From Crystallibacter degradans (GTDB taxonomy: Bacteria > Actinomycetota > Actinomycetes > Actinomycetales > Micrococcaceae): a stretch of DNA of 64,000 nucleotides. The notes below the pieces were generated by a model that was not told the origin of the DNA, did not search any database, and saw nothing but the letters and a program-made list of their open reading frames with translations. The DNA lies in the NCBI RefSeq assembly GCF_012952295.1, contig NZ_JABBCH010000006.1, forward strand, positions 186,001 through 250,000, read 5' to 3'. The position numbers and the translations under genes were made by a program. Below are positions 1-64,000 of this stretch, piece by piece (positions within the stretch are counted from its first letter, which is position 1; every line of letters starts with the position of its first letter).

Positions 1-1
1 G

Positions 2-229
2 TACCAGATTCTGCGTGACGCCGGTGTGAACTTCCGTCTGGCCAGCCAGCGCATCGGCGCCATGGTGGCGGATGCCCGGCAGGCCGGCCTGCTTGACGTC
101 GAGACAGGCTCCGCACTGGTCACCATGGAGCGCACCGCGGTGGATGACACCGGGCGAAATGTCGAAACCGGGCATCATGTCTACCGCGCCGATTCGTACA
201 GCTTCGAGATGACCCTGGTCCAGCGCTGA
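2..229 (+). CDS. GntR-family regulator, C-terminal end (UTRA domain)
   Basis: Only the last 75 residues are in the window; the gene begins upstream. The tail ends in a pattern typical of the UTRA effector-binding domain of HutC/GntR regulators: a strand with an acidic-Gly pair, then VYRADSYSFEMTLVQR and stop. UTRA domains sense small metabolites and control the N-terminal winged helix. It lies 80 bp upstream of iolB in the same direction, so a role in controlling inositol genes is a reasonable inference, but its DNA-binding half cannot be seen. Confidence 0.7.
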   Translation, partial: YQILRDAGVNFRLASQRIGAMVADARQAGLLDVETGSALVTMERTAVDDTGRNVETGHHVYRADSYSFEMTLVQR

Positions 230-309
230 CCCAGGACAGGCGGCAACTCGCCTCACCAACTTCCGTTCTACAGACCGACTTCGATCCCTCAACGAAAGGC
301 CGCACAGTC

Positions 310-1212
310 ATGCCCGAATCTACGCAATGGGTATACCCGCTCGGAACCGCCGTCGACGGCGCCTGGCAGGTCTCGCTCGGCGCCGCCGACAGCCCCACCC
401 AGGTGGACGGCTGGGCACACACCGGCATCAAGATCGCTCGGCTCGCCCCCGGCGAGGCCGTAAAACTGGCGGCGGATGCCGAGGAACGCCTCGTGATCCC
501 GCTCGAAGGCTCCTTCACCGTGACCATCGACGGCCTTGACTACGCACTCCGCGGGCGAGGATCCGTCTTCGCTGGCCCGTCCGATGTGCTCTACACGGGG
601 ATCGAAACCGCCGTCACCATCTCCTCGTCCGACGGCGGACGGGTGGCCGTTGCCCTGGCGCCCGCAAAGGCCAGCTACCCGGTGCGCCTGATCAAAGCCG
701 AAGATACTCCGGTGGAACTGCGCGGCTCCGGGATCTGCTCCCGCCAAGTGCACAACTTCGGCACCCCCGCGGCATTGGAAGCGGACCGCTTTATCGTGTG
801 CGAGGTTATTACGCCGGCAGGCAACTGGTCGTCATATCCCCCGCACAAGCATGATGAGGAGAAGGACGGCGAGACCAGCCTTGAGGAGATCTACTACTTT
901 GAGACCCGGCCAGCCAAGGACGCGCTGGCTCCTGCCGAGGCGGACGCCATCGGGTATGCCCGGGTCTATGCCTCGGATGATCGGCCGATCGATGTCAATG
1001 CCGAAGTCCGCACCGGCGACGTGGTCCTGGTCCCTTACGGCTGGCACGGACCGGCCATGGCCGCCCCGGGCTACGACCTGTATTACCTGAACGTGATGGC
1101 CGGCCCCGGCCGCGTCCGGGAATGGCTGATCAGCGACGACCCGCACCACGGCTGGATCCGCCAGACCTGGGAGGGCCAGCAGATGGATCCCCGGCTGCCC
1201 TTTACCGCCTGA
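310..1212 (+). CDS. iolB: 5-deoxy-glucuronate isomerase
   Basis: IolB converts 5-deoxy-D-glucuronate to 2-deoxy-5-keto-D-gluconate, the ring-opened step of myo-inositol breakdown. The 300-residue length fits the family. A bicupin protein; the second cupin shows the metal-binding block PPHKHDEEKDG (His179, His181) and later VPYGWHGP. The start follows an AACGAAAGGCCG stretch acting as ribosome binding site. It is transcribed apart from the minus-strand iol operon, between a GntR regulator tail and a LacI regulator. Assignment is firm by family similarity. Confidence 0.93.
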   Translation: MPESTQWVYPLGTAVDGAWQVSLGAADSPTQVDGWAHTGIKIARLAPGEAVKLAADAEERLVIPLEGSFTVTIDGLDYALRGRGSVFAGPSDVLYTGIETAVTISSSDGGRVAVALAPAKASYPVRLIKAEDTPVELRGSGICSRQVHNFGTPAALEADRFIVCEVITPAGNWSSYPPHKHDEEKDGETSLEEIYYFETRPAKDALAPAEADAIGYARVYASDDRPIDVNAEVRTGDVVLVPYGWHGPAMAAPGYDLYYLNVMAGPGRVREWLISDDPHHGWIRQTWEGQQMDPRLPFTA

Positions 1213-1262
1213 CCACTCCAGGAGCAGCACACGCAAACCCCGGGGTTATCCGGCCGGCCTGC

Positions 1263-2288
1263 CTACAGTCCGGCCGGAATATTGTGCGGGGTGACGACGT
1301 CGATCTTTGACGCCTCGGGCACCGGGTCCATGGGCAGAGCACCATAATGGCGCATCAGAACGCGGCAGCATCGGTTGACGTCCTGGCGCAGGTCATGGTG
1401 CAGCAACGCGCTGATCCTGCCTTCGCGCAGCAGGCGGACGTTGTCCGGATTCAGGTCGTGCCCGATGAAGACAGCCAGCTCCCGGCCGGCCTCCGCGAAG
1501 GCCGCCAGCAATCCGGCATTCCCGCCGCCGATGGAATAAACCGCGGCCACTCCGGGATCCTCTGCGAGTGCGTGCGCCATGATCTCCTGTGCGTTGCCGT
1601 CCAGCCCGTTCGAGCCGGCCAGATAATGAACGGGACGATGCGGCTCCAGCCTGCGCATCGCGGCCCGGAATCCCATTTCCCGTTCTTCTTCGCCACGGAA
1701 CGCGTCGCTGCTGACTGTCACGGTGACGCTCCCGGGCCGCCCGCCCAGCCATTGCGAGACCAGGTAGGCCGCCGTTGCCCCGGCCGCCCTGTTGTCGATT
1801 CCGACATACGCCAGCCGCCGGCTCACCGGTACGTCTGTCGCCAGTGTGACCACCGGAATGCCTTTGGCATGCAAACGTTCGACGGCGGCAGCCACCTCCG
1901 GCACGTCCGGCGCCTTGAGCACTACCCCATGGCTGCCGTGGGCGGCAATCCGGTCCAACTGATCCACGCAGCCTGCTGGTGTCCAGTTCTCGTTCAGGTG
2001 GAAGCGGGCGCGGAACACCGCCGGGCGCAGTAGCGGCAACTCGTTTACCAGCGCCCTCCGCACAGCGGTGTTGAACCGCGCAGGAGCATCTGCGACGACG
2101 TCAATCAGGAAGCGGCGTCCGGTCAGCTCCAACTGGTGGCGCTGCGCCTCGAGTTCCTGAATGGCACGCTGCACCTGTCCAGCCGTAACCGCTCGGACGC
2201 CGGGGCGGTCATGCAGCACCCGGTCCACCGTGGCGTCGCTGACCCCCGCCTGCCGGGCGATCTCCCGCACAGTGAACCGATGCGCCAT
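1263..2288 (-). CDS. LacI-family transcriptional regulator
   Basis: A 341-residue regulator. Residues about 5-25 form the LacI helix-turn-helix (TVREIARQAGVSDATVDRVL), followed by a periplasmic-binding-protein-like sugar-sensing domain with the usual VTLATDVP and VAAVYSIGGGN strands. LacI proteins of this type usually bind sugars or polyols. It is divergent from the PhyH/Gfo-Idh/SDR genes and convergent with iolB, so it probably controls the dioxygenase branch or the inositol genes. Which ligand it senses cannot be told from sequence. Confidence 0.88.
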   Translation of the reverse strand: MAHRFTVREIARQAGVSDATVDRVLHDRPGVRAVTAGQVQRAIQELEAQRHQLELTGRRFLIDVVADAPARFNTAVRRALVNELPLLRPAVFRARFHLNENWTPAGCVDQLDRIAAHGSHGVVLKAPDVPEVAAAVERLHAKGIPVVTLATDVPVSRRLAYVGIDNRAAGATAAYLVSQWLGGRPGSVTVTVSSDAFRGEEEREMGFRAAMRRLEPHRPVHYLAGSNGLDGNAQEIMAHALAEDPGVAAVYSIGGGNAGLLAAFAEAGRELAVFIGHDLNPDNVRLLREGRISALLHHDLRQDVNRCCRVLMRHYGALPMDPVPEASKIDVVTPHNIPAGL

Positions 2289-2456
2289 GCTGCCTCCTGT
2301 TTGAGGTCGAGGTGAGGGGTTCCTGAGGCAATCGACGATCGCTGGGCCAGCATTTCAGGAAGGAGAGTGCCATGGCAAGGGCCGAAGCTTGATGGCTTTC
2401 TGAGGTACTTGCCCATTGCCGCGGAGGTTGCTGGGGCAGAAGACTGGTGTAAGAGC

Positions 2457-2472
2457 AGCTGCCCCGGCAGCT
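2457..2472. promoter_or_regulatory. Palindrome in divergent LacI/PhyH promoter region
   Basis: AGCTGCC and GGCAGCT face each other across 2 bp in the 279-bp gap between the LacI gene and the PhyH gene. LacI regulators usually bind such short palindromes, so this is a candidate operator. No second copy was found nearby, which keeps confidence low. Confidence 0.3.
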
Positions 2473-2567
2473 CGCAGCACGAGACATCTATCTATTTCCT
2501 GGCTTTGCCGACCATCTGCATCCGCAGGTGGATTCCATCCATTCAGCACCCCAGCAAAGGAGTTGCC

Positions 2568-3773
2568 ATGTCCATCACCGCTCGGGCCAGCACCGCAAGC
2601 ATGAGCGCCGGTGTCCAGTGGTTCCACTCGGACGCCTGCCGCCTGGAGGACTTCGTCCGTACAGTCTCCGTCGAGACACGCCTCGAGGACTACCCCTTCG
2701 CCCATCGTGTGGAACGAAACGTCCTCATCTACGGCCCGGAGCTGCAACAGCGGGCCGAGGACCCGGCGGGGCGCCGAGATATCCAGGCCGAGTTGGTCCG
2801 CGCCCTGACCGACGGGCCCGGCATCGTCGTCTTCAAGGAGGCCTTCGCCGATACCGCCGTCGTCGATCGAGCCACCGCGGCCTTCATCCGGCTGATCGAA
2901 GCACAGAAAGCGGCGGGGACTGCGGCGGGAGACCACTTCGCCAAGCCCGGGGCGAACGATCGGGTCTGGGGCGCCTTGGACAAGCTTGCCGTTGCGGAAC
3001 CTGAAGTCTTTGCCGACTATTACGGCAACGACATCCTGGCCTTGGTCTCCGAAGCTTGGCTCGGCCCGAACTATCAAGTCACGTCACAGGTCAACGTGGT
3101 AAACCCCGGCGGCGCCGCTCAGACCGCGCACCGCGACTATCATCTGGGCTTCATGGGGCTGGAGGAAGCCCAGACCTACCCAGCACACATCCACCGGCTC
3201 TCCCCCGCGCTGACCCTGCAGGGTGCCGTAGCGCACTGCGACATGCCGATCGAATCCGGGCCCACCCTCTACCTGCCGCATTCACACAAATATCCCGCGG
3301 GCTATGTGGCGTTCCACCGGCCCGAGTTCACCGACTACTTCGAACAGAACTTTGTCCAGCTGCCCCTGGCAAAGGGTGACGCCGCATTCTTCAACCCCGC
3401 GCTATTCCACGGGGCCGGGCACAACCGCAGCGCCGACATCCGCCGCATGGCCAACCTGCTCCAGGTCTCGTCCGCTTTCGGCCGCGCCATGGAAACCGTG
3501 GACCGGACCAGCATGTGCAAGGCGCTCTACCCGATCATGCAGGAACACCGCGCCGCTGGATCCTCGGAGCGTTCGGTGCGCAACGTCGTGGCCGCGTCCG
3601 CCGAGGGATATGCCTTCCCCACCAATCTTGACCGGGACCAGCCGGTCGGCGGCATCGCCCCGGAGAGCCAGGCCGGGCTAGTGCTGCGCGCCCTGAAAAC
3701 CGGTTTGGACCAGGCGGCCTTCGAAGCGGAACTGGATGCCCAGCAGCAGCGCCGTCGGACGCAGGTGGGCTGA
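2568..3773 (+). CDS. Phytanoyl-CoA dioxygenase (PhyH) family protein
   Basis: A predicted Fe(II)/2-oxoglutarate dioxygenase of 401 residues. The metal triad is visible: HRD (His188, Asp190) and a distal His281 in ALFHGAGHN, with a downstream Arg in the ADIRRM block that could bind 2-oxoglutarate. The ATG at 2568 is preceded by AAAGGAG; an upstream in-frame ATG at 2367 has no such site. It starts a run with a Gfo/Idh/MocA dehydrogenase and an SDR, so it may hydroxylate or demethylate an inositol derivative before the dehydrogenases act. The substrate is unknown. Confidence 0.85.
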   Translation: MSITARASTASMSAGVQWFHSDACRLEDFVRTVSVETRLEDYPFAHRVERNVLIYGPELQQRAEDPAGRRDIQAELVRALTDGPGIVVFKEAFADTAVVDRATAAFIRLIEAQKAAGTAAGDHFAKPGANDRVWGALDKLAVAEPEVFADYYGNDILALVSEAWLGPNYQVTSQVNVVNPGGAAQTAHRDYHLGFMGLEEAQTYPAHIHRLSPALTLQGAVAHCDMPIESGPTLYLPHSHKYPAGYVAFHRPEFTDYFEQNFVQLPLAKGDAAFFNPALFHGAGHNRSADIRRMANLLQVSSAFGRAMETVDRTSMCKALYPIMQEHRAAGSSERSVRNVVAASAEGYAFPTNLDRDQPVGGIAPESQAGLVLRALKTGLDQAAFEAELDAQQQRRRTQVG

Positions 3774-3774
3774 C

Positions 3775-4848
3775 GTGGCATCGCACACCGGCGCTGGCCG
3801 TCCGCTCCGGTTGGGCCTGATCGGGTCCGGCCGGATCGGCGCGGTCCACGCCGCCAGTCTGGCCGCGCATCCCGGGGTGGACTTCGCTTGGGTGGCCGAC
3901 CCCTTTATCGAAAGTGCGCGCGGACTGGCGGCGATGTACGGAGCGACCGCCACGGAATCTGTCGAGCAGGTTCTGGAGGACAGAAGCGTGGACGGCGTCA
4001 TCCTTTGCTCGCCGACCCCCACCCACGTGGACCTGATCCTGGCCGCAGCCGAACGGGACGTGGCGGTGCTCTGTGAGAAGCCGGTGGACCTGGACCTTGA
4101 GCGCGCCCGGTCCTGCCAGCGCGCGGTGGCTGGGGCGGCGCGGCCGATCATGATTGGCTTCAACCGCAGGTTCGACCCATCCTTTGCGGCTGTCCGGCGG
4201 CGGGTGGATGCGGGCGAGATCGGTCGGCTGGAGCAACTCGCCATCACCTGTCGCGACCCGGAGCCGGCGCCCGAGGCTTACATCCGCACCTCCGGCGGCA
4301 TCTTCCGCGATATGACCATCCACGATTTCGACATGGCGCGGTTCTTCCTCCCAGACATTGTCCAAGTCAGTGCACACGGCTCAAACCTGTTCAACGGCTA
4401 CATCCGCGACGCGGGAGACTATGACTCCGCCGTCGTTGTCCTGATCGGTGCCGGCGGCGAGCAGGTCACCATCACGAACTCCCGGCACAGCGCGTACGGC
4501 TACGACCAGCGGTTGGAAGCGTTCGGCGCCGGCGGGATGCTCAGCGCGGAGAACTTTCGGCCGACGTCGGTGCGAAGTTACTCGTCCGCCGGCACTGAGC
4601 AAGCCGATGCGTACGAGCCGTTTTTTCTCGAACGTTATGCCGCCGCATACCGCGCCGAGCTGGAGCACTTCCTGCGCTGCATACGGGAGGATGAGTCGGC
4701 CACCCCTGGAATAGGCGACGGGGTTGCCGCCCTCGAACTGGCCGAGGCAGCTGCCCATTCAGCGGTGACCGGCAGGACAGTAGCCGTGGGCGGGGCTGCC
4801 GCAGTTGGTCCTGCTGCCGCCACAAGAGCAACCGAATCAAGAGGATAA
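3775..4848 (+). CDS. Gfo/Idh/MocA-family oxidoreductase (inositol dehydrogenase-like)
   Basis: NAD(P)-dependent sugar or cyclitol dehydrogenase of 357 residues. An N-terminal Rossmann fold carries LGLIGSGRIG, then the family motif CEKPVDLD, with FRDMTIHDFDMARF containing the catalytic HDFD-type residues. I chose the GTG at 3775, one base after the upstream stop; an ATG at 3736 would overlap the PhyH gene by 38 bp. It resembles inositol 2-dehydrogenases and is one of two such genes here (the other at 8729-9742). Probably co-transcribed with PhyH and the SDR. Confidence 0.85.
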   Translation: MASHTGAGRPLRLGLIGSGRIGAVHAASLAAHPGVDFAWVADPFIESARGLAAMYGATATESVEQVLEDRSVDGVILCSPTPTHVDLILAAAERDVAVLCEKPVDLDLERARSCQRAVAGAARPIMIGFNRRFDPSFAAVRRRVDAGEIGRLEQLAITCRDPEPAPEAYIRTSGGIFRDMTIHDFDMARFFLPDIVQVSAHGSNLFNGYIRDAGDYDSAVVVLIGAGGEQVTITNSRHSAYGYDQRLEAFGAGGMLSAENFRPTSVRSYSSAGTEQADAYEPFFLERYAAAYRAELEHFLRCIREDESATPGIGDGVAALELAEAAAHSAVTGRTVAVGGAAAVGPAAATRATESRG

Positions 4849-4853
4849 CAGTA

Positions 4854-5642
4854 GTGGGATTTGATGGCTTGATGAGGAACAAGGTCCTGCTGGTCAGCGG
4901 GGGGACGCAGGGACTCGGTGCGGGCATTGCCATGGCCGCCGCGGAGCAGGGCGCCGAGGCGGTCGCCGTCGTCGGTCGCAACACGGAAAACGGAAGGGAA
5001 GCCGTTAAACGGATTGAAGCGGCCGGGACGCAGGCAATGTTCATCAAGGCCGATCTGTCCAAAATGCCGCAGGTAGGCACAGTGGTGGAGACCGCCGTCA
5101 AGCGTCTCGGCCGGGTCGATGCACTGGTGAACGCCGCGGGCCTCACCACCCGCGGGACCATGCTGGACACCACCGAGGAGCTCTTCGACGCACACGTGGC
5201 AGTGAACCTAAAGGCGCCATTCTTCCTCATGCAGCAGGTCATCGCGCATCTACGCGAACGCGGGACGTCTGGCAACATCGCCAACATCATCACGATGAGT
5301 TCCCACGGCGGCCAGCCCTATTTGGCGCCCTATGCCGCGACGAAGGCGGGCCTGGCCGGGCTGACCAGGAATGCCGCGCACGCGCACCGCTGCGATCGTA
5401 TCCGGATCAACGGGATCAACATCGGTTGGACTGCTACGGAGGGCGAAGACGCGATCCAGCGCCGCTTCCACAACGCCGGCGATGACTGGCTGGAGAAGGC
5501 TAACGCCTCGCAGCCGATGGGCAAACTGGGGCAGGTGGACGAGATCGCCGACTTCGTGGTGTTCCTGTTGTCCGAGCGCTCCGGCGTAGTCACCGGCTCA
5601 GTGGTCGACTGGGACCAGACCGTCCCCGGTGCGTATGACTGA
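4854..5642 (+). CDS. SDR-family oxidoreductase
   Basis: Classical short-chain dehydrogenase of 262 residues. The nucleotide-binding GGTQGLGAG lies near residue 16, NAAG near residue 90, Ser149/150, Tyr160 and Lys164 (YAATK) form the catalytic set. It starts with GTG after an AAGAGGAT site overlapping the end of the upstream gene, so translation is likely coupled. By position it acts on the product of the PhyH or Gfo/Idh enzyme, perhaps an inosose or other polyol. Exact substrate unknown. Confidence 0.88.
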   Translation: MGFDGLMRNKVLLVSGGTQGLGAGIAMAAAEQGAEAVAVVGRNTENGREAVKRIEAAGTQAMFIKADLSKMPQVGTVVETAVKRLGRVDALVNAAGLTTRGTMLDTTEELFDAHVAVNLKAPFFLMQQVIAHLRERGTSGNIANIITMSSHGGQPYLAPYAATKAGLAGLTRNAAHAHRCDRIRINGINIGWTATEGEDAIQRRFHNAGDDWLEKANASQPMGKLGQVDEIADFVVFLLSERSGVVTGSVVDWDQTVPGAYD

Positions 5643-5644
5643 GT

Positions 5645-6049
5645 TCAGCGCTTCGGCACGGCCAGTTCTCCGGTGACGTATTGGGCACGCCCAAAGCCGA
5701 AGGACCAGTCGCCCGGCCCGTTCTCCATATAGCCGATGAACACGTCTTCGCTCGCGACGCCAACCTCGGCCAGCGAGTTGTGGATAGCCTCGAACAGGCT
5801 CGTCTTGGCGACGGCGCTCCGGCCTTCCTGGGTGAAGACTTGGATCATGACAACGCCGTGGGACCGTTCAAACCCAAGGCCAGCGTCCTGGGCGACGATC
5901 TGGCCGGGTGGGTGCACGGTCAGGATGTGGAAGTAGTCCCGCTCGGGGATCCCGTACTCCGCCACGACCGCGGTGTGAATAGCTTGGCTGACGGCGTCGA
6001 GCTCCCGCTCGGAACGGCCTTCGACGACATCAATGCGGATCAGCGGCAT
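5645..6049 (-). CDS. Tautomerase family protein
   Basis: A 134-residue protein beginning MPLIRID; Pro2, the N-terminal residue after Met removal, is the general base of 4-oxalocrotonate tautomerase-like enzymes. Length matches the longer Tautomerase_2 type. It converges with the SDR gene with a 2-bp gap. Such enzymes interconvert keto and enol forms, which would fit a keto-inositol or diketone intermediate, but this link is inferred from neighbours only. Confidence 0.8.
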   Translation of the reverse strand: MPLIRIDVVEGRSERELDAVSQAIHTAVVAEYGIPERDYFHILTVHPPGQIVAQDAGLGFERSHGVVMIQVFTQEGRSAVAKTSLFEAIHNSLAEVGVASEDVFIGYMENGPGDWSFGFGRAQYVTGELAVPKR

Positions 6050-6068
6050 GTACGCCTCCTAAATAGTT

Positions 6069-6078
6069 TGTCCTGACA
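6069..6078. promoter_or_regulatory. Putative inositol operator half, TGTCCTGACA
   Basis: This decamer lies 19 bp upstream of the tautomerase start, inside a larger TTTGT...ACAAA inverted repeat. A near copy, TGTCCTGTCA, occurs upstream of iolC at 16266-16275. The shared motif suggests one regulator, perhaps the GntR/UTRA protein. No binding data can be inferred. Confidence 0.35.
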
Positions 6079-6149
6079 TTCTAACAAATATGGTGGACTC
6101 GGTAAAGAGCAAATGGGTCAAGACGCCGTGCCATAGCCAAACATCGACG

Positions 6150-6189
6150 AGGGGCCCGAGCCGGCTTTTCCGCCGTGCCCGGACCCCTC
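6150..6189 (-). terminator. Imperfect hairpin after the MFS gene
   Basis: AGGGGCCCG on one arm pairs with CCGGACCCCT on the other, with GCC/GGC pairs between, about 75 bp after the MFS stop on the minus strand. It probably ends the long iol operon. The stem is interrupted and the U-tract weak. Confidence 0.45.
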
Positions 6190-6264
6190 TTCTTCCGGAC
6201 CAGTCGTGAGGGAAAACCACTCCGTCCAAAAGGACTACGACGGCCGGGGTCAGTGGTGCAGCGC

Positions 6265-7740
6265 TTAGTGCTGGCTGACCAGCACCGAGGTGCCTTCCCG
6301 ACGAAGTGCCGCTGTGTCGCCCACGTGGAATTGCTCTTCCAGCTCTTCCAATGTCTTGCCGCGTGTCTCTGGCAGGTAGGCCTTTACGAAGATCACCGCG
6401 AAGACTCCGACAAATGCGAACATGAAGAAGGTGCCGGAGATCCCCAAGCCCTCGGCGAGGATGGGGAAGCTGAACCCAACGGCGAAGTTGACCATCCAAA
6501 GGATGAAGGCGGTGCTGCCCATGCCGAGGCAGCGGATCCTCAGCGGGAAGATTTCGGAGAGCATCAGCCAGGTCACGGGCGATATCGCGCCCTGTTGGAA
6601 AGCCAGGAAGGTCACCGTCAAGCCCAGGATGACGAAGCCCCGTCCGGTTCCTTCCGGAAGCACCATGGAGAAGACACCGATCAGGGCCAGGGCAATGATG
6701 GTGCCGATCTGGCCGATCATCAGCATCGGCCGACGGCCAACACGGCCCAGTAGCCAAATGCCGACGAAGGTCGCCAGGACCGAGATCACACCGTTGGCGA
6801 TGTTCGCCGTCAGCGCCGCTTGTGTGCCGAAGCCCGACTGCTTCAGGATCTCCGTGCCGTAGTACATGATTGAGTTCACGCCGGTGATCTGCTGGCAGAT
6901 CGCTACGCCCACGCCGATGAAAAAGATCCGGCGCATCCATGGAACGTTCAGGTCCTTGAAAGAGCCCTTCTTTGACTCGTAGTCCTCACGGGCCAAGTGG
7001 CGGACCTCGTCGAATTCCTTCTGCGCAGTCGCTGCGGTGCGAATCCGCTTCAGCACCTCAAAGGCCTCTTCGAAGCTGCCGATCGAGGCCAGCCAGCGTG
7101 GGCTCTCGGGGACACGGAGCATGCCGATCCAGAGTGCGATCGCAGGCAATGTTGCGAGCACCAGCATCCAGCGCCAAATGTGCAACTCCTCGGACCATAC
7201 GTTCCCGAGCACTGCGTTAGTCACGAAGGCCAGCAACTGCCCGGTGACGATCATCAGTTCATTACGCGTAACCATCTGCCCACGCATGTGCGCCGGGGAC
7301 ATCTCCGCCAGGAACACGGGAACCATGGCAGAGGCACCGCCGACGGCCAGACCGAGGACAAAACGGAACGGGACCATGATCTCCACGTTCGGCGCGAAGG
7401 ACACGCCAAGCGTGCCGATGAGGAAGACCCCGGCAAGGGCGATGATCATCCGCCGGCGGCCATAGCGGTCTGCCAGCCGGCCGCCCACGAGTGCACCAAA
7501 GGCTGCGCCGAACAGCAGGGCACTGGTGACCAGTCCTGTGGTGAACGGTGTCAGCCCGAGATCCTGCTCCATGAAGGGCAGGGCGCCGTTGATGACGCCG
7601 GTATCGTAACCGAAGAGCAGTCCACCCAGCGTGCTCACGGCGGTAATGCGCTTGAGCGCCCTGTTGGGCTTGCCCTCGGGGCCTGCCGCACCGGCAGGTC
7701 CGCCGGAAGCAGCTAACTTATGCGAGCTTGCAATGCTCAT
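6265..7740 (-). CDS. MFS sugar transporter, probably myo-inositol (IolT-like)
   Basis: Sugar-porter family major facilitator of about 491 residues with 12 predicted helices. Family signatures seen: FGYDTGVING near helix 1, GGRLADRYGRRR in loop 2-3, RFVLGLAVGGAS, PESPRWL before the central loop, GRVGRRPML in loop 8-9 and PETRGKTLEELE at the end. The ATG at 7740 has a GGAG site; a GTG at 7767 overlapping the previous stop is possible. As last gene of the iol operon it most likely imports inositol by proton symport. Confidence 0.88.
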   Translation of the reverse strand: MSIASSHKLAASGGPAGAAGPEGKPNRALKRITAVSTLGGLLFGYDTGVINGALPFMEQDLGLTPFTTGLVTSALLFGAAFGALVGGRLADRYGRRRMIIALAGVFLIGTLGVSFAPNVEIMVPFRFVLGLAVGGASAMVPVFLAEMSPAHMRGQMVTRNELMIVTGQLLAFVTNAVLGNVWSEELHIWRWMLVLATLPAIALWIGMLRVPESPRWLASIGSFEEAFEVLKRIRTAATAQKEFDEVRHLAREDYESKKGSFKDLNVPWMRRIFFIGVGVAICQQITGVNSIMYYGTEILKQSGFGTQAALTANIANGVISVLATFVGIWLLGRVGRRPMLMIGQIGTIIALALIGVFSMVLPEGTGRGFVILGLTVTFLAFQQGAISPVTWLMLSEIFPLRIRCLGMGSTAFILWMVNFAVGFSFPILAEGLGISGTFFMFAFVGVFAVIFVKAYLPETRGKTLEELEEQFHVGDTAALRREGTSVLVSQH

Positions 7741-7763
7741 GTCTTCTCCGTCGGACTTGCCTG

Positions 7764-8636
7764 TCACTGGAAACCGCCGACGAATTCCTTCATCGTCTGG
7801 AGTTGGTATCGGGATACGTCGATGGCATTCTCGTTCTCGGCGAAGACGCTGGAGACCATCACCGAGTCAGGTCGGTCCAGGAAGCCGTTCTCTGCTAGTC
7901 CACCGAAGAATTCCTGCCAGTCCACGTCGCCGTCGCCGATCTTGAGGTGCTGGTGCACGCGTACCGGGTTGCCCGGCGGGTTGGTGATGTAGCGCAGACC
8001 GTGCGATGCATGGTGGTCCATGGTGTCCGAGACATGGACAACGCGGAGCCGGTCCCCCACCGCCTGCATTATCTCGGCGGGGTCATCCTTCATGTGGAAG
8101 GAGTGGGAGGCGACGTAGACGAAGCCCAGGTTCGGCGAGTTAACGCCGCGGATTACCCTCCAGGCGGCCAGGCCTTCCTCGACAAAGTCGTCAGGATGCG
8201 GATCGATGGCCACATGGACGCCCTCGCGTTCGAAGACGGGTACAAGTTCTTCCATGGACCGGTAGAAAGCGGCCTCGGATTCTTCTGGCTGCTCCGGCCG
8301 TCCGCTGAATTCGGTATTCATCTGTGTCACGCCAAGGTCGACGGCGATCTGCACCGCGCGCTTCCAGTAACGGACCGCAGCCGCACGCAGGTTCTCGTCC
8401 GGAGAGGACCAACGCAGGACCGGCAGCACCGAAGCGATTTCGACGTTGGCCTCGGCACAGGCCTTCTTCAGGTCGGCTACCAAGGCGTCGTCGGCCTTCG
8501 GATGGGTGAAGAAGGGGATAACGTCCTTGTGCGGGGTGAGCTGAATGTACTTGTACCCCAGTTCTGCCGCGAGTTTCGGGAACTCAAGCACAGAGTGGCT
8601 GTGGTGGAACGGAGTTGGATCCAGGGCGATCTTCAT
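7764..8636 (-). CDS. Sugar phosphate isomerase/epimerase (TIM barrel)
   Basis: A 290-residue AP-endonuclease-2-like TIM barrel enzyme of the IolE/IolI/IolH group. Visible are the opening strand MKIALDPTPF, the IDPHPDD metal-site segment and VHVSDTMDHH. The start at 8636 follows AAGGAG; a longer frame to 8723 lacks support. In inositol operons such genes encode inosose isomerases (IolI) or proteins of unclear role (IolH). It sits between iolG and the transporter and is likely co-translated. Confidence 0.85.
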   Translation of the reverse strand: MKIALDPTPFHHSHSVLEFPKLAAELGYKYIQLTPHKDVIPFFTHPKADDALVADLKKACAEANVEIASVLPVLRWSSPDENLRAAAVRYWKRAVQIAVDLGVTQMNTEFSGRPEQPEESEAAFYRSMEELVPVFEREGVHVAIDPHPDDFVEEGLAAWRVIRGVNSPNLGFVYVASHSFHMKDDPAEIMQAVGDRLRVVHVSDTMDHHASHGLRYITNPPGNPVRVHQHLKIGDGDVDWQEFFGGLAENGFLDRPDSVMVSSVFAENENAIDVSRYQLQTMKEFVGGFQ

Positions 8637-8728
8637 CGGTAGCGCTCCTTGTGGATGTGGGGCCGGAGATGACCGGACATGGGCTGGCGGGAGAGACCGA
8701 TGGTTCCAGGCCCCTCCCACCACGGGTT

Positions 8729-9742
8729 CTAGCTGTAGAGTGAGGGCTTCTCGTTCAACTGGACGAGAACCTTGCCGCCGGTCTTCTGCGCTTCGACGCC
8801 CGCTTCACAGCAGGCGGCGGTGGCGTAGCCGTCCCAGGCGCTCGGGCCACCGATCTCGTCCTTCAGCGCGGCATCTACCCACGCCTGGATCTCGACGTCG
8901 TATGCTGCGCCGAAACGCTCCTCGAAGCCGGGCGCAATCTTGCCGCCCCAGCGGCCCTGCGTCCGCACATAGGGACCCGAGTCGCCGCCGATGCTGACCA
9001 CGCCGTCCTCGAAGGAGGCCTGCGTGCCGACCTCGTAGCCGTACTGGGCGTTGACGTAGATTTCCACGTCGGCCAGGACGCCCGACTCGGTCTCGAGCAG
9101 GACATGTTGCGGATCGTGCTGGCCCTCCGGCGCGTTGCGGGTCTTCTTGCCCATCCGCACCTGCACCGAGGTGATTTCCTCGCCGGTGAAGAACCGGACG
9201 GCGTCGAACTCGTGGACTACGGAGTCGTTGATCAGCATCTCGTTAGTGAAGCCGGGCGGGGTGGTCGGGTTGCGGTGCTGGTGGTGGAGCACCAGCAACT
9301 CGCCGAGTTCGCCGCCACGGATGATGCTGCCCAGCTGCGCGTATTCGCTGTCGTAGCGGCGCATGAAGCCCACCTGGATCCGCTTACGGCCCAGTTTCTC
9401 CTCTGCCTGGACCACCTTCCAGGCAGACTCGGCGTCCGGAGTCAGCGGCTTCTCGCACAGAATAGGGATGTCTTTGACCAGCGCCGCATGCAGGATCTCC
9501 TCGTGCAGGAAGCCCGGCGTGGCGATCAGTACCGCGTTGATCTCCGGATTGTCTAGGGCGGCCTGGGCATCCGTCAGCGCCACGGCGCCTGGAATGTCAG
9601 CGATGGCGGCCTTGGCTCGGTCCAGGTCGATATCGACGACGGCGGCCACCTCGGCGCCATGAATGCGCCGGTGAATGCGCTGGATGTGGTCAATGCCCAT
9701 GCGTCCGGCGCCGATTACGGCAACGCGCAGGTTCTGGCTCAT
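8729..9742 (-). CDS. iolG: Inositol 2-dehydrogenase
   Basis: Gfo/Idh/MocA dehydrogenase of 337 residues, oxidising myo-inositol to scyllo-inosose with NAD. Rossmann motif VIGAGRMGIDH at the N-terminus, CEKPLTPD mid-domain, and INDSVVHEFDAVRF with the catalytic His of this family. It lies between the IolE-like and isomerase genes in the catabolic operon, which supports the assignment better than the sequence alone. Confidence 0.9.
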   Translation of the reverse strand: MSQNLRVAVIGAGRMGIDHIQRIHRRIHGAEVAAVVDIDLDRAKAAIADIPGAVALTDAQAALDNPEINAVLIATPGFLHEEILHAALVKDIPILCEKPLTPDAESAWKVVQAEEKLGRKRIQVGFMRRYDSEYAQLGSIIRGGELGELLVLHHQHRNPTTPPGFTNEMLINDSVVHEFDAVRFFTGEEITSVQVRMGKKTRNAPEGQHDPQHVLLETESGVLADVEIYVNAQYGYEVGTQASFEDGVVSIGGDSGPYVRTQGRWGGKIAPGFEERFGAAYDVEIQAWVDAALKDEIGGPSAWDGYATAACCEAGVEAQKTGGKVLVQLNEKPSLYS

Positions 9743-9793
9743 GGTATTTCCTTTGGCTTGTGACGATTGCGTGAGGGACTGTTGCTGAACGGG

Positions 9794-10714
9794 CTACTGG
9801 AGGCGGGTCCGCGAGCCGCAGGAAAGCAGGTAGCTGCACGTGCGCTTGGCGATGGGCATGGGCACCCCGAAGTCGGCCACCGGGTACATGTCCTGTTCGA
9901 CGATGCCGAAGATAGGTTTGTCCAGCTTTTCGACGGCATCGATCACCTTGGACAGGTCCGGCATGCCGTTCGGGGGTTCGGTCATGACGCCGGCCAGATT
10001 GGCTGCGGCCCACGTCATGTTCTGCTCGCGCACCGTCTTCAGCACGGCAGGGTCAATCTGTTTCAGGTGCAGGTAGCCGATCCGCTCCGGGTACTTCTCG
10101 ATCAGGTCCACGCTGCTGGCGCCGCCGTATTCTGCGTGGCCGGTATCCAGGCACAGCGTGACCAGTTGCGGGTCCGTGTTCTGGAGGAAGCGCTCGATGT
10201 CCGGCTGCACGCAGACGTGCGAGTCAGCGTGGGAGTGGAACTGCTGCTGGAGGCCATACTCCTCGGAGAGAACCTTGCCCAGGCGGTTGTGCCCGTTGAA
10301 CAGGTCATCCCACTGCTCAACCGTGAGCTCGCCGTTCTCCACTGCCTCGCCGGTGACGTCGTCGCGCCACATCGCGGGGATGACCACAATGTGCTTCCCG
10401 CCGACGGCCGCGGTCAGTTCCGCAACTTTGCGGGCCGGCTCCCAGGCAACGTCCCATTGGTCCACGCCGCGGTGGAAGGCGGTGAACACGGTGCCTGCGG
10501 AGACCTTGAGGTCACGCGCCTTCAGTTCATCTGCCAGACGGGACGTATCGGTGGGCAGGTAGCCGTAGGGGCCGAGTTCGATCCACTTGTAACCGGATTC
10601 AACGACCTCGTCCAGGAAGCGTTCCCAAGGGGTCTGCTTGGGATCATCCGGAAACCAGACACCCCAGGAGTCGGGGGCAGTTCCGATAATCAGCTTGTTC
10701 TCAACCTCGGACAT
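9794..10714 (-). CDS. iolE: Myo-inosose-2 dehydratase
   Basis: TIM-barrel protein of 306 residues, dehydrating scyllo-inosose to 3D-trihydroxycyclohexane-1,2-dione. The IolE opening IIGTAPDSWGVWFPDD is clear, followed by WIELGPYGYLP, a metal-binding FHSHADSHV segment, LCLDTGHAEYGG and YLHLKQID. Its length is normal. Placed between mmsA and iolG in the operon. Confidence 0.93.
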   Translation of the reverse strand: MSEVENKLIIGTAPDSWGVWFPDDPKQTPWERFLDEVVESGYKWIELGPYGYLPTDTSRLADELKARDLKVSAGTVFTAFHRGVDQWDVAWEPARKVAELTAAVGGKHIVVIPAMWRDDVTGEAVENGELTVEQWDDLFNGHNRLGKVLSEEYGLQQQFHSHADSHVCVQPDIERFLQNTDPQLVTLCLDTGHAEYGGASSVDLIEKYPERIGYLHLKQIDPAVLKTVREQNMTWAAANLAGVMTEPPNGMPDLSKVIDAVEKLDKPIFGIVEQDMYPVADFGVPMPIAKRTCSYLLSCGSRTRLQ

Positions 10715-10774
10715 GGATTAGTCCTTTCAGCCTTGTACTTGGCGGGGTTAGTCGGCGGGCCGGATGGACGCGCG

Positions 10775-12271
10775 TCAGTTGGACGGGAACGCGAAGGACG
10801 CGTTGGAGGCCTGCTTCGGTTCGGGCCAGCGCTGGGTAACAACCTTGCCGCGGGTGTAGAAGCGCACGCCGTCGGGGCCGTAAATGTGGTGATCGCCGAA
10901 CAGCGAGTCCTTCCAACCGCCGAACGAGTGCCAGGCCACCGGCACCGGCAGCGGGATATTGACGCCGACCATGCCCACGGTGACGCCGCGGGTGAAGGCG
11001 CGGGCGTAGGCTCCGGAGGACGTAAAAATGGCCGTTCCGTTGCCGTAGGGGTTGGAGTTGATGACTTCGAGAGCCTCTTCCATGTTGGCCACGCGCACCA
11101 CGGCTAGGACTGGTCCGAAGATTTCCTCCCGGTAGGCACTCATCTCGCGGCGGACGTGGTCGATGACGGTCGGGCCGACGAAGAAACCGTTCTCGTGATC
11201 CTTGACCATCAGTTCGCGGCCGTCCACGACCAGCGCTGCGCCGTCGTCCTGAGCCTCGCCGACGATCTTCTGTAGACGGGACTTGGATTGCGGGGTGATG
11301 ACCGGGCCCATGTCCGCGTCCGGCTCCAAACCGTTGGCCACCTTGACAGCCTCGGCGCGTTCCTTAAGCTTGGCTACCAGTCCTTCCGCAGCATCGCCGA
11401 CGGCAACGGCAACCGAGATGGCCATGCAGCGCTGGCCTGCCGAGCCGAAGGCAGCGGCGTTGATGTGGTCTGCGGCGAGGTCCATATCCGCATCCGGCAT
11501 GACCACCGCGTGGTTCTTCGCGCCGCCGAGTGCCTGCACGCGCTTGCCGTGCTTGGTGGCAGTCTCGTGCACATACTTGGCGATCGGGGTGGAGCCGACA
11601 AAGGAAATGCCGTCCACATCGGGGTGGGTCAGCAGACCGTCAACGGCTTCTTTATCGCCCTGGAGGACGTTGAAGACGCCGTCAGGCAGTCCGGCTTCCT
11701 TCCATAGGCGGGCCATGAACAGGCTGGCGGAAGGGTCGCGCTCGGACGGCTTGAGGATAAAGGCATTGCCAGTGACGATGGCGACCGGCGCCATCCACAG
11801 CGGGACCATCACCGGGAAGTTGAACGGAGTGATGCCGGCGACCACGCCGAGTGGCTGGCGGAAGGAGAAGACGTCGATCCCGCCGGAGACCTGGTCAGAG
11901 TATTCGCCCTTGAGCGACTGCGAGGCGCCGCAGGCATACTCGACGACCTCGAGGCCGCGGCCCACTTCGCCGGCAGCGTCCGAGACAACCTTGCCATGCT
12001 CGCTCGTGACGATCTCGGCCAGTTCCTGCACGTTGGCGGCCAGCAGTTCACGGAACTTGAACAGGACTGCGGTGCGCTTCGACAGCGAGGTTTCGGCCCA
12101 GATCTCCGAGGCGGCCTTGGCCGAAGCGACGACGGCATCGATGTCCGCACGGTTGGCCAGGCGCAGTTCGGCAGTGGTCTCGCCGGTGGCGGGGTTGTAG
12201 ACGGGCTGGGTGCGGTCGCCCTCGCCGGCGGTCTCCGCTCCGTTGATGAAGTGCGTGATGGTGGTGGTCAT
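10775..12271 (-). CDS. mmsA: CoA-acylating methylmalonate-semialdehyde dehydrogenase
   Basis: Aldehyde dehydrogenase of 498 residues that oxidises malonate semialdehyde (end product of inositol breakdown) or methylmalonate semialdehyde to acetyl- or propionyl-CoA. Cys282 in SAGQRCMAIS is the nucleophile; FNFPVMVPLWM and LKPSERDPS mark the cofactor site. Also called IolA in bacilli. It sits directly downstream of iolD. Confidence 0.93.
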   Translation of the reverse strand: MTTTITHFINGAETAGEGDRTQPVYNPATGETTAELRLANRADIDAVVASAKAASEIWAETSLSKRTAVLFKFRELLAANVQELAEIVTSEHGKVVSDAAGEVGRGLEVVEYACGASQSLKGEYSDQVSGGIDVFSFRQPLGVVAGITPFNFPVMVPLWMAPVAIVTGNAFILKPSERDPSASLFMARLWKEAGLPDGVFNVLQGDKEAVDGLLTHPDVDGISFVGSTPIAKYVHETATKHGKRVQALGGAKNHAVVMPDADMDLAADHINAAAFGSAGQRCMAISVAVAVGDAAEGLVAKLKERAEAVKVANGLEPDADMGPVITPQSKSRLQKIVGEAQDDGAALVVDGRELMVKDHENGFFVGPTVIDHVRREMSAYREEIFGPVLAVVRVANMEEALEVINSNPYGNGTAIFTSSGAYARAFTRGVTVGMVGVNIPLPVPVAWHSFGGWKDSLFGDHHIYGPDGVRFYTRGKVVTQRWPEPKQASNASFAFPSN

Positions 12272-12302
12272 GATTGCTCCTCGGTGTTGCAGTGGAAAAT
12301 TA

Positions 12303-14261
12303 CTAGATCAGGGGCTTCTGTTGGGCCTTGTGGTCCGCATAGGTCTTGTAGGCGTTTTGGGTGGAGTCCAGCTCGGAGACGGAGGCCACCGGCACGTCCC
12401 ACCAGGACTCGGAGTCCGGCGCGTCGATCAGCGGATCGGATTCCACATGGATCAGCACGGGACCGGACCCTTCCGGCTCGGCCTTGGCCTTGGCGACCGC
12501 CGATTCCAGGTCCGCGATGACGTTCTCTCCGGGCTCAACCCGGATCACCCGCACGCCGAGCGATTCGGCATTGGTAGCCAGGTCGATCGGCAGCTTTTCG
12601 CCGTCGTCGAATGTGTGGTGTTTCTTGTCCAGCGTGCGGTACTTGGTGCCGAACCGCTGCGAGCCGAGCGATTCGGACAGCGCGCCGATGGAGGCGTAGC
12701 CGTGGTTCTGGATCAGCACCGTGATGAGCTTGATCCCCTCGGCCACTGCCGTCACCAGCTCGGTGTGCATCATCAGGTAAGAGCCGTCACCCACCATAAC
12801 GACGACGTCGCGCGGTTCGGCGTCTGCCGACCCCTCCGCGGCGCGGTCGGCCTCGTCGATGGCCGCTCGCTTCACCCCCAAGCCGCCGGGAATCTCGTAG
12901 CCCATGCAGGAGTAGGCGTATTCCACGTGGTAGCCGAACGGGTCCCGTACGCGCCACATCTTGTGCAGGTCGCCAGGCAGCGAGCCGGCCGCGCAGATGA
13001 CCACGTCGCGGGCGTCCATGGTGCGGTTGACGGCGCCGATGATCTCGTTCTGGCTTGGCAGCGGGGTGTGCCGGGTGTCGAACGCCTCGTCCACCGTCTT
13101 GTTCCAGCGGTCCTTCTCCACCGCCACCTGCTGCTCCAGGTCGCCGGCCACCCGGTATCCGGACAGACTTTCCACCAGCTTGACCAGGCTCTTGCGGGCG
13201 TCGGCGACGATCGGCAGGCTGGTGCCCTGCTTGTAGGCGTCGATCGGCGCCACATTGATGTTGACGAACTGCACGTCCGGGTTCTGGAACGCAGTGCGCG
13301 AGGCGGTGGTGAAGTCCTCGTAACGGGTGCCGATACCGATGATCAAGTCCGCTTCGCGAGCCAGGGCGTTGGCTGCTGTCGTACCTGTGGAACCCACAGC
13401 GCCGAGGCAGTATGGGGCGTCCCATGGGAGTACTCCCACGCCGGCCTGCGTGTAGGCCACCGGGATGCCGGTCAGCTCGGCCAACCGGGCGAGCTGCTCG
13501 TTTGCGAAGGAGTACAGCACGCCGCCACCGGCGATGATCAGCGGGCGCTTGGCCGCGCGGATCAGCTGGGCGGCACGGCGGATGTCACCCTCTTCCGGCT
13601 CGGGGCGGCGGATTCGCCACTCCCGCTCGGCGAGGAATTCCTCCGGCACATCCAGCACCTCGGCCTGCACGTCCTGCGGCAGCGAGATGGTCACGGTACC
13701 GGTTTCGGCCGGGTCCGTCAGGACGCGAAGCCCGTGATGGAAGGCTGAGAACAACTGCTCCGGGCGGGTGACGCGGTCGAAGTACTTGGACAGCGGGCGG
13801 AAGGCATCATTAACCGTGATGTCGTAGGCGTCCGGGCGCTCCAGCTGCTGCAGCACCGGGTCCGCCGCCCGGGTGGCGAAGGTATCCGAGGGCAGCAGCA
13901 GCACGGGCAGGCGGTTGGTGGTGGCCAGGGCAGCACCGGTCAGCAGGTTCGAGGAACCCGGACCGATCGAGCTGGAGATCGCGAAAGTGGCGCGGCGCCG
14001 CATGTGCCGGGCGTAACCCACCGACTGGTGTACCTGGGCCTGCTCGTTTCGGCCCTGGTAGTACGGCATGAGAGTCGGATCCTGGACCTGCCACTGTTTC
14101 AGGGCCTGGCCGACCCCGGCAACGTTACCGTGGCCGAAGATGCCGAACATGCCCGGGATCAGCCGCTCGCGGTACTCCGCTCCCCCGACGTTATCGACGG
14201 TGTACTGCTTGCCCAGGAACTCTACGACCGCCTGGGCCACGGTCATTCTACGGGTTGCCAT
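12303..14261 (-). CDS. iolD: 3D-(3,5/4)-trihydroxycyclohexane-1,2-dione acylhydrolase
   Basis: Thiamine-diphosphate enzyme of 652 residues, opening the cyclic dione to 5-deoxy-glucuronate. N-terminal pyrimidine-binding domain, central transhydrogenase-like domain, and C-terminal ThDP domain with VVMVGDGSYLMMHTEL. The true start is the ATG at 14261, whose A overlaps the last base of the upstream stop (TGATG); an open frame continues further upstream but lies inside the aldolase gene. Length fits the family. Confidence 0.94.
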   Translation of the reverse strand: MATRRMTVAQAVVEFLGKQYTVDNVGGAEYRERLIPGMFGIFGHGNVAGVGQALKQWQVQDPTLMPYYQGRNEQAQVHQSVGYARHMRRRATFAISSSIGPGSSNLLTGAALATTNRLPVLLLPSDTFATRAADPVLQQLERPDAYDITVNDAFRPLSKYFDRVTRPEQLFSAFHHGLRVLTDPAETGTVTISLPQDVQAEVLDVPEEFLAEREWRIRRPEPEEGDIRRAAQLIRAAKRPLIIAGGGVLYSFANEQLARLAELTGIPVAYTQAGVGVLPWDAPYCLGAVGSTGTTAANALAREADLIIGIGTRYEDFTTASRTAFQNPDVQFVNINVAPIDAYKQGTSLPIVADARKSLVKLVESLSGYRVAGDLEQQVAVEKDRWNKTVDEAFDTRHTPLPSQNEIIGAVNRTMDARDVVICAAGSLPGDLHKMWRVRDPFGYHVEYAYSCMGYEIPGGLGVKRAAIDEADRAAEGSADAEPRDVVVMVGDGSYLMMHTELVTAVAEGIKLITVLIQNHGYASIGALSESLGSQRFGTKYRTLDKKHHTFDDGEKLPIDLATNAESLGVRVIRVEPGENVIADLESAVAKAKAEPEGSGPVLIHVESDPLIDAPDSESWWDVPVASVSELDSTQNAYKTYADHKAQQKPLI

Positions 14262-15178
14262 CAGCTGGCGATCTCCTGTTCGGTACGGGTATTCAGCAGC
14301 GATGCGGCGGTGGCCACTGCCTCCTGAACGCTGCCCTGCTTCGGGTACAACAACGTGCGGCCAACGGTCAGGCCTTGCACGCCGGGCAGCCGCAGCGCAG
14401 CGCCCCAACTCGAATAGATCTCCTCGGCCGTGCCGGACGGATCCCCGCCCAGCAGCACTGTGGGCATGGTGGTGGCCGCCATGACGCGCTCCATGTCTTG
14501 AACCACAGGCAGCTTCATCCAGGTGTAGGCGCTGGTGGCACCGAGGCCGGAGGCGATGGCGATCGATTTGATGACGGCGTCGGTGCTGAGGTCGTTGCGG
14601 ACCCGGCCGTTGTCCCACACCGAGATGAAGGGCTCCACCATGGCGACCAGCCGGCGTTCTGCCAGGCTGTCGATGGCCTTGGCCGTGGATTCCAGCGTCG
14701 CAACAGTAGCCGGGTCGCCCAGGCAGATCCGGGTGAGCATTTTGCCGCCGGTAGCGCCGAGGGTCTCCAGAGCGGCGGCGGTGTGACCGGTGAACCGGTC
14801 GTCCATCTCGTTGACGTACCCAGCCAGGCCGCCGCGGTTCATTGAACCGAAGAGCAGCTTGCCGTCCAGCGCACCGAGCAGCAGCAGGTCGTCCATAATG
14901 TCGGGGCTGGCAAGTACACCGTCTACTGCCGGGTTGGCCAGCGCCTCCTTCATTCGGTCCAGCAGATCGCGCCGGTCCGCCATTGCCGTGGCATTTTCGC
15001 CGACAGCGAGAGCGCCGCGGGCGGGATGATCCGCGGCTACGATAAAGTTCTGCTCGCCCAATTTGAGTCCCGGGTGCGGCCGGCGTACGGCTGCCGCCCG
15101 TGCCACAGCGTCCGGATCTTCCAGCCGGATCCGCGAGAGGTGCTCGTAGCGGCGCGGGTTGTCGTCAAACTCGCTCAT
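14261..15178 (-). CDS. Cgl0159-type (beta/alpha)8 aldolase, probable DKGP aldolase
   Basis: A 305-residue DhnA/class I aldolase-like protein. Seen are FIVAADHPARG near the start, LMVEPF-like segment (LVAMVEPFISV), the Lys in YTWMKLPVV that could form the Schiff base, and VLLGGDPSG. The same family lies in the Corynebacterium glutamicum inositol cluster. Since no IolJ is present, it may cleave 2-deoxy-5-keto-gluconate-6-phosphate. Overlaps iolC by 4 bp and iolD by 1 bp, so it is translationally coupled to both. Confidence 0.8.
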   Translation of the reverse strand: MSEFDDNPRRYEHLSRIRLEDPDAVARAAAVRRPHPGLKLGEQNFIVAADHPARGALAVGENATAMADRRDLLDRMKEALANPAVDGVLASPDIMDDLLLLGALDGKLLFGSMNRGGLAGYVNEMDDRFTGHTAAALETLGATGGKMLTRICLGDPATVATLESTAKAIDSLAERRLVAMVEPFISVWDNGRVRNDLSTDAVIKSIAIASGLGATSAYTWMKLPVVQDMERVMAATTMPTVLLGGDPSGTAEEIYSSWGAALRLPGVQGLTVGRTLLYPKQGSVQEAVATAASLLNTRTEQEIAS

Positions 15179-16167
15179 CGGACTGCCTCCACGGGAGCCG
15201 GAACGTTGCGCCCGCGTTCGGCCAGCAGCGAATTGACCTCGTCCGGCGTCGGCATCGCGTCCGCACAGGAGAGTCGGGAAGCCACCAGAGCACCTGAGGC
15301 GTTCGCATAGTCCAGGACCGCCTCGAGCGGCCAGCCCGCCAGCAGTCCGTGGCAGAAGGCACCGCCGAAGGCATCGCCGGCGCCGAGACCGTTCACGGTC
15401 TTGACCGGGACCGGGGCGGAGACCACGCGTTCGGTCCGGGTCTTTGCCATCACGCCCTCCGGCCCAAGCTTGACCACAGCAATCTCCACGCCGGCCTCAA
15501 GCAGCCGGTCCGCTTGCTCGTCGGGAGTACCTTCGCCCACTGCGACGGCGCATTCCTTGTCGTTGCCGATGGCCACGCTCACGTGCGGCAGGATGCGGGC
15601 AACCTGCTCGCGGGCTTCCTCTTCGGAGGCCCAGAACATCGGGCGGTAGTCCAGGTCAAGAACCGTGAACTGGCCGGCCTGCAGGTCCTCGCGGCGCCGC
15701 GCTTCGTGGGCGGCCAGATGAGCAGAGCGGCTGGGCTCCTGGCACAGACCGGTGACAGTAGACCAGAAGATGCCGGCCTCGCGGATGGCGTCCAGGTCCA
15801 GCTCGCTGGCCGCGATCTGCAGGTCCGGAGCGGTGGGGAAACGGCCGTAGAAGTAGAGCGGAAAATCTTCCGGCGGCATGATGGCGCAGAACGTCGCCGG
15901 GGTCTGGAGGCCCGGAACCGCGGTGATGAAGCTGTCATCCACACCGAACTTGTACAGCTCGCGGTGCAGGTACTCGCCGAACGGATCTTCACCCGTACGC
16001 GTGATGATGGCACTGCGGCGGCCGTGCCGCGCGGCGGCTACGGCGACGTTGGACGGAGAACCGCCCAGGTACTTCCCGAACGTACTGACGTCTGCCAGCC
16101 CGACCCCGATTTCATTCGGATATATGTCGACGCTGATCCGTCCCATGGTAAGCAAATCGTGAGCCAC
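15175..16167 (-). CDS. iolC: 5-dehydro-2-deoxygluconokinase
   Basis: PfkB/ribokinase-fold kinase of 330 residues, phosphorylating 2-deoxy-5-keto-gluconate. The opening MGRISVDIYPNEIGVGL and FGKYLGGSPSNVAVAAARHG fit IolC; the ATP anion hole GLGAGDAFGGAF holds catalytic Asp265. First gene of the minus-strand operon; its promoter lies in the 270-bp gap up to 16437. Confidence 0.93.
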   Translation of the reverse strand: MAHDLLTMGRISVDIYPNEIGVGLADVSTFGKYLGGSPSNVAVAAARHGRRSAIITRTGEDPFGEYLHRELYKFGVDDSFITAVPGLQTPATFCAIMPPEDFPLYFYGRFPTAPDLQIAASELDLDAIREAGIFWSTVTGLCQEPSRSAHLAAHEARRREDLQAGQFTVLDLDYRPMFWASEEEAREQVARILPHVSVAIGNDKECAVAVGEGTPDEQADRLLEAGVEIAVVKLGPEGVMAKTRTERVVSAPVPVKTVNGLGAGDAFGGAFCHGLLAGWPLEAVLDYANASGALVASRLSCADAMPTPDEVNSLLAERGRNVPAPVEAVR

Positions 16168-16265
16168 TTAAGATCCTCGGCCTTTCTGTTTCGGGGCGTG
16201 CCCTCGCGGCCGCCTGCTGGCAGGCTGTGAGCCGAACCACACCAACTACTTTGCACGAGTCAAAA

Positions 16266-16291
16266 TGTCCTGTCAAACATTTGTACTGACA
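16266..16291. promoter_or_regulatory. Putative operator upstream of iolC
   Basis: Contains TGTCCTGTCA, matching the element near the tautomerase gene in 9 of 10 positions, and a TGTCA-N11-TGACA inverted repeat. It lies 99 bp upstream of the iolC start in an AT-richer stretch that likely holds the iol promoter. Regulator unknown; the GntR/UTRA or LacI protein of this locus are candidates. Confidence 0.4.
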
Positions 16292-16436
16292 TACTTACAT
16301 GAAGCACAAAACTCGCGTCAGGTAGAGCTAGCGCTGGACCCGAAGCGAACAGAATCAGCCCACCCAGCCCAGCACGTACGCTGCCGCCAAACATGGTCTG
16401 GCGCCCGACCATCTCCCCAGCAAGTCGTGCATCGGA

Positions 16437-16934
16437 ATGCTGCACACGGAACTTGACGTATATAAGCTGCTGGAACTGACCAAGGCGACACATATCGGCG
16501 TCGAACTCGACGCGTCCCATCTTTTCTGGCAGCAGATGGACCCGGTCGCCGTGGTCCGTCATCTTGGTCCCCTGGTGGTGCAGGCCGCTGCCAAGGATGT
16601 TCGGGTAAATGCGGAGACAGCCGCCCTCTACGGGGTTCTCGATAACCGGTTCCGGCGCCTCTCGCCCGCGGAGGAGCGCACGAATCTGGGCGGCGACGAA
16701 CGGGCCAACGAATGGCCGAAGGAATCCGCATGGGACTTTGTGGCGTTGGGCAAGGGGCATGACACTGCCTATTGGACGGAGTTCCTGCGGGCACTTTACG
16801 AAGTCGATCCGGAAATGCTCGTGAACATCGAGCATGAGGATGTCTCTCTTGGCCGGATCGAAGGTCTTGAGGTCGCCGCCAATGTCCTGAAAGATGCCGA
16901 TGCGGCGTTGACCGCCTCCTTGGTAAAGCGATAG
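16437..16934 (+). pseudogene. Truncated sugar phosphate isomerase/epimerase
   Basis: The 165-residue frame matches only the C-terminal half of TIM-barrel isomerases such as those in this operon: VELDASHLFWQQMDP, the charged KDVRVN strand, the DFVALGKGHD loop and the closing INIEHED-type strand (VNIEHEDVSL). The usual N-terminal 150 residues are absent; upstream lies the iolC promoter. Probably a remnant left by a rearrangement. A shortened functional protein is unlikely because half the barrel is missing. Confidence 0.7.
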
Positions 16935-16973
16935 GACCCGGTCGACATCGGGTACAAGCTGACGGGGCGGCAT

Positions 16974-17000
16974 CGGCGAGATGCCGCCCCACCAGGTTCA
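16974..17000 (+). terminator. Perfect 10-bp hairpin
   Basis: GGGGCGGCAT and ATGCCGCCCC flank a 7-base loop, 40 bp after the isomerase remnant. No strong U-tract follows, so termination strength is uncertain. Confidence 0.5.
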
Positions 17001-17065
17001 TCAGGTCAACCCATCCACGTCACAGGGGCCGCCGGTCACGGCCAGCTGGCAGAAGTGCCCCTAAT

Positions 17066-18139
17066 ATGAAACAGATGAGAGCTGATCCGGACCGCCCGCG
17101 TATCCTCAGAGTCCATGCCGGGGCCCTGCGCAATGGCCGGGTTCCTCGTGCACGCCCCCAGCTCCGGCTGCCCAGCCGGCTGACCCGCCGCGGGCTGTCC
17201 ATCGGGATCGACATCGGTGGCACCAAGGTAGCTGCCGGCGTCGTCGACGCTGACGGCCGCATCCTCGCCGAGGAAATCCGAGCCACCCCGGGCCACGATC
17301 CACGCGAAGTGGAACAGGTCATCGTCTCGCTTGTCCGCTCTTTGTCCGCCAACCACCGCATCCTGTCGGTCGGCATCGGCGCCGCCGGCTGGATGGACCG
17401 CAGCGGAAGCACCGTCCTGTTCAGCCCGCATCTGGCCTGGCGCAACGAGCCGGTGCGTACCAACCTTGAAAAGCTGCTGCACCGCAGGGTTTCGCTGGCC
17501 AACGACGCCGACGCCGCGGCCTGGGCGGAATGCCGCTTCGGCGCGGGAACCGGCCAGAGCCGGTTGGTGTGCATCACGCTGGGAACCGGCATCGGCGGTT
17601 CGATCGTCATCGACGGCCGGCTCGAGCGGGGCAACTGGGGCGTGGCCGGCGAGTTCGGCCACCAGGTCATCGTCCCGCACGGCCACCGGTGCGAATGCGG
17701 TAACCGCGGCTGCTGGGAACAATATGCCTCCGGCAACGCCCTGGGCCGCGAGGCACGCGAGCTCGCACGGGCAAACTCCCCAGTTGCCCAGGAGTGGCTC
17801 CGCGCAGTCGATGGTCGCGCGGAGGACATCACGGGCGCCGTCGTCACCTCCCTGGCCCGCGAGGGCGATCCGGCAAGCATCCAGTTGATCGAGGACATCG
17901 GTGAGTGGCTCGGCCTGGGCCTGGCCAACTTGGCGGCGGCCCTGGACCCCGGGATGTTCGTGATCGGTGGCGGACTCTCCGAAGCGGGCGAACTGCTGCT
18001 GGAACCGACCCGCCGCGCGTTCGGACGCAATCTCACCGGCGGCGGATTCCGTCCCGCAGCACCCATCGAGTTGGCGGCGCTTGGACCGAAGGCGGGTCTG
18101 ATCGGCGCCGCGGATATCGCCCGCTTCTCCTGGCGGTAA
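17066..18139 (+). CDS. ROK-family sugar kinase
   Basis: A 357-residue ROK protein. ATP-binding IGIDIGGTKVAAG begins near residue 46; the ROK signature and zinc site GHRCECGNRGCWEQ are intact, and GTGIGGSIV is present. This suggests a glucokinase-like hexose kinase. The first 43 residues precede the kinase fold and are Arg-rich without a helix-turn-helix, so the true start may lie further in; no good ribosome site precedes 17066. It is monocistronic. Confidence 0.85.
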   Translation: MKQMRADPDRPRILRVHAGALRNGRVPRARPQLRLPSRLTRRGLSIGIDIGGTKVAAGVVDADGRILAEEIRATPGHDPREVEQVIVSLVRSLSANHRILSVGIGAAGWMDRSGSTVLFSPHLAWRNEPVRTNLEKLLHRRVSLANDADAAAWAECRFGAGTGQSRLVCITLGTGIGGSIVIDGRLERGNWGVAGEFGHQVIVPHGHRCECGNRGCWEQYASGNALGREARELARANSPVAQEWLRAVDGRAEDITGAVVTSLAREGDPASIQLIEDIGEWLGLGLANLAAALDPGMFVIGGGLSEAGELLLEPTRRAFGRNLTGGGFRPAAPIELAALGPKAGLIGAADIARFSWR

Positions 18140-18227
18140 GCCCCTGGGGCGAGATGTCCGCCCAATGGAAGGACGCCCGATCCGCCGTTCTGCCCCACGC
18201 GCAAGGCCGGCGTGCTAGACAGTAAGG

Positions 18228-19094
18228 ATGATGTGGCTCTTCACCCTGCTGGGCGTCGTTCTGATTGTTGCCGGGCTGAACGACATTTTCCATACCCTGC
18301 TCCGGCCTACCGGACGCGGCCATTTGAGTCACTTCGTGGTCAACGGAATGTGGAAGGCCTTCGGGGGCACGGGCGGCATCCGGAAGTACGCCGGCCCGTT
18401 GGCCATCGTCTCCGTGATCCTCACCTGGACCGTGTTGCAGGCCGTGGGATGGGCGTTGATCTACTACCCGCACTTTCCGGACGGGTTCTCCTATTCGCCG
18501 GGACTGGATGAAACCAGGTACTCCAACGCCGCGGAGGCGCTGTACGTCTCGGTCATGACGCTGTCCACGCTCGGCTACGGCGACGTCGTTCCTATCGACA
18601 ACTGGATCCGCTGGGCCTCTACCTTTCAAGCAGTCACGGGATTCGGCCTGCTCACCGCAGCGGTTTCGTGGTTCATGCAGATCTACCCTGCCCTTTCACG
18701 CCGCCGTGCACTGGCGCTAAAGCTGTCCTCGATGAGCAAGAGCGGGTACGTGGACAAACTATGCCAATTGGAACCTTCAGTGGCCTGCAGCGCGCTGGAA
18801 TCGGTATCGGACAGCATTTCCCAAGCCCGCATCGACCTCAGCCAGACCACGGAGACGTACTACTTTCGGGACATGTCCCCTGATGTCTCTCTAGCCGTTT
18901 CCCTCACCTACGCACTGGACCTTTCCGCGGCAGGACAGCGCTCTCCCAGCAAGGATGTCAACCTCACCGCCGAGGTCCTGGAAACCTCGCTGAGGGAACT
19001 GGCCGGATATCTGCGGGACGAGTTTGCGCTCGAAGGCACCACCACCCGGGACGTCTTCCGCGCGTTCGAGGCGGACCACGGCCACCGCGACTAA
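18228..19094 (+). CDS. Potassium channel family protein
   Basis: A 288-residue protein with a hydrophobic segment at the N-terminus, a second at about residues 60-80, and a pore loop followed by a helix. The filter-like sequence LSTLGYGDVVP (near residue 112) matches the Ion_trans_2 TxGYGD motif. The C-terminal half is soluble and of unknown role. Ligand or ion specificity is inferred from the filter only. Confidence 0.8.
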   Translation: MMWLFTLLGVVLIVAGLNDIFHTLLRPTGRGHLSHFVVNGMWKAFGGTGGIRKYAGPLAIVSVILTWTVLQAVGWALIYYPHFPDGFSYSPGLDETRYSNAAEALYVSVMTLSTLGYGDVVPIDNWIRWASTFQAVTGFGLLTAAVSWFMQIYPALSRRRALALKLSSMSKSGYVDKLCQLEPSVACSALESVSDSISQARIDLSQTTETYYFRDMSPDVSLAVSLTYALDLSAAGQRSPSKDVNLTAEVLETSLRELAGYLRDEFALEGTTTRDVFRAFEADHGHRD

Positions 19095-19107
19095 TACACC
19101 GTTCCCG

Positions 19108-19890
19108 TCAGGCCAGCTGCTCGTCGAGAAACGCCAGCACCTCCGCGGAAGCCGGATCGATGAGGTGCCCGCCTTCCACGACTTCGTGCCGAGAACCGGG
19201 AATCAGGTCGGCCAGCACGTTGTCGACTGCGCGGAAGACCGGCGGCGACGCAGCACCGGAAACAATCAGCACGGGCTTTCGCACGCGGACAAGCTGCTCC
19301 TGGTCCGGCCGGGAGGATCCGCCTTTCAGCTCGGCCATGATAGCGGGCGCGTTATCGAGCACCATGCGCCGCCAGGTTTCGGGCAACTGTGCCCAGCCCC
19401 CGTCGCCGAGGATTTCCCGGTAGAAACAATCCGCTCCGGCTTCCGGTCCCCCGACCGCGGCAGCCGCGGCGACGTTCGCCTCCAGGGCGCCTTCCCACGC
19501 ATGTGCTTCCGCCGTCATCGTCACGATCGCCGGTTCCAGCAGGACCAGGGCCCGGACCAGTCCGGGATAGCGCTGTACGAGGTCAACGGCGATCTCGCCG
19601 CCGTAACTGCGTCCAATAACGACGGCGGGGGTCGCCTTGAGAGCCTGCAGCAGCGCCGCAGCGTCCTCGGTATGCTCCCCCACCGAGGTCATCGAGTACG
19701 GTTCCGGCCGCTCGCTGCGGGTGCAGCCTCGCCGGTCGTAGATGATCGTCCGTCCACGCTTGGCAAGCTGCGCCGTCGCCTCGCCCCAGACCTTCGCCGA
19801 GCTGCCGGTTCCGTGGATGCAGAGGATGGGAACGCCGTCGCCGTGTTCTTCGTAGTAGAGGGACACACCGTTGACACGGATCTCGCTCAT
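19108..19890 (-). CDS. Alpha/beta hydrolase
   Basis: A 260-residue alpha/beta-fold hydrolase. Oxyanion-hole motif CIHGTGSS, nucleophile Ser95 in GRSYGG, a final VVEGGHLIDP supplying His. Start taken at MSEIRVNG; the longer frame runs upstream into non-coding sequence. It converges with the channel gene. Substrate unknown; similar proteins include esterases and haloperoxidase-like enzymes. Confidence 0.85.
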   Translation of the reverse strand: MSEIRVNGVSLYYEEHGDGVPILCIHGTGSSAKVWGEATAQLAKRGRTIIYDRRGCTRSERPEPYSMTSVGEHTEDAAALLQALKATPAVVIGRSYGGEIAVDLVQRYPGLVRALVLLEPAIVTMTAEAHAWEGALEANVAAAAAVGGPEAGADCFYREILGDGGWAQLPETWRRMVLDNAPAIMAELKGGSSRPDQEQLVRVRKPVLIVSGAASPPVFRAVDNVLADLIPGSRHEVVEGGHLIDPASAEVLAFLDEQLA

Positions 19891-19984
19891 AGTCTCCACG
19901 CTACGCGCCAATGAAATCACCGTCCATCTGCTGACTTCGGGTGCAGGAGATCCGGTCCTGCAAGGTCGGCAAGACAGGCTTCTG

Positions 19985-20018
19985 GGTAACGGCCGAGTAA
20001 CAGGTCGTTTATAGCTTG
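19985..20018 (+). promoter_or_regulatory. Putative SARP operator and promoter, site 3
   Basis: GGTAACGG (19985) and AGTAACAG (19996) are direct repeats exactly 11 bp apart; 8 bp later comes an AT-rich TAGCTT, overlapping TATAGC, which can serve as -10 box. The layout matches the sites before the two protease cassettes. It lies 69 bp upstream of the two-TM gene at 20087. Confidence 0.5.
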
Positions 20019-20086
20019 GGGCCAAGCAGCGGTCTGCTGCGGATGCCGCGTCCGGTGTCCCGGTAGGTGCTGGGCAAGGATGGGAC

Positions 20087-20536
20087 ATGAATACGTCAGG
20101 AACCCGCGATAACTTATTCCGCGAGATTGACAAACGGCGCCGTGACATCAAGACGTACCTGCGGCGTGCCCGTCCCCGCCGGACCAGATTAACCATAACC
20201 AGCGTTGTTGGAAGCGCCCTGGTTGCTGCCCTGACCGCTGGTCCGGGCTTTGGTCAGGAAGGCTTCACCGCGGCGGTGGCCCGGCTGTTCTCACTTCCGG
20301 ACCCCTCCGTCGTCTGGCAAGTCATCTGCGTTCTGGCTGCGCTGCTTTCGGTAGCATCCGCAGTGGCCACCGGTCTGGCCAATTCCAATAACGTGGCCGC
20401 GCAAATAACGGCTGCTGAAGCCTGCAACATCGAGTTGGAAGGGTTGCAGACTGCCTTAAGATTCGGTCACCTTCCGTTGGAGGATGCTGTGCGGATGTAC
20501 CAGGAGTACCTTTCGAAGGTGGCGTTCATTGACTGA
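20087..20536 (+). CDS. Two-TM membrane protein, SLATT-like
   Basis: A 149-residue protein: a basic N-terminal helix (residues 1-33), one membrane helix at about 36-55, a short loop, a second at about 82-105, then an amphipathic C-terminal helix. This order resembles SLATT domains, two-TM effector modules that associate with nucleotide-sensing or protease-based immunity systems. The resemblance is by architecture only. It has a SARP-like operator upstream and overlaps the convergent next gene by 11 bp. Confidence 0.6.
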   Translation: MNTSGTRDNLFREIDKRRRDIKTYLRRARPRRTRLTITSVVGSALVAALTAGPGFGQEGFTAAVARLFSLPDPSVVWQVICVLAALLSVASAVATGLANSNNVAAQITAAEACNIELEGLQTALRFGHLPLEDAVRMYQEYLSKVAFID

Positions 20537-21041
20537 TTTCAGACATGGACGCAGACTGCTCTTCGGCAAAGTGGCTGACCAGCCCGTTGAGTTTGCCCAG
20601 CCACCAGTTCAAAGCCTCCGCCAAGTAGCTGCAGTAGTTCCGCTGCGCCGTCCGCAGGTCTGCTGCAACCCGGTCGCGCAGTTCGACCGCCAGGGCCAGC
20701 AATCGGCTCTCCGAACCCGTCTCCCCCTGGGCCCGTTCCAGTTCAGTGCGGTAACCCGTGGCCAAGGCATCCAGCGTGCAGGCTTCCGAAACCTGCCAGT
20801 ACCAGGGCAGGTAAACAGAGGTCTCGTCCGGGTTCTCGGCCTGCGCTGCCTCGAGATGCCCGAATCCGTCGCAGAACCGTACCTTCTCCGCATACTTATC
20901 GTGGAGCAACGCCGGTGAAGGATCGCAGCTCCGGTCAGCGCACAACGTTGCAGCCCAGAGGAATATATCCACACGTACTGCATTCCCGCTGGCCGAGTCC
21001 GCGTTTACCTTGCGACCAGTAGCCGTATCTGTGCCGAGCAT
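20526..21041 (-). CDS. Hypothetical protein, helical
   Basis: A 171-residue protein I do not recognise. ATG at 21041 follows GGGAGAGGAACAGG; the frame extends upstream but without a start signal. The C-terminal two-thirds look helical, with Trp-rich VYLPWYWQVSEAC and LNWWLGKL, and a charged ELRDRVAADLRTAQRN helix. Its stop overlaps that of the convergent two-TM gene. No signal peptide or TM helix. Confidence 0.6.
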   Translation of the reverse strand: MLGTDTATGRKVNADSASGNAVRVDIFLWAATLCADRSCDPSPALLHDKYAEKVRFCDGFGHLEAAQAENPDETSVYLPWYWQVSEACTLDALATGYRTELERAQGETGSESRLLALAVELRDRVAADLRTAQRNYCSYLAEALNWWLGKLNGLVSHFAEEQSASMSEISQ

Positions 21042-21196
21042 GTCCTGTTCCTCTCCCAACCTTTGTTCAGGTTCGGAATCAGAATGCGCCCAGCAGGGGC
21101 AACGCAGCGTCCTCCGGGTGATGCAAAAGTGGCATACCACCAGCGGTGTAGGCCGTGACGGCCAGTTAGGCAGCAGGCAGCCTGGACGGAATGGTC

Positions 21197-21897
21197 TTAC
21201 AGCTTGTCCTCTGACTTCACGAGACCGCACTTATAAGCGGCGGCAACTGCCTGGGCACGGTCCGTGATGCCGAGTTTGAGGAAGACCTGTGCAGATGCGT
21301 CTTGACGGTCGCTTCGCTGAGGAACAAGTGAGCCGCAATCTGCGCATTATTCAATCCGTGTGCTGCGACGGCGAGCACTTCACGTTCACGGGCGGTCAAC
21401 CGCTCCATCTCCTTTGTGGTAGGCAGCCGGGCATCGGGCCGGCCGGCGAAATCGACCAGCAGGCCCCGTGTAACGGCAGGATCCAGCCAACCGGCCCCTC
21501 CAGCCAGCGAGCGTACGGCGTCGCCGAGGCCTTTGGGAGCCGAGCTCTTGAGAATGAAGCCGGACGCACCGGAGCGCAGTGCGGCCCGGACGGCCTCGTC
21601 ATCGCCGAATGTGGTCAAGACGAGCACGGAAGGCACATTCTCCACACCGTTCAGGAAATCGTCAGAGGTGAGAATTTCCGTGGCCTCCACGCCGCTCATC
21701 ACCGGCATGCGGATATCCATGACCACCACGTCAGGCTGCAGGTTACGTGCCATGTCGACGGCGGCTTCACCGTCCTGCGCTTCCCCAACCACGGTGACGT
21801 CCGGTTCAGACTCCAACAGCATTGTCAGCCCGGCGCGGACCAAGGCCTCGTCATCGGCCAAGAGAACGCGGATCCCGTCGCCGGCAGTTTGGGTCAT
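21197..21897 (-). pseudogene. NarL/LuxR-type response regulator with C-terminal frameshift
   Basis: Receiver domain with acidic pair LADDEA, phosphoacceptor Asp61 in VVVMDIRMP, and a LuxR-type helix-turn-helix (LTAREREVLAVAAHGLNNAQIAAHLFLSEATVKTHLHR). After that the frame reads nonsense and stops at 21217. Adding one base at the CC run near 21286 restores the normal ending: VFLKLGITDRAQAV and a stop at 21197. So the last dimerisation helix is lost or a base was missed in sequencing. Partner of the upstream kinase, whose stop it overlaps. Confidence 0.8.
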
Positions 21898-23120
21898 CAG
21901 GCCCTACCCAGATGCAGCCGGCGGAATCTGCTGTGCCGGTCGGCGGTGCCGGTATTGGTAGGCGCGGCGGTCGGAAATGCAGCCGACACGAGGAAGCCGC
22001 CATCCGGTGTAGGGCCTGCCGCAAGGCTGCCGGAAGCAGCTCTGGCGCGTTCCTGCATTCCGAGCAGGCCGTGTCCGGTGGACAGGGTCTGCGGGGTTGC
22101 GGGACCGGCACCCTGGGAGCGGACCGATAGACGGACCTCGTCCTGCTGCCAGGTTATCTGCACCATAACGGGGCGGATGGCATCCGCGTATTTTGCCGCA
22201 TTGGTCAGTGCTTCCTGGGCTATCCGGTACGCGGAAAAATCCACACCTGCTTCGAGCGGAACGGGGTCGCCGACTACTTCCAGCAGCACTTCCCGCCCCG
22301 TTTCCCGAAGCTCTTCGACGAGTCCGCCAACATCAACCAGCCGTCTTGGCGGGGCGGCTTCAGCCGGCATCAGGGAATCTGCTGGCTCGGAAGGCCCCGC
22401 CGGCACCAGCAGACCGAGCATCCGGCGCAGCTCGGTGATCGCCTGAGTCCCGAGTTGATTAACGCTCCCCAACGCAGCGCGGGCCCGTTCCGGATTGCTG
22501 TCCAACATCTTTTCGGCGCCGGCTGCCTGCAGCACCATCAAGCTCACGGCGTGGGCCACCACATCATGCAGCTCCCGTGCAATGCGGCTGCGTTCATCTG
22601 CTGCTGCCAGCTGGGCCGTCAGCAGGCGTTGCCGGGCAGCGCTGCGTGCCCAGCGGCCGGCGGCGAACGAGGCAATGGCCATCATGGTACCCAGAAGGCC
22701 ACCCACCAGAATGATCTGCCCCGGCTCTCCGGCAGGCATGTAGTCCAGTTGCGCCACCACATTGACCACTACCAAGACCATTGCCAACGCGAAGCCCGTA
22801 TACGAGGGACGCAGTCGGCAATGCCGCGCCACGCTGAAGAGGCCCAGGAATGCACCCAGCATCAGGACGGTGGGCGGCATAAGAATAGCAAAAACGACGC
22901 TGGCCGACACGGTCAAGAGCAACATCAGCAGCGGGTGCTGGCGCCGCCACAACAACGGCAAATACACTGCCATGCCCAGCAGCGGGACAGCATACGTGCC
23001 CACGCCCGGCGGACTGGTCGCGGGGTCCCAGGAAATCAGCAGGTCCAGCACATACAGCAGGGTTAGCACCACCACATCCAGAGCCGGTGAGACGCTTGTG
23101 GGAAGGTGGAGGCGACGCAT
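21897..23120 (-). CDS. Sensor histidine kinase (NarL-system, HisKA_3)
   Basis: A 407-residue membrane kinase. Five or so hydrophobic segments fill residues 10-165; RIARELHDVVAHAVSLMV carries the phospho-accepting His; the C-terminal ATPase domain has IAQEALTNAAKYA (N-box) and GHGLLGMQERA (G-box). It phosphorylates the adjacent response regulator. The signal sensed is unknown. Confidence 0.9.
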   Translation of the reverse strand: MRRLHLPTSVSPALDVVVLTLLYVLDLLISWDPATSPPGVGTYAVPLLGMAVYLPLLWRRQHPLLMLLLTVSASVVFAILMPPTVLMLGAFLGLFSVARHCRLRPSYTGFALAMVLVVVNVVAQLDYMPAGEPGQIILVGGLLGTMMAIASFAAGRWARSAARQRLLTAQLAAADERSRIARELHDVVAHAVSLMVLQAAGAEKMLDSNPERARAALGSVNQLGTQAITELRRMLGLLVPAGPSEPADSLMPAEAAPPRRLVDVGGLVEELRETGREVLLEVVGDPVPLEAGVDFSAYRIAQEALTNAAKYADAIRPVMVQITWQQDEVRLSVRSQGAGPATPQTLSTGHGLLGMQERARAASGSLAAGPTPDGGFLVSAAFPTAAPTNTGTADRHSRFRRLHLGRA

Positions 23121-23126
23121 GGCGGG

Positions 23127-23759
23127 CTACCCGCATCTCTTGAAGAAACAGAGCAGGATCCGGCTCGGCGGTTCCGGTTCCTCTGCCGGCTTCTCCGCAT
23201 CCCGCGCACTCAGCGCAAAGGTTCTGGTCCGCCCGGAGGGCTGATCCGCGGCGGGATCGTATCTCTTGATCCGGGGCTTTTCCTCCGCGGCTTCCCAATC
23301 CGCCACCGGACCCAATACTTGGCCCACCGGCCCGTCCTGTGGTTCGGACGGCAACGCACCGGCGGCCTGCAAGGCGGCACAGACATCCCAGTTGTCGCCG
23401 AGTCCCTGGGTGAAGACGTCCTCGTCGATATCGTCCAGGTTGACGTGCGTGCGCACGGGATACCGGGGTGCGTGGGCCAGCCTGATCATTGCAATGGACG
23501 CGCTGCCTGCGCCGTCGTGCCCGAGGATGTCGATTTCATCCATCTTGATCCGCTCCACTGCGGCGCTGCCGTTACGGGGGTCGGTGGCCAGAAGCACTTC
23601 CCAGTCCCGGTCCACATCTTGGGTCCACGAACTGTCCCGGCAGACCACAAGGCTGTCGCTGATCAGCGTCCCCCAGACCGTATGCCGCTCTTCCACATCC
23701 GCCAGCCCCGGCTTCTGTATTGAGACGAAAGGTTGGCAAAACTGTTCCGTAGTGTCCAT
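23127..23759 (-). CDS. Degenerate trypsin-like protein
   Basis: A 210-residue protein. Its first 130 residues can be read as the N-lobe of a chymotrypsin-fold protease: WGTLISDSLVV equals the GTLIS..VLTAAHC region, and SIAMIRLAHAP equals DIALLRL, but the catalytic His and Asp are replaced and no Ser lobe follows. The C-terminal part is charged and Pro-rich, ending in ILLCFFKRCG. This fold reading is my inference. It lies between a two-component system and the SARP gene, close to two other protease genes. Confidence 0.45.
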   Translation of the reverse strand: MDTTEQFCQPFVSIQKPGLADVEERHTVWGTLISDSLVVCRDSSWTQDVDRDWEVLLATDPRNGSAAVERIKMDEIDILGHDGAGSASIAMIRLAHAPRYPVRTHVNLDDIDEDVFTQGLGDNWDVCAALQAAGALPSEPQDGPVGQVLGPVADWEAAEEKPRIKRYDPAADQPSGRTRTFALSARDAEKPAEEPEPPSRILLCFFKRCG

Positions 23760-23849
23760 TACTAGCTTCCTTACCGCTGTACCGACTATCCCGCTACCGG
23801 TCTTCTAACTCCATGGAACAAAGCGACAGTTTCCGTGGTCAACCCTGCA

Positions 23850-24572
23850 CTAAGCCCATCGGATGGAATCGATCAGACCGGAGATCTGAATAGAGGGACT
23901 GACTCCGAATTCCCGGTACAGCGTCTCCTCGAATTCATCCAGTGCACGCAGGGCAGAACCCCGGTTTCCGAGGGCCAAATGGGCCCTGACCAACTGCATC
24001 AAAGCGATCTCATTCACGGGTTCAAGACTCAGGGTGGACGCAGCCGCCTCCAGTGCTTTAGGAGGCTTGCCCACCTCAAGAAACCACGCCGCAAGCCTTT
24101 CCAGATAGGACACCCGCATCTGCAGCAGCCGCCGCTGTTCCTGGGTTACCCACTCGTCGTACCAGCCCGGCAATAGCTCTGCCCACTGTTTGACGCGAGA
24201 AAAGGCCATGGCGTTAGCTTCCGGTTCCGGGTGTGAAAGTTCGTGCCACAAGTCATGGAGATCAACCCGAACCCGCGGCCCAAGCCCCAGAGTCCGGCCG
24301 TCAACATCCAGCAGTCCCGGAAGGTCGCGGGTGACGTAATGGACGCTGACCCGAAGGTTCTCGGAAGACCGGAGTTCGGGGCTGTCCGGCCACAGCAACC
24401 CGCTCAGATAATTCCGCGGTGCCGGTCCGGCTATGGCCACGGCGGCGATAAGCCTTTGCTGGCGCAAGGCCACGGAAACCACCTCGTCGTCGCGGCTCAG
24501 GCGCCAGCATTGCAGCAGAGACAGACTGTATTCCCTGGACGTTTTTCCTGTGCTTACTGCGGCCGAAGACAT
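23850..24572 (-). CDS. SARP-family regulator (wHTH + BTAD)
   Basis: A 240-residue activator. Residues 15-105 form an OmpR-type winged helix (ALRQQRLIAAVAI, YLSGLLWPDSPELRSSENLR, LGLGPRVRVDL); residues 110-230 are the bacterial transcriptional activator domain with TPR-like helices and the closing ETLYREFGVSPS. Such regulators bind direct repeats spaced 11 bp upstream of -10 boxes. It is divergent from the metzincin-caspase cassette, whose promoter holds such repeats at 24702-24720. Start at 24572 preferred over 24653. Confidence 0.85.
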   Translation of the reverse strand: MSSAAVSTGKTSREYSLSLLQCWRLSRDDEVVSVALRQQRLIAAVAIAGPAPRNYLSGLLWPDSPELRSSENLRVSVHYVTRDLPGLLDVDGRTLGLGPRVRVDLHDLWHELSHPEPEANAMAFSRVKQWAELLPGWYDEWVTQEQRRLLQMRVSYLERLAAWFLEVGKPPKALEAAASTLSLEPVNEIALMQLVRAHLALGNRGSALRALDEFEETLYREFGVSPSIQISGLIDSIRWA

Positions 24573-24701
24573 AAGCCCCCCACTGTCGATCGCCGGCAAT
24601 CCCCCGATACCAACCTTTGACTCGACGATCCTCACATGAAGCAAAGGAGTCAATGATTTTCAGCAAGTTCACAGGTAAGCCGGGGTCGCAACGCAACAGA
24701 T

Positions 24702-24735
24702 GGTAATGCTCCAGTAACACTTCACGAGCTATACC
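24702..24735 (+). promoter_or_regulatory. Putative SARP operator and promoter, site 1
   Basis: GGTAATGC (24702) and AGTAACAC (24713) lie 11 bp apart, followed by 8 bp and CTATACC (24729-24735), containing a -10-like TATACC. The second repeat, the 8-bp gap and the CTAYACC box match site 2 before the other cassette. The metzincin gene starts 73 bp downstream. Confidence 0.6.
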
Positions 24736-24808
24736 GGGTAAACGTTCTGCCCGGCAATAAGCGGGGCAAGGCGCCATAGATTGATACGGCCGCCGGCAGG
24801 AGAAACTC

Positions 24809-25510
24809 GTGGAACAGAACCAGGGAACCGGAACTAACCGGAATCATTTTTGCACCATACGGACAGTCCGGCCGCCCACCGGCAATACCAAGGCCGCGCT
24901 ACTGAATGACACAAAGTGGAACGCCACCCAACTCACTGTCGGCTTCCTCGAGGGTGACGCTGATCTGCAGCAGCGCGTGTTGGCGTCGGCACGTAAATGG
25001 ACCGGTCCGGACGTCGCGAATCTGAAATTTTTGGAGGCCGCAGATGGCCCGAGCGATATCCGGGTCGCCTTCCTGCAAGGTGACGGATCCTGGTCCTACC
25101 TCGGGACGCAGGCCCAGCACATCGCCACCGGCGAGCCGACCATGAACTTCGGCTGGCTGACGCCTGAATCGACCGACGACGAAGTCGATGAGGTGGTACT
25201 TCACGAGTTCGGCCACGCCATCGGGCTGATCCATGAGCACCAGAATCCCCAACGGCCGATCCAGTGGAACCGCGCGGCTGTCATCGCCGATCTGTCCGGC
25301 CCACCGAACAACTGGGATGAGCAGACCATCGAGCACAATATCTTCAGCAAGTACAACACAGCGCAGGTCACCGGAACGGACACGGACAGTTCTTCCATCA
25401 TGATGTATCCCATTCCGCTGTCCTGGACCACCGATGGCTTCTCCGCCGGCTTCAACTCCAGGTTGTCCGGGACCGACATCGAATTTATCCGTGGCGCCTA
25501 TCCTTGGTGA
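24809..25510 (+). CDS. M12-type metzincin metalloprotease (cassette 1)
   Basis: A 233-residue zinc protease. The extended motif HEFGHAIGLIH gives ligands His132, His136, His142 and catalytic Glu133; the Met-turn is SIMMYP (Met198/199). The following EHQNP resembles astacin/matrixin relatives. No signal peptide or propeptide is visible, so it is predicted cytosolic or exported by a non-Sec route. GTG start after CAGGAG. It is 29 bp from the caspase gene and has a close paralogue at 51155. Confidence 0.88.
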   Translation: MEQNQGTGTNRNHFCTIRTVRPPTGNTKAALLNDTKWNATQLTVGFLEGDADLQQRVLASARKWTGPDVANLKFLEAADGPSDIRVAFLQGDGSWSYLGTQAQHIATGEPTMNFGWLTPESTDDEVDEVVLHEFGHAIGLIHEHQNPQRPIQWNRAAVIADLSGPPNNWDEQTIEHNIFSKYNTAQVTGTDTDSSSIMMYPIPLSWTTDGFSAGFNSRLSGTDIEFIRGAYPW

Positions 25511-25539
25511 GCGGTTCAGCCTAAAAAGGGGGCCAGAGC

Positions 25540-27918
25540 ATGGCTGACTACGCCATCGTCGTCGGCATCTCGCACTATCCCAAGTTCGCTACCGCAGACG
25601 CCACGGCCGACCTGCAGGGACCGGACACGGATGCGAAGGACATCCATGACTGGCTCATCGATGCCGACGGCGGAGGGCTGAGCTCCGAGAACGTGCGGTT
25701 GATCCGTTCGGCGGACTTCCATCCGCCCAAGCCTGACGAACCGGAGCCGGAAGAAGCCACCATCAGGCGTGCCTTGACCTGGCTCGAAGAGGAGACCGCG
25801 GACCGGCCGGGGGACCGGTTGTACCTGTACTTCTCCGGGCACGGTTTCGCCCCCGTGCTTGAAGAAGGAGCGCTGTTTACCGCCGAGGCTACCAACACCA
25901 TCCCGTCCTACGTTTATGCCTATGACTGGATGCGCAATTTCCGCAAGGCCCGGCGTTTCAGGGACGTCGTCCTGTGGATGGACTGCTGCATGACCCACCA
26001 CCAGACCATCCCGGTCAGCAGTGTTCCCATCCGCGCCGGTGTGGGAACCGGGGTACCGGGTCCTGCCTTCGTGGCCGTTGCCGCCCAGACAAAGAGCGCC
26101 CTGGAACACCAGATGGCGGATGGACAAGTTCACGGCGTCTTCAGCTGGACGCTGCTGCACGGGCTCCGGGGTGGCGCCACGGACGAACACGGCCGGGTAA
26201 CTTCCGAAAGCCTCAAGGCCTTCCTGCATGACACCATGCCGCAGTTCCTTCCGGAGGACGTCCGCAATGCCTCCGCGGTGGACCTGCACCCCTTCATCCG
26301 GGCGGATGCCGGCATCACCTTCCGCCGGTTCCGCAACCGGCCCGCCTATCTGGTCACGCTGGCCTTCCCCCGGGACCTCACCGGACTGGAACTAAAGGTC
26401 TGGACCGGAAGGCCGCACGCCGCCGTCGTTATGGAAAAGATCACCGGAAGCAGTTGGACCGGTGATTTTGTCCGCGGCCTGTATGTCGCGGAAGTTCCGG
26501 ACGCAGGCTTCCGTCACGGTTTTCAGGTCACCGGATCCGGGCCGATGGAAGTGGAAATGCGCGATACCGGGCCGCGGGTTCTGTCGCCTCATCCCACCCG
26601 GCTTTTCACCCTCGATGTGCAGACAGCCAATCCCGCCGCCTCGGTCTCCATCATGGACCACACGCTCAAGCGGATCTTCTCAGACACCGGGGCGCTGCAC
26701 GAGTTCGACGCCCCTGGCGTTTACAAGATCAGGACTGAACTCGGGCGCGACATATCAACGGTGCTCGAACGGATCATTTTGCTGGACCAGGACATGCAAC
26801 CCGCGATGTCCGCTTCGCCTGAGGTGCCCTCCCCTGCGCCCATCCCCGGAACCGCGCTGATCCACGAATCGCACGTAGCGCGCTTTCGCGAAGGGGCCCA
26901 GGCCGACAGCCGCGCGGGCGCCGCCTTGGACGCCCCTACCATTTCCGTGCTGGTCCGTTACTGGCTGGATCCGGAGGACCGCCCGCAGCTTCCCCTTGCC
27001 CACCCGATGGAGGGGCTGGAACTGATCTCGCCAGACGGAACGGTCATCGCTTCCCTGCTGGAGGACAGCAGTCTGGATGGCTCCTCCCCTACGGACCCGG
27101 TTGCTGTGTGGGCACGACGGGTGCCGCCCGGCGCCTACTACCTCCGCCAGACCTTTCGCAGCGGCCGTGCGGGAGAGGCCAGCGTTATAGCTTGCGGAGA
27201 CTGGCTCACCCAGATTGCCTTGCAGCGCTCCCCGGCGGAGCTGGTGCCCGGGCTCGCTGCCAACGACGTTGTACCGCTGGTGGACGCGGCCGTCTTTATG
27301 CGCCCCTACGGCGTGGCAGGCTCAGTAGAGCAGGACCGCGTCGTGGAGTCCGCCCGTCTGGGACTGGCGCAGGGACGGGATCTGCTCGGCAAGAGCCACG
27401 GAATGAATCTGCAGCGGCTCTTGCTAGAAGAGTACAACGATCCAATTGCCGGCATCCTCGGTTGCTATCTGCTGCTCATCGCCATGGAACACAGCCAGCG
27501 CGGGGTGGAAGCCCGGCAAGCCGCCTTCGACGCTGCCGTGGTCCGGCTAGGGAAAATGGTGGGATACGTGCACCCGGACGTAGCCGCTCTGTCGCTGCGC
27601 TGCAGGGACCCCGCCCTACGCACCGCCGGGCCCTTCACCGTACCGCCGATTTTCAGGGCCGGCTGGCAGCTCATGACGCAAGCCAGCTATGCAAACCCCG
27701 AACTGCTACCGGCATCGCTCTGGGAACGGGTGCATGCCGTGACGAATTTCGGTCCGTTCCTGGCCTGGGCCTCCGACCCCGGGTCAAAACGCGTGCACGC
27801 CCGCCAACTGGAGCACTGGATCCAGCGCAGCGGCGCGACGGACAGCCAGGACGCTGCACGCAGGCTTCTCATTCCCGCCCGGGCAATCGGCGTAACAGGG
27901 CAGGGATCGGATGTTTGA
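25540..27918 (+). CDS. Caspase-family (C14) protease, cassette 1
   Basis: A 792-residue protein. The N-terminal caspase fold (residues 1-235) begins DYAIVVGISHYPKF; catalytic His101 is in YFSGHGF and Cys150 in LWMDCCM. The DCC-x pattern replaces the common DCCHSG. Middle and C-terminal parts (about 260-790) are unassigned: beta-rich segments around 265-400, then a helical region with LGLAQGRDLLGKSHG and NDPIAGILGCYLLLIAME. No membrane segment. Start after AAAAAGGGGG. Likely made together with the metzincin; the two may act in one proteolytic cascade. Confidence 0.85.
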   Translation: MADYAIVVGISHYPKFATADATADLQGPDTDAKDIHDWLIDADGGGLSSENVRLIRSADFHPPKPDEPEPEEATIRRALTWLEEETADRPGDRLYLYFSGHGFAPVLEEGALFTAEATNTIPSYVYAYDWMRNFRKARRFRDVVLWMDCCMTHHQTIPVSSVPIRAGVGTGVPGPAFVAVAAQTKSALEHQMADGQVHGVFSWTLLHGLRGGATDEHGRVTSESLKAFLHDTMPQFLPEDVRNASAVDLHPFIRADAGITFRRFRNRPAYLVTLAFPRDLTGLELKVWTGRPHAAVVMEKITGSSWTGDFVRGLYVAEVPDAGFRHGFQVTGSGPMEVEMRDTGPRVLSPHPTRLFTLDVQTANPAASVSIMDHTLKRIFSDTGALHEFDAPGVYKIRTELGRDISTVLERIILLDQDMQPAMSASPEVPSPAPIPGTALIHESHVARFREGAQADSRAGAALDAPTISVLVRYWLDPEDRPQLPLAHPMEGLELISPDGTVIASLLEDSSLDGSSPTDPVAVWARRVPPGAYYLRQTFRSGRAGEASVIACGDWLTQIALQRSPAELVPGLAANDVVPLVDAAVFMRPYGVAGSVEQDRVVESARLGLAQGRDLLGKSHGMNLQRLLLEEYNDPIAGILGCYLLLIAMEHSQRGVEARQAAFDAAVVRLGKMVGYVHPDVAALSLRCRDPALRTAGPFTVPPIFRAGWQLMTQASYANPELLPASLWERVHAVTNFGPFLAWASDPGSKRVHARQLEHWIQRSGATDSQDAARRLLIPARAIGVTGQGSDV

Positions 27919-28489
27919 ATATGCTGTGGCGGAGGGGGTGTTCGTATCGTTCCAGCGCTACCGCTGCCCCGCTGCTGACGGACTCACGGCGCTGCCCACA
28001 AGTGCCGGAGCGCTGCCCCTCTGCATCGTAGGTGCCACAGATGGCGCGGTCCGTCTCCTCGTCGCCCTGCCCGCCGGTGAGGCCTGCTGGATCGGTATCA
28101 CCGGCGCACGCCATGCCGCTCCCGCGTTGATCGGCTTGCTGGCACGAACCGGCGGGAATACCTGGTTGGATTTGCTTTCCGGCGTCGAGCTCCGGAACTT
28201 CACCGCCCACACGTCAACGTGTGTCCCGCCGTCGCGGCAGGTGATCGGCATTCCACAGAACGACGGCGGGTGGTTGCCTTTCTGCCTTGAGCCGGGTTTG
28301 GACGGACTACCGGCGTCGGGAGACCTGGTGCTAGTGGTGGGACCCGATCCTGCCGGCACTGCTGGCCAGCCCAGTGCTGTTACTGTGGAAATCCGTTTCG
28401 CCGGTATCCAGGATTTTGAGCGGGACTGCGGCGAACGCGTGCCCGAGTTGAACACGGATTCGGTCTACAAGGGCCGGCGCCTGCCCTGA
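27911..28489 (+). CDS. Unknown third protein of cassette 1
   Basis: A 192-residue protein with no family I recognise. It is beta-rich, with conserved islands shared with its paralogue at 54236: FVSFQRY, SAGALPLC, GEACWIG, GWLPFC and the near C-terminal CGERVP, ending in GRRLP. Its ATG lies 8 bp inside the caspase stop, so the two are translationally coupled. It may be an adaptor or inhibitor of the caspase; that is inference from coupling only. Confidence 0.75.
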   Translation: MFEYAVAEGVFVSFQRYRCPAADGLTALPTSAGALPLCIVGATDGAVRLLVALPAGEACWIGITGARHAAPALIGLLARTGGNTWLDLLSGVELRNFTAHTSTCVPPSRQVIGIPQNDGGWLPFCLEPGLDGLPASGDLVLVVGPDPAGTAGQPSAVTVEIRFAGIQDFERDCGERVPELNTDSVYKGRRLP

Positions 28490-28564
28490 CCACTCAAGGT
28501 CCGCAGGACCTGATGGCGAAAGTTGGGCGCTGCATTTAGGCCGGCCGGAACTTAGACTTGAGCG

Positions 28565-29296
28565 ATGACAGAGAATTACGCGGAGACTCCCGTCGCGGAA
28601 CAACTCCAAGACCTGATCCTCAGCAACGAGGATGTTGACGACTTCCTCGAGGATCTGGCCGTCTTTTCCTCCAACATCCTTGGCGGGGGCGTCGAGGTGC
28701 ACTGCGGAGTGACTCTCAAGCGGGAGAAGCGGGCGCTCACGGTGGCCAGCAGCAGCGCCCAGGCCACGCTGCTGGACGAGGTCCAGTACGGTTTTGGCGA
28801 GGGACCGTGCCTGCATGCCATTGCCACCGAGCAAACAACGGTCATTGCTGATGTGCGCACGGATAACCGGTGGCCGGATTACTTCGCGGCCGTTGCCGAG
28901 TATGGCTTTTACTCCATGATGGGAGTGCCGCTGATCCTGGGCGAAAGCGGCGGTGCTGCCTTGAACTTCTATGCGCGGGAGCCGGACACCTTCGGGCCGG
29001 ACGCCGTCCGGACTGCGGAAGGCTATGCAGCCCAGGCCTCGCGAACCCTGCAGTTGGCCTTGCGTCTTGCCTACAGCACGGAAACAGCAGACCACCTCAA
29101 GCGGGCCATGGACTCGCGGACCACTATCGATCTCGCCGTCGGCATCATCATGGGCCAGAACCGCTGCAGCCAGGACGAGGCGTTCAGCATCCTGAAGAAC
29201 GCCTCCAGCAGCCGGAACATCAAGCTCCGCGAGATCGCAGCCGGAATTGTGGCCGCTATCGGCCAGGGACCGGCCCAAACGGTCTTCGATGACTAG
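28565..29296 (+). CDS. GAF and ANTAR domain protein
   Basis: A 243-residue regulator. GAF domain at about 30-165 (GFGEGPCLHAI, VADVRTDNRWPDY-like), then an ANTAR RNA-binding domain at about 175-235 (IDLAVGIIMGQNRCSQDEAFSILKN). ANTAR proteins act by antitermination on tandem hairpins in mRNA leaders. It follows the cassette by 75 bp but is also common alone in actinobacteria, so a link is uncertain. Confidence 0.9.
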   Translation: MTENYAETPVAEQLQDLILSNEDVDDFLEDLAVFSSNILGGGVEVHCGVTLKREKRALTVASSSAQATLLDEVQYGFGEGPCLHAIATEQTTVIADVRTDNRWPDYFAAVAEYGFYSMMGVPLILGESGGAALNFYAREPDTFGPDAVRTAEGYAAQASRTLQLALRLAYSTETADHLKRAMDSRTTIDLAVGIIMGQNRCSQDEAFSILKNASSSRNIKLREIAAGIVAAIGQGPAQTVFDD

Positions 29297-29305
29297 GCGC
29301 GCGTC

Positions 29306-29629
29306 CTAATAACCGGTGCCCAAGGACGTGCACAGAGGCGTCTCGGCCAGCGCAGCTTCGTTCTGGCAGCGCTCCGTCACATACCTGCTGGGAAGCGTAT
29401 TGCCCAGAACGCCCTGATGCGCCTCGGAAGCCGCCTCGAACTCGCTCAAATTGGAGCACGCGGTGAAGGCCGGCTCCAGGAACTTATCGGTGTCCTGCAG
29501 CTCCCGTTCCTTGTCGGCCGCGGCGAAAGCTTCCATGCAACCGGCGGATTCGTTGCCACTGCTGTCGCCGCAGCCGGTCAGAGCCAGCGCGGCCACGGCC
29601 AGAACCGCCAATCCCCGTGGAATATCCAT
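29306..29629 (-). CDS. Small lipoprotein
   Basis: A 107-residue predicted lipoprotein: hydrophobic signal and lipobox LTGC near residue 19-22, then a soluble domain with four further Cys likely forming disulphides (SAGCMEAF, FTACSN, ERCQNE, PLCTSL). Start at MDIPRG. Converges with the GAF-ANTAR gene. Function unknown. Confidence 0.75.
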   Translation of the reverse strand: MDIPRGLAVLAVAALALTGCGDSSGNESAGCMEAFAAADKERELQDTDKFLEPAFTACSNLSEFEAASEAHQGVLGNTLPSRYVTERCQNEAALAETPLCTSLGTGY

Positions 29630-29687
29630 AGGCCGAGCATACGCCCGCCGCCATCGTGCCGGACCGGAACGGGCAAGAAAGTTCATC

Positions 29688-30473
29688 CTAGGATCCGGCT
29701 GGCTTCGGCAGGCTCCGCTCCAGATCAGGCAGCTTGCTTTCGGTCACCGGCTGGATGCTGGTCACTGTGGCGAAGCCGGCTGCCAGCAACGCGAAGTCGC
29801 TCTCCGGCGGCGCCTCCTCTTTGCTGTCTGCAATGGCCAGGCGAAGATGCTGCTGCCCGCGTTCGGCCATGGTGGTCTGCACGATACCGAATTCGGCCAG
29901 CGTGGCCGTGCGGTATTCAGGCAGCTCAGGCGAGTCCGTGTTCGGCACGTTGAGGTTCAGCACGGTGCCGGCCTCCTGCTCCAGCAGGAACGGCACCAGC
30001 CCGGTGGCCAGCCGCGCGGCGTTGTCCCAGTATAGGTGGGCCGGATGCATGCCGGTGTCGAGGGAGACGGCCATCCCGTGGCCGCCGTTGATGCCCGCGG
30101 TCAGCGCGGCGCCTACCGTGCCGGAGTGCAGGATCACGCGGCCGACGTTCGCGCCGCGGTTCACCCCGGAAAGTACGACGTCGGGCGGGTCGCCGAAGGC
30201 GCCATGGGTAGCAATCATGGCAATGAAGCCCGGCGCACCGTGGACCGCATACGCCGGAACGCCGTCGAGGCCTTCCAGCTTCCGCTCCTCGATGCGGATG
30301 CGGCCCTCGTCCTCCCGGGCGGTGATGGAGGCGCTGCTGCCGCTGGCTTCCACCACCGGTGCGGCAACCGTGACGTTGAGCCCGGCCTCCACGGCACCGG
30401 CCGCCAAGGCATGCAGACCCAGGGAGTCGATGCCGTCGTCGTTCGTGATCAGGACCATCTTGGGCTTGTTCAT
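29688..30473 (-). CDS. surE: 5'/3'-nucleotidase SurE
   Basis: A 261-residue SurE phosphatase, removing phosphate from nucleoside monophosphates. Metal-binding N11-D12-D13 in VLITNDDGIDS, SGVNRGANVGR and the SGTVGAAL segment are intact. It overlaps the upstream PfkB kinase gene by 4 bp, suggesting one operon concerned with nucleoside or sugar phosphates. Confidence 0.92.
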   Translation of the reverse strand: MNKPKMVLITNDDGIDSLGLHALAAGAVEAGLNVTVAAPVVEASGSSASITAREDEGRIRIEERKLEGLDGVPAYAVHGAPGFIAMIATHGAFGDPPDVVLSGVNRGANVGRVILHSGTVGAALTAGINGGHGMAVSLDTGMHPAHLYWDNAARLATGLVPFLLEQEAGTVLNLNVPNTDSPELPEYRTATLAEFGIVQTTMAERGQQHLRLAIADSKEEAPPESDFALLAAGFATVTSIQPVTESKLPDLERSLPKPAGS

Positions 30474-31456
30474 TGTTTCCGTATCTTCTGCGCCAGCTCG
30501 TCCGGACTAATTTGCTGCGACTGATCTGCTTCAGCCTCGCCCTCGAAGGGAGCCACCTTCACCAGGCTGCTCAGCTTGTGGATCGCGGCGGCCTCGCCGG
30601 TGCCCAGGCCGTGCCGGGTCACGTTCAGCGCGCCGGCAGCCGTTCCCAGCACCACCGCTTCATGCATCGAGCCGCCGTCGGACAGGGTCGCGGCGACACC
30701 GGCAGTCAGCGAATCGCCGGCTCCGCTGGTGTCCACGCTCTGCATCTCCGGCATGTGTATCTCGCTGACCTCGCCCTCCTCCAGCAGCAGGGACGGCAGA
30801 TGGGCACGGGTGACAATCACCGTTTCCGCGCCCTCTTCGTTCAGCTTACGCATCGCCTCGACAATGTCGGCCGGGCTGGAGCTGGCCGCGCGGCCGGACT
30901 CCACGAGCTCGTCGTCGGCGATCTTGAGCACGGCCAGGCCACCGGCCAAAGAAGCGGACAGCCGCTCCCCCGTCAGATCGGTAATGACCCGGCACCCGGC
31001 GGTCCGGAGATCCGCGGCCAGCCGCCGGTACACATCGGCCGGCACCGCGTCCTCCCGGGCGGCGCCGCTGAGGATCACCGTTCCGGCGTCCATCCCCGCT
31101 TTGATGGTCAGGCCGTACAGCTCGTCGAGCTCGTGGCGGGAGAGCTTGTCACCCGGGGATTCGGCGACCACCTTCCGGCCGCCGTCCCGCCGGTCGTGGA
31201 TGTAGGCGCCGCCGTTGCCCTGGCCCTCCACCGAGAGCACATGGACACCTTCATCGGCGATCAGATGGCGCACTATGCGGCCGGTCTCGCCGGAAAACAC
31301 ACCGCACATCGTGACCGAAGCGCCCAGGGCCGTAAGCATCCGCGCCTGCCACACGCCCTGGCCTCCGGCGTGGAGGTGGATGTCGGCGGTGCCTTCCACA
31401 TCCTCCACGGTCACGGTCAGCACCGGCGACGGCGCAAATATCACTACGGAGCCCAT
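30470..31456 (-). CDS. PfkB-family carbohydrate kinase
   Basis: A 328-residue ribokinase-fold kinase. HAGGQGVWQARMLTALGA is the substrate-site motif and DTSGAGDSLTAG holds the anion hole and catalytic Asp. Resembles 1-phosphofructokinase/tagatose kinases but the substrate is unclear. It precedes and overlaps surE. Confidence 0.85.
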   Translation of the reverse strand: MGSVVIFAPSPVLTVTVEDVEGTADIHLHAGGQGVWQARMLTALGASVTMCGVFSGETGRIVRHLIADEGVHVLSVEGQGNGGAYIHDRRDGGRKVVAESPGDKLSRHELDELYGLTIKAGMDAGTVILSGAAREDAVPADVYRRLAADLRTAGCRVITDLTGERLSASLAGGLAVLKIADDELVESGRAASSSPADIVEAMRKLNEEGAETVIVTRAHLPSLLLEEGEVSEIHMPEMQSVDTSGAGDSLTAGVAATLSDGGSMHEAVVLGTAAGALNVTRHGLGTGEAAAIHKLSSLVKVAPFEGEAEADQSQQISPDELAQKIRKQ

Positions 31457-31611
31457 CGCAGGCTCCTCTCAGTCCGGCGTTCAGCCATGCCAGCCTCCTT
31501 GCCTCGGGAAGCCGCGCAGATGCGCCCCGCCCGATATTGATTGCGGTCTCGGATGGAATGGATCCTGCTTCCGACACTAACCCCGCTTCAAGGACCGGAC
31601 AATGGGATCCG

Positions 31612-32265
31612 CTATTTCCGCGGCTTGCCGTGCTCGTCCGTCCGGACCGACTGGGTGACGAACTTGTTGCAGAACATCGCAAACGAGCCGTCCTGCCGCT
31701 GCACCAGGGTGGCACCGTCCTGCCAGATGCCGTTTTCCGCCGACCACGGCGAATCGAGCGGGTCACCCTGGTTCTGGTGGATGTTGTGCACGCCCAGGCC
31801 GTCCTGGAACGGTTCGCCGAACACCCAGAGCCGCTGCGACACTTCAAGCAGCGGCTCGAGGTCGGCGAGCGCCTCGGTGCTCACGCCCGACTTCCACGGC
31901 ACGGGGAAATGTACCCGGAACACGGCGGCCAGCAGGCCCGGAATGCACCCCAGATGGTGCCGCCAGCTCAAGTCCTTGTTGCGGATGAAGTCCAGCGCGC
32001 CGGAATCCGGCGTGGACTCGAGTGGATGCCAGCCATCGGCTAGCTTGTTTACGCCCTTGAGCATTGAAGGCCGCAGCTCGATGACCCGCCACTGAACGCC
32101 GTTCGGGACGGCCTTGCTGTCGACATCGATGGCACAGTTGTACACACCATCCGTCGTGCGCAGCCGCAGGTTCCCGTGGAAGTACTGCCCGTAGTCGTTC
32201 GGTGGATCCCGGAAGTAGTCCTCTTTGACCCCCGCGACCACCCCGTACCCATGATTCAATGCCAT
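31612..32265 (-). CDS. DUF2278 family protein
   Basis: A 217-residue protein of the YukJ-like DUF2278 family, recognised by LNHGYGVVAGVKEDY, the RTTDGVYNCAIDVDS strand pair and the distal GVHNIHQNQGDP. Biochemical role is unknown for the family. Single gene; no signal peptide. Confidence 0.8.
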   Translation of the reverse strand: MALNHGYGVVAGVKEDYFRDPPNDYGQYFHGNLRLRTTDGVYNCAIDVDSKAVPNGVQWRVIELRPSMLKGVNKLADGWHPLESTPDSGALDFIRNKDLSWRHHLGCIPGLLAAVFRVHFPVPWKSGVSTEALADLEPLLEVSQRLWVFGEPFQDGLGVHNIHQNQGDPLDSPWSAENGIWQDGATLVQRQDGSFAMFCNKFVTQSVRTDEHGKPRK

Positions 32266-32524
32266 AGGAACCGCCTCACCTGCCCGACGCTGGGCTGTTC
32301 CTCACATCCTAGGCACGGTTCCCGGCCTCCCGCCAGAACCTACCCCACACTGAACCTTGCCCCTGAGCAGGAAAAACAGTCAAAGCACGACGGCGGGTGG
32401 CAGGCTACGTTCTATGCTTTACGCTGACCCTTGCGACTTCTGCCGTCTGCCCCTTAGGTTGAGAGGCGAAGACCAAATGGGGCTGTCCCGATTGGTCAAT
32501 CGAAAGAGCACTGGGAGAAGAATC

Positions 32525-32728
32525 ATGGCAACAGGAACCGTCAAATGGTTTAACGCAGACAAGGGCTTCGGCTTCATTGAGCCGGACGACGGTTCTCCGG
32601 ATGTCTTCGCCCACTTCTCAGCCATTGCCAGCAGCGGATACAAGTCCTTGGAAGAAAACCAGAAGGTCGAATACGACGTCGTCCAGGGCCAGAAAGGCCT
32701 GCAGGCGGAGAACATCCGTCCACTCTGA
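32525..32728 (+). CDS. Cold-shock protein (CspA-like)
   Basis: A 67-residue OB-fold protein with both RNA-binding motifs, KGFGFI and VFAHFSAI. It binds single-stranded nucleic acid and acts as RNA chaperone. The ATG at 32525 is supported by GGGAGAAG upstream; an in-frame ATG at 32357 would add unrelated residues. The 259-bp gap upstream probably holds a long leader, usual for cold-shock genes. Confidence 0.95.
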
Positions 32729-32873
32729 CTCCCGGTGGAGCATCCGCAGCCGCAGCAGCTCGCGCATTTCTGAACCATACGGGCGCGAGCCTGCTGACGG
32801 CGGGAGCGGGCGCCGGCCGATCCGACTGTGTACTGAACAAAAGTGCGGGCCGGCACAAAAGTGCTGGCCGGCG

Positions 32874-33005
32874 CTAAAGAGTGATGGAGTAAACTCCGGC
32901 GGCCAGGACCATCACGCCCAGGACCGCTACTGTTGCGTTCGCAATGCCGCGCTGCGCTTCGGGTTTCATCCGGCGCCATTTGCGCCGCAAACGTCGTAGA
33001 TTCAT
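32874..33005 (-). CDS. Small single-TM protein
   Basis: A 43-residue frame: a very basic N-terminus (MNLRRLRRKWRRMK) followed by one hydrophobic helix (ATVAVLGVMVLAAGVYS). A GGGGAA stretch lies 7 bp before the ATG. Such small basic membrane proteins are common in Micrococcaceae, but evidence is limited to the frame and composition. Confidence 0.45.
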   Translation of the reverse strand: MNLRRLRRKWRRMKPEAQRGIANATVAVLGVMVLAAGVYSITL

Positions 33006-33356
33006 GCAGTTCCCCAACTGTCTATCGCTTATTTCCAAACGGGGAGCACAACAGTCTGCTGAGCCGGGCACGCGCTGACCCGATTTCGGGGGATCAAGTG
33101 AAGCACGTGCCCGGCGGTAACAGAACTGAGAGCCTCCCAGTACTTACACGCACTCGGGCACGGCAAGAAAATATCATTCCCCAACAAGGAAGTATCGTTC
33201 CCCAACGCCCCAACTGCGCCAGCAGATGAAGGAAACTGCACCAACATTTTCCTTCACTGCTGACAACAAAACTACAGCATCCTCATACCCGCACGAAAGA
33301 TGCAGGATTAAACGTTAGCGTTCCGTGTCGTGGAGCACCGCCGTCGTTCTTCGGTT
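33006..33356. other. Intergenic stretch without recognised gene
   Basis: About 350 bp between the small membrane protein and the subtilase 3' end. It has no plausible coding frame. The AT-richer part 33165-33310 ends with a GCCGTCGTT run at 33339-33347, a partial match to the dispersed hairpin family of this window. I see no clear riboswitch or terminator. Confidence 0.4.
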
Positions 33357-36215
33357 CTACTGGCCCGCCACGGTGTAGCTCGACCAGCCCGTGCCGATGA
33401 GCGCGCGCGAAGCCCAGCTGCCCTTGTTCGCCTGGTAGTACCAGAGCCGGCCGTCGCTGCCCCTGGCGATCAGCCCGGCGGTGCCCTCCCCCGCGTAGCG
33501 GTTGGAGGTGACGATGTTGCTCATGGAGTTCCAGCCGGAGCTGCCCACTATCCGGCGGGTCTCGCTGATGAACTTGCCAGAGCCGTTGCCGCGGTAGAGC
33601 TTGAGCTGCCCGGCCGGGGTTTTGGCAACGACGTCCTGCTGCCCGTCGCGGTCCCAGTCCATCGCGGTCAGCGTGTAATCGCTCCAGCCGCTGCTGCCCA
33701 GCATGTACCGCGGGGAAAGCCAGGTGCCGGAGTCGTTGGGGTACACGTAGAGCTTTCCGGTGGAGCTGTTCTTGGCGATCACCACGGGGTACTTATCGCC
33801 GGCCCGCCACTTGGTGACGGTCAGGTCATAGGGCGCCCAGCCGCTGCTGCCGATGGTGTGGCGGCTGAAGCCGCCGTCGCGCTTGGCCTGGTAGTAGTAG
33901 AGCCTGCCGGACTTGGCTTGGGCGATGATGTCGATGTACCCGTCCGCATTCCAGTCCACGGTGTGGATTTCGTCCATGGTGGTCCAGCCGGAGGCGCCGA
34001 TCATGACACGGCTTGAGCCGGTTCCGCTGTGCCCGTAGTTCCAGAGCTGGCCGTGGGAATCGAAGGCCACGATCTCGCCCTGGGACGTGATCGAGGGGCT
34101 GGGCTCCGGGGCGGAGTTGCCCGCCGTGACCTCAACGCTGCCCAGGTTCCGGAAGTCCGCCGACGAGTTGCCCAAGGTGTCCCGCAGCGGATACAGCGTG
34201 ACGTCCCAGGTGCCGGCGGATGCGCCCTCGGGCACGGTCATGGCCCGTTCCCAGGCGCCGTTCTTAACGTCTCCGGAAACGAGTTTCATTTCGCCGAGGC
34301 CCACGGTTTCATCCGTCACCGCATGCTCCAGCGAAACCGATGGCGCCACGGCCCCGGTTCCGTCGGTCACCTGCACCTTGACGGTTACGGTGTCCGTGCC
34401 GTTTGCCAGGTTCAGCGTTTCCGGCGTTACGGTGGAGCCGGCCAGTGATGGTGCGGCGGTGTCAACCTTGATGGCGGCCGCGCTGAAGGCGTGGGACCAT
34501 TCGGTGGTTGAGCCCTGCTGCAGCCCGTAGCCCGGCTGCGCGGCCGCGGTGACCACCACCGTGCCGCTACCCGGGTGGCTGCCGGCAGCTACGGTCTTGC
34601 CGTTTGCCTGGTAGCGGACACCCTCGACCGACGGAACCGTGTAGGCATCGGCGGCGGTGCCGTCCTTGTCGGTGAAAACCACGTCTTTCGGCACCACCTC
34701 GACCACGGGCGGCTCCGGGGTGGGCGACGGGGCGGACCCCACCGCGGCGGCGGCATCCACCAGCCCGGCACCGCAGCCCGCCGTGCAGACGCCCGGCAAC
34801 GGCCGGGCGGTGTCCTTGAGCCGCTGCTCCACGGCGGCCGGTGTCATGGTTCCGCCGGAGCCGGCGATCATCAACGCAGCCACCCCTGCCACGTGCGGCG
34901 CCGCCATGGAGGTGCCCTGCGAGTAGAAGTACGATTCGGCGCCGGGCACGGTGGCGCCGTCGTTCAGCGTGGAAGCGATGCCGCTGGTGAAGTCCGTACT
35001 CATGTCCCCGCCCGGAGCGGTTACATCCACTACCGAGCCGTAGTTCGAGTACTCGGCGCGGTTGCCCTCACGGCCGCTGGCGGCCACGGTGATGACATGC
35101 TCACAGTTCGCGGGGTTGGAGTTCAGCGCGTCCTGGTTTTCGTTCCCGGCAGCGACCACCACGGCGGCTCCGGCGTTGTAGGCGTAATCGATTGCGGCCT
35201 GCGAGGTGTTGGAGCAGGCTCCGCTGCCGCCGAGCGACATGTTCACCACGTCCGCCGGGTTCGGGTTCGCCGGCACACCGGGCACCGTGCCGCCGGCGGC
35301 CCAGATAATGCCGTCGGCGATGTCGGACATGTAGCCGCCGCACGCGCCCAGCGCGCGGACCGGAAGGACCTTCGCGTCGGGGGCCACGCCGGCCACGCCC
35401 TGGCCGTTGCCGGTCACCGCGGCCACGATCCCGGCTACGTGGGTGCCGTGCCAGGACGACCCCGAGCCGCCGGTGTTGGAGCCGCATTCGTAGGCGCCGT
35501 ACCAGTCCCCCGCGTCATGCGCATCGGGGTCGCGGCCGTTGCCGTCGCGGGACATCGCGGGGTCGGAGATCATGTCGTACCCCGGCAGCACGTTCGCGGT
35601 CAGGTCGCTGTGGTTGGTAATGCCGGTATCGACGACGGCGACAACCGCGCCTTCGCCCCGGCCCGTATCCCATGCCCCGGGCACACGCAGTCCGGCCTGC
35701 TCTTCCCAGAAGTTCCACTGCAGTTCGTACAGCTCGTCATTCGGCGCCGCCGCGGCCGGCTGCAGCAGCGGGTCCGGCTCCACGTAGGCAACATCCGGGT
35801 TGGCCTCCAGCCCGGCCACGAGGTCCTCGGATGCGGTGGAGTCCAACGTCGCGGCGGTTTCGATCACTCGCGCCCCGGTGGCGGTGGTCCGCACTTCCTT
35901 GACGGAGATGCCCAGGTCTTTGGCCGTCTTCCCGTAGGCATGGGCGCGGCCGGCGGAACTGCGCCCGGCCTTCTCCTTGAACTTGACGACAAACCGGCCC
36001 GACGCCGGCACATCTTCCCGCTCGAGTCCGGCTTCCGGCGCCATCGGAAGGGGTTCTTCGGTGCCCGCGGGACGGGGCTCCTCCGCGGCTGCGGGACGTG
36101 GTTCTTCGGCGGCAACTGCCGCGGCGGGGAACAGCAAGCCGCCCAGCAGTGCAGCTGCGCAGAACGAGGCGACTCCAGAAGAGAGCGGGCGGGGACGGAG
36201 CTGAGACATAGGCAT
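33357..36215 (-). CDS. Secreted S8 subtilisin-like protease with FG-GAP repeats
   Basis: A 952-residue exported protease. Signal peptide (about 1-36, ending AVAA), an Inhibitor I9-like propeptide (RFVVKFKEKAG), then the catalytic domain with Asp196 (VAVVDTGI), His256 (HGTHVAG) and Ser436 (GTSMAAPH). A beta region (550-690) leads to a C-terminal FG-GAP/VCBS propeller with repeats such as VDWNADGYIDIIA and MDWDRDGQQDVVA. A homologous propeller ends the hydrolase at 43269. The ATG at 36209 has a better ribosome site (AGGA) than 36215. Confidence 0.92.
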   Translation of the reverse strand: MPMSQLRPRPLSSGVASFCAAALLGGLLFPAAAVAAEEPRPAAAEEPRPAGTEEPLPMAPEAGLEREDVPASGRFVVKFKEKAGRSSAGRAHAYGKTAKDLGISVKEVRTTATGARVIETAATLDSTASEDLVAGLEANPDVAYVEPDPLLQPAAAAPNDELYELQWNFWEEQAGLRVPGAWDTGRGEGAVVAVVDTGITNHSDLTANVLPGYDMISDPAMSRDGNGRDPDAHDAGDWYGAYECGSNTGGSGSSWHGTHVAGIVAAVTGNGQGVAGVAPDAKVLPVRALGACGGYMSDIADGIIWAAGGTVPGVPANPNPADVVNMSLGGSGACSNTSQAAIDYAYNAGAAVVVAAGNENQDALNSNPANCEHVITVAASGREGNRAEYSNYGSVVDVTAPGGDMSTDFTSGIASTLNDGATVPGAESYFYSQGTSMAAPHVAGVAALMIAGSGGTMTPAAVEQRLKDTARPLPGVCTAGCGAGLVDAAAAVGSAPSPTPEPPVVEVVPKDVVFTDKDGTAADAYTVPSVEGVRYQANGKTVAAGSHPGSGTVVVTAAAQPGYGLQQGSTTEWSHAFSAAAIKVDTAAPSLAGSTVTPETLNLANGTDTVTVKVQVTDGTGAVAPSVSLEHAVTDETVGLGEMKLVSGDVKNGAWERAMTVPEGASAGTWDVTLYPLRDTLGNSSADFRNLGSVEVTAGNSAPEPSPSITSQGEIVAFDSHGQLWNYGHSGTGSSRVMIGASGWTTMDEIHTVDWNADGYIDIIAQAKSGRLYYYQAKRDGGFSRHTIGSSGWAPYDLTVTKWRAGDKYPVVIAKNSSTGKLYVYPNDSGTWLSPRYMLGSSGWSDYTLTAMDWDRDGQQDVVAKTPAGQLKLYRGNGSGKFISETRRIVGSSGWNSMSNIVTSNRYAGEGTAGLIARGSDGRLWYYQANKGSWASRALIGTGWSSYTVAGQ

Positions 36216-36538
36216 CCTGTCAATGGTGCACCGCTGGGGAGACGGCGCAAAAGCACTTCAAAAACGGAAGCGCCGCGAACGCTTCCGCTATTGATTGTAC
36301 GTTTTATCTCTGACTTCGCACCCCTATGCCAGATCCGCTTCGGTCGAACAACGACGGCGCCTGCCCACCCGCCGTCGTTGTTTGACGCAGGGCTTGGAGA
36401 CTTCACCCGGCGTTGGGCGAGTCGCTATGCCTGCTTCCCCTCCCTGTGGTCTGCCGGTAGTGAAACGTTCACCGGACGCTGGAACAGTGCCATTGGCGGC
36501 GAGAACCGCTGCCAACATCACTCGACCGAAGGATCACG
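36216..36538. other. Divergent promoter region with two hairpins
   Basis: The 323-bp gap between subtilase and phosphoesterase genes holds no coding frame. An 8-bp inverted repeat (CGGAAGCG/CGCTTCCG, 36265-36287) lies close to the subtilase start and an 11-bp perfect one lies at 36349-36380. Promoters for both genes must lie here. Confidence 0.45.
36349..36380. repeat. Perfect 11-bp inverted repeat (ACGACGGCG family)
   Basis: CAACGACGGCG and CGCCGTCGTTG flank 10 bases. It shares its first arm with several terminator-like hairpins in this window, but here lies between divergent genes, where a terminator is not needed. Confidence 0.6.
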
Positions 36539-38356
36539 GTGAACCCCAATACCACCCCGTCCACATCACCTTCTGCCAGACCCATCGCCCTGACCGCCGG
36601 CACGGTGGCGCTGATTTTCTGCGGTGTCCTGCTCTCCCCCGCGGCCACCGCAGCGCCTGACAGCGCTCCCGCCGACACCGGCTGGGCCGCGAACGCCTAC
36701 CGCGGCGGCGTCGAGGTGGTCGAAGGACCGGACGCCGATCAGGAGACGCTCGACGGCAGCGTCTTCGACGACAAGAACAGGAACTCCGTGCAGGATAACG
36801 GCGAGCGCGGCCTCGGCGGCGTGACCGTGTCCAACGGACGAGACATCACCACCACGGACAGCCAGGGCCGCTACGAACTGCCGGCGTTCGAGAACATGAC
36901 CGTCTTCGCCACCCAGCCGCGCGGCTACCAGGTGCCGGTGGACGAGAACAACGTGGCGCAGTTCTACTACCACCACCTGCCCGAAGGCTCCCCGGAGCTG
37001 GAGCACGGCGGCATCGCCCCCACCGGCCCGCTGCCGGATGCGGTCAACTTCCCGCTGGCCCAGAGCCAGCTGACCCAGTCACCCGAGCAGCACTGCCTGA
37101 TCGGCGGCGACATCCAGACCTATACAGAGGAAGAAGTGCCGTACGCCCGGGCCGGCGCCTTCGCCGATCTGGCCGAACGCACCGACTATGCCGGCTGCGG
37201 CGCCCTGTTCATCGGCGACGTGGTGGGCGATGACCCCTCGCTGTACCCGCAGACCCGCGAGCTGACCAGCATGCTCAACGGCCCGGCACGCTTCCTGCCC
37301 GGCAACCATGACCTGGACTTCGACGCCGCCAGCAGCGAGCACTCGTTCGATTCGTTCCGCGCCAACCTCGGCCCGGAGTACTACTCGTACGACGCCGGCA
37401 AAACCCACGTGGTGGCGCTGAACACTGTGGAGTACAAGTCGGGCACGCCGTACAACGGAGCGCTGGACGAGCGCCAGCTCGAGTGGCTGCGCAATGACAT
37501 CGCCCAGGTTCCGGAAAACAAGCTGATCGTCCTCGCCGCGCACATCCCGCTGCTGGACTACGCTGACCAGGGCAGCTCGAAGCACCAGGTCGACCAGGTC
37601 AAGGAGATCTACCAGATCCTCGAAGGCCGCGAGGTGATTGCTTTGGGCGGGCACACCCACAGCATCGAGAACCTGCGCGAAGGCGACTCGATGGTCGGCT
37701 GGTCCGATGTCTTCGGCGTCGATGGCCTGCCATTCACGCACATCACCGCGGGCGCCATCTCCGGCGACTGGTACTCCGGCCGCATGCTGCCCGAGGGCTA
37801 CCCCCTTGCCGTCCAGCGCGACGGCGGTCTGCCCGGCGTGCTCACTCTGGACATCAAGAACACGGACGTCAAGGAGCGCTTCACCGTCCGCGGCGAAGAC
37901 GATTCCCTGCAGATGGCGCTGGGCCTGAACACCCCGCGCTACCGCGGCTGGTACGCCGAGAACGTGGACAACAAGGGCTCCGCGCCGGAGTTCACCGACC
38001 CGCTGACCGTCTCGCAGGAAGACCTGGCAGGCGAGACCTGGCTGACCACCAACTTCTGGATGGGCAGCACCGGCTCGACGATTGACGTAAAGATCGACGG
38101 CGGCGACACCGCCGAGGCGGTCCGCACCCAGCAGATGCAGGGCGAAGGCCAGCTGGTCGGCGCCGAGTGGTCCGACCCAACCGCCGTCCAGGAGCAGCTG
38201 GTCCACGGCGGCAGCCTGGCCGACCGGATGATGCACCTCTGGCGGCTGGAACTGCCCGCCGGCCTCGCCGTCGGCGAGCACACCGCCGAAGTCACCGCGA
38301 CCGACGTCCACGGCCGCGAGTTCACGCAGACCCTGACCTTCGAGGTAACCGAGTAG
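36539..38356 (+). CDS. Secreted calcineurin-like phosphoesterase
   Basis: A 605-residue exported protein. Signal peptide to about residue 39 (ATAAPDS), an SdrD-B-like beta domain (LDGSVFDDKNRNSVQDNGERG, shortened here to the key DDKNRNSVQDNGE), then a metallophosphoesterase domain with GGDIQTY, IGDVVGDD, LPGNHDLDF, AAHIPLLDY and GGHTHSIE, the five metal-binding blocks. A C-terminal beta domain follows. Starts with GTG. It probably hydrolyses phosphate esters outside the cell; substrate unknown. Confidence 0.9.
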   Translation: MNPNTTPSTSPSARPIALTAGTVALIFCGVLLSPAATAAPDSAPADTGWAANAYRGGVEVVEGPDADQETLDGSVFDDKNRNSVQDNGERGLGGVTVSNGRDITTTDSQGRYELPAFENMTVFATQPRGYQVPVDENNVAQFYYHHLPEGSPELEHGGIAPTGPLPDAVNFPLAQSQLTQSPEQHCLIGGDIQTYTEEEVPYARAGAFADLAERTDYAGCGALFIGDVVGDDPSLYPQTRELTSMLNGPARFLPGNHDLDFDAASSEHSFDSFRANLGPEYYSYDAGKTHVVALNTVEYKSGTPYNGALDERQLEWLRNDIAQVPENKLIVLAAHIPLLDYADQGSSKHQVDQVKEIYQILEGREVIALGGHTHSIENLREGDSMVGWSDVFGVDGLPFTHITAGAISGDWYSGRMLPEGYPLAVQRDGGLPGVLTLDIKNTDVKERFTVRGEDDSLQMALGLNTPRYRGWYAENVDNKGSAPEFTDPLTVSQEDLAGETWLTTNFWMGSTGSTIDVKIDGGDTAEAVRTQQMQGEGQLVGAEWSDPTAVQEQLVHGGSLADRMMHLWRLELPAGLAVGEHTAEVTATDVHGREFTQTLTFEVTE

Positions 38357-38366
38357 TCAACCCATC

Positions 38367-38407
38367 GAAGCCGTCCGTCCAGCCAAACCGGCTGGGCGGA
38401 CGGCTTC
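38367..38407 (+). terminator. 18-bp hairpin after the phosphoesterase
   Basis: An 18-bp stem with one G-U pair (arms GAAGCCGTCC... and ...GGACGGCTTC) and a 5-base loop, 10 bp after the stop. Followed by CGTCGTGCC, not a T-run, but the stem is long and stable. Confidence 0.65.
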
Positions 38408-38538
38408 GTCGTGCCGTCGTCGTACTTCACACCGCCGTCGTATTCCACCCCCTGTTTGGTGGATTGACGCGTGGGCTGCGGTGGGTAACTCTGAACGCAC
38501 GCGACGCGACGGTGCGCCGCCTTGGGGAAGGATGCGCC

Positions 38539-39891
38539 ATGAGGATTTTGCACGCCTCCACGGCCGTCGCACTTGCAACAGCCGCTGTGACCGCGCTGTC
38601 CTCCTGTACCCCGGGCGGACCGGAACCACCCGACACCGTCCCCTCTACTTCTGCGGGCTCCACGGGATCCGCCGAGCCCACGCGCGAGCCCCACGAGTCC
38701 TACCGGTCCACCAACTCCTTTGACGCCCAGCTGCCGGACCCGTGGACGGGCGGAGCCTCATGGGTAACCGAGGGCGGGGTGGTCGGCGCGTACGGCCTGG
38801 ACACCGGCATCGCCGCCCTATCCGAAAACGGCATCATGACCGTCTATGACCGGCGCGGCGGCGTAGTCTCACAGTCGGAGGAACCCACGGAGCTCAGGCC
38901 CGAGCAGACCAGGGGCACTGAGGTGGCTCAGCTCTATGAGGGCGGGAAGAAGTTCTTCGCCGTGTTCACCCAGGGAACTCCACCCGAGGCAGCAGGGGCA
39001 AGCCCCTCCCCCGGCGCCCTGGCTGCCGTGATCACCGTTTTCGACGGGGCCAACGGCGAGCTGCTGCACCGGACGTTCCACACGTTCCCCTCCGACGGCG
39101 ACAATGACACCGGGCTGCTCGGACACAGCGGCTCCCTGCATCTGCCGGTCGCCGAGGCTCCGCTGGTCTTCGATCCGGTCAGCGGCGAGTTCGAAACCGT
39201 TGAGGTTCCCGACGGCGATGAATGGATCCTGCGGGTAGACGGGGTGGACGTCTTCAACCGGGTCGATGACCTCGCGGACATGGAGCTTGATGACCGCCGC
39301 CAGCAGGGATACGAAGCGTTCACCGGGGACTGGCGCCATGAGGGGCTCATTGCCATCCCGAACGCGGTTGGCCCGTATATCAATCTGGCCATCGGGAACG
39401 GTGGCGTCGCCACGGACAAGTGCCTCGTTGTCAACGTGCATACCGGCGAAAGCATCGGCGCGTCGGAGCAGTTGAACAACGGGTGCTTACGGACGGGCTC
39501 CAACCACATCCATGGCTTCAATGGGCTCCTGTTTGTGGGGCATCGGGGCCGCGGTTTCGCGTCCTTCGAGGAAGGCACTGTCCTGGTTTCCATGTTCGAC
39601 CCGGAGACCGGGCGGCAATGGGTGGAAAACGCCGACCCGCGCGACACCGAGTCGGAGGACTTCCGCCCTTACTTTGTCGGTGCCGACCGCATCGTCTACG
39701 GCAAGTACGCGGCACCTGGCACCGGTAAGGGGCAGGCGGCCAGCTACGACCCGGCGCTGGGAACGGAACCGCGCCCCTGGCATGCGGGCAAGGAGACGGT
39801 GCTGCCCGCCGCCGTCTCCGGTGACGGGATCGGTGCCTTCCCTGACCTCGGCCGGAACGGGATGGCGTACATCGTGAAGGCCGCCCCTTGA
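38539..39891 (+). CDS. Lipoprotein with predicted beta-propeller
   Basis: A 450-residue predicted lipoprotein: signal and lipobox ALSSC near residue 19-23, a Ser/Thr/Pro-rich linker, then a repeat-rich beta domain with propeller-like blades (ENGIMTVYDRRGGVV, VITVFDGANGEL, NHIHGFNGLLFVGHRG). Start at 38539 follows GGGGAAGG. Function unknown; extracellular attachment is expected. Confidence 0.75.
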   Translation: MRILHASTAVALATAAVTALSSCTPGGPEPPDTVPSTSAGSTGSAEPTREPHESYRSTNSFDAQLPDPWTGGASWVTEGGVVGAYGLDTGIAALSENGIMTVYDRRGGVVSQSEEPTELRPEQTRGTEVAQLYEGGKKFFAVFTQGTPPEAAGASPSPGALAAVITVFDGANGELLHRTFHTFPSDGDNDTGLLGHSGSLHLPVAEAPLVFDPVSGEFETVEVPDGDEWILRVDGVDVFNRVDDLADMELDDRRQQGYEAFTGDWRHEGLIAIPNAVGPYINLAIGNGGVATDKCLVVNVHTGESIGASEQLNNGCLRTGSNHIHGFNGLLFVGHRGRGFASFEEGTVLVSMFDPETGRQWVENADPRDTESEDFRPYFVGADRIVYGKYAAPGTGKGQAASYDPALGTEPRPWHAGKETVLPAAVSGDGIGAFPDLGRNGMAYIVKAAP

Positions 39892-39955
39892 TCCGGGTTA
39901 CAGCACCGCGACGGGCCGACTGGCATTCTGCCAAGGACCCTAATAACGCTTGCCG

Positions 39956-39978
39956 ATAATAACGCGCAGCGTTATTAT
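39956..39978. promoter_or_regulatory. HigA operator palindrome
   Basis: ATAATAACGC-GCA-GCGTTATTAT is a perfect 10-bp inverted repeat, 40 bp before higA. A partial copy (CTAATAACGC) precedes it. HigA antitoxins repress their own promoter through such palindromes. Confidence 0.65.
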
Positions 39979-40005
39979 GACGTCGAGATCACCGATTATC
40001 GCTGA
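39979..40005 (+). pseudogene. HigB toxin C-terminal remnant
   Basis: Reads DVEITDYR and stop, in frame, 13 bp before higA. RelE/HigB toxins end in DVEIxDYH at exactly this position before higA. No toxin body precedes it; the operator palindrome does. This suggests the toxin was deleted. Confidence 0.5.
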
Positions 40006-40018
40006 AAGAGACACCGCC

Positions 40019-40315
40019 ATGGCCACCACTCATGACCCCATCCACCCGGGTGAGATACTGCTGGAAGAGTTTTTGAAGCCTCTAGGAATTAGTCAATATC
40101 GTCTTGCGACCGCAATTTCCGTTCCGCCCCGCCGCATCAACGAGATTGTTCATGGAAAGCGCGGCATCAGTCCTGACACGGCCCTACGACTGGCTCGCGC
40201 TCTGAGAACCTCCGACCGGTTCTGGATGAATCTGCAGACGCGCTATGACCTCAGTGTGGAAGCCATCAAACACGAACAAGAACTCAAGCGCATCCAACCT
40301 CTCCTGAGTGCATAA
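40019..40315 (+). CDS. higA: HigA-family antitoxin
   Basis: A 98-residue Xre-type antitoxin. It opens with HPGEILLEEFLKPLGIS, the HigA hallmark, followed by a helix-turn-helix (YRLATAISVPPRRINEIVHGKRGIS) and the ending FWMNLQTRYDL. Normally it neutralises the mRNA-cleaving HigB toxin encoded just upstream; here only a fragment of higB remains, so it appears orphaned. Confidence 0.88.
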   Translation: MATTHDPIHPGEILLEEFLKPLGISQYRLATAISVPPRRINEIVHGKRGISPDTALRLARALRTSDRFWMNLQTRYDLSVEAIKHEQELKRIQPLLSA

Positions 40316-40328
40316 CGGCGGCCGCCGC

Positions 40329-40805
40329 CTAGTGCTTCCGGCGTCCCCGGGCGCGGTCGGAGCGGTTGTGGATCTTTCCGTCCTCGTGCAGCACCAGGAC
40401 CGGACACGCGGCATGGGATACGCAGGCTGTGCTGACCGAGCCGAGGTGCATGCCGAGGAAGCCGCCGTGTCCCCGCCGCCCGACCACCAGCATGACGGCC
40501 TCCCGGCCTGCCTCGACCAGTAGCTCGGGCGCCGGACCGCGCAATAGCTCGGTGGTCAGGTCTGCCGGCCTATTCCCACCGAAGGCCTGATCCAAGGCGG
40601 CCTCGAGTTCCTTCTTTGTCGAGGCCTCGAACGCCTCGAAATCCGGGGGAACATACCCCTCGTAGATCGCGGGAAAATGCCAGCAGGATATCGCGTGGAT
40701 GGAAGCGTCAAGTGCCGGCGCCAGCCGCGCGGCCATGCGCAGCGCCTCCACCGAGCCCTCGGAACCATCCACGCCCACCACAATTTTTCCGTCTGCCGAC
40801 CCCAT
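40329..40805 (-). CDS. Universal stress protein (UspA)
   Basis: A 158-residue single-domain Usp. VVGVDGSEGSVEAL opens the fold and VVGRRGHGGFLGMHLGSVS is the ATP-binding G-2x-G-9x-G(S) motif. It ends with a basic tail (RARGRRKH). Converges with higA, 13 bp apart. Confidence 0.9.
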   Translation of the reverse strand: MGSADGKIVVGVDGSEGSVEALRMAARLAPALDASIHAISCWHFPAIYEGYVPPDFEAFEASTKKELEAALDQAFGGNRPADLTTELLRGPAPELLVEAGREAVMLVVGRRGHGGFLGMHLGSVSTACVSHAACPVLVLHEDGKIHNRSDRARGRRKH

Positions 40806-40916
40806 CGCCGCTCTCCTTCGTCCTGGATTCCGCCCTGCAACTACAGAATGACAGGGAATACGGAGCGTGGAAAGACGTCGTGGCTCGCGGCGGACACTGC
40901 CGTGCCAAACAACGAC

Positions 40917-40947
40917 GGCGGGTGGCTGCGTTGCGCAGCCACCCGCC
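40917..40947 (-). terminator. Perfect 14-bp hairpin, ACGACGGCG family
   Basis: GGCGGGTGGCTGCG and CGCAGCCACCCGCC flank TTG. On the minus strand it is followed by GTCGTTGTTT, so it can terminate transcripts from the AraC gene or from the decayed gene end at 40970. Confidence 0.75.
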
Positions 40948-40967
40948 TACATGGTCGTCCTGGTTAT

Positions 40968-41005
40968 GCTCAGGAACCGAGCCGCAGGGTCTCCCAGCCG
41001 CCCTG
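40968..41005 (-). repeat. 38-bp direct repeat: copy of the 3' end of the hydrolase gene
   Basis: Identical in 37 of 38 bases to 43267-43304. On the minus strand it encodes QGGWETLRLGS and stop, the last residues of the FG-GAP hydrolase at 43269. The two copies flank the AraC and nitrilase genes in the same orientation. Confidence 0.75.
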
Positions 41006-41026
41006 CTTCGAATCCCGCGCGTACGT

Positions 41027-41947
41027 TTACGCGTGAGGTTGCCACTTCGAAGGCGGGCAGCCGAACTCACGCAGGAACGCGCGGTTGAATGTCGTAGGAT
41101 CCGGAATGCCACAAGCGGCACCGATGGAAGCAACGGTTTGCCCAGGAGCACGGGAAGTCAGCATCGAGGCCGCCCGGCTCAGGCGAAGGCCCCGGACAAC
41201 AGCAGCGGGAGTTTGCCCGATATCGGAAAAGATTGAATGGACCTTGCGCACCGATACGTGGTGTTCCCGGGCGAGCATTTCCACAGTCAGCGCCGGGTTA
41301 CCCAAGTGATCCTTTATATAGGAACGCATTGCGGCCAGCAACGCTGCGTCGCTGTCCCAGCCGTTGCTCTCCAAGCCCGAGAATGAGCGCAGGACCATGG
41401 TCAGCAGTTCGGCACCAGCCCGAGCCATGTCCGGCCGTACGAAGTCATCGATCCCCGTATCTTCGGCCAAACCACGCAGATAGCCGCTGAAAGCGGCCAT
41501 GCCCGGTATCCGGCCGTCGAGCGTGCGACCGCATAGCTCGGAGATCAGCCTGCCCCGGACGCCCAGTCGGTCTCTGCCGACACGCAACACCAGCAGTTCC
41601 TGACCGGCTTGCAGGTGGTCCAAGACGTATGGCCGGTTGGTCTCGTAGAGAGTGGCACAACCGGGATTGATCTGCGCCGCCCTGCCGTGCTGCCTTACCG
41701 TTCCTGAGGACGCCAACTGAAGCGAGAGAAGAACGTCGTCGTTGTCTGAACGCTGCGCCAAACGGTCCGTCCGCTCCACCAGAACCGGCCCCGTACTGAC
41801 TCTGCAGAGGGAGACGTCCTCAGCCAACCGCAGCGGAACCAGGCTGCCCCTAAAAGTCGCATCGGGCGAGGCACAGCGAAGCGGTACGAAATGGCTACTG
41901 GAAATATCCTGCCATCCCGCAATGTCTGAGGCATAAATGGCTGCCAT
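41027..41947 (-). CDS. AraC-family regulator (NitR-like)
   Basis: A 306-residue regulator: an N-terminal AraC_binding_2-like domain and a C-terminal double helix-turn-helix (LTVEMLAREHHVSVRKVHSIF and VASIGAACGIPDPTTFNRAF). Divergent from the nitrilase gene, as NitR is from nitrilase genes in Rhodococcus, so it probably activates it in response to nitrile-related compounds. ATG at 41947 follows AGAGGG; ATG 41953 and GTG 41980 are alternatives. Confidence 0.87.
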   Translation of the reverse strand: MAAIYASDIAGWQDISSSHFVPLRCASPDATFRGSLVPLRLAEDVSLCRVSTGPVLVERTDRLAQRSDNDDVLLSLQLASSGTVRQHGRAAQINPGCATLYETNRPYVLDHLQAGQELLVLRVGRDRLGVRGRLISELCGRTLDGRIPGMAAFSGYLRGLAEDTGIDDFVRPDMARAGAELLTMVLRSFSGLESNGWDSDAALLAAMRSYIKDHLGNPALTVEMLAREHHVSVRKVHSIFSDIGQTPAAVVRGLRLSRAASMLTSRAPGQTVASIGAACGIPDPTTFNRAFLREFGCPPSKWQPHA

Positions 41948-42119
41948 CTTCATCCCTCTTGCTTCCCCAAGCGCCGTCACTGCGGACGTTCAACGCCTAC
42001 GAGGGTACCAACGCCTGCAGGAAATGCACCATGTCGTGCAGAAAACGCCAAGGACAGGTAAGTGTGCTGCGTCATAGTCTCGGAATATCCGATCCATCAG
42101 GGATGAACAAGGAGTAATC

Positions 42120-43142
42120 GTGGGAAAGACAATCCGTGTAGCAGCAGTCCAAGCCGAGCCTGTCTGGCTCGACGCGGAAGGCACCACTAAAAAGACCATC
42201 GACCTGATTGGCCAGGCTGCAGCCGAAGGTGCCGAACTGGTGGCGTTTCCCGAGACCTGGATCCCGGGCTACCCGGTCTTCCTCTGGTCCTACCCTGTCT
42301 ATCAGCAGATGGAGTTTGTGGCTCGCTACCATGCCAACTCGATCACGGTGGACGGCGACCAGTTGCGCCGCATCCGCGAAGCCGCTCGTGAGAATCAGAT
42401 CAGCGTGGTTTTGGGCTTTAGCGAGAAGGACGGCGGCTCCCTTTACATGGCGCAAGCCATCATCGGGCCGGATGGGGAGACCATCCTACACCGCCGCAAA
42501 CTCAAGCCCACCCATGCGGAGCGCACCCTTTTCGGTGAAAGCGACGGCAGCGGAATCAAGGTCGTCGAAACTGCCATCGGCCGCGTCGGTGCTTTGAACT
42601 GCTTTGAGCACATTCAGCCGCTGACCAAGTACGCCATGTACGCACAGAACGAGCAAATTCACGTCGCAGGTTGGCCATGCCTGGGCATCTTGGGCAATGT
42701 GCCGGCGCTAAGCCCGGAATCGATCATCGCCGCGTCCCAGACCTATGCTCTGGAGGGCAGCGCCTTCGTCATCATGGCCACCCAGATCATGTCCGACGAG
42801 GGCGCCCGAAAGTTCCCGGATGCCGAGGGCGGTCCCACTCCGGTGTACACCGGTGGCGGCGGATTCGCCCGGATCTTTGGTCCGCATTCCGGCCTGATCA
42901 GCCAGCCGATGGATCCAACGGAGGAAGGCCTCGTCTATGCAGACCTTGACCTCGCCCAGATCGCTCTCGCGAAGAACACGGTTGACCCCGCGGGTCACTA
43001 TGCTCGCGCAGACGTCACTCGCCTGATCTTCGATGACCGTCCAAAAAAGCCGATGATCAAGCCTGAGGAATTCGATTCCAAGGAGTTTGAAGACCTCCGC
43101 AACGAGGATGACGGAATCGAAGAGGCTTCGGTCTTCGCGTAG
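42120..43142 (+). CDS. Nitrilase
   Basis: A 340-residue nitrilase hydrolysing nitriles to acids and ammonia. The triad is intact: Glu45 (FPETW), Lys in the RKLKPTHAER block (127-129), Cys161 (NCFEHIQPLTKYAM). The usual residue after Cys is Trp; here Phe. The C-terminal 40 residues are charged. GTG start after AAGGAG. It is a lone catabolic gene with its regulator, flanked by direct repeats. Confidence 0.92.
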   Translation: MGKTIRVAAVQAEPVWLDAEGTTKKTIDLIGQAAAEGAELVAFPETWIPGYPVFLWSYPVYQQMEFVARYHANSITVDGDQLRRIREAARENQISVVLGFSEKDGGSLYMAQAIIGPDGETILHRRKLKPTHAERTLFGESDGSGIKVVETAIGRVGALNCFEHIQPLTKYAMYAQNEQIHVAGWPCLGILGNVPALSPESIIAASQTYALEGSAFVIMATQIMSDEGARKFPDAEGGPTPVYTGGGGFARIFGPHSGLISQPMDPTEEGLVYADLDLAQIALAKNTVDPAGHYARADVTRLIFDDRPKKPMIKPEEFDSKEFEDLRNEDDGIEEASVFA

Positions 43143-43177
43143 GTTCGCGGCCTGCCCAGGGCAGTTCAGCGCATGAC

Positions 43178-43210
43178 GGCGGGCGGCGGGCTAATTGCCA
43201 ACCGCCCGCC
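43178..43210. terminator. Hairpin between nitrilase and hydrolase, ACGACGGCG family
   Basis: GGCGGGCGG and CCGCCCGCC pair across a 15-base loop between two convergent genes, so it can serve both. Preceded by the shared ATGACGGCGGG arm. Confidence 0.65.
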
Positions 43211-43266
43211 TATGCGTTGCGCTGGTTGCCCTACCGCAACCGCGCGTCATTTATAGATGAGCTTGG

Positions 43267-43304
43267 GCTCAGGAACCAAGCCGCAGGGTCTCCCAGCCGC
43301 CCTG
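43267..43304 (-). repeat. 38-bp direct repeat, right copy
   Basis: This copy is the functional 3' end of the hydrolase gene, matching 40968-41005 with a single mismatch. Confidence 0.75.
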
Positions 43305-46133
43305 GCCGATGACGATCCGCTTGTTGATCCGGTTCTTGGTCACCGCGTAGTGGTACAGCGTGCCGTTCATGTCCCGGGCGAGGATACCCATCCCGCCGTC
43401 GGCCACATGATTGGGAATGGCGGAGAGGTGGCCCATGGCGTTCCAACCGGACCGGCCGACCACCCGTCGCTCTTCGGAAATGAAGCGGCCGGCTCCGTTG
43501 GAGCGGTACAGCTTCAGTTGGCCGGTGGTCATCTTGACCACCAGGTCCATCCTGGCGTCCTGATCGTAGTCCATCGCCATCAGGTCCAGGTTGCGCCAGC
43601 CGGAGGAACCGATCAGCGTGCGGGGACCGTGCTTCTCGCCTGTCGGGTTGGTGTAGGCGTAGAGCTTGCCGTCGCGCAGATTCTTGGCGATGACGCCGGG
43701 GAACTTATCGCCCCTGCGCCAGTCGGTCACGAGCACGTCGTAACCCTGCCAGCCGCCGCTGCCGATCACCGCGCGCTGGAAGCCGCCGGTTGTCCGGCCG
43801 TAGTCGACGGTCAGCTGGCCGTTCTTCCAGTTCGCCACGAGGTCCTGGACGCCGTCGTTGTTCCAGTCCGCCACATCCACCTTGAGCGCGCTCTGCCAGC
43901 CTGCGGACACGAAGGTCCGCCGGGCCAGGTCGCCGCCCTTGGCCGAGGGGTAGGAGTACAAGGAACCGTCGCCCGCCACCGCGGCGATGTCGCCGGGCAG
44001 GATCTTCGCGGTCTTATTGGCCGCCGGAAGCCGGTCCGGCAACACCCGCAGGTCACGGGCCAGCAGAGCCGGCATGTCGTAGGACCAGTGGTTCACTCCG
44101 GGCAGGACCGTCATGGTGGTCTTGGTGAAGCCCTTGTCGGAATAGATCTGTTCGGCACGCTGGGCGGTGCCGAGCGCTGACCAAGTGGCCAGCGTGGTGC
44201 CGCCCAGTCCATCCAGGCTGCCGGCGATCCAGTTGACGTTCATGTTCTTTACCGCGGTGGACGGGGCAGTGGGCATGCTTCGGTAGCCGCCGCCGCCGAC
44301 GATGGTGGCTCCCCCGCCCTTGATCCAGTTCTGCCGGTCGGAGAGCACCTCCATGCTGGTGAACTCTGCGCCGCCGGAGTAGCCGTGGAACCAGACCCGG
44401 CTCGCGTCGACGTCGTACTTTGCAATCAGCATGGCCGCGAGCGAACGGAAATAGTCGCCGTTGCGGTCGATGTCTTCCCACCAGGTGATGCCGCCGACCT
44501 TGTCCGGGGTGATCACCGGGACCATGATCATGTTCTTCTTGGCCGCCTCGGCCGCCATGCCCTTCATGATCGAGCCGGTGGGCTGGTGGACGTAGGACTG
44601 CGCCGGGTAGCTGTAGTCGCCGTGGAAGACGAACACGATGCCCACCGGCTGCGAGGTATCCACGTTGTTGCCGAGCACGTGGTACTGGCTGGTCAGGCCG
44701 TTGGGCGCGGTGTAGTTCCGGTAGGTCAAGGTGCCCGGCGCGGCAGGGTAGGCCACGATCGCGGTCTGGGCCGTGGTAACCGTCCGGGATCGGTAGTTGG
44801 TCTTCGAGCCCGTGATCCGCAACGAAAGCTTCGTCCCGGCGTCGGTGGTTGTCACCTTGTAAGTTGCGGCGGTGGCACCGGTGATGTTCCGGCCGTCGCG
44901 CAGCCACTGGTAGGCCAGGGTGGTGCCCGTTGTCCAGGTGCCCTTCGCGGTGAGCGTGCTGCCCACGAGTGCGCTGCCGCTGATGGTCGCGGCCACGCTG
45001 TTGGCCACCGTGCCCAGGATGACCTTGGCCGTGAGCGCCGAGGTGGCGGAGGTGGCGGTCATGCCGGACTTGGTTCCGGTCACGCGGACGCTGATCCGCT
45101 TGCCTGCGTCGGCGGTGGTCACCTTATAAGTGGTGGCCGTGGCGCCCGTGATCGGCTGGCCCTCGCGCAGCCACTGATAGGTGAAGGTGGCGCCGGTGGT
45201 CCAGGTGCCGACCTTGGCGGTCAGGGTCTGGCCCAGGACTGCGCTGCCGGAAATAGTGGGAAGGACACTGTTCACCACGGGCTGCGGAGTGGCCTTGACG
45301 GTGACCGGGGCTTCGGTAGTAGTGGTCGGCGAAGGGGCCGGCGCAGGTGCTTCGGTGGGCGGTGTTGTCTCCGGCGATTCCGTGGCGGGAGCTTCCGTCT
45401 CTGGCGATTGTGTGGCGGGAGCTTCCGTCTTCGGAGTTTCCGTGGCCGGAGCCTCCGTGGTCGGAACTGGTGCCGGCGTTTCCGATTCCGGAACGCCAGT
45501 GCTCGGGGCAGGCGTCGCGGCATCGGTAGCCGGGGCTGATTCGTCCGCCTCGGGAACTTCCATCAGCGGAGCTTCCTTGGCGGGCTGGACCGTGGCGGAC
45601 CCGGTAGCCTCGGGAGCCGGCTTTGTCGACGCCGCCTCATCGATCCAGGCCGCTTCCACAATCTCGGACACCGTCTTGCTGCCTTCGACAGCGGCGCGGA
45701 ACCGGAGTTCGGCGGCTTCGGTGAACTTGAACGTACGCTGGAACGCCTCATCGCCAGATTCCAGAGCGTCCGAGGTCCACAGCTTCGCCCACTCGCCGTC
45801 CCAGTACACCTGGAGTTCGACGGCCTTGCCGGTCACGTTGGTTGCCTGGCCCTCAAACTTGAGCTCAGGGTCGCCGTCGTCGCGCTTCAGGACTTCCAGC
45901 TTCACAACGGGTTCGGCAGCAGCATCCGCAGCACCGGACGGCGCTGGCTCGGGTGTGGCGAGGACAGATGCCGGAGCAGAGCTGCCGGTCGCATCGTCCG
46001 TGGCCACCGACGTCGAGTCGGTTGTAGACAGGCCGGTAGCCTGCTCACCCGCGTAGGCCGGTGTCGCGGCCGGGATGATGAACCCGGCAGCCAGTATTCC
46101 GGCAGCCGCCAGCGCAGCAAGACGTTCTTTCAC
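43269..46133 (-). CDS. Large secreted hydrolase with Ig-like and FG-GAP domains
   Basis: About 954 residues. Signal peptide (ending ATPAYA), a Thr/Pro/Glu-rich linker with PATE-type repeats (about 200-305), two Ig-like repeats of about 85 residues (ISGSAVLGQTLTA, ISGSALVGSTLTA), an alpha/beta hydrolase domain with HGYSGGAE nucleophile near residue 586, and a C-terminal FG-GAP propeller paralogous to that of the subtilase. A polymer esterase is possible. GTG 46133 follows AGGGG; ATG 46148 is an alternative without such a site. Confidence 0.85.
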   Translation of the reverse strand: MKERLAALAAAGILAAGFIIPAATPAYAGEQATGLSTTDSTSVATDDATGSSAPASVLATPEPAPSGAADAAAEPVVKLEVLKRDDGDPELKFEGQATNVTGKAVELQVYWDGEWAKLWTSDALESGDEAFQRTFKFTEAAELRFRAAVEGSKTVSEIVEAAWIDEAASTKPAPEATGSATVQPAKEAPLMEVPEADESAPATDAATPAPSTGVPESETPAPVPTTEAPATETPKTEAPATQSPETEAPATESPETTPPTEAPAPAPSPTTTTEAPVTVKATPQPVVNSVLPTISGSAVLGQTLTAKVGTWTTGATFTYQWLREGQPITGATATTYKVTTADAGKRISVRVTGTKSGMTATSATSALTAKVILGTVANSVAATISGSALVGSTLTAKGTWTTGTTLAYQWLRDGRNITGATAATYKVTTTDAGTKLSLRITGSKTNYRSRTVTTAQTAIVAYPAAPGTLTYRNYTAPNGLTSQYHVLGNNVDTSQPVGIVFVFHGDYSYPAQSYVHQPTGSIMKGMAAEAAKKNMIMVPVITPDKVGGITWWEDIDRNGDYFRSLAAMLIAKYDVDASRVWFHGYSGGAEFTSMEVLSDRQNWIKGGGATIVGGGGYRSMPTAPSTAVKNMNVNWIAGSLDGLGGTTLATWSALGTAQRAEQIYSDKGFTKTTMTVLPGVNHWSYDMPALLARDLRVLPDRLPAANKTAKILPGDIAAVAGDGSLYSYPSAKGGDLARRTFVSAGWQSALKVDVADWNNDGVQDLVANWKNGQLTVDYGRTTGGFQRAVIGSGGWQGYDVLVTDWRRGDKFPGVIAKNLRDGKLYAYTNPTGEKHGPRTLIGSSGWRNLDLMAMDYDQDARMDLVVKMTTGQLKLYRSNGAGRFISEERRVVGRSGWNAMGHLSAIPNHVADGGMGILARDMNGTLYHYAVTKNRINKRIVIGQGGWETLRLGS

Positions 46134-46308
46134 AGTTTCGCCCCTCATAGAACAGCGGAACCGCGATGCCGGCTCCGATCCACAGGTGAGTGCACGGCAA
46201 GCCGCGACCCTTCCCCCGGGAGAAGCGTAACGTTTCACTTAAAGCTTTCATACCCCAGTTAAACCCCAGTTTCGGAGCGACGCGGGAACCAAAAGCCAAA
46301 GCACGACG

Positions 46309-46339
46309 GCGGGCGGCCGGCTTGCCGCCGACCGCCCGC
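46309..46339 (-). terminator. Hairpin, ACGACGGCG family
   Basis: GCGGGCGG pairs with CCGCCCGC, with further GC pairs inside, 15 bp after the stop of the next gene on the minus strand; GTCGTGCTTTGGCTTTT follows, a usable T-rich tail. Confidence 0.75.
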
Positions 46340-46353
46340 AAAATAGATCGAGC

Positions 46354-46881
46354 TTAGATTGCAAGCTCGGCGCAGATGTCCCGCTCCTGCCCTGAGGTAC
46401 TCACCAGCGTAAACACACCGGTTTCCGGGTCGACCGTGTACACGATCTGGCCGATGTAGTGCGTTGTGGTCGGTCCCTCGGGGACATCCGAGGGGAACAA
46501 GATGAGCCCGTTGTGTCCGGTACTCGTTACCGTAAGGGTGCCGTCCGGATTGGTTTCGGTCTGGGTGACAGAGCCGTCGGTCCTTATTGTGACGGATGCT
46601 AATCCTTCGCCCTGCCGTTTGTTTCCAAGATTCGTGTATGTCAGAACAACTCCCTTACCCGAAGTGATGTTGCGGACAACATTGCCGTTCTCATCGACGA
46701 AGTCTTTGGACCGCAGGTTTCCACCTGTCGCAGTAATGCCAAGATTGAAGCCCGGACAACCCAGTCCGTCCTTCAGCAGAATGTCAGGCTTGTCGGCGGC
46801 CGAGATTGGCTGGGCAGCGGTAAATAACATTGCGGCCGCAGCTGCTACTGAAAGAACGCTACGGCTGGTTTTGGTTTTCAT
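46354..46881 (-). CDS. Small secreted protein of unknown function
   Basis: A 175-residue exported protein: signal peptide ending PISAAD near residue 29, then a beta-rich domain with two Cys (GLGCPGF, DICAEL) that could pair. Contains LVLTYTN-like and VTSTGHNGLILFP segments. ATG at 46881 follows GGAGATAATC. No family recognised. Confidence 0.75.
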   Translation of the reverse strand: MKTKTSRSVLSVAAAAAMLFTAAQPISAADKPDILLKDGLGCPGFNLGITATGGNLRSKDFVDENGNVVRNITSGKGVVLTYTNLGNKRQGEGLASVTIRTDGSVTQTETNPDGTLTVTSTGHNGLILFPSDVPEGPTTTHYIGQIVYTVDPETGVFTLVSTSGQERDICAELAI

Positions 46882-47082
46882 GATTATCTCCAATGCGGAA
46901 TGTTGATGACTATCAGTGCCGCAACGCCAGGTCTTGACGATGGAGACTCAACACTGGAGAACCATCAAACACAGAGAACTTGTAAAAACCTTGGAACACC
47001 GGGCGCAATCAACCATTGACTTCTTCAACCATTCGGATAAGCATTAGTTGTCCGATTAAACGATCAAACAGTGAGGTCACCT

Positions 47083-48501
47083 ATGCCCCGCACCATGCGT
47101 CAACGCTGCCGCACGATTGTTTCAACTTCCGCACTTTCAGTCCTGCTCGCCGCCGCGTCCTTCTCCCCTGCCGCCGTTGCTGCTCCGCCGGCATCCGACG
47201 CCGGCACCGCAACCGACACCGATGCGCAGCAAGTACCGTCCACCGTCGCCACCGGGACGCTCGACAACGAAGCCACCTGGCGCGCCGAAGTGCCCGGGGA
47301 CTGGAACGGCAAGCTGGTGCTCTTCGCCCATGGCTTCCGCGGCGGCATCGACAACCCAGCCTGGGACAAAGGTTTCGCCCCCACCGCGACAGAACTAATC
47401 AAGCGTGGGTACGCCGTCGCATCGTCGTCGTACGCCGAAACCGGCTGGGCGCTGGAGACGGCCGCGCAGGACCAGCTCGACACTATGGCCGGGTTCGAGA
47501 AGCAGTTCGGCGAAGCGGACCGCGTCATTGCCGTTGGCCGGTCCATGGGCGGCCTCGTGACCAGCATGATGGCCGAGATTCCGGGAGCCGGCATCGACGG
47601 CGCCGTGAGCACCTGCGGCTTGGTCGGCGGCGGAGTGGCTCTGAACAACTACCAGCTCGATGCGGCGCACGCGGCGGCAGCGCTCCTCCTCCCCGGACGG
47701 GACATCCGGCTGACCGGCTTCACCGCGCCGGAGCAGTCCGACGCGACCATCGCCAGCCTGCGGGCGGCGCTGCAAGAAGCCACGGAATCAGCCGAGGGCA
47801 GGGCGCGGATCGCACTCGTGGCGGCCCTGCTGAACACTCCCACCGAGCTCGACGACGTCGACGTGACGGATCCGGAAGCGCTGGCAGCCACCCAGGCAAA
47901 GCTGGTGCTGGACACCCTGCCGACCGTCATCGAGCGCCGGCACACCATCGTGAACGCGGCAGGCGGGGACAGCGGCTGGACCTCGGGCGTCGACTACGCC
48001 AAGCTTCTGCGCTCCTCCGACCAGCGTAAGCAGGTGGAACACATGTACAAACTGTCCGGTGTCGATCTGTCTGCCGACCTCGCCAGCATCACGGCCAACG
48101 CTGCCATCAAGCCCGATGAAGACGGCCTTGAGTGGATGCTGCGTACCTCCACCCCGACGGGCGAACTGCAGGTGCCGCTGCTGGCAACGCACACCCTCGT
48201 GGACCTGCTGGCACCGGTGGAGTACCAGGAGGAGTACGCCGAAACCGTCCGTCAGGCCGGCGAGCGCTCCTTGTTCCGCCAGGCCTTCGTGGACCGCGAG
48301 GGACACTGCAACTTCACCGTGGCCGAGAACGTCGCCTCGGTCGAAGCCATGGACCAGCGCCTGGAGACCGGCAACTGGGCCAACGTGGCCAAGACCTCCG
48401 TCTTGCAGGAAAACGCCGAGGCAATGGGTCTCGACGGCGCCGCCTTCGTCGACTTCCGGCCCGGTGAGTTCATCAACGACCGAGCCTGGACCGGCCGCTA
48501 A
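47083..48501 (+). CDS. Secreted alpha/beta hydrolase
   Basis: A 472-residue exported protein. Signal peptide ends around AVAAPPA. Oxyanion motif FAHGFRGG, nucleophile Ser154 in VGRSMGG, and a late His in REGHCNF. Such enzymes include peptidases and esterases; substrate unknown. ATG at 47083 follows GAGGT; GTG 47071 is less likely. Confidence 0.83.
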   Translation: MPRTMRQRCRTIVSTSALSVLLAAASFSPAAVAAPPASDAGTATDTDAQQVPSTVATGTLDNEATWRAEVPGDWNGKLVLFAHGFRGGIDNPAWDKGFAPTATELIKRGYAVASSSYAETGWALETAAQDQLDTMAGFEKQFGEADRVIAVGRSMGGLVTSMMAEIPGAGIDGAVSTCGLVGGGVALNNYQLDAAHAAAALLLPGRDIRLTGFTAPEQSDATIASLRAALQEATESAEGRARIALVAALLNTPTELDDVDVTDPEALAATQAKLVLDTLPTVIERRHTIVNAAGGDSGWTSGVDYAKLLRSSDQRKQVEHMYKLSGVDLSADLASITANAAIKPDEDGLEWMLRTSTPTGELQVPLLATHTLVDLLAPVEYQEEYAETVRQAGERSLFRQAFVDREGHCNFTVAENVASVEAMDQRLETGNWANVAKTSVLQENAEAMGLDGAAFVDFRPGEFINDRAWTGR

Positions 48502-48529
48502 CCCGAGTTGGCCTCCACGCCATAGCGAC

Positions 48530-48560
48530 GGCGGTGCCCGGCTTACTGCCGGGCATCGCC
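48530..48560. terminator. 13-bp hairpin between convergent genes
   Basis: GGCGGTGCCCGGC and GCCGGGCATCGCC flank TTACT; one G-U pair. TCTGTCTGTG follows. Serves the hydrolase and the 98-residue gene that converge here. Confidence 0.7.
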
Positions 48561-48576
48561 TCTGTCTGTGGCCCGA

Positions 48577-48873
48577 CTACATCAGCAGGTTGTGCAGCGG
48601 GATCTCCGTGGCTTCCGGCATGGTTGTAAACCCGCCCTCCACACCCTTCTGCAGCAAGGGCATGAGTGTGCTGTCACGGAAAGACTCCCAGCTTTCCTTC
48701 GATCCGTGGACGGCGATGACCCTCCAGCCGCCGTCGGATGGTCCGGCGGCGTGGAAGATCTGCCCCGTCGGCCGCTGGCCTTCGCCCGGATGGGCCGCGG
48801 CCACCGATGCCTCGTACTGGTCCTTGGTGCCGCCGGGAAAGAAATGCACGATCGCGTAGGCCGACGTTTCCAT
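48577..48873 (-). CDS. Small dimeric alpha/beta-barrel-like protein
   Basis: A 98-residue protein with the beta-alpha-beta pattern of antibiotic-biosynthesis-monooxygenase-like folds: YAIVHFFPGGTKDQYEASV, then WRVIAVHGSKESWESFRD. ATG at 48873 follows AAGGAGG; the frame extends upstream without start signals. Function unknown. Confidence 0.75.
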   Translation of the reverse strand: METSAYAIVHFFPGGTKDQYEASVAAAHPGEGQRPTGQIFHAAGPSDGGWRVIAVHGSKESWESFRDSTLMPLLQKGVEGGFTTMPEATEIPLHNLLM

Positions 48874-49035
48874 GAGTGCCTCCTTCGACTGTTGGAATGA
48901 ACCAATGGTGGCCCTGTAGCGCCGGGCAGACAATAGGCCTTCCGCCATACTTCGGCTCCCACATGACTGTGTGTCACGGTTAGGACCAAAGTCCCTAGTA
49001 ATCCGCAGTGCTGAATCGTTATCCTGAACGTGACG

Positions 49036-49083
49036 CATCAACAAAACCACGGCTTCGTTGGGGAGGCCGCGGCTTTGTTGATG
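49036..49083 (-). repeat. 18-bp inverted repeat
   Basis: Arms start CATCAACAAA and end TTTGTTGATG. Two A-C mismatches on plus-strand RNA become G-U pairs on minus-strand RNA, so the minus transcript forms a continuous stem with a 12-base loop. Confidence 0.6.
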
Positions 49084-49100
49084 AAGGCTGGGGGAAATCC

Positions 49101-49140
49101 GTGTGGAGCCTGGCGCATTGGGGAACAACAGGCTCCACAC
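49101..49140. repeat. 12-bp perfect inverted repeat
   Basis: GTGTGGAGCCTG and CAGGCTCCACAC flank 16 bases, 17 bp after the previous hairpin. Confidence 0.6.
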
Positions 49141-49311
49141 AACTCCTGCCGCTCGCCGGCCGACGCCGGAACAGCGAAACTCACTGCGCTTATTCAGGAA
49201 CGCCGCAGTTCATGCCCACACAACGTGTCGCCATCCTTAGACTTAGCCAGCTTCTGCCTGCCCCATGTACGATCCAAAGAACATTTATTTCGATGTGGGG
49301 GCAGAATAAAT

Positions 49312-50121
49312 ATGGATCACTCGGGGGCACCGCCCAAGCGCAACGTTGCGGTTTTCCTAGACATGGAAAACCTCATGGGTGGGTATCAAAAGGACGTCAA
49401 ATCGGTTCCCATCGGCAGCATAGTTAGAGAAGTACAAAATGTGGTTCAAAGCCACGGCGTAGGATCACTCGTTGCTTTAACGAGGGCGTACGCCAACTGG
49501 GGCAGAGCTGACATGGCGGCCTATCGACGGGAAATGCTGGAAAACGGCGTCGAGCCCGTTCAGGTCTTTTCGTTCAATCAAGATGTCAAAAACGCTGCAG
49601 ACATTGAACTCGTGGTTGATGCCCTTGAGGTCGCAACCGATTCCCCGTGGGTCGACGTTTTTGTCATCGTCAGCGGTGATGGCGGGTATATCCCTCTGAT
49701 AAGGCGGCTTCACGTCTTGGGCAAATACACGATGGTTGTCACCACATCCCATTTTGCTTCTGGCAGGGTCAGTAAGCTCTTACGCTCAGCGGCCGATCAC
49801 TTTCACACGATTCAGCTGGATGACGGAGCGGTAGCGGAAAGTAGCGTAACGGCCGAGACCAGTCGCATTCCGACCATTACCGAATACAAACAGTCGATCG
49901 ACGCATTCCTGAAAAAGGATCCCACACTCACTGTTAATGGTCGCGTACAAGGCGCTGGGTTAGGCACTCTACTCCGTAAACGTTGGCCTGACGGAGATTA
50001 CAAAAATTTTGGTCACCGAACATTGGGATCATTCGTGGAAGAACACTGTGGCAAGCAGATGTTTCGCCCAAACACCACCAACCTTGCCCCGGCCACAGGT
50101 GAATTGGCGAGCATCCGCTAG
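49312..50121 (+). CDS. NYN-domain (PIN-like) protein with C-terminal OST-HTH-like domain
   Basis: A 269-residue putative ribonuclease. NYN domain at 10-165: VAVFLDMENLMGGY with the first acidic residues, KNAADIELVVDAL and VFVIVSGDGGYIPLIRRL with the later Asp residues of the metal site. The C-terminal 80 residues (GAGLGTLLRKRWPDGDYKNFGHRTLGSFVEE) resemble the LOTUS/OST-HTH RNA-binding fold. Base composition is visibly less GC-rich than neighbours, suggesting transfer. Start at 49312, after GGGGGCAG; longer frames are unsupported. Confidence 0.83.
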   Translation: MDHSGAPPKRNVAVFLDMENLMGGYQKDVKSVPIGSIVREVQNVVQSHGVGSLVALTRAYANWGRADMAAYRREMLENGVEPVQVFSFNQDVKNAADIELVVDALEVATDSPWVDVFVIVSGDGGYIPLIRRLHVLGKYTMVVTTSHFASGRVSKLLRSAADHFHTIQLDDGAVAESSVTAETSRIPTITEYKQSIDAFLKKDPTLTVNGRVQGAGLGTLLRKRWPDGDYKNFGHRTLGSFVEEHCGKQMFRPNTTNLAPATGELASIR

Positions 50122-50177
50122 ACGAGCTCGCGTCGGGAATGAAGTGACCCTGGACTTCGCCACAAACTAAGTACGAC

Positions 50178-50208
50178 GGCGGGTGGTTGCCTTAGGCAGC
50201 CACCCGCC
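50178..50208 (+). terminator. 14-bp hairpin, ACGACGGCG family
   Basis: GGCGGGTGGTTGCC and GGCAGCCACCCGCC flank TTA, 57 bp after the NYN stop, followed by GCTTCGTTCT. Confidence 0.75.
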
Positions 50209-50363
50209 GCTTCGTTCTGCGAGGCGTCACGGCCGCATCAAGAATTCCTGTGCGAAGCACGACTGCATAACTGTCCTTGTGAGCCCGATTCGGGCGCGCC
50301 TAATCTGGAATTTAGGGACGTGCAGCAGGGCTGAGAGGCCCTTGACCCGCAGGAGGGATTGCC

Positions 50364-51005
50364 ATGAAAGCAGAAGCCGCTGGGGCAGGCCACTACGAAA
50401 GCCACCGGGACCATCCGGCACGGCCAACCAGGCTTGGCGGGGTGAAAATCGGCTCCGCTTTCTTCGGTTGGATGACAGCCACCGGCATTTTCGTCCTGCT
50501 GGCCGGACTCGCCGCCGCGATCGGCGCCCTCTTCGGCATCGCCGGCAGCGCCGACCCGAGCCTCCTTGCCGAACAAGCGGGACAAGGCCTGCAGAGCATT
50601 AGCATCATCGGTGCGGTGATTCTGGCCGTCATCACCTTCCTCGCCTACTTTTCCGGCGGTTACGTCGCCGGCCGCATGGCGCGTTACGACGGAGCCAGGC
50701 AGGGTGTCGCCGTCTGGCTTTGGGCCGTCGTCGTAGCGGGGATTATCGCCGCGCTCGGAACCGTGACCGGCACGGTGTCCGGAGCGCAACTGGATGTCCC
50801 GGCCCTCCTTGCCAGCTTCCCCGGGGTTCCTCTCAATGAGGGGACGATGACAACCGGCGGAATAGTGGTGCTGATCGGCATCGGGCTGCTCTCGCTTGTG
50901 GCCGCTGTACTAGGCGGCAAGGCCGGCATGCATTATCACCGCAAGGTCGATCAGACCGAGGCAAGCGGCTATGCAGACTGGAACGCCGACGGCAGCGGCG
51001 CCTGA
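50364..51005 (+). CDS. Four-TM membrane protein
   Basis: A 213-residue integral membrane protein with hydrophobic helices at about 35-60, 78-100, 112-135 and 168-190. Has Gly-rich helices and a YVAGRMARYDGARQG loop, similar to YrzE/TIGR04086-like proteins. ATG after AGGAGGGATTGCC. Function unknown. Confidence 0.78.
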   Translation: MKAEAAGAGHYESHRDHPARPTRLGGVKIGSAFFGWMTATGIFVLLAGLAAAIGALFGIAGSADPSLLAEQAGQGLQSISIIGAVILAVITFLAYFSGGYVAGRMARYDGARQGVAVWLWAVVVAGIIAALGTVTGTVSGAQLDVPALLASFPGVPLNEGTMTTGGIVVLIGIGLLSLVAAVLGGKAGMHYHRKVDQTEASGYADWNADGSGA

Positions 51006-51023
51006 CCTTCAGCTTCCAGACGG

Positions 51024-51060
51024 ACGACGGCGAGTGGTTGCGTTACGCAGCTTGCCGTCG
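51024..51060 (+). terminator. Hairpin, ACGACGGCG family
   Basis: CGACGGC and GCCGTCG close a hairpin whose inner TGCG/CGCA arms also pair; it ends 16 bp before the SARP-like repeats of cassette 2 and is followed by TTCT. Confidence 0.6.
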
Positions 51061-51075
51061 TTCTGCGGCTACTCC

Positions 51076-51120
51076 GATAACGCCGCAGTAACGCGCCAGT
51101 AACGCTCTTCCTGCTACACC
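51076..51120 (+). promoter_or_regulatory. Putative SARP operator and promoter, site 2
   Basis: Three direct repeats, GATAACGC (51076), AGTAACGC (51087) and AGTAACGC (51098), each start exactly 11 bp after the last. Eight bp later lies CTACACC (51114-51120) as -10-like box. The 34-bp gap to the metzincin start holds the AAGGAGA ribosome site. Confidence 0.65.
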
Positions 51121-51154
51121 GAGCCCATTCCCAATCCAGCCCAAGGAGACAGCC

Positions 51155-51844
51155 ATGGACCAGCACGGGGTCAACAAGGACCATTTCTGCACGATCCGCA
51201 CCGTTCAGGACGTGTCCGGCAATACCAAGGCGGCGCTGCTCAACGAAGCTAAATGGACCGTCTCCCGGCTGACCGTGGGCTTCCTGGAAGGCGACCCCCA
51301 GCTGCGGCAGCGCGTGATCGATGTGGCCCGCGAATGGACCGGCCCGGACATGGCGAACCTGGAGTTCCTGGAGGATGGATCGGAAGCGGATATCCGGATC
51401 GCGTTCCAGCAGGGCAACGGCTCATGGTCCTTCCTCGGGACCCATGCCCAGCAGATCCCGGCAGACGAGCCGACCATGAACTATGGGTGGCTCACGCCAG
51501 ATTCAACGGACGACGACGTCCGGCGGGTCGTGCTGCACGAGTTCGGCCACGCGGTCGGGTTGATCCATGAGCACCAGAACCCGGAGAAGCCGATCCAGTG
51601 GAACCGTGCAGCGGTCATTGCGGATTTGTCCGGACCGCCGAACAATTGGGATGAACAGACGATCGAGAACAACATTTTCAAGAAGTACAACGCGCAGGAT
51701 GTCACGGGGACGGACACGGACAAGGATTCGATCATGATGTATCCCCTCCCGCAGTCCTGGACCCTGGACGGCTTTTCGGCAGGCCTGAACTCGGATCTGT
51801 CCGATACCGACAAGGAGTTCATCCGGTCCGCGTATCCTTGGTGA
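51155..51844 (+). CDS. M12-type metzincin metalloprotease (cassette 2)
   Basis: A 229-residue paralogue of the protease at 24809 with the same fold and no signal peptide. Zinc ligands His128, His132, His138 in HEFGHAVGLIH, Met-turn SIMMYP. Nearly the whole length aligns, with many conservative changes, so the duplication is not recent. ATG after AAGGAGACAGCC, 26 bp ahead of the caspase gene. Confidence 0.88.
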   Translation: MDQHGVNKDHFCTIRTVQDVSGNTKAALLNEAKWTVSRLTVGFLEGDPQLRQRVIDVAREWTGPDMANLEFLEDGSEADIRIAFQQGNGSWSFLGTHAQQIPADEPTMNYGWLTPDSTDDDVRRVVLHEFGHAVGLIHEHQNPEKPIQWNRAAVIADLSGPPNNWDEQTIENNIFKKYNAQDVTGTDTDKDSIMMYPLPQSWTLDGFSAGLNSDLSDTDKEFIRSAYPW

Positions 51845-51870
51845 GGCGGCCGCCGACGTAAGGAGACAGC

Positions 51871-54243
51871 GTGGAGGACTACGCCGTCGTCGTCGGCATT
51901 TCGCGGTATCCGAAGTTCGCCCCGGCCGGTAGCACCGCGGATCTTGTGGGGCCGGACACTGATGCGCTGGACATCCGCAATTGGCTCGCGGCGGACGACG
52001 GCGGCGGCCTCGTCCCGGAGAACATCCGGATGATCCGCTCGGCGGACTTCGACCCGACCCCGGCGGATCCGCAGCCCGAGGAGGCCCGGATCCGCAAGGC
52101 GCTGGCGTCGCTCGTGGAGCAGACGGCTGACCGCATGGGCGGGCGCCTCTACCTCTACTTCTCAGGCCACGGCTTCGCCCCGGTGCTGGAGGAAGGGGCG
52201 CTCTTCACCGCCGAGGCCTCCCTGAGCATCCCCACCTACGTGTACGCCTACGACTGGCTGCGCAGCTTCCGCAAGGCGCTGCGCTTCCGCGAGTACGTGC
52301 TCTGGATGGACTGCTGCATGACGCACCAGCAGACCATCCCTGTCAGCAACGTGGTAATCCGCGCCGGCACCGGCACCGGCGTTCCCGGACCCGCCTTCGT
52401 GGCGGTCGCCGCCCAGACCAAGAGCGCGCTGGAACACCGGATGCCGGATGGAAGGGTGCACGGGGTCTTCAGCTACACCCTGCTCCAAGGCCTGCGCGGC
52501 GGGGCCACGGACGAGCACGGCCGCATCACGGCAGAGAGCCTGAAGTCCTTTCTGCACGACACCATGCCGGAATTCCTGCCGGATCAGGCCCGCAATGCAT
52601 CGGCCGTGGACCTGCATCCGTACATTCGGGCCGATTCCGGCATCCTTTTCCGCCGACTGCGCAGCCGGCCTACCTACTCGGTGCGCCTCGACTTCCCGCC
52701 AGGTGCCGTCGATCAGGAACTGAAACTGTGGACCGGAAGGCCGCACGCCGCCGTCGTCCGCCAAAAGCTGACGGGGAGTTCCTGGCAGGGCGAGCTGGTG
52801 CGCGGGTTGTATATGGCGGAAATTGCCGACGCCGGTGTGCGGCACGGTTTCCAGGTCACCGGTGCGGGGGCGCGGCACCTCCGCCTGTCGGATCTCGGCG
52901 AGCCGGTCAGGCCGCCGCATCCCACCCAGCTGTTCAGCATCGATGTCCGGGCCGCGAATCCGGCGGCGACCATTTCGGTGCTGGACCACAACCTGCAGCG
53001 CATCTTCTCCGATACCGGCGCCCTGCACGAGTTCGATGCGCCCGGGGTCTACAAGATCCGGGTCGAGCTGGGCCGGGACATTTCAAGCGTGTCCGAACAG
53101 GTCATCCTGCTGGATGCGGACATGGAGACAGCCTTCCTTTCCGCGCCGGAGGTTCCCTCGCCGGCGCCGATTCCCGGCAGCGCCCTCGCCAGCAAAGCGC
53201 ACGCGGAGCCGTTCCTCGATGCCGCGGCAAGGGACAGCCTGTTGCACGGTACAGGCCAGCCCTCAAGCGGCCTCTCCATACTGGCGCGGTACTGGCTGGA
53301 CGACGACGCCCCCGTACAGCCGCCGGGGAACCCCTTGGAGGGCCTTCGGTTGTTCTCCGCCGACGGCCAGCTGCTGGTGGACCTCGGGGCGGGCCACGTC
53401 AGCCGGCCCAAGGACGTGGCGATCTGGGAGCGCGCCCTGGAACCGGGCGCCTACTTCCTCCGCCACACCTTCCGCAGCGGCCGCACCGGCGAGGCCACGG
53501 TCATGGTCTGCGACGGATGGTTGACCCAGATCGCGTTGCAGCGCTCCCCTGCCCTGCTCGTTCCCGGCACCCCGCTCGACGACATCATGCCGATCGTCGA
53601 CGCCGCCGTGTTCATGCGGGGACCGGACGCCGGCGCCCCGCCGGCCAGCGAAGACAAAGTCCTGGAAACGGCGCGGCTGGCCCTCGCCCAGGGGCGGGAC
53701 CTGCTCGGCAAGCCGCACGGCAGCGGGCTGCAGAAACTACTGCTGGAGGACTACGCAGATCCTTTGGCCGGCATCATCGGCTGCTACCTGCTGCTGATCG
53801 CGATGGACGGCGCCAACGGCGGAACCACCGCCCAGCATGCCCAGTTCGACGCCGCCGTCGTCCGCCTCGCCTCCATGGTCGGTGACTGGCACCCGGATGT
53901 GGCGGCCCTGTCGTTGCGCTGCTCGGATCCAGCACTGCGCAGGACCGCGCCGATGGCCGTGCCGCCAATCTTTCGGTACGGCTGGCAGCTGATCGTCGAG
54001 GCCAGTTACACCCACCCGGAGCTGGTGCCCGAAGCACTCTGGCAGCGTGTCCACGCCGTCACGAACTTCGGCCCGTACCTGACTTGGGCGGCGGACGAAC
54101 GGGCCAAGCGTCTGCATGCGCGCCAACTGCAGCACTGGTTCGATGCCAAGGCCGATGACGCGAACGGCGCGGGCCCGGACGCAGGGAACCGGTTGCAGAT
54201 TCCGGCTTCGGCCGCGGCCTCACTGCGCAGCCGCCGTGTTTGA
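51871..54243 (+). CDS. Caspase-family (C14) protease, cassette 2
   Basis: A 790-residue paralogue of the protein at 25540, aligning over its full length. Caspase domain with His100 (YFSGHGF) and Cys149 (LWMDCCM); the same middle and C-terminal regions follow, including LALAQGRDLLGKPHG and the GCYLLLIAMD helix. GTG start after AAGGAGACAGC. Lacks signal peptide and membrane segments. Located upstream of the eCIS genes, it could be an injected effector, a processing protease or an internal cell-death enzyme. Confidence 0.85.
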   Translation: MEDYAVVVGISRYPKFAPAGSTADLVGPDTDALDIRNWLAADDGGGLVPENIRMIRSADFDPTPADPQPEEARIRKALASLVEQTADRMGGRLYLYFSGHGFAPVLEEGALFTAEASLSIPTYVYAYDWLRSFRKALRFREYVLWMDCCMTHQQTIPVSNVVIRAGTGTGVPGPAFVAVAAQTKSALEHRMPDGRVHGVFSYTLLQGLRGGATDEHGRITAESLKSFLHDTMPEFLPDQARNASAVDLHPYIRADSGILFRRLRSRPTYSVRLDFPPGAVDQELKLWTGRPHAAVVRQKLTGSSWQGELVRGLYMAEIADAGVRHGFQVTGAGARHLRLSDLGEPVRPPHPTQLFSIDVRAANPAATISVLDHNLQRIFSDTGALHEFDAPGVYKIRVELGRDISSVSEQVILLDADMETAFLSAPEVPSPAPIPGSALASKAHAEPFLDAAARDSLLHGTGQPSSGLSILARYWLDDDAPVQPPGNPLEGLRLFSADGQLLVDLGAGHVSRPKDVAIWERALEPGAYFLRHTFRSGRTGEATVMVCDGWLTQIALQRSPALLVPGTPLDDIMPIVDAAVFMRGPDAGAPPASEDKVLETARLALAQGRDLLGKPHGSGLQKLLLEDYADPLAGIIGCYLLLIAMDGANGGTTAQHAQFDAAVVRLASMVGDWHPDVAALSLRCSDPALRRTAPMAVPPIFRYGWQLIVEASYTHPELVPEALWQRVHAVTNFGPYLTWAADERAKRLHARQLQHWFDAKADDANGAGPDAGNRLQIPASAAASLRSRRV

Positions 54244-54853
54244 ACTGCCGCTGGCCGACGGCATCACGGCATCCTTCCAGCGCTTCCCTTCCCCCGACAA
54301 CGGCCTGCTGGCCCGCCGTCCGCCGAGCGCCGGCGCGCTGCCGCTCTGCCCCGCCGGAGACGGCGGCTTCGTATGCGCACTGCCGGACGGCGAGGCGTGC
54401 TGGATCGGGTTGACGGCCAGGCCCGGAGCCGCCATGGTTCTGGTCGGTGTGCTGGCGGAGCTGTCCGACGGCTCCCCGATCGACGTCCTTTCCGGCGCGC
54501 GGCTGTCCGGCGCTGGGACCGGCGCTGGGACCGGCGGCGGCCTTGCGGCGGTCCAACCGGTTGAATTGCTTTCGGTTCCGCCGTCCGCGCAGGTGGCCGG
54601 CATCCTCCGCCCCGGCGACGGATGGCTGGCGTTGTGCCGCGAGTCTCGCACAGCGGCAGCGGGAGGGAACACGGGGTCGCCGGAAGCGCTGGCGGTGCGC
54701 CTGCACCTGGTGGTCCGTCCGGCACCGGACCAGGCCCGGGAACAGCGCAGCACCGCCGTCGAACTGGTGGACGGTTCCCGCTTCCGGCAGGAATGCGGCG
54801 AGCGCGTTCCCGCCCCCTCGCCGACCGTCTACGGCGGCTGGCGGCTGCCCTGA
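54236..54853 (+). CDS. Unknown third protein of cassette 2
   Basis: A 205-residue paralogue of the protein at 27911; conserved blocks FELPLADGI, SFQRF, SAGALPLC, GEACWIG, CGERVP and terminal WRLP. The chosen GTG at 54236 gives the same N-terminus and exactly the same 8-bp overlap with the caspase stop as in cassette 1; an in-frame ATG at 54116 lies deep in the caspase gene. It has an extra Gly/Ala-Gly-Thr repeat (GAGTGAGTGGG) absent from copy 1. Confidence 0.75.
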   Translation: MFELPLADGITASFQRFPSPDNGLLARRPPSAGALPLCPAGDGGFVCALPDGEACWIGLTARPGAAMVLVGVLAELSDGSPIDVLSGARLSGAGTGAGTGGGLAAVQPVELLSVPPSAQVAGILRPGDGWLALCRESRTAAAGGNTGSPEALAVRLHLVVRPAPDQAREQRSTAVELVDGSRFRQECGERVPAPSPTVYGGWRLP

Positions 54854-54855
54854 GG

Positions 54856-56148
54856 CTATGCGCGACGGCGGCGGAAGCGGGGCGGGGCTCGGGGCTCCCG
54901 CGGATCCGGTGGGTTTCCGCTTCCGGCGTGCTTGGGCTGATACCGTCGGCGCCGCCACCAGAGATAGAGAGCGCCGATCGCGCCGACCACCACCGGAATG
55001 GTGATACCGAGCGGTTCGCCCCATTCCTTGACCGCGTTGCCCAGGACGTAGCCGATGCCGATCTTGACTTCGATCGACTTCTCGAACGTCTTGACCAACA
55101 CATCGGCGCCGTCCGGTCCCTTGGTCCAGATTGTCAGGACCATCTGCTTCGTGCCGGCCTCGCGGGCGGTGATGTTCCAGCTCCACATCCCCACGCCCTC
55201 AGACGGCAACGCGATAAGCCCGGTGTTGCCGCTGGTGAGCTCAATATCCAGGCCGTCGCTGGTGAGATCTGCCCGCATGAATTCACACAGCTTGGGCGAT
55301 TCAGTTTCTATAGGGCCTTCACCTGGCAGCTCCTCAGCCGGGTCGACGGGCGAGTCCTTGAATGCAACGCGGATCGGGAAGGCCTTGGTTTCCCCCTGGA
55401 CCATCGGTGACGGCGGCCTGAACACCAGCGTCCCCTCGAAACACTTATCGAGGATTTCCTGGGTGTCGGAGCCAGGAGGTTCGGTGACCGTGGGATCCAC
55501 TCCAGGGGTCGACGGCGGTGGCGCTTCCGAATCGGAGGGTTCAGTTGCTGTCGGTTCCGGAGTTCCTGTCTCCGAGGGACCTCCGGTTTCCGACCCGGTA
55601 GGGCCGGGAACTGCGCCGCCTGTGGTCGGCGGCGACCCGGCGGTCTCCGACGGAGGCGGTGGATTGCTCTCCGTCGGTCCGTCGAATTTGACGGATTGTT
55701 CCAGCACTCCCGCGGCGCCGCTGTCGTCGATCACCGTCAGCCGCACGGTATAGACGCCCGGCGCGGTGAAGGTATGGCCCCAGAACATCCCTTCGCCCTG
55801 GCTGCCGTCCGCCACCTCCCACAGGAAGGTCTCGATGATGCCGCCGTCCGGATCCACGGAAGCCGAGGCGTCCATCGTGCAGGTGAAGCCCTCGCACAGC
55901 ACCACGAAGTCTGCACGTGGTGCCTCGGACGCCGTTTGGGGATGCTCGGCCGGATCGGATGGAGCCGACTCGGGGGTGGGATCCTGCGCTGAGCTGGCCG
56001 ATGGTGCGTCCGGCGCCGGGCCGACGGCCGTTGCACTGCCGGCTCCGGCCAGTCCGAAAACCAGGAGGGCAAGCGCCAGCCAAGCAGCCCGCACCTGCGC
56101 AGACCAATGTCTATTGGGCCGCCCCGGCAGCCCCTGCGGAGAGAACAC
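54856..56148 (-). CDS. Secreted PKD-domain protein with C-terminal membrane anchor
   Basis: A 430-residue protein. Signal peptide (about 15-40), an acidic Pro/Ser linker, a PKD domain (DASASVDPDGGIIETFLWE through HTFTAPGVYTVRLTVIDD), a Thr/Pro/Glu-rich linker, a beta domain with two Cys, a TM helix near residue 390 (TIPVVVGAIGALYLWW) and a short very basic tail. GTG 56148 follows GGAGGCAAGC; the longer frame to 56208 has no such site. Converges with cassette 2, 2 bp apart. Confidence 0.78.
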   Translation of the reverse strand: MFSPQGLPGRPNRHWSAQVRAAWLALALLVFGLAGAGSATAVGPAPDAPSASSAQDPTPESAPSDPAEHPQTASEAPRADFVVLCEGFTCTMDASASVDPDGGIIETFLWEVADGSQGEGMFWGHTFTAPGVYTVRLTVIDDSGAAGVLEQSVKFDGPTESNPPPPSETAGSPPTTGGAVPGPTGSETGGPSETGTPEPTATEPSDSEAPPPSTPGVDPTVTEPPGSDTQEILDKCFEGTLVFRPPSPMVQGETKAFPIRVAFKDSPVDPAEELPGEGPIETESPKLCEFMRADLTSDGLDIELTSGNTGLIALPSEGVGMWSWNITAREAGTKQMVLTIWTKGPDGADVLVKTFEKSIEVKIGIGYVLGNAVKEWGEPLGITIPVVVGAIGALYLWWRRRRYQPKHAGSGNPPDPREPRAPPRFRRRRA

Positions 56149-56235
56149 GCTTGCCTCCAATGACGCCCCTAGGCCGTTCTCTACCTTGCAGTCTGACCCT
56201 GCCGGCACCGTTCGTCAACGGTGCGCGTTGACTCA

Positions 56236-57567
56236 TCAAAGATGCCCGCGTAGCTGCTATCGAAGAATCATTTGATAATGCCCGCGTAGCGGTGTGTCTG
56301 CCGGGCACGCGGTTGCGTGCCCGGCACTCTGAGCCATGGAGCTTACGATGAGCCAACGCAGAGCCGTCACGAAGACCATCGCCACCCGCTATGCCAGGGC
56401 GGACCGGGCCTCGAAGAAGTCCATCCTGGATGAGCTGTGCGCGGTGACCGGCTGGCACCGCGACCACGCCCGGAAGGCACTGCGCCTGGCACTGGTGCTC
56501 AAGCCGGTCAAGCCCAGGCCGCCGCGGCCGCCCGTGTACGGGGAACAGGTGATCGAAGCCCTGCGGCGGTGCTGGGCGGTCCAGGGCACCCCGTGCGGGC
56601 GGCTGCTGGCCGCGGCGCTGCCGGACCTGGTCCCGCGGCTGCGCCGGTTCGAAGAGCTCCGGATCGACGACCAGACAGCCGCGCTGCTGCTGCGCATCGC
56701 GCCGGCCACGATCGACCGGCGGCTTGCCGGGGACCGGGCCAAACTCACCGTCCACGGCAGGTCGCATACCAAGCCCGGCTCACTGCTCAAGGACTCGATT
56801 CCGATGCGGACCTGGGCCGAATGGGACGACGCCCGGCCGGGTTTCGTGGAGATCGACCTAGTCGGCCACGAAGGCGGGAATTCGCGGGGCGAGTTCTGCT
56901 TCACCCTTGACATCACGGACATCGCCACGGGCTGGACGGAAACCGTCTCGGTGAAGAACAAGGCCCAGAAATGGGTGTTCGCCGCGATCAAGGAGGCCAC
57001 GGCGAAGTTCCCGTTCCCGATCCTGGGAATCGACTCGGATAACGGCTCTGAATTCATCAACTGGGGACTGTTCCGCTGGTGCGAGCAGGAGAACCTGACG
57101 TTCACCAGGTCCCGGTCGGGGAACAAGAACGACGGCGCCCACGTCGAGCAGAAGAACTGGCATATCGTGCGCCAGACGGTCGGCTACCACCGCTACGACA
57201 CCGCAGGCGAGCTGGAGCTGCTGAACCGGATCTGGGGCGCTGCAGCGGCTGCTGACCAACCATTTCGCGCCGCAGCAAAAACTCGTCTCCAAGGAACGCA
57301 ACGGCGCGAAGACCACCAAGAAATACGACAAACCGGCCACGCCGTACCAGCGCGTCCTGGCCGATACCGGCACTGTCGCCAAGAGAGTCAAGACACGGTT
57401 GGCCAAGGAAAACGAGCCCCCTGAATCCGGCGGCCATTCAACGCCAGGTCCAGGCCCTCACGGCCGAACTGCTGACCCTCACCACGTCAAAACAAGGGCC
57501 AAAGCCCAAGCCTGCTATCCGGGCAAAATCAAATGATTCCTCGAATCAATCGAAGCGGGCATCTTGA
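56236..57567 (+). mobile_element. Decayed insertion sequence with imperfect terminal repeats
   Basis: About 1.33 kb. The left end (56236-56276) and the inverted right end (57528-57567) share TCAA-GATGCCCGC and GAATCATTTGAT with small gaps between. It carries one rve-type transposase, broken by two frameshifts. A 13-bp ATGCCCGCGTAGC direct repeat lies inside the left end (56242 and 56278). No clear target-site duplication was found. It sits between the PKD gene and the eCIS operon. Confidence 0.75.
56345..57567 (+). pseudogene. rve-type (DDE) transposase with two frameshifts
   Basis: N-terminal helix-turn-helix region (MSQRRAVTKTIATRYARADR, KSILDELCAVTGWHRDHARK), then the DDE core: Asp in FVEIDLVGHEGGN, Asp in ILGIDSDNGSEFIN, Glu in NDGAHVEQKNW. 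An extra G near 57234 shifts the frame after LLNRIW; the true continuation ALQRLLTNHFAPQQKLVSKER is readable in the next frame. An extra C near 57418 shifts it again; the original ending NPAAIQRQVQALTAELLTL runs to a stop at 57567. Both shifts lie in homopolymers. Confidence 0.85.
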
Positions 57568-57715
57568 CATGATTCCCCGGGCGGTGCCGCAGATCAAACC
57601 TTTCCATACGTACCGGCGGCGGAAACGGCCGGGAAATTATCCCGTGACGGCCCTGTCTTTCAGGAGTAGCCTTTAGCACACGAGCACGATCTCTGGCTGT
57701 GAGGGGAGAGCCACG

Positions 57716-58396
57716 ATGAGCCTTGCACGGGCGGCGTTGACGGAGTTTGCGGCGTTTGTTTCGGCGGCCGTGTCTCCCGACGCCGCCACCCTTGAAGAAG
57801 ACACTGCGGGGCCGGACCATCCCCCGCCACAACCAGAGGGTCCCATCAGGATCCGACCCGTCGCCCTCGACCGGACGAGCCGCTCCCAGCGGGACGGTCC
57901 CGTCCTGGACCTCGAACTCACCGTCGCCGTCAGCAGCTCCGGCCAGCGCGGACTGGAAAACACCGAGACCCTGCTGACAGCCCTCGAATCGGTCGGGCGC
58001 TATCGGGTGGCCCCGCTGGATAGGCAGGGGCCGCCTGCGGTTCCGACCGTGTTCAGTTTCCTCGTCCGGATCCCGGTGGCTGTCCGGCTCGACATTCCGG
58101 CGGGGCCTCCGGTCCGCGAGCCGCTGCAGCTGCGGATGGGAACCGGCCGTCTGTTGCAGGGCACCCTGCGGGGCCGGGACGGCAAGCCGCTGGCTGGCGC
58201 CCGCGTCCGCGCCCACGCATCGGCAAGAACCGCCACCACCGGATTGGACGGCGGGTTCGAGCTGCTGACCACGCATGATGACACCCAGCACTTCACCGTG
58301 GAGTTCGACGGCGCCGCCCGCCGGATCAGTGCCAGCAGCAGGGACGTTCCGCTCACCCTCCGCTGGGAACCACCAGATGATGAAAGAGGAACCTGA
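57716..58396 (+). CDS. Pvc16-like eCIS protein with carboxypeptidase-regulatory-like domain
   Basis: A 226-residue protein. The first 130 residues, with LDLELTVAVSSSGQRGLENTE and LLTALESVGRYRVAPL, resemble DUF4255/Pvc16-like tail terminator proteins by position and pattern; the rest (LLQGTLRGRDGKPLAGARVRA, GLDGGFELL) is a CarboxypepD_reg-like beta sandwich. First gene of the contractile injection operon; its stop overlaps the sheath start (TGATG). A GGGGAGAG site precedes the ATG. The Pvc16 match is tentative. Confidence 0.65.
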   Translation: MSLARAALTEFAAFVSAAVSPDAATLEEDTAGPDHPPPQPEGPIRIRPVALDRTSRSQRDGPVLDLELTVAVSSSGQRGLENTETLLTALESVGRYRVAPLDRQGPPAVPTVFSFLVRIPVAVRLDIPAGPPVREPLQLRMGTGRLLQGTLRGRDGKPLAGARVRAHASARTATTGLDGGFELLTTHDDTQHFTVEFDGAARRISASSRDVPLTLRWEPPDDERGT

Positions 58397-59658
58397 TGAC
58401 CAGCTACCTGGCGCCCGGCGTCTACGTTAAGGAAGTGCCTAGCGGGCCGCGCACCATCGGCCGGGTCAGTACCAGCATCGCGGCCTTCATCGGCAAGGCC
58501 CCGAAGTCCCAAGCCCGGCTGGACGAAGCGGTCGCGATCGACAACTGGACACAGTTCGCCGACCTCTACATCGGCGACGCCAGCGCCGGGACCCATCTGG
58601 CCAACGCCGTCTATGGCTTTTTCGCCAACGGCGGCGGGCGTTGCTACGTCGTCAATATCGGCGACGGCGACAATCTCACCGGGACCTCGGCCAAGCCCAC
58701 CGGCGTACGGCTGCTCGAAGCCCTGGACAATGTGTCGATGGTCGCCGCCCCAGGGTTCCACCGGCCACAGGACTACGCCGCCCTGCTGGAGCACTGCGAG
58801 CACCCGTTACGGCAGGACCGCCTTGCCGTGATGGACACGCCAGAAGACGTGGCTGACATCGACGATCTGACTGCGGCAGGCGGCGCAACGGTTCCGGAGC
58901 CGGACAACAGTGGCGGCACGGATTCAGGCAGCGATGCCGGTGAAGACGACGACGGCGGGAGCCCGCCTCCCAGCTCCGAGGACAACGGTCCGATCGGGGC
59001 ACCCCAGTCCCCCGGCGGCTACGCGGCACAGTACTTCCCGTGGATCGTCGTGCAGGACGCTGTCACAGGCGCCTTGGTGGCCCAGCCGCCGTCGGGCCAT
59101 ATCGCCGGCATCTGGGCGCGGGTGGATTCCTCCCGCGGCGTCCATAAAGCACCTGCCAACGAGCCGGTCCAGGGCGCGGTGAACCTGGTCCACCAAGTGA
59201 CCCGAGGGGAGCAGGAGGTCCTCAATCCGGCCGGCGTCAACTGCATCCGTCGCTTCCCGGAGGGCTTCCTGGTCTGGGGCGCCCGCACCCGCGCACCGCA
59301 GTCCGGCGAGTACCGGTATATCAACGTCCGCCGCCTGACCAACATGATCAAGGAGTCCATCGCCGAAGGCACCAAATGGGCCGTGTTCGAACCCAACGAC
59401 TACGCACTCTGGGGCTCGCTCCGCAGGGACATCGGTTCGTTCCTGACCAATGTCTGGCGCGATGGCGGCCTGCTCGGCCGGACGCCGGAAGAGGCCTTCT
59501 TCGTGAAATGCGATGAGGAGACCAACCCTCCGGAGGTGCGCAACGAAGGCCAGATTGTGGCCATTGTCGGCCTCTCCGTGGTGCGGCCCGCAGAGTTCGT
59601 CATCTTCAAGCTCATGCAGTCCGCCAACATGACCGAAATCGAAAGCACAGGAGCCTGA
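58396..59658 (+). CDS. eCIS/phage tail sheath protein
   Basis: A 420-residue contractile sheath. Opens with the usual SYLAPGVYVKEVPSGPRTI; the C-terminal half has the conserved INVRRLTNMIKESI, FEPNDYALWGSLRRDI and TEEAFFVKCDEETN-type blocks. It polymerises around the inner tube and contracts on firing. Residues about 155-205 form an acidic Gly/Ser/Asp/Pro insertion that would lie on the outer surface. Confidence 0.92.
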   Translation: MTSYLAPGVYVKEVPSGPRTIGRVSTSIAAFIGKAPKSQARLDEAVAIDNWTQFADLYIGDASAGTHLANAVYGFFANGGGRCYVVNIGDGDNLTGTSAKPTGVRLLEALDNVSMVAAPGFHRPQDYAALLEHCEHPLRQDRLAVMDTPEDVADIDDLTAAGGATVPEPDNSGGTDSGSDAGEDDDGGSPPPSSEDNGPIGAPQSPGGYAAQYFPWIVVQDAVTGALVAQPPSGHIAGIWARVDSSRGVHKAPANEPVQGAVNLVHQVTRGEQEVLNPAGVNCIRRFPEGFLVWGARTRAPQSGEYRYINVRRLTNMIKESIAEGTKWAVFEPNDYALWGSLRRDIGSFLTNVWRDGGLLGRTPEEAFFVKCDEETNPPEVRNEGQIVAIVGLSVVRPAEFVIFKLMQSANMTEIESTGA

Positions 59659-59659
59659 C

Positions 59660-60145
59660 ATGCCGGGATCCAACAAAGCCCCCAGCGCGCAGCCGGGCAA
59701 CGTCGTCGACCCGTACCGCGCGTACAATTTCAAGCTCATCGACCACGGCATCATGCAGGCCGCGTTCACCCGGGTCGAGGGGCTGGGCATCGTGGTCAAC
59801 CGCGCGCTGTTCCGTGCCGGCGGCGAAAACAGCGTGGTCCGGGCCATCCCCATGCAGGTGAGTTACCCGCCGGTGAAGCTCTGGTACGGCGTCACGGATT
59901 CGGACGAACTGCTACGCTGGCTCTTCACCGCGGTCAAGGGCCGGGTGGAACGCCGCGATGTGTCCCTGGCCCTGCTCAATGAGGCCGGCACGGACCATGT
60001 CCGCCGCTGGGACTTCATCGGCGCCTGGCCCTGCGAATGGCAAGGCACCCCGCTGGACGCGCTCGGCGACGAACTCGCCATAGAGTGCCTGACCCTCACG
60101 TTCGACCGGCTGGAACTGGCAGATGACGGAAACCAGGCCCCGTAA
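59660..60145 (+). CDS. eCIS/phage inner tube protein
   Basis: A 161-residue gp19/Hcp-like tube protein: DPYRAYNFKLIDHGIMQAAF, VEGLGIVV, the YGVTDSDELLRWL helix and AWPCEWQGTPLDALGDELAIECLTLTF are family features. Stacked hexamers form the channel inside the sheath. Starts 1 bp after the sheath stop; overlaps the next gene by 23 bp. Confidence 0.92.
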   Translation: MPGSNKAPSAQPGNVVDPYRAYNFKLIDHGIMQAAFTRVEGLGIVVNRALFRAGGENSVVRAIPMQVSYPPVKLWYGVTDSDELLRWLFTAVKGRVERRDVSLALLNEAGTDHVRRWDFIGAWPCEWQGTPLDALGDELAIECLTLTFDRLELADDGNQAP

Positions 60146-61424
60146 AGCCGTGGCCGAGAGTCTGCGCCGGATAGCCGACGCCCTCGACCCGGCCCCGCAA
60201 CCGAAAGACGTGGCGGCGGCGCCTGCTGCCGCGGCTAAACCCGGTGCCCCGGAGCATTGGCTGGCCAGGCTGGAAGAGGCCGGCGTATCCACCGCCGCCT
60301 ATCGAACGGGAGCGGAGCCGGAAGGGGCTGCCCGGAACGAAAAGGATTCCGTGCGTTCATCGGGCGGGATCCTCGCCACCGGACTGCGACATCTTGCCCG
60401 CCTCTTCGCCCACAAGCCCGGACAGCAGGAAGCAGGAATAACGACGGCGGAGGCACCGGTACCAGCGTCCGAACGAACGCAGGCACGGACGGCACCAACC
60501 GCGGCCGGAGCGGAGCAACGCCAAGACTACGGAGCACCGGTGCGGCGCGCCGGATACGCCGAGCCGAAAAGGGCCGGGAAACCCAGCGCAGTGACGTTCC
60601 CGCCGCAGGACGCACAACCCCGGCCGAGGCAGGCAGCGGGCGCAGCACCTCCCGGTTCCCCGGCGGAAACCGGGGCGAGAGGCAGTTCGCTGCATCTGCC
60701 CACGGGGGCCACCAGTCCGGTTCCGGAAGCGTGGGGCCGCAGTCCGGTTGCCCCGAGGAATGCGGCGGAACCGTCTCCGGGCACGCCGGCGCCTCCTCCG
60801 GGACCAGCCGATCCGGCCCAGCGGACGGATGACGCCGTTCCCCGAAGTACGGCCGATCCCCGGAGCACGGATCCTGAAGGCAGGAGTCCAGGGCTGCACC
60901 CGCCGGTTGCCAGCGGCCGCCTGGTCTTGAACGTCGGCCGCGGACCGGAAGACCGCTCCGTGCCGGGAGCCGTTCCACGGTACCGGGCCGCCGTTTTCCG
61001 GTCCGGCGACGGGACCAGCCGTCCCACAGTCCCTGGCAACGGCAACGCCAACGGCGCCGAGACGGCAGGCAAGGACGGCGCCAACGAGGCTGTTGCAGGG
61101 CAACGCCCGGGTAGCACAGGAAGTCCTGCCGGATTCGATATCAACGGGTCAGCAGTCCCCTACCAGTCGTCGTCGCTCCTTGCACCGGCGCAGCAGGCCA
61201 ACGCGGACACCGGCCAGAAGCAGGACGCTTTTCCCGCCTCCGGCGCCGCATCGCCGGTGGGGCCGAACGTTCCCGCGGTGCTCCCGGCGGCGCCGCCCTG
61301 GCCGGACCTGCCAGGGCAGAACCGGTTGGCCGGATCGGCAGCGGCCGTCCAGGCGGCGCAAGGACAATGGCTGGATGCCCTCGCCCGGGCCTCCCGGCTG
61401 GCGGCCGAACAAGGAGCCCGCTGA
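60123..61424 (+). CDS. Disordered eCIS-operon protein of unknown role
   Basis: A 433-residue Pro/Ala/Gly/Arg-rich protein with no fold visible in its middle 320 residues. The ends look helical: RKAVAESLRRIADAL at the N-terminus and AVQAAQGQWLDALARASRLAAEQ at the C-terminus. Overlaps tube (23 bp) and baseplate gene (TGATG), so it is made with them. It may tether, scaffold or load cargo. The frame is fixed by the overlaps and reading-frame continuity rather than by homology. Confidence 0.7.
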   Translation: MTETRPRKAVAESLRRIADALDPAPQPKDVAAAPAAAAKPGAPEHWLARLEEAGVSTAAYRTGAEPEGAARNEKDSVRSSGGILATGLRHLARLFAHKPGQQEAGITTAEAPVPASERTQARTAPTAAGAEQRQDYGAPVRRAGYAEPKRAGKPSAVTFPPQDAQPRPRQAAGAAPPGSPAETGARGSSLHLPTGATSPVPEAWGRSPVAPRNAAEPSPGTPAPPPGPADPAQRTDDAVPRSTADPRSTDPEGRSPGLHPPVASGRLVLNVGRGPEDRSVPGAVPRYRAAVFRSGDGTSRPTVPGNGNANGAETAGKDGANEAVAGQRPGSTGSPAGFDINGSAVPYQSSSLLAPAQQANADTGQKQDAFPASGAASPVGPNVPAVLPAAPPWPDLPGQNRLAGSAAAVQAAQGQWLDALARASRLAAEQGAR

Positions 61425-62161
61425 TGGAACATGTGTCCTTCCTGATCGAGGAAACCGGCGAGCACCTGAGCTGCCTGCTCAACCCCGAGTCCCTGGTCAT
61501 GACGCGCACCGCAGGCGTAGAAACCCGCCGGTCCTCCGGCGGCCGGCTGACCGGGACGTCGCTGGCCGATGATCCGCTGCTGTTCACCGGCGGCGGCCGG
61601 ACCGAGCTGCAGCTGGAGCTGCTCTTCGACGTCGATCTGGCGCCCGAAGGCGTTCCGGTATCCGACGTTCGGCAGATGACCCGGTCCATCTGGAAACTCG
61701 CCGAAAACTCCGCTGAAGCCGCGCGCCGCCGTCGTCCTCCGCTGGCCTGCCTGGCATGGGGAATGGCGTGGTTTATCCCGGGCATCGTGACCGAGGTAGC
61801 CGAACGCTTCGACCGCTTCGCACCGGACGGCTCGCCGCTGCGGTCGTGGATGAAGCTGCTCTTTGTCCGGGTGGGTTCCGCCGCGGACGAGCCCGGCGGT
61901 GAGAGCTACGAGCTCGCCCAGCGGCTGCCGCCGGTGGACGTCACGGCACCCGCCGTCGGCTCCGTGGAAGTCCTGGGCAGCGGGACGGATGAAACCAACG
62001 AGGAGGGCGTACCCGCTGTCCATCCCACGGACCTGGGGCTGCTCTCGCAGGCGGCCTTCGGAACCCCGCTGCTGTGGAAGGAACTGCTGGACTACAACGG
62101 GGTCGATGATCCTTTCCATTTCACCGGGCCGCTGGCCGTGCCGCCGCTCTCCGAAGGCTGA
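61424..62161 (+). CDS. CIS-tube / LysM-like baseplate protein (Pvc7-like)
   Basis: A 245-residue protein. Residues 1-155 match CIS_tube proteins (FLIEETGEHLSCLLNPESL, GRTELQLELLFDVDL, WMKLLFVRV); residues 205-240 (LSQAAFGTPLLWKELLDYNGVDDP) resemble the LysM-like or gp53-like end that joins tube and baseplate. The start at 61424 overlaps the previous stop; an ATG-free frame extends 19 codons upstream. Confidence 0.85.
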   Translation: MEHVSFLIEETGEHLSCLLNPESLVMTRTAGVETRRSSGGRLTGTSLADDPLLFTGGGRTELQLELLFDVDLAPEGVPVSDVRQMTRSIWKLAENSAEAARRRRPPLACLAWGMAWFIPGIVTEVAERFDRFAPDGSPLRSWMKLLFVRVGSAADEPGGESYELAQRLPPVDVTAPAVGSVEVLGSGTDETNEEGVPAVHPTDLGLLSQAAFGTPLLWKELLDYNGVDDPFHFTGPLAVPPLSEG

Positions 62162-62164
62162 CCC

Positions 62165-63688
62165 GTGCAACAGGTCCAGGGGCTGCCGGAATTGATCATC
62201 TCGCTGGGACGTAGGCGGCTGTCGGCAGCCGAAACGGGCGCCGTCATCTCGGTGGAGGTCCGGTCCGTCCTCGGCAGTCCCACACAATGCCAGCTCACCT
62301 TTCAGGCGGATTCGGTCTTTGCCGGAGCGCGGGAGCTGGCACCGGCAACCGGCGACGCCCTGAAAGTGGAGGTCGCCGGCCGGCCGGAGACGCTCTTCGC
62401 CGGGGACGTGACCGTGGTGGAGCGCAGCTACGCCGCGGATGCCACCCGGCTGCTGCGGTTGCGCGCCTATGACGCGCTGCACCGGCTGCGCAAGCGCCAG
62501 TTCACCCGGCTGCTGGAAGCCACGGACCTGGCCGCCTTGGCCATGACACTCTGCCAGGGCACCGGACTGCAGGTCAAGGGCGGCACGCAGAAAGTCGGAC
62601 CGGTGTACCAGTGCGGGCGGTCGGACCTGGCGGTGCTCGCCGAATGCTGCGCCCAGGCAGGACGGTACCCTGTGGTCGCCGGGCGGGAACTCCTGCTGGT
62701 CCCGCTGGCCGGGGACGACGACGGCGAACCGCTTGAGCTGGAACTGGGCGGCAACCTGCATTCGGCCGAATTGGAACTCAGCCAGGAGCCGGCCTTCCGC
62801 AGCGCCGATGTGGCCGGCTGGCATCCTGCCCCGGCCACCGCCGTCCGCGCCCGCGCTACGGAGGACACCGCCCGCGCACACGTCAAAGCGGATGCCGCGC
62901 CCGCCACCGTGGGTGGCGGCGGAGCGCTACACCGGCGCAACGGCTTGTTCTCCGACCGCGCCGGTGCGGAGGCACTGGCCCAGGCCGAACTGGACGTGCG
63001 TGCGGCCGGTGAAGCCACGGCGGAGCTGGTCGTGGAGGGAGATCCTGCGCTCCGGCCGGGCCGCCGGATCCGCCTGCGGGGAGTCGCCGCGGAGTTCGAA
63101 GGCACCTACGCCGTGTGCGCCGCTGCCCATATGATCGACCGGACCGGCTATGAGACCGCCGTTTCCACCCGGCCGCCGGGGCCGCCGCCGGACCGGGCCG
63201 CCGATGTGGCCACGCTCGGCATTGTCACGGACACCGAAGACCCGCAGCAGCTCGGCCGCGCCCGGGTCTCGCTGCCGGCCTACCCCGACCTGGTCACCGG
63301 GTGGTCTCCGGTCCTGGTCGCCGGGGCCGGGCCGGACAAGGGAGCGGTCATCCTGCCGGCAGCCGGCGACCACGTGCTGATGCTGCTGCTGGCCTCGGAC
63401 CCGGCCAACGCCGTTATTCTCGGCGGCCTTTACGGGATGCGGCAGCCCCCGGATGCCACGGTTCGCGGGCCCCGCGGCGGCCGGTACACCGTGCGAACCG
63501 CGGACGGCCAGCAGCTGATGCTCGACGGCGCCGCCCACAGCTTCACCGCTACCGACGGCCACGGTTCCGCCGTCGAAATGGGACCTGACTTACTGCGGAT
63601 CAGCGCCGCGACGGACCTGGTCATCGAGGCTCCGGGCAAGGGGCTGCGGATCCGCGCGCGCACCGTGGACTTCGAGGAGGCACCGTGA
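62165..63688 (+). CDS. VgrG-like spike protein (gp27/gp5 fusion, Pvc8-like)
   Basis: A 507-residue spike. The gp27-like hub fills about 1-340; the OB-fold follows (TLGIVTDTEDPQQLGRARVSLP to AAGDHVLMLLLASDPANAVILGGLYG), ending in a short gp5-like beta-helix region. It forms the trimeric needle at the tip of the tube. GTG start 3 bp after the upstream stop. Confidence 0.9.
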   Translation: MQQVQGLPELIISLGRRRLSAAETGAVISVEVRSVLGSPTQCQLTFQADSVFAGARELAPATGDALKVEVAGRPETLFAGDVTVVERSYAADATRLLRLRAYDALHRLRKRQFTRLLEATDLAALAMTLCQGTGLQVKGGTQKVGPVYQCGRSDLAVLAECCAQAGRYPVVAGRELLLVPLAGDDDGEPLELELGGNLHSAELELSQEPAFRSADVAGWHPAPATAVRARATEDTARAHVKADAAPATVGGGGALHRRNGLFSDRAGAEALAQAELDVRAAGEATAELVVEGDPALRPGRRIRLRGVAAEFEGTYAVCAAAHMIDRTGYETAVSTRPPGPPPDRAADVATLGIVTDTEDPQQLGRARVSLPAYPDLVTGWSPVLVAGAGPDKGAVILPAAGDHVLMLLLASDPANAVILGGLYGMRQPPDATVRGPRGGRYTVRTADGQQLMLDGAAHSFTATDGHGSAVEMGPDLLRISAATDLVIEAPGKGLRIRARTVDFEEAP

Positions 63689-64000
63689 AAATCCTGGTAC
63701 TGGCTGGCACCACCCGGTGCGGCCATGACGGCCTGGTCGGGCCCAAGGCCTCCCAGACCTGGGTGCGGATCGGCGGCTCGCCCGTCCTGGTCGCCCACGA
63801 TCCGGAAGGCAGGCCGATCGCTGGCTGCCCGAACATCGGCCTGAACATCAAGCCGTGCACCAATACGCTCACCGTCCACACAGGCTATTCCGGCTTCATC
63901 TGTATCGGCGAACGCGGCGTCTGCCTGGACTCGGTCACCGGATTCACCGACGGCACACCGCCGGGAGCGGTCAAGTACACGGTCCGCTCCCCCGGCCAAT
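63685..64000 (+). CDS. PAAR-like spike tip, cut by window end
   Basis: The first 105 residues are visible; GTG start overlaps the spike stop by 4 bp (GTGA). Pattern TTRCGHDG near the start, WVRIGGSPVLV, IAGCPNI and CTNTLTV fits PAAR/DUF4280-like tip proteins, in which Cys and His bind a metal at the cone tip. The remainder may be short or carry an effector domain. Confidence 0.75.
   Translation, partial: MKILVLAGTTRCGHDGLVGPKASQTWVRIGGSPVLVAHDPEGRPIAGCPNIGLNIKPCTNTLTVHTGYSGFICIGERGVCLDSVTGFTDGTPPGAVKYTVRSPGQ

What the first reader, a model, noticed from the sequence alone, without database searches (positions are those of the whole stretch)
24809..54853. Duplicated metzincin - caspase - unknown protein cassette
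Genes at 24809, 25540 and 27911 are repeated, diverged but full length, at 51155, 51871 and 54236 in the same order. Catalytic residues of both proteases are kept in both copies (HEFGHxxGLIH; SGHGF with DCC). A zinc protease next to a caspase without a signal peptide suggests a proteolytic cascade for regulated cell death or defence. The third protein has no family I know. I am not aware of this combination being described; it cannot be excluded.
Basis: partly seen in the sequence, partly recalled or inferred. Interest (0 to 1): 0.85.

Follow-up and report, generated by a model that had tools for sequence, protein, structure and literature searches.

The report
Bacterial caspase and latched metalloprotease cassette
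A soil bacterium carries two intact, long-diverged copies of a gene cassette that pairs a caspase-like protease with a metalloprotease that looks built to stay locked until its front end is cut off, which suggests a bacterial protease cascade for defence or self-killing that can now be tested.

Summary
In detail: two intact copies of metzincin, caspase and unknown protein in the same order (74, 66, 38% identical).

A genome scan with caspase motifs alone gave 16 loci in Actinomycetota and Pseudomonadota; all 16 have the metzincin directly upstream, 9 of 16 the third gene.

Relatives keep caspase and C-module but swap the upstream enzyme for a subtilase or an alpha/beta-hydrolase-like protein, once beside a phage integrase; others add nuclease and trypsin domains. 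This fits a modular conflict system that works like canu. The third protein is predicted to be a beta-sandwich with a disordered, conserved tail.

No function was tested. A contractile injection system adjoins copy 2 but is not generally linked.

The parts
24809..25510 (+). copy 1 metzincin (myroilysin-like astacin), 233 aa; latch Cys15 at 24851-24853, Lys28 at 24890-24892, HEFGHAIGLIHE at 25202-25237
   Evidence: ORF; PF00413/PF01400 above cut-off; myroilysin; alignment A4
25540..27918 (+). copy 1 caspase fused to C-module, 792 aa; His101 at 25840-25842, catalytic Cys150 at 25987-25989
   Evidence: ORF; PF00656; alignment A5
27911..28489 (+). copy 1 third protein, 192 aa, overlaps the caspase gene by 8 bases; predicted beta-sandwich; C-terminus YKGRRLP
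   Evidence: no family
51155..51844 (+). copy 2 metzincin, 229 aa; latch Cys12 at 51188-51190, Lys25 at 51227-51229, HEFGHAVGLIHE at 51536-51571
51871..54243 (+). copy 2 caspase fused to C-module, 790 aa; His100 at 52168-52170, catalytic Cys149 at 52315-52317; residues 1-265 model as a metacaspase fold
52918..54240 (+). C-module of the copy 2 caspase (about residues 350-790): predicted strands to about 583, then helices; a separate gene in L018, L019, L020, L031, L032, L083, L087, L090 and fused to trypsin plus NucA or PLD domains in L034 and L089
54236..54853 (+). copy 2 third protein, 205 aa, GTG start, C-terminus YGGWRLP
23850..24653 (-). BTAD-domain protein divergent from copy 1; a relative lies upstream of the cassette in Pseudonocardia nigra (L010)
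   Evidence: role inferred
54856..56208 (-). PKD-domain protein convergent with copy 2; also beside the cassette in L005, L007 and L025
58396..59658 (+). contractile injection system sheath (neighbour, probably not part of the cassette)
   Evidence: PF04984/PF17482; PHROG tail sheath
59660..63688 (+). contractile injection system tube (59660-60145), CIS_tube-family protein (61367-62161), VgrG/baseplate-hub-like protein (62165-63688); baseplate J follows beyond the window

Best explanation
The cassette is an intracellular two-protease switch. The metzincin is made as a latent zymogen: its N-terminal cysteine occupies the catalytic zinc, as in pro-myroilysin. The caspase, through its C-module and possibly the third protein, senses a trigger and cuts the metzincin after Lys25 (Lys28 in copy 1). 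This removes the latch, and the freed metalloprotease then degrades cell proteins, arresting or killing the cell. Caspase plus C-module is the constant initiator; the 5' enzyme is the exchangeable effector. Shown by sequence: conserved gene order, conserved latch cysteine and basic site, conserved catalytic residues, swapped partner enzymes. Inferred: the cut, its specificity, the trigger, the lethal or defensive outcome, and the role of the third protein (most likely a partner of the metzincin, for example inhibitor, chaperone or sensor).
Confidence: 0.45

Rival explanations
1. The caspase and metzincin are a stress or developmental protein-processing pair (turnover or signalling), not a killing or defence device; the metzincin trims a few targets and no phage is involved.
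For: Ten window neighbours show no specific defence gene. The genus keeps it in 7 of 10 genomes. BTAD and GAF-ANTAR genes flank copy 1. SCO6992 affects antibiotic production (PMC9705864).
Against: Patchy spread: Micrococcaceae 7 of 197, all one genus; 2 of 300 and 2 of 297 in two proteobacterial orders. Occurs on plasmid records and, as a variant, on a viral contig. Partners are exchangeable degradative enzymes. The third gene evolves fast.
Confidence: 0.25
2. The cassette proteins are cargo or regulators of the neighbouring contractile injection system.
For: The sheath gene starts about 3.5 kb after copy 2 and about 2.2 kb after the cassette of A. crystallopoietes (L005). Copy 2 and this cluster lie in one recently exchanged block of about 15.6 kb.
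Against: The window genome has one sheath match, at copy 2 only. Of 7 cassette genomes in the genus, the sheath is adjacent in 3 (window genome, G397, G402), elsewhere in 1 (G399), absent in 3. Of 12 genomes behind loci, only G405 (A. crystallopoietes again) has it adjacent; 4 others have a match elsewhere, one of them weak.
Confidence: 0.07
3. The metzincin is not a protease in vivo but a zinc-dependent hydrolase of another kind (as reported for SCO6992), and the caspase cut controls that activity or has nothing to do with it.
For: NCBIfam NF050131 (AbsR1, beta-glucuronidase) matches copy 2 at 1.8e-43, though far below its cut-off (148.9 against 650 bits). SCO6992 bound zinc but had no caseinolytic activity (PMC9705864).
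Against: Myroilysin, an established protease, is the closest solved relative, and the zinc motif, catalytic Glu, Met-turn and Tyr are kept. SCO6992 was assayed as an MBP fusion with its N-terminal cysteine present.
Confidence: 0.12

Closest known systems
Canu (caspase-nuclease) defence loci, KaeCanABC (PMC12799240, abstract and passages seen)
   Same: Caspase-family protease encoded next to an enzyme thought to be a proenzyme that it activates, plus a further protein. That paper names Ig-like and TPR domains in these loci; the C-module here is predicted as strand-rich followed by helices. In A. mangrovi (L007) a caspase, a second protein and an LmuA-like nuclease lie directly upstream of this cassette.
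   Different: The effector here is a cysteine-latched metalloprotease, not an MBL-fold nuclease. The C-module shows no significant match to the middle protein of the L007 trio (E 0.15). No comparison with KaeCanABC itself was run.
Kaur et al. 2020 System 3 (NucA plus trypsin/S8 peptidases) and System 4 (EACC1-caspase) (PMC7159879, passages seen)
   Same: Multi-peptidase conflict systems in alphaproteobacteria and actinobacteria. Rhizobial relatives of this cassette carry NucA, trypsin and subtilase domains. The copy 2 caspase matches the EACC1-associated caspase model at 57.8 bits.
   Different: The passages I saw do not describe a metzincin-caspase pair, the C-module or the third protein. EACC1 itself was not sought with a model.
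Myroilysin (M12A astacin, cysteine switch; PDB 5czw, 5gwd, 5zjk)
   Same: Catalytic domain, basic residue at the mature N-terminus, Glu after the third His, latch cysteine (PMC9848320, passages).
   Different: Aligned Cys at residue 8-22 with no signal-peptide-like stretch, given the starts I chose; linked to a caspase.
SCO6992/AbsR1 (PMC9705864, abstract and passages seen)
   Same: Same MMP-like zinc domain and an N-terminal cysteine.
   Different: Longer (359 aa). Two sequences beginning MTARYCS like it, L038 and L040, lack the basic residue and have no caspase in their fetched flanks.

Membership tests
Astacin/M12A, myroilysin type | HExxHxxGxxHE zinc motif plus Met-turn with Tyr | tested here: met
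   17 of 17 rows keep H128, E129, H132, H138, E139, M194, Y196
Astacin/M12A, myroilysin type | cysteine-switch prosegment | tested here: inconclusive
   Cys invariant 17/17, basic residue at the mature N-terminus 16/17; zinc contact not modelled
Metacaspase-like C14 peptidase | caspase fold with catalytic His and Cys | tested here: met
Metacaspase-like C14 peptidase | acidic S1 pocket, cleavage after Lys/Arg | tested here: inconclusive
   D31 aligns with the metacaspase G-C-x-N-D Asp; D147 invariant; the pocket role of these residues is recalled; no assay; pLDDT under 50 near the site
Canu | MBL-fold pro-nuclease CanC in the cassette | tested here: not met
   The cassette proteins of both copies hit no MBL model in Pfam. 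Neighbours were scanned only in part; of those, L007 has one next door
EACC1-caspase (NF047832) | caspase model score above cut-off, EACC1 as the 5' gene | tested here: not met
   57.8 bits against cut-off 140; the 5' gene is a metzincin
NucA-peptidase System 3 | NucA endonuclease plus trypsin-like peptidase | tested here: not met
   Not among the window cassette proteins; both domains in relatives L032 and L034; L085 has a NucA gene next to it
Contractile injection system effector | conserved linkage to the injection gene cluster | tested here: not met
   Adjacent in 3 of 7 cassette genomes of the genus
Bacterial gasdermin (considered for the third protein) | gasdermin fold | tested here: inconclusive
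Anti-phage defence system | protects against phage | not testable with these tools
   needs experiment

The most novel reading that the evidence does not exclude
A previously undescribed family of bacterial conflict systems built on a caspase plus C-module initiator with exchangeable degradative effectors (cysteine-latched astacin, subtilase, alpha/beta-hydrolase-like enzyme, NucA-trypsin or PLD-trypsin), in which the actinobacterial form is an intracellular caspase-to-metalloprotease cascade with its own dedicated, fast-evolving beta-sandwich third protein.
Probability: 0.4. Interest if true: 0.8.

Novelty: new variant of a known kind. Interest (0 to 1): 0.62.

Why it matters
Caspase cascades that switch on other enzymes are a hallmark of animal cell death. 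Bacterial caspases are reported to act with gasdermins and to activate a nuclease (PMC12799240), but I found no description of one paired with a latched metalloprotease (searches, in the held open-access library only). The cassette makes single-residue predictions (latch cysteine, Lys25-Ala26 bond, caspase Cys149), offers a reason why SCO6992 showed no proteolysis, and shows one initiator module recruiting at least three kinds of effector enzyme.

Tried and rejected
Rejected: decay or strain-confined duplication. Injection-system cargo as the general explanation. Phage records: caspase tblastn found none in 50,697 records; viral contigs gave one contig, found twice; the third protein gave none there. 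C-module as homologue of the middle protein of the L007 trio: not significant (E 0.15). Third protein: no match in Pfam, PHROGs, PADLOC or NCBIfam; two PDB profile searches gave only E 1.5 and 0.32; Foldseek none at E 0.001 or better; no clear relative in the second look, which does not show that the fold is new. Conserved Lys184 as a caspase self-processing site: dropped, Lys in 7 of 13. Third-protein tail as a substrate mimic of the caspase: dropped, L030 ends YQGYQLP.

The JBC myroilysin paper is not held. The C-module fold was not searched on its own.

Known flaws: early notebook entries give the third gene in 10 of 16 loci; the count is 9. In one search one alignment row (L083C) was in the wrong frame and held stop signs; it was rebuilt with the same conclusion for L034. 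The 18 solitary controls leave out three of the 21 hits: two L074 rows that duplicate L069, and a weak second L036 hit. Among the 18, L063 comes from the Janthinobacterium genome that has a cassette on another contig, L071 is cut at its start, and L069 582-1304 has lost the zinc-motif Glu. The 17 caspase-linked rows include both window copies and L033, whose caspase is of another type. Metzincin starts in A4 were partly chosen by eye, and rows L008, L009 and L013 begin one residue off a start codon; this also limits the signal-peptide check. The 13 of 21 count for the third gene treats L013 (contig end) and L083 (short flank) as absent. Several genome surveys score only a few first-look candidates per genome, so their counts are lower bounds.
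Full report
OBSERVATION. Both cassettes are real, complete and in the same order. Copy 1 against copy 2 is 74% (metzincin), 66% (caspase) and 38% (third) identical by BLASTP. The gaps between metzincin and caspase are 29 and 26 bases; the third gene overlaps the caspase gene by 8 bases in both. The genome is 4.96 Mb in 124 contigs and the window lies near the end of contig 81. The nearest relatives found are Arthrobacter.

AGE AND CONSTRAINT. On the caspase tree copy 1 (with its counterpart in Arthrobacter sp. VKM Ac-2550) branches outside the group of copy 2, A. crystallopoietes, A. mangrovi and G404, which has 98/97 support; the shorter metzincin tree does not resolve this. The copies are old paralogues, or copy 1 came from a related lineage. 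dN/dS is 0.07-0.25 for metzincin and caspase and 0.34-0.81 for the third gene in the comparisons with measurable divergence; copy 2 of the window and of VKM Ac-2550 are too alike to give a ratio.

CONSERVATION OF THE PAIR. A scan of genome contigs with two caspase peptide patterns gave 73 stretches, of which 16 encode a relative, in 15 assemblies; two loci are VKM Ac-2550 and two are near-identical Methylococcaceae bins. In 16 of 16 the metzincin lies immediately upstream. The third gene is found in 9 of 16; L013 runs off its contig about 400 bases after the caspase. Four more loci with metzincin and caspase are L025, L030 on a plasmid, and L083 and L085 from genome surveys. L033 in Bradyrhizobium barranii has a metzincin beside a caspase of another type: 30% identical to the second caspase of L007, no match to the window caspase.

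PREVALENCE. Caspase profile: 7 of 10 genomes of the genus, 7 of 197 in the family, all one genus, 2 of 300 in the order of the Janthinobacterium genome, 2 of 297 in the order of the Bradyrhizobium genome. The single-sequence caspase search found 1 of 396 in the phylum, the window genome itself. Metzincin profile, solitary relatives included: 7 of 296 in the phylum and 10 of 349 in the Pseudomonas phylum sample. Most of these searches score few candidates per genome and give lower bounds.

THE METZINCIN. The profile of A4 (17 rows) matches solved myroilysin at E 1e-76 to 1e-77; the best matrix metalloproteinase is at 1e-5. [quoted passage not shown] Here Cys12 is invariant (17/17), the Glu is invariant (17/17), and a Lys or Arg is present in 16 of 17 at the column of the Arg that precedes the first residue of chain 5zjk. 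That 5zjk is the mature form is inferred from its start and from the title of a cited paper. With the starts I chose, N-termini show no signal-peptide-like stretch (maximum 12-residue hydropathy 1.62), so an intracellular location is inferred.

CONTROL FOR THE LATCH. Eighteen relatives with no caspase in their fetched flanks (about 1.5 kb where the contig allows) have an upstream Cys in 13, a basic residue at that column in 10, and both in 6, against 16 of 17 caspase-linked (Fisher 0.045, 0.018 and 3e-4, not corrected for shared ancestry). The traits are partly ancestral; their combination is what is enriched. The metzincins of L084 and L085 also show both.

MODULAR RELATIVES. In L018, L019 and L020 caspase and C-module are separate genes. 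In L031 a subtilase takes the metzincin's place. In L034, L087, L089 and L090 a mutually related protein does (32-33% identical to that of L087); Pfam scores it as alpha/beta hydrolase below cut-off in L087 and L089 and not at all in L034, and PGAP names the L089 gene alpha/beta hydrolase. In L032 no 5' enzyme was recognised and a NucA-trypsin protein follows; in L034 the C-module is fused to trypsin and NucA; in L089 to trypsin and PLD. L085 has a NucA gene tail to tail with a full membrane protein-metzincin-caspase-third set. L087 lies on an IMG/VR contig with an integrase upstream and YqaJ and recombination-directionality genes downstream. The third gene occurs in 13 of 21 metzincin-bearing loci and 0 of 6 without (Fisher 0.016, not corrected for kinship), so it goes with the metzincin. 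In L033 a weak third-like gene (E 2e-6) precedes the metzincin.

NEIGHBOURHOODS. A. mangrovi (L007) has a caspase, a second protein and an LmuA-like MBL nuclease (E 1.4e-59) ending 49 bases before the metzincin; I call this canu-like from its order, without comparison to KaeCanABC. A. hankyongi has a patatin phospholipase and a TIR protein, Pseudonocardia a CHAT protein, and the S. terangae plasmid an ATPase-HNH pair matching PADLOC candidate PDC-M01. I chose these neighbours and ran no background rate. Ten window neighbours gave no specific defence hit (a response regulator on CARF/SduA models, a weak NYN). A small membrane protein lies upstream in 5 of 16 loci (four by clustering, L019 by reading) and in L085 (56% to L012), all proteobacterial.

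LITERATURE. Canu loci encode a caspase that activates a pro-nuclease and protect E. coli against T4 (PMC12799240, abstract and passages). Kaur et al. describe NucA-peptidase and EACC1-caspase conflict systems (PMC7159879, passages). I found no description of a metzincin-caspase cassette in the open-access library with the searches; subscription papers and supplements were not searched.

CONTRACTILE INJECTION SYSTEM. Copy 2 lies upstream of sheath, tube, VgrG-like and baseplate genes. From about 50,448 through the window end and about 2 kb further the sequence is nearly identical to VKM Ac-2550 (17 mismatches in the 13.2 kb from 50,800), against about 94-99% in other 2-kb bins, apart from a short identical stretch at 49.5-50.0 kb. 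Cassette copy 2 and this cluster were therefore probably exchanged together recently. Linkage is not general.

VERDICT. A real, conserved, duplicated cassette, best read as a caspase-controlled latent metalloprotease within a modular conflict-system family. It works like canu but lacks its defining nuclease, so it is not filed there.

Noticed in passing
window 50448-64000 and first 2 kb of L002: About 15.6 kb nearly identical to Arthrobacter sp. VKM Ac-2550 inside a 94-99% background: a recent exchange block carrying copy 2, the PKD gene, an insertion sequence and the injection-system core.
   Followed up: partly
L007 4669-9221: A. mangrovi: Tle1-like phospholipase, caspase, a protein without Pfam match and an LmuA-like MBL nuclease in a row, a canu-like order directly upstream of the cassette.
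   Followed up: partly
window 54856-56208 (-): PKD-domain protein with a hydrophobic C-terminal segment (by eye), kept beside the cassette in L005, L007 and L025.
   Followed up: no
window 23850-24653 (-) and L010 8250-9206: BTAD-domain protein next to the cassette in two actinobacterial lineages.
   Followed up: no
NCBIfam NF050131: The model named beta-glucuronidase AbsR1 matches a myroilysin-like zinc protease; the N-terminal cysteine of SCO6992 could explain its lack of protease activity.
   Followed up: partly
L033 1-16603: Bradyrhizobium barranii plasmid: third-like gene, M12 protease, caspase of the L007-upstream type, and a 1788-aa protein with two trypsin stretches and a PLD domain.
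   Followed up: partly
window 57716-63688 and L002: Contractile injection cluster: sheath, tube, CIS_tube, VgrG-like, baseplate J, P2 I-like and PASTA proteins in the seven ORFs scanned; an ATPase and a tape measure were not systematically sought.
   Followed up: partly
window 49030-50121: NYN-domain protein with a sub-cut-off OST-HTH match upstream of copy 2.
   Followed up: no
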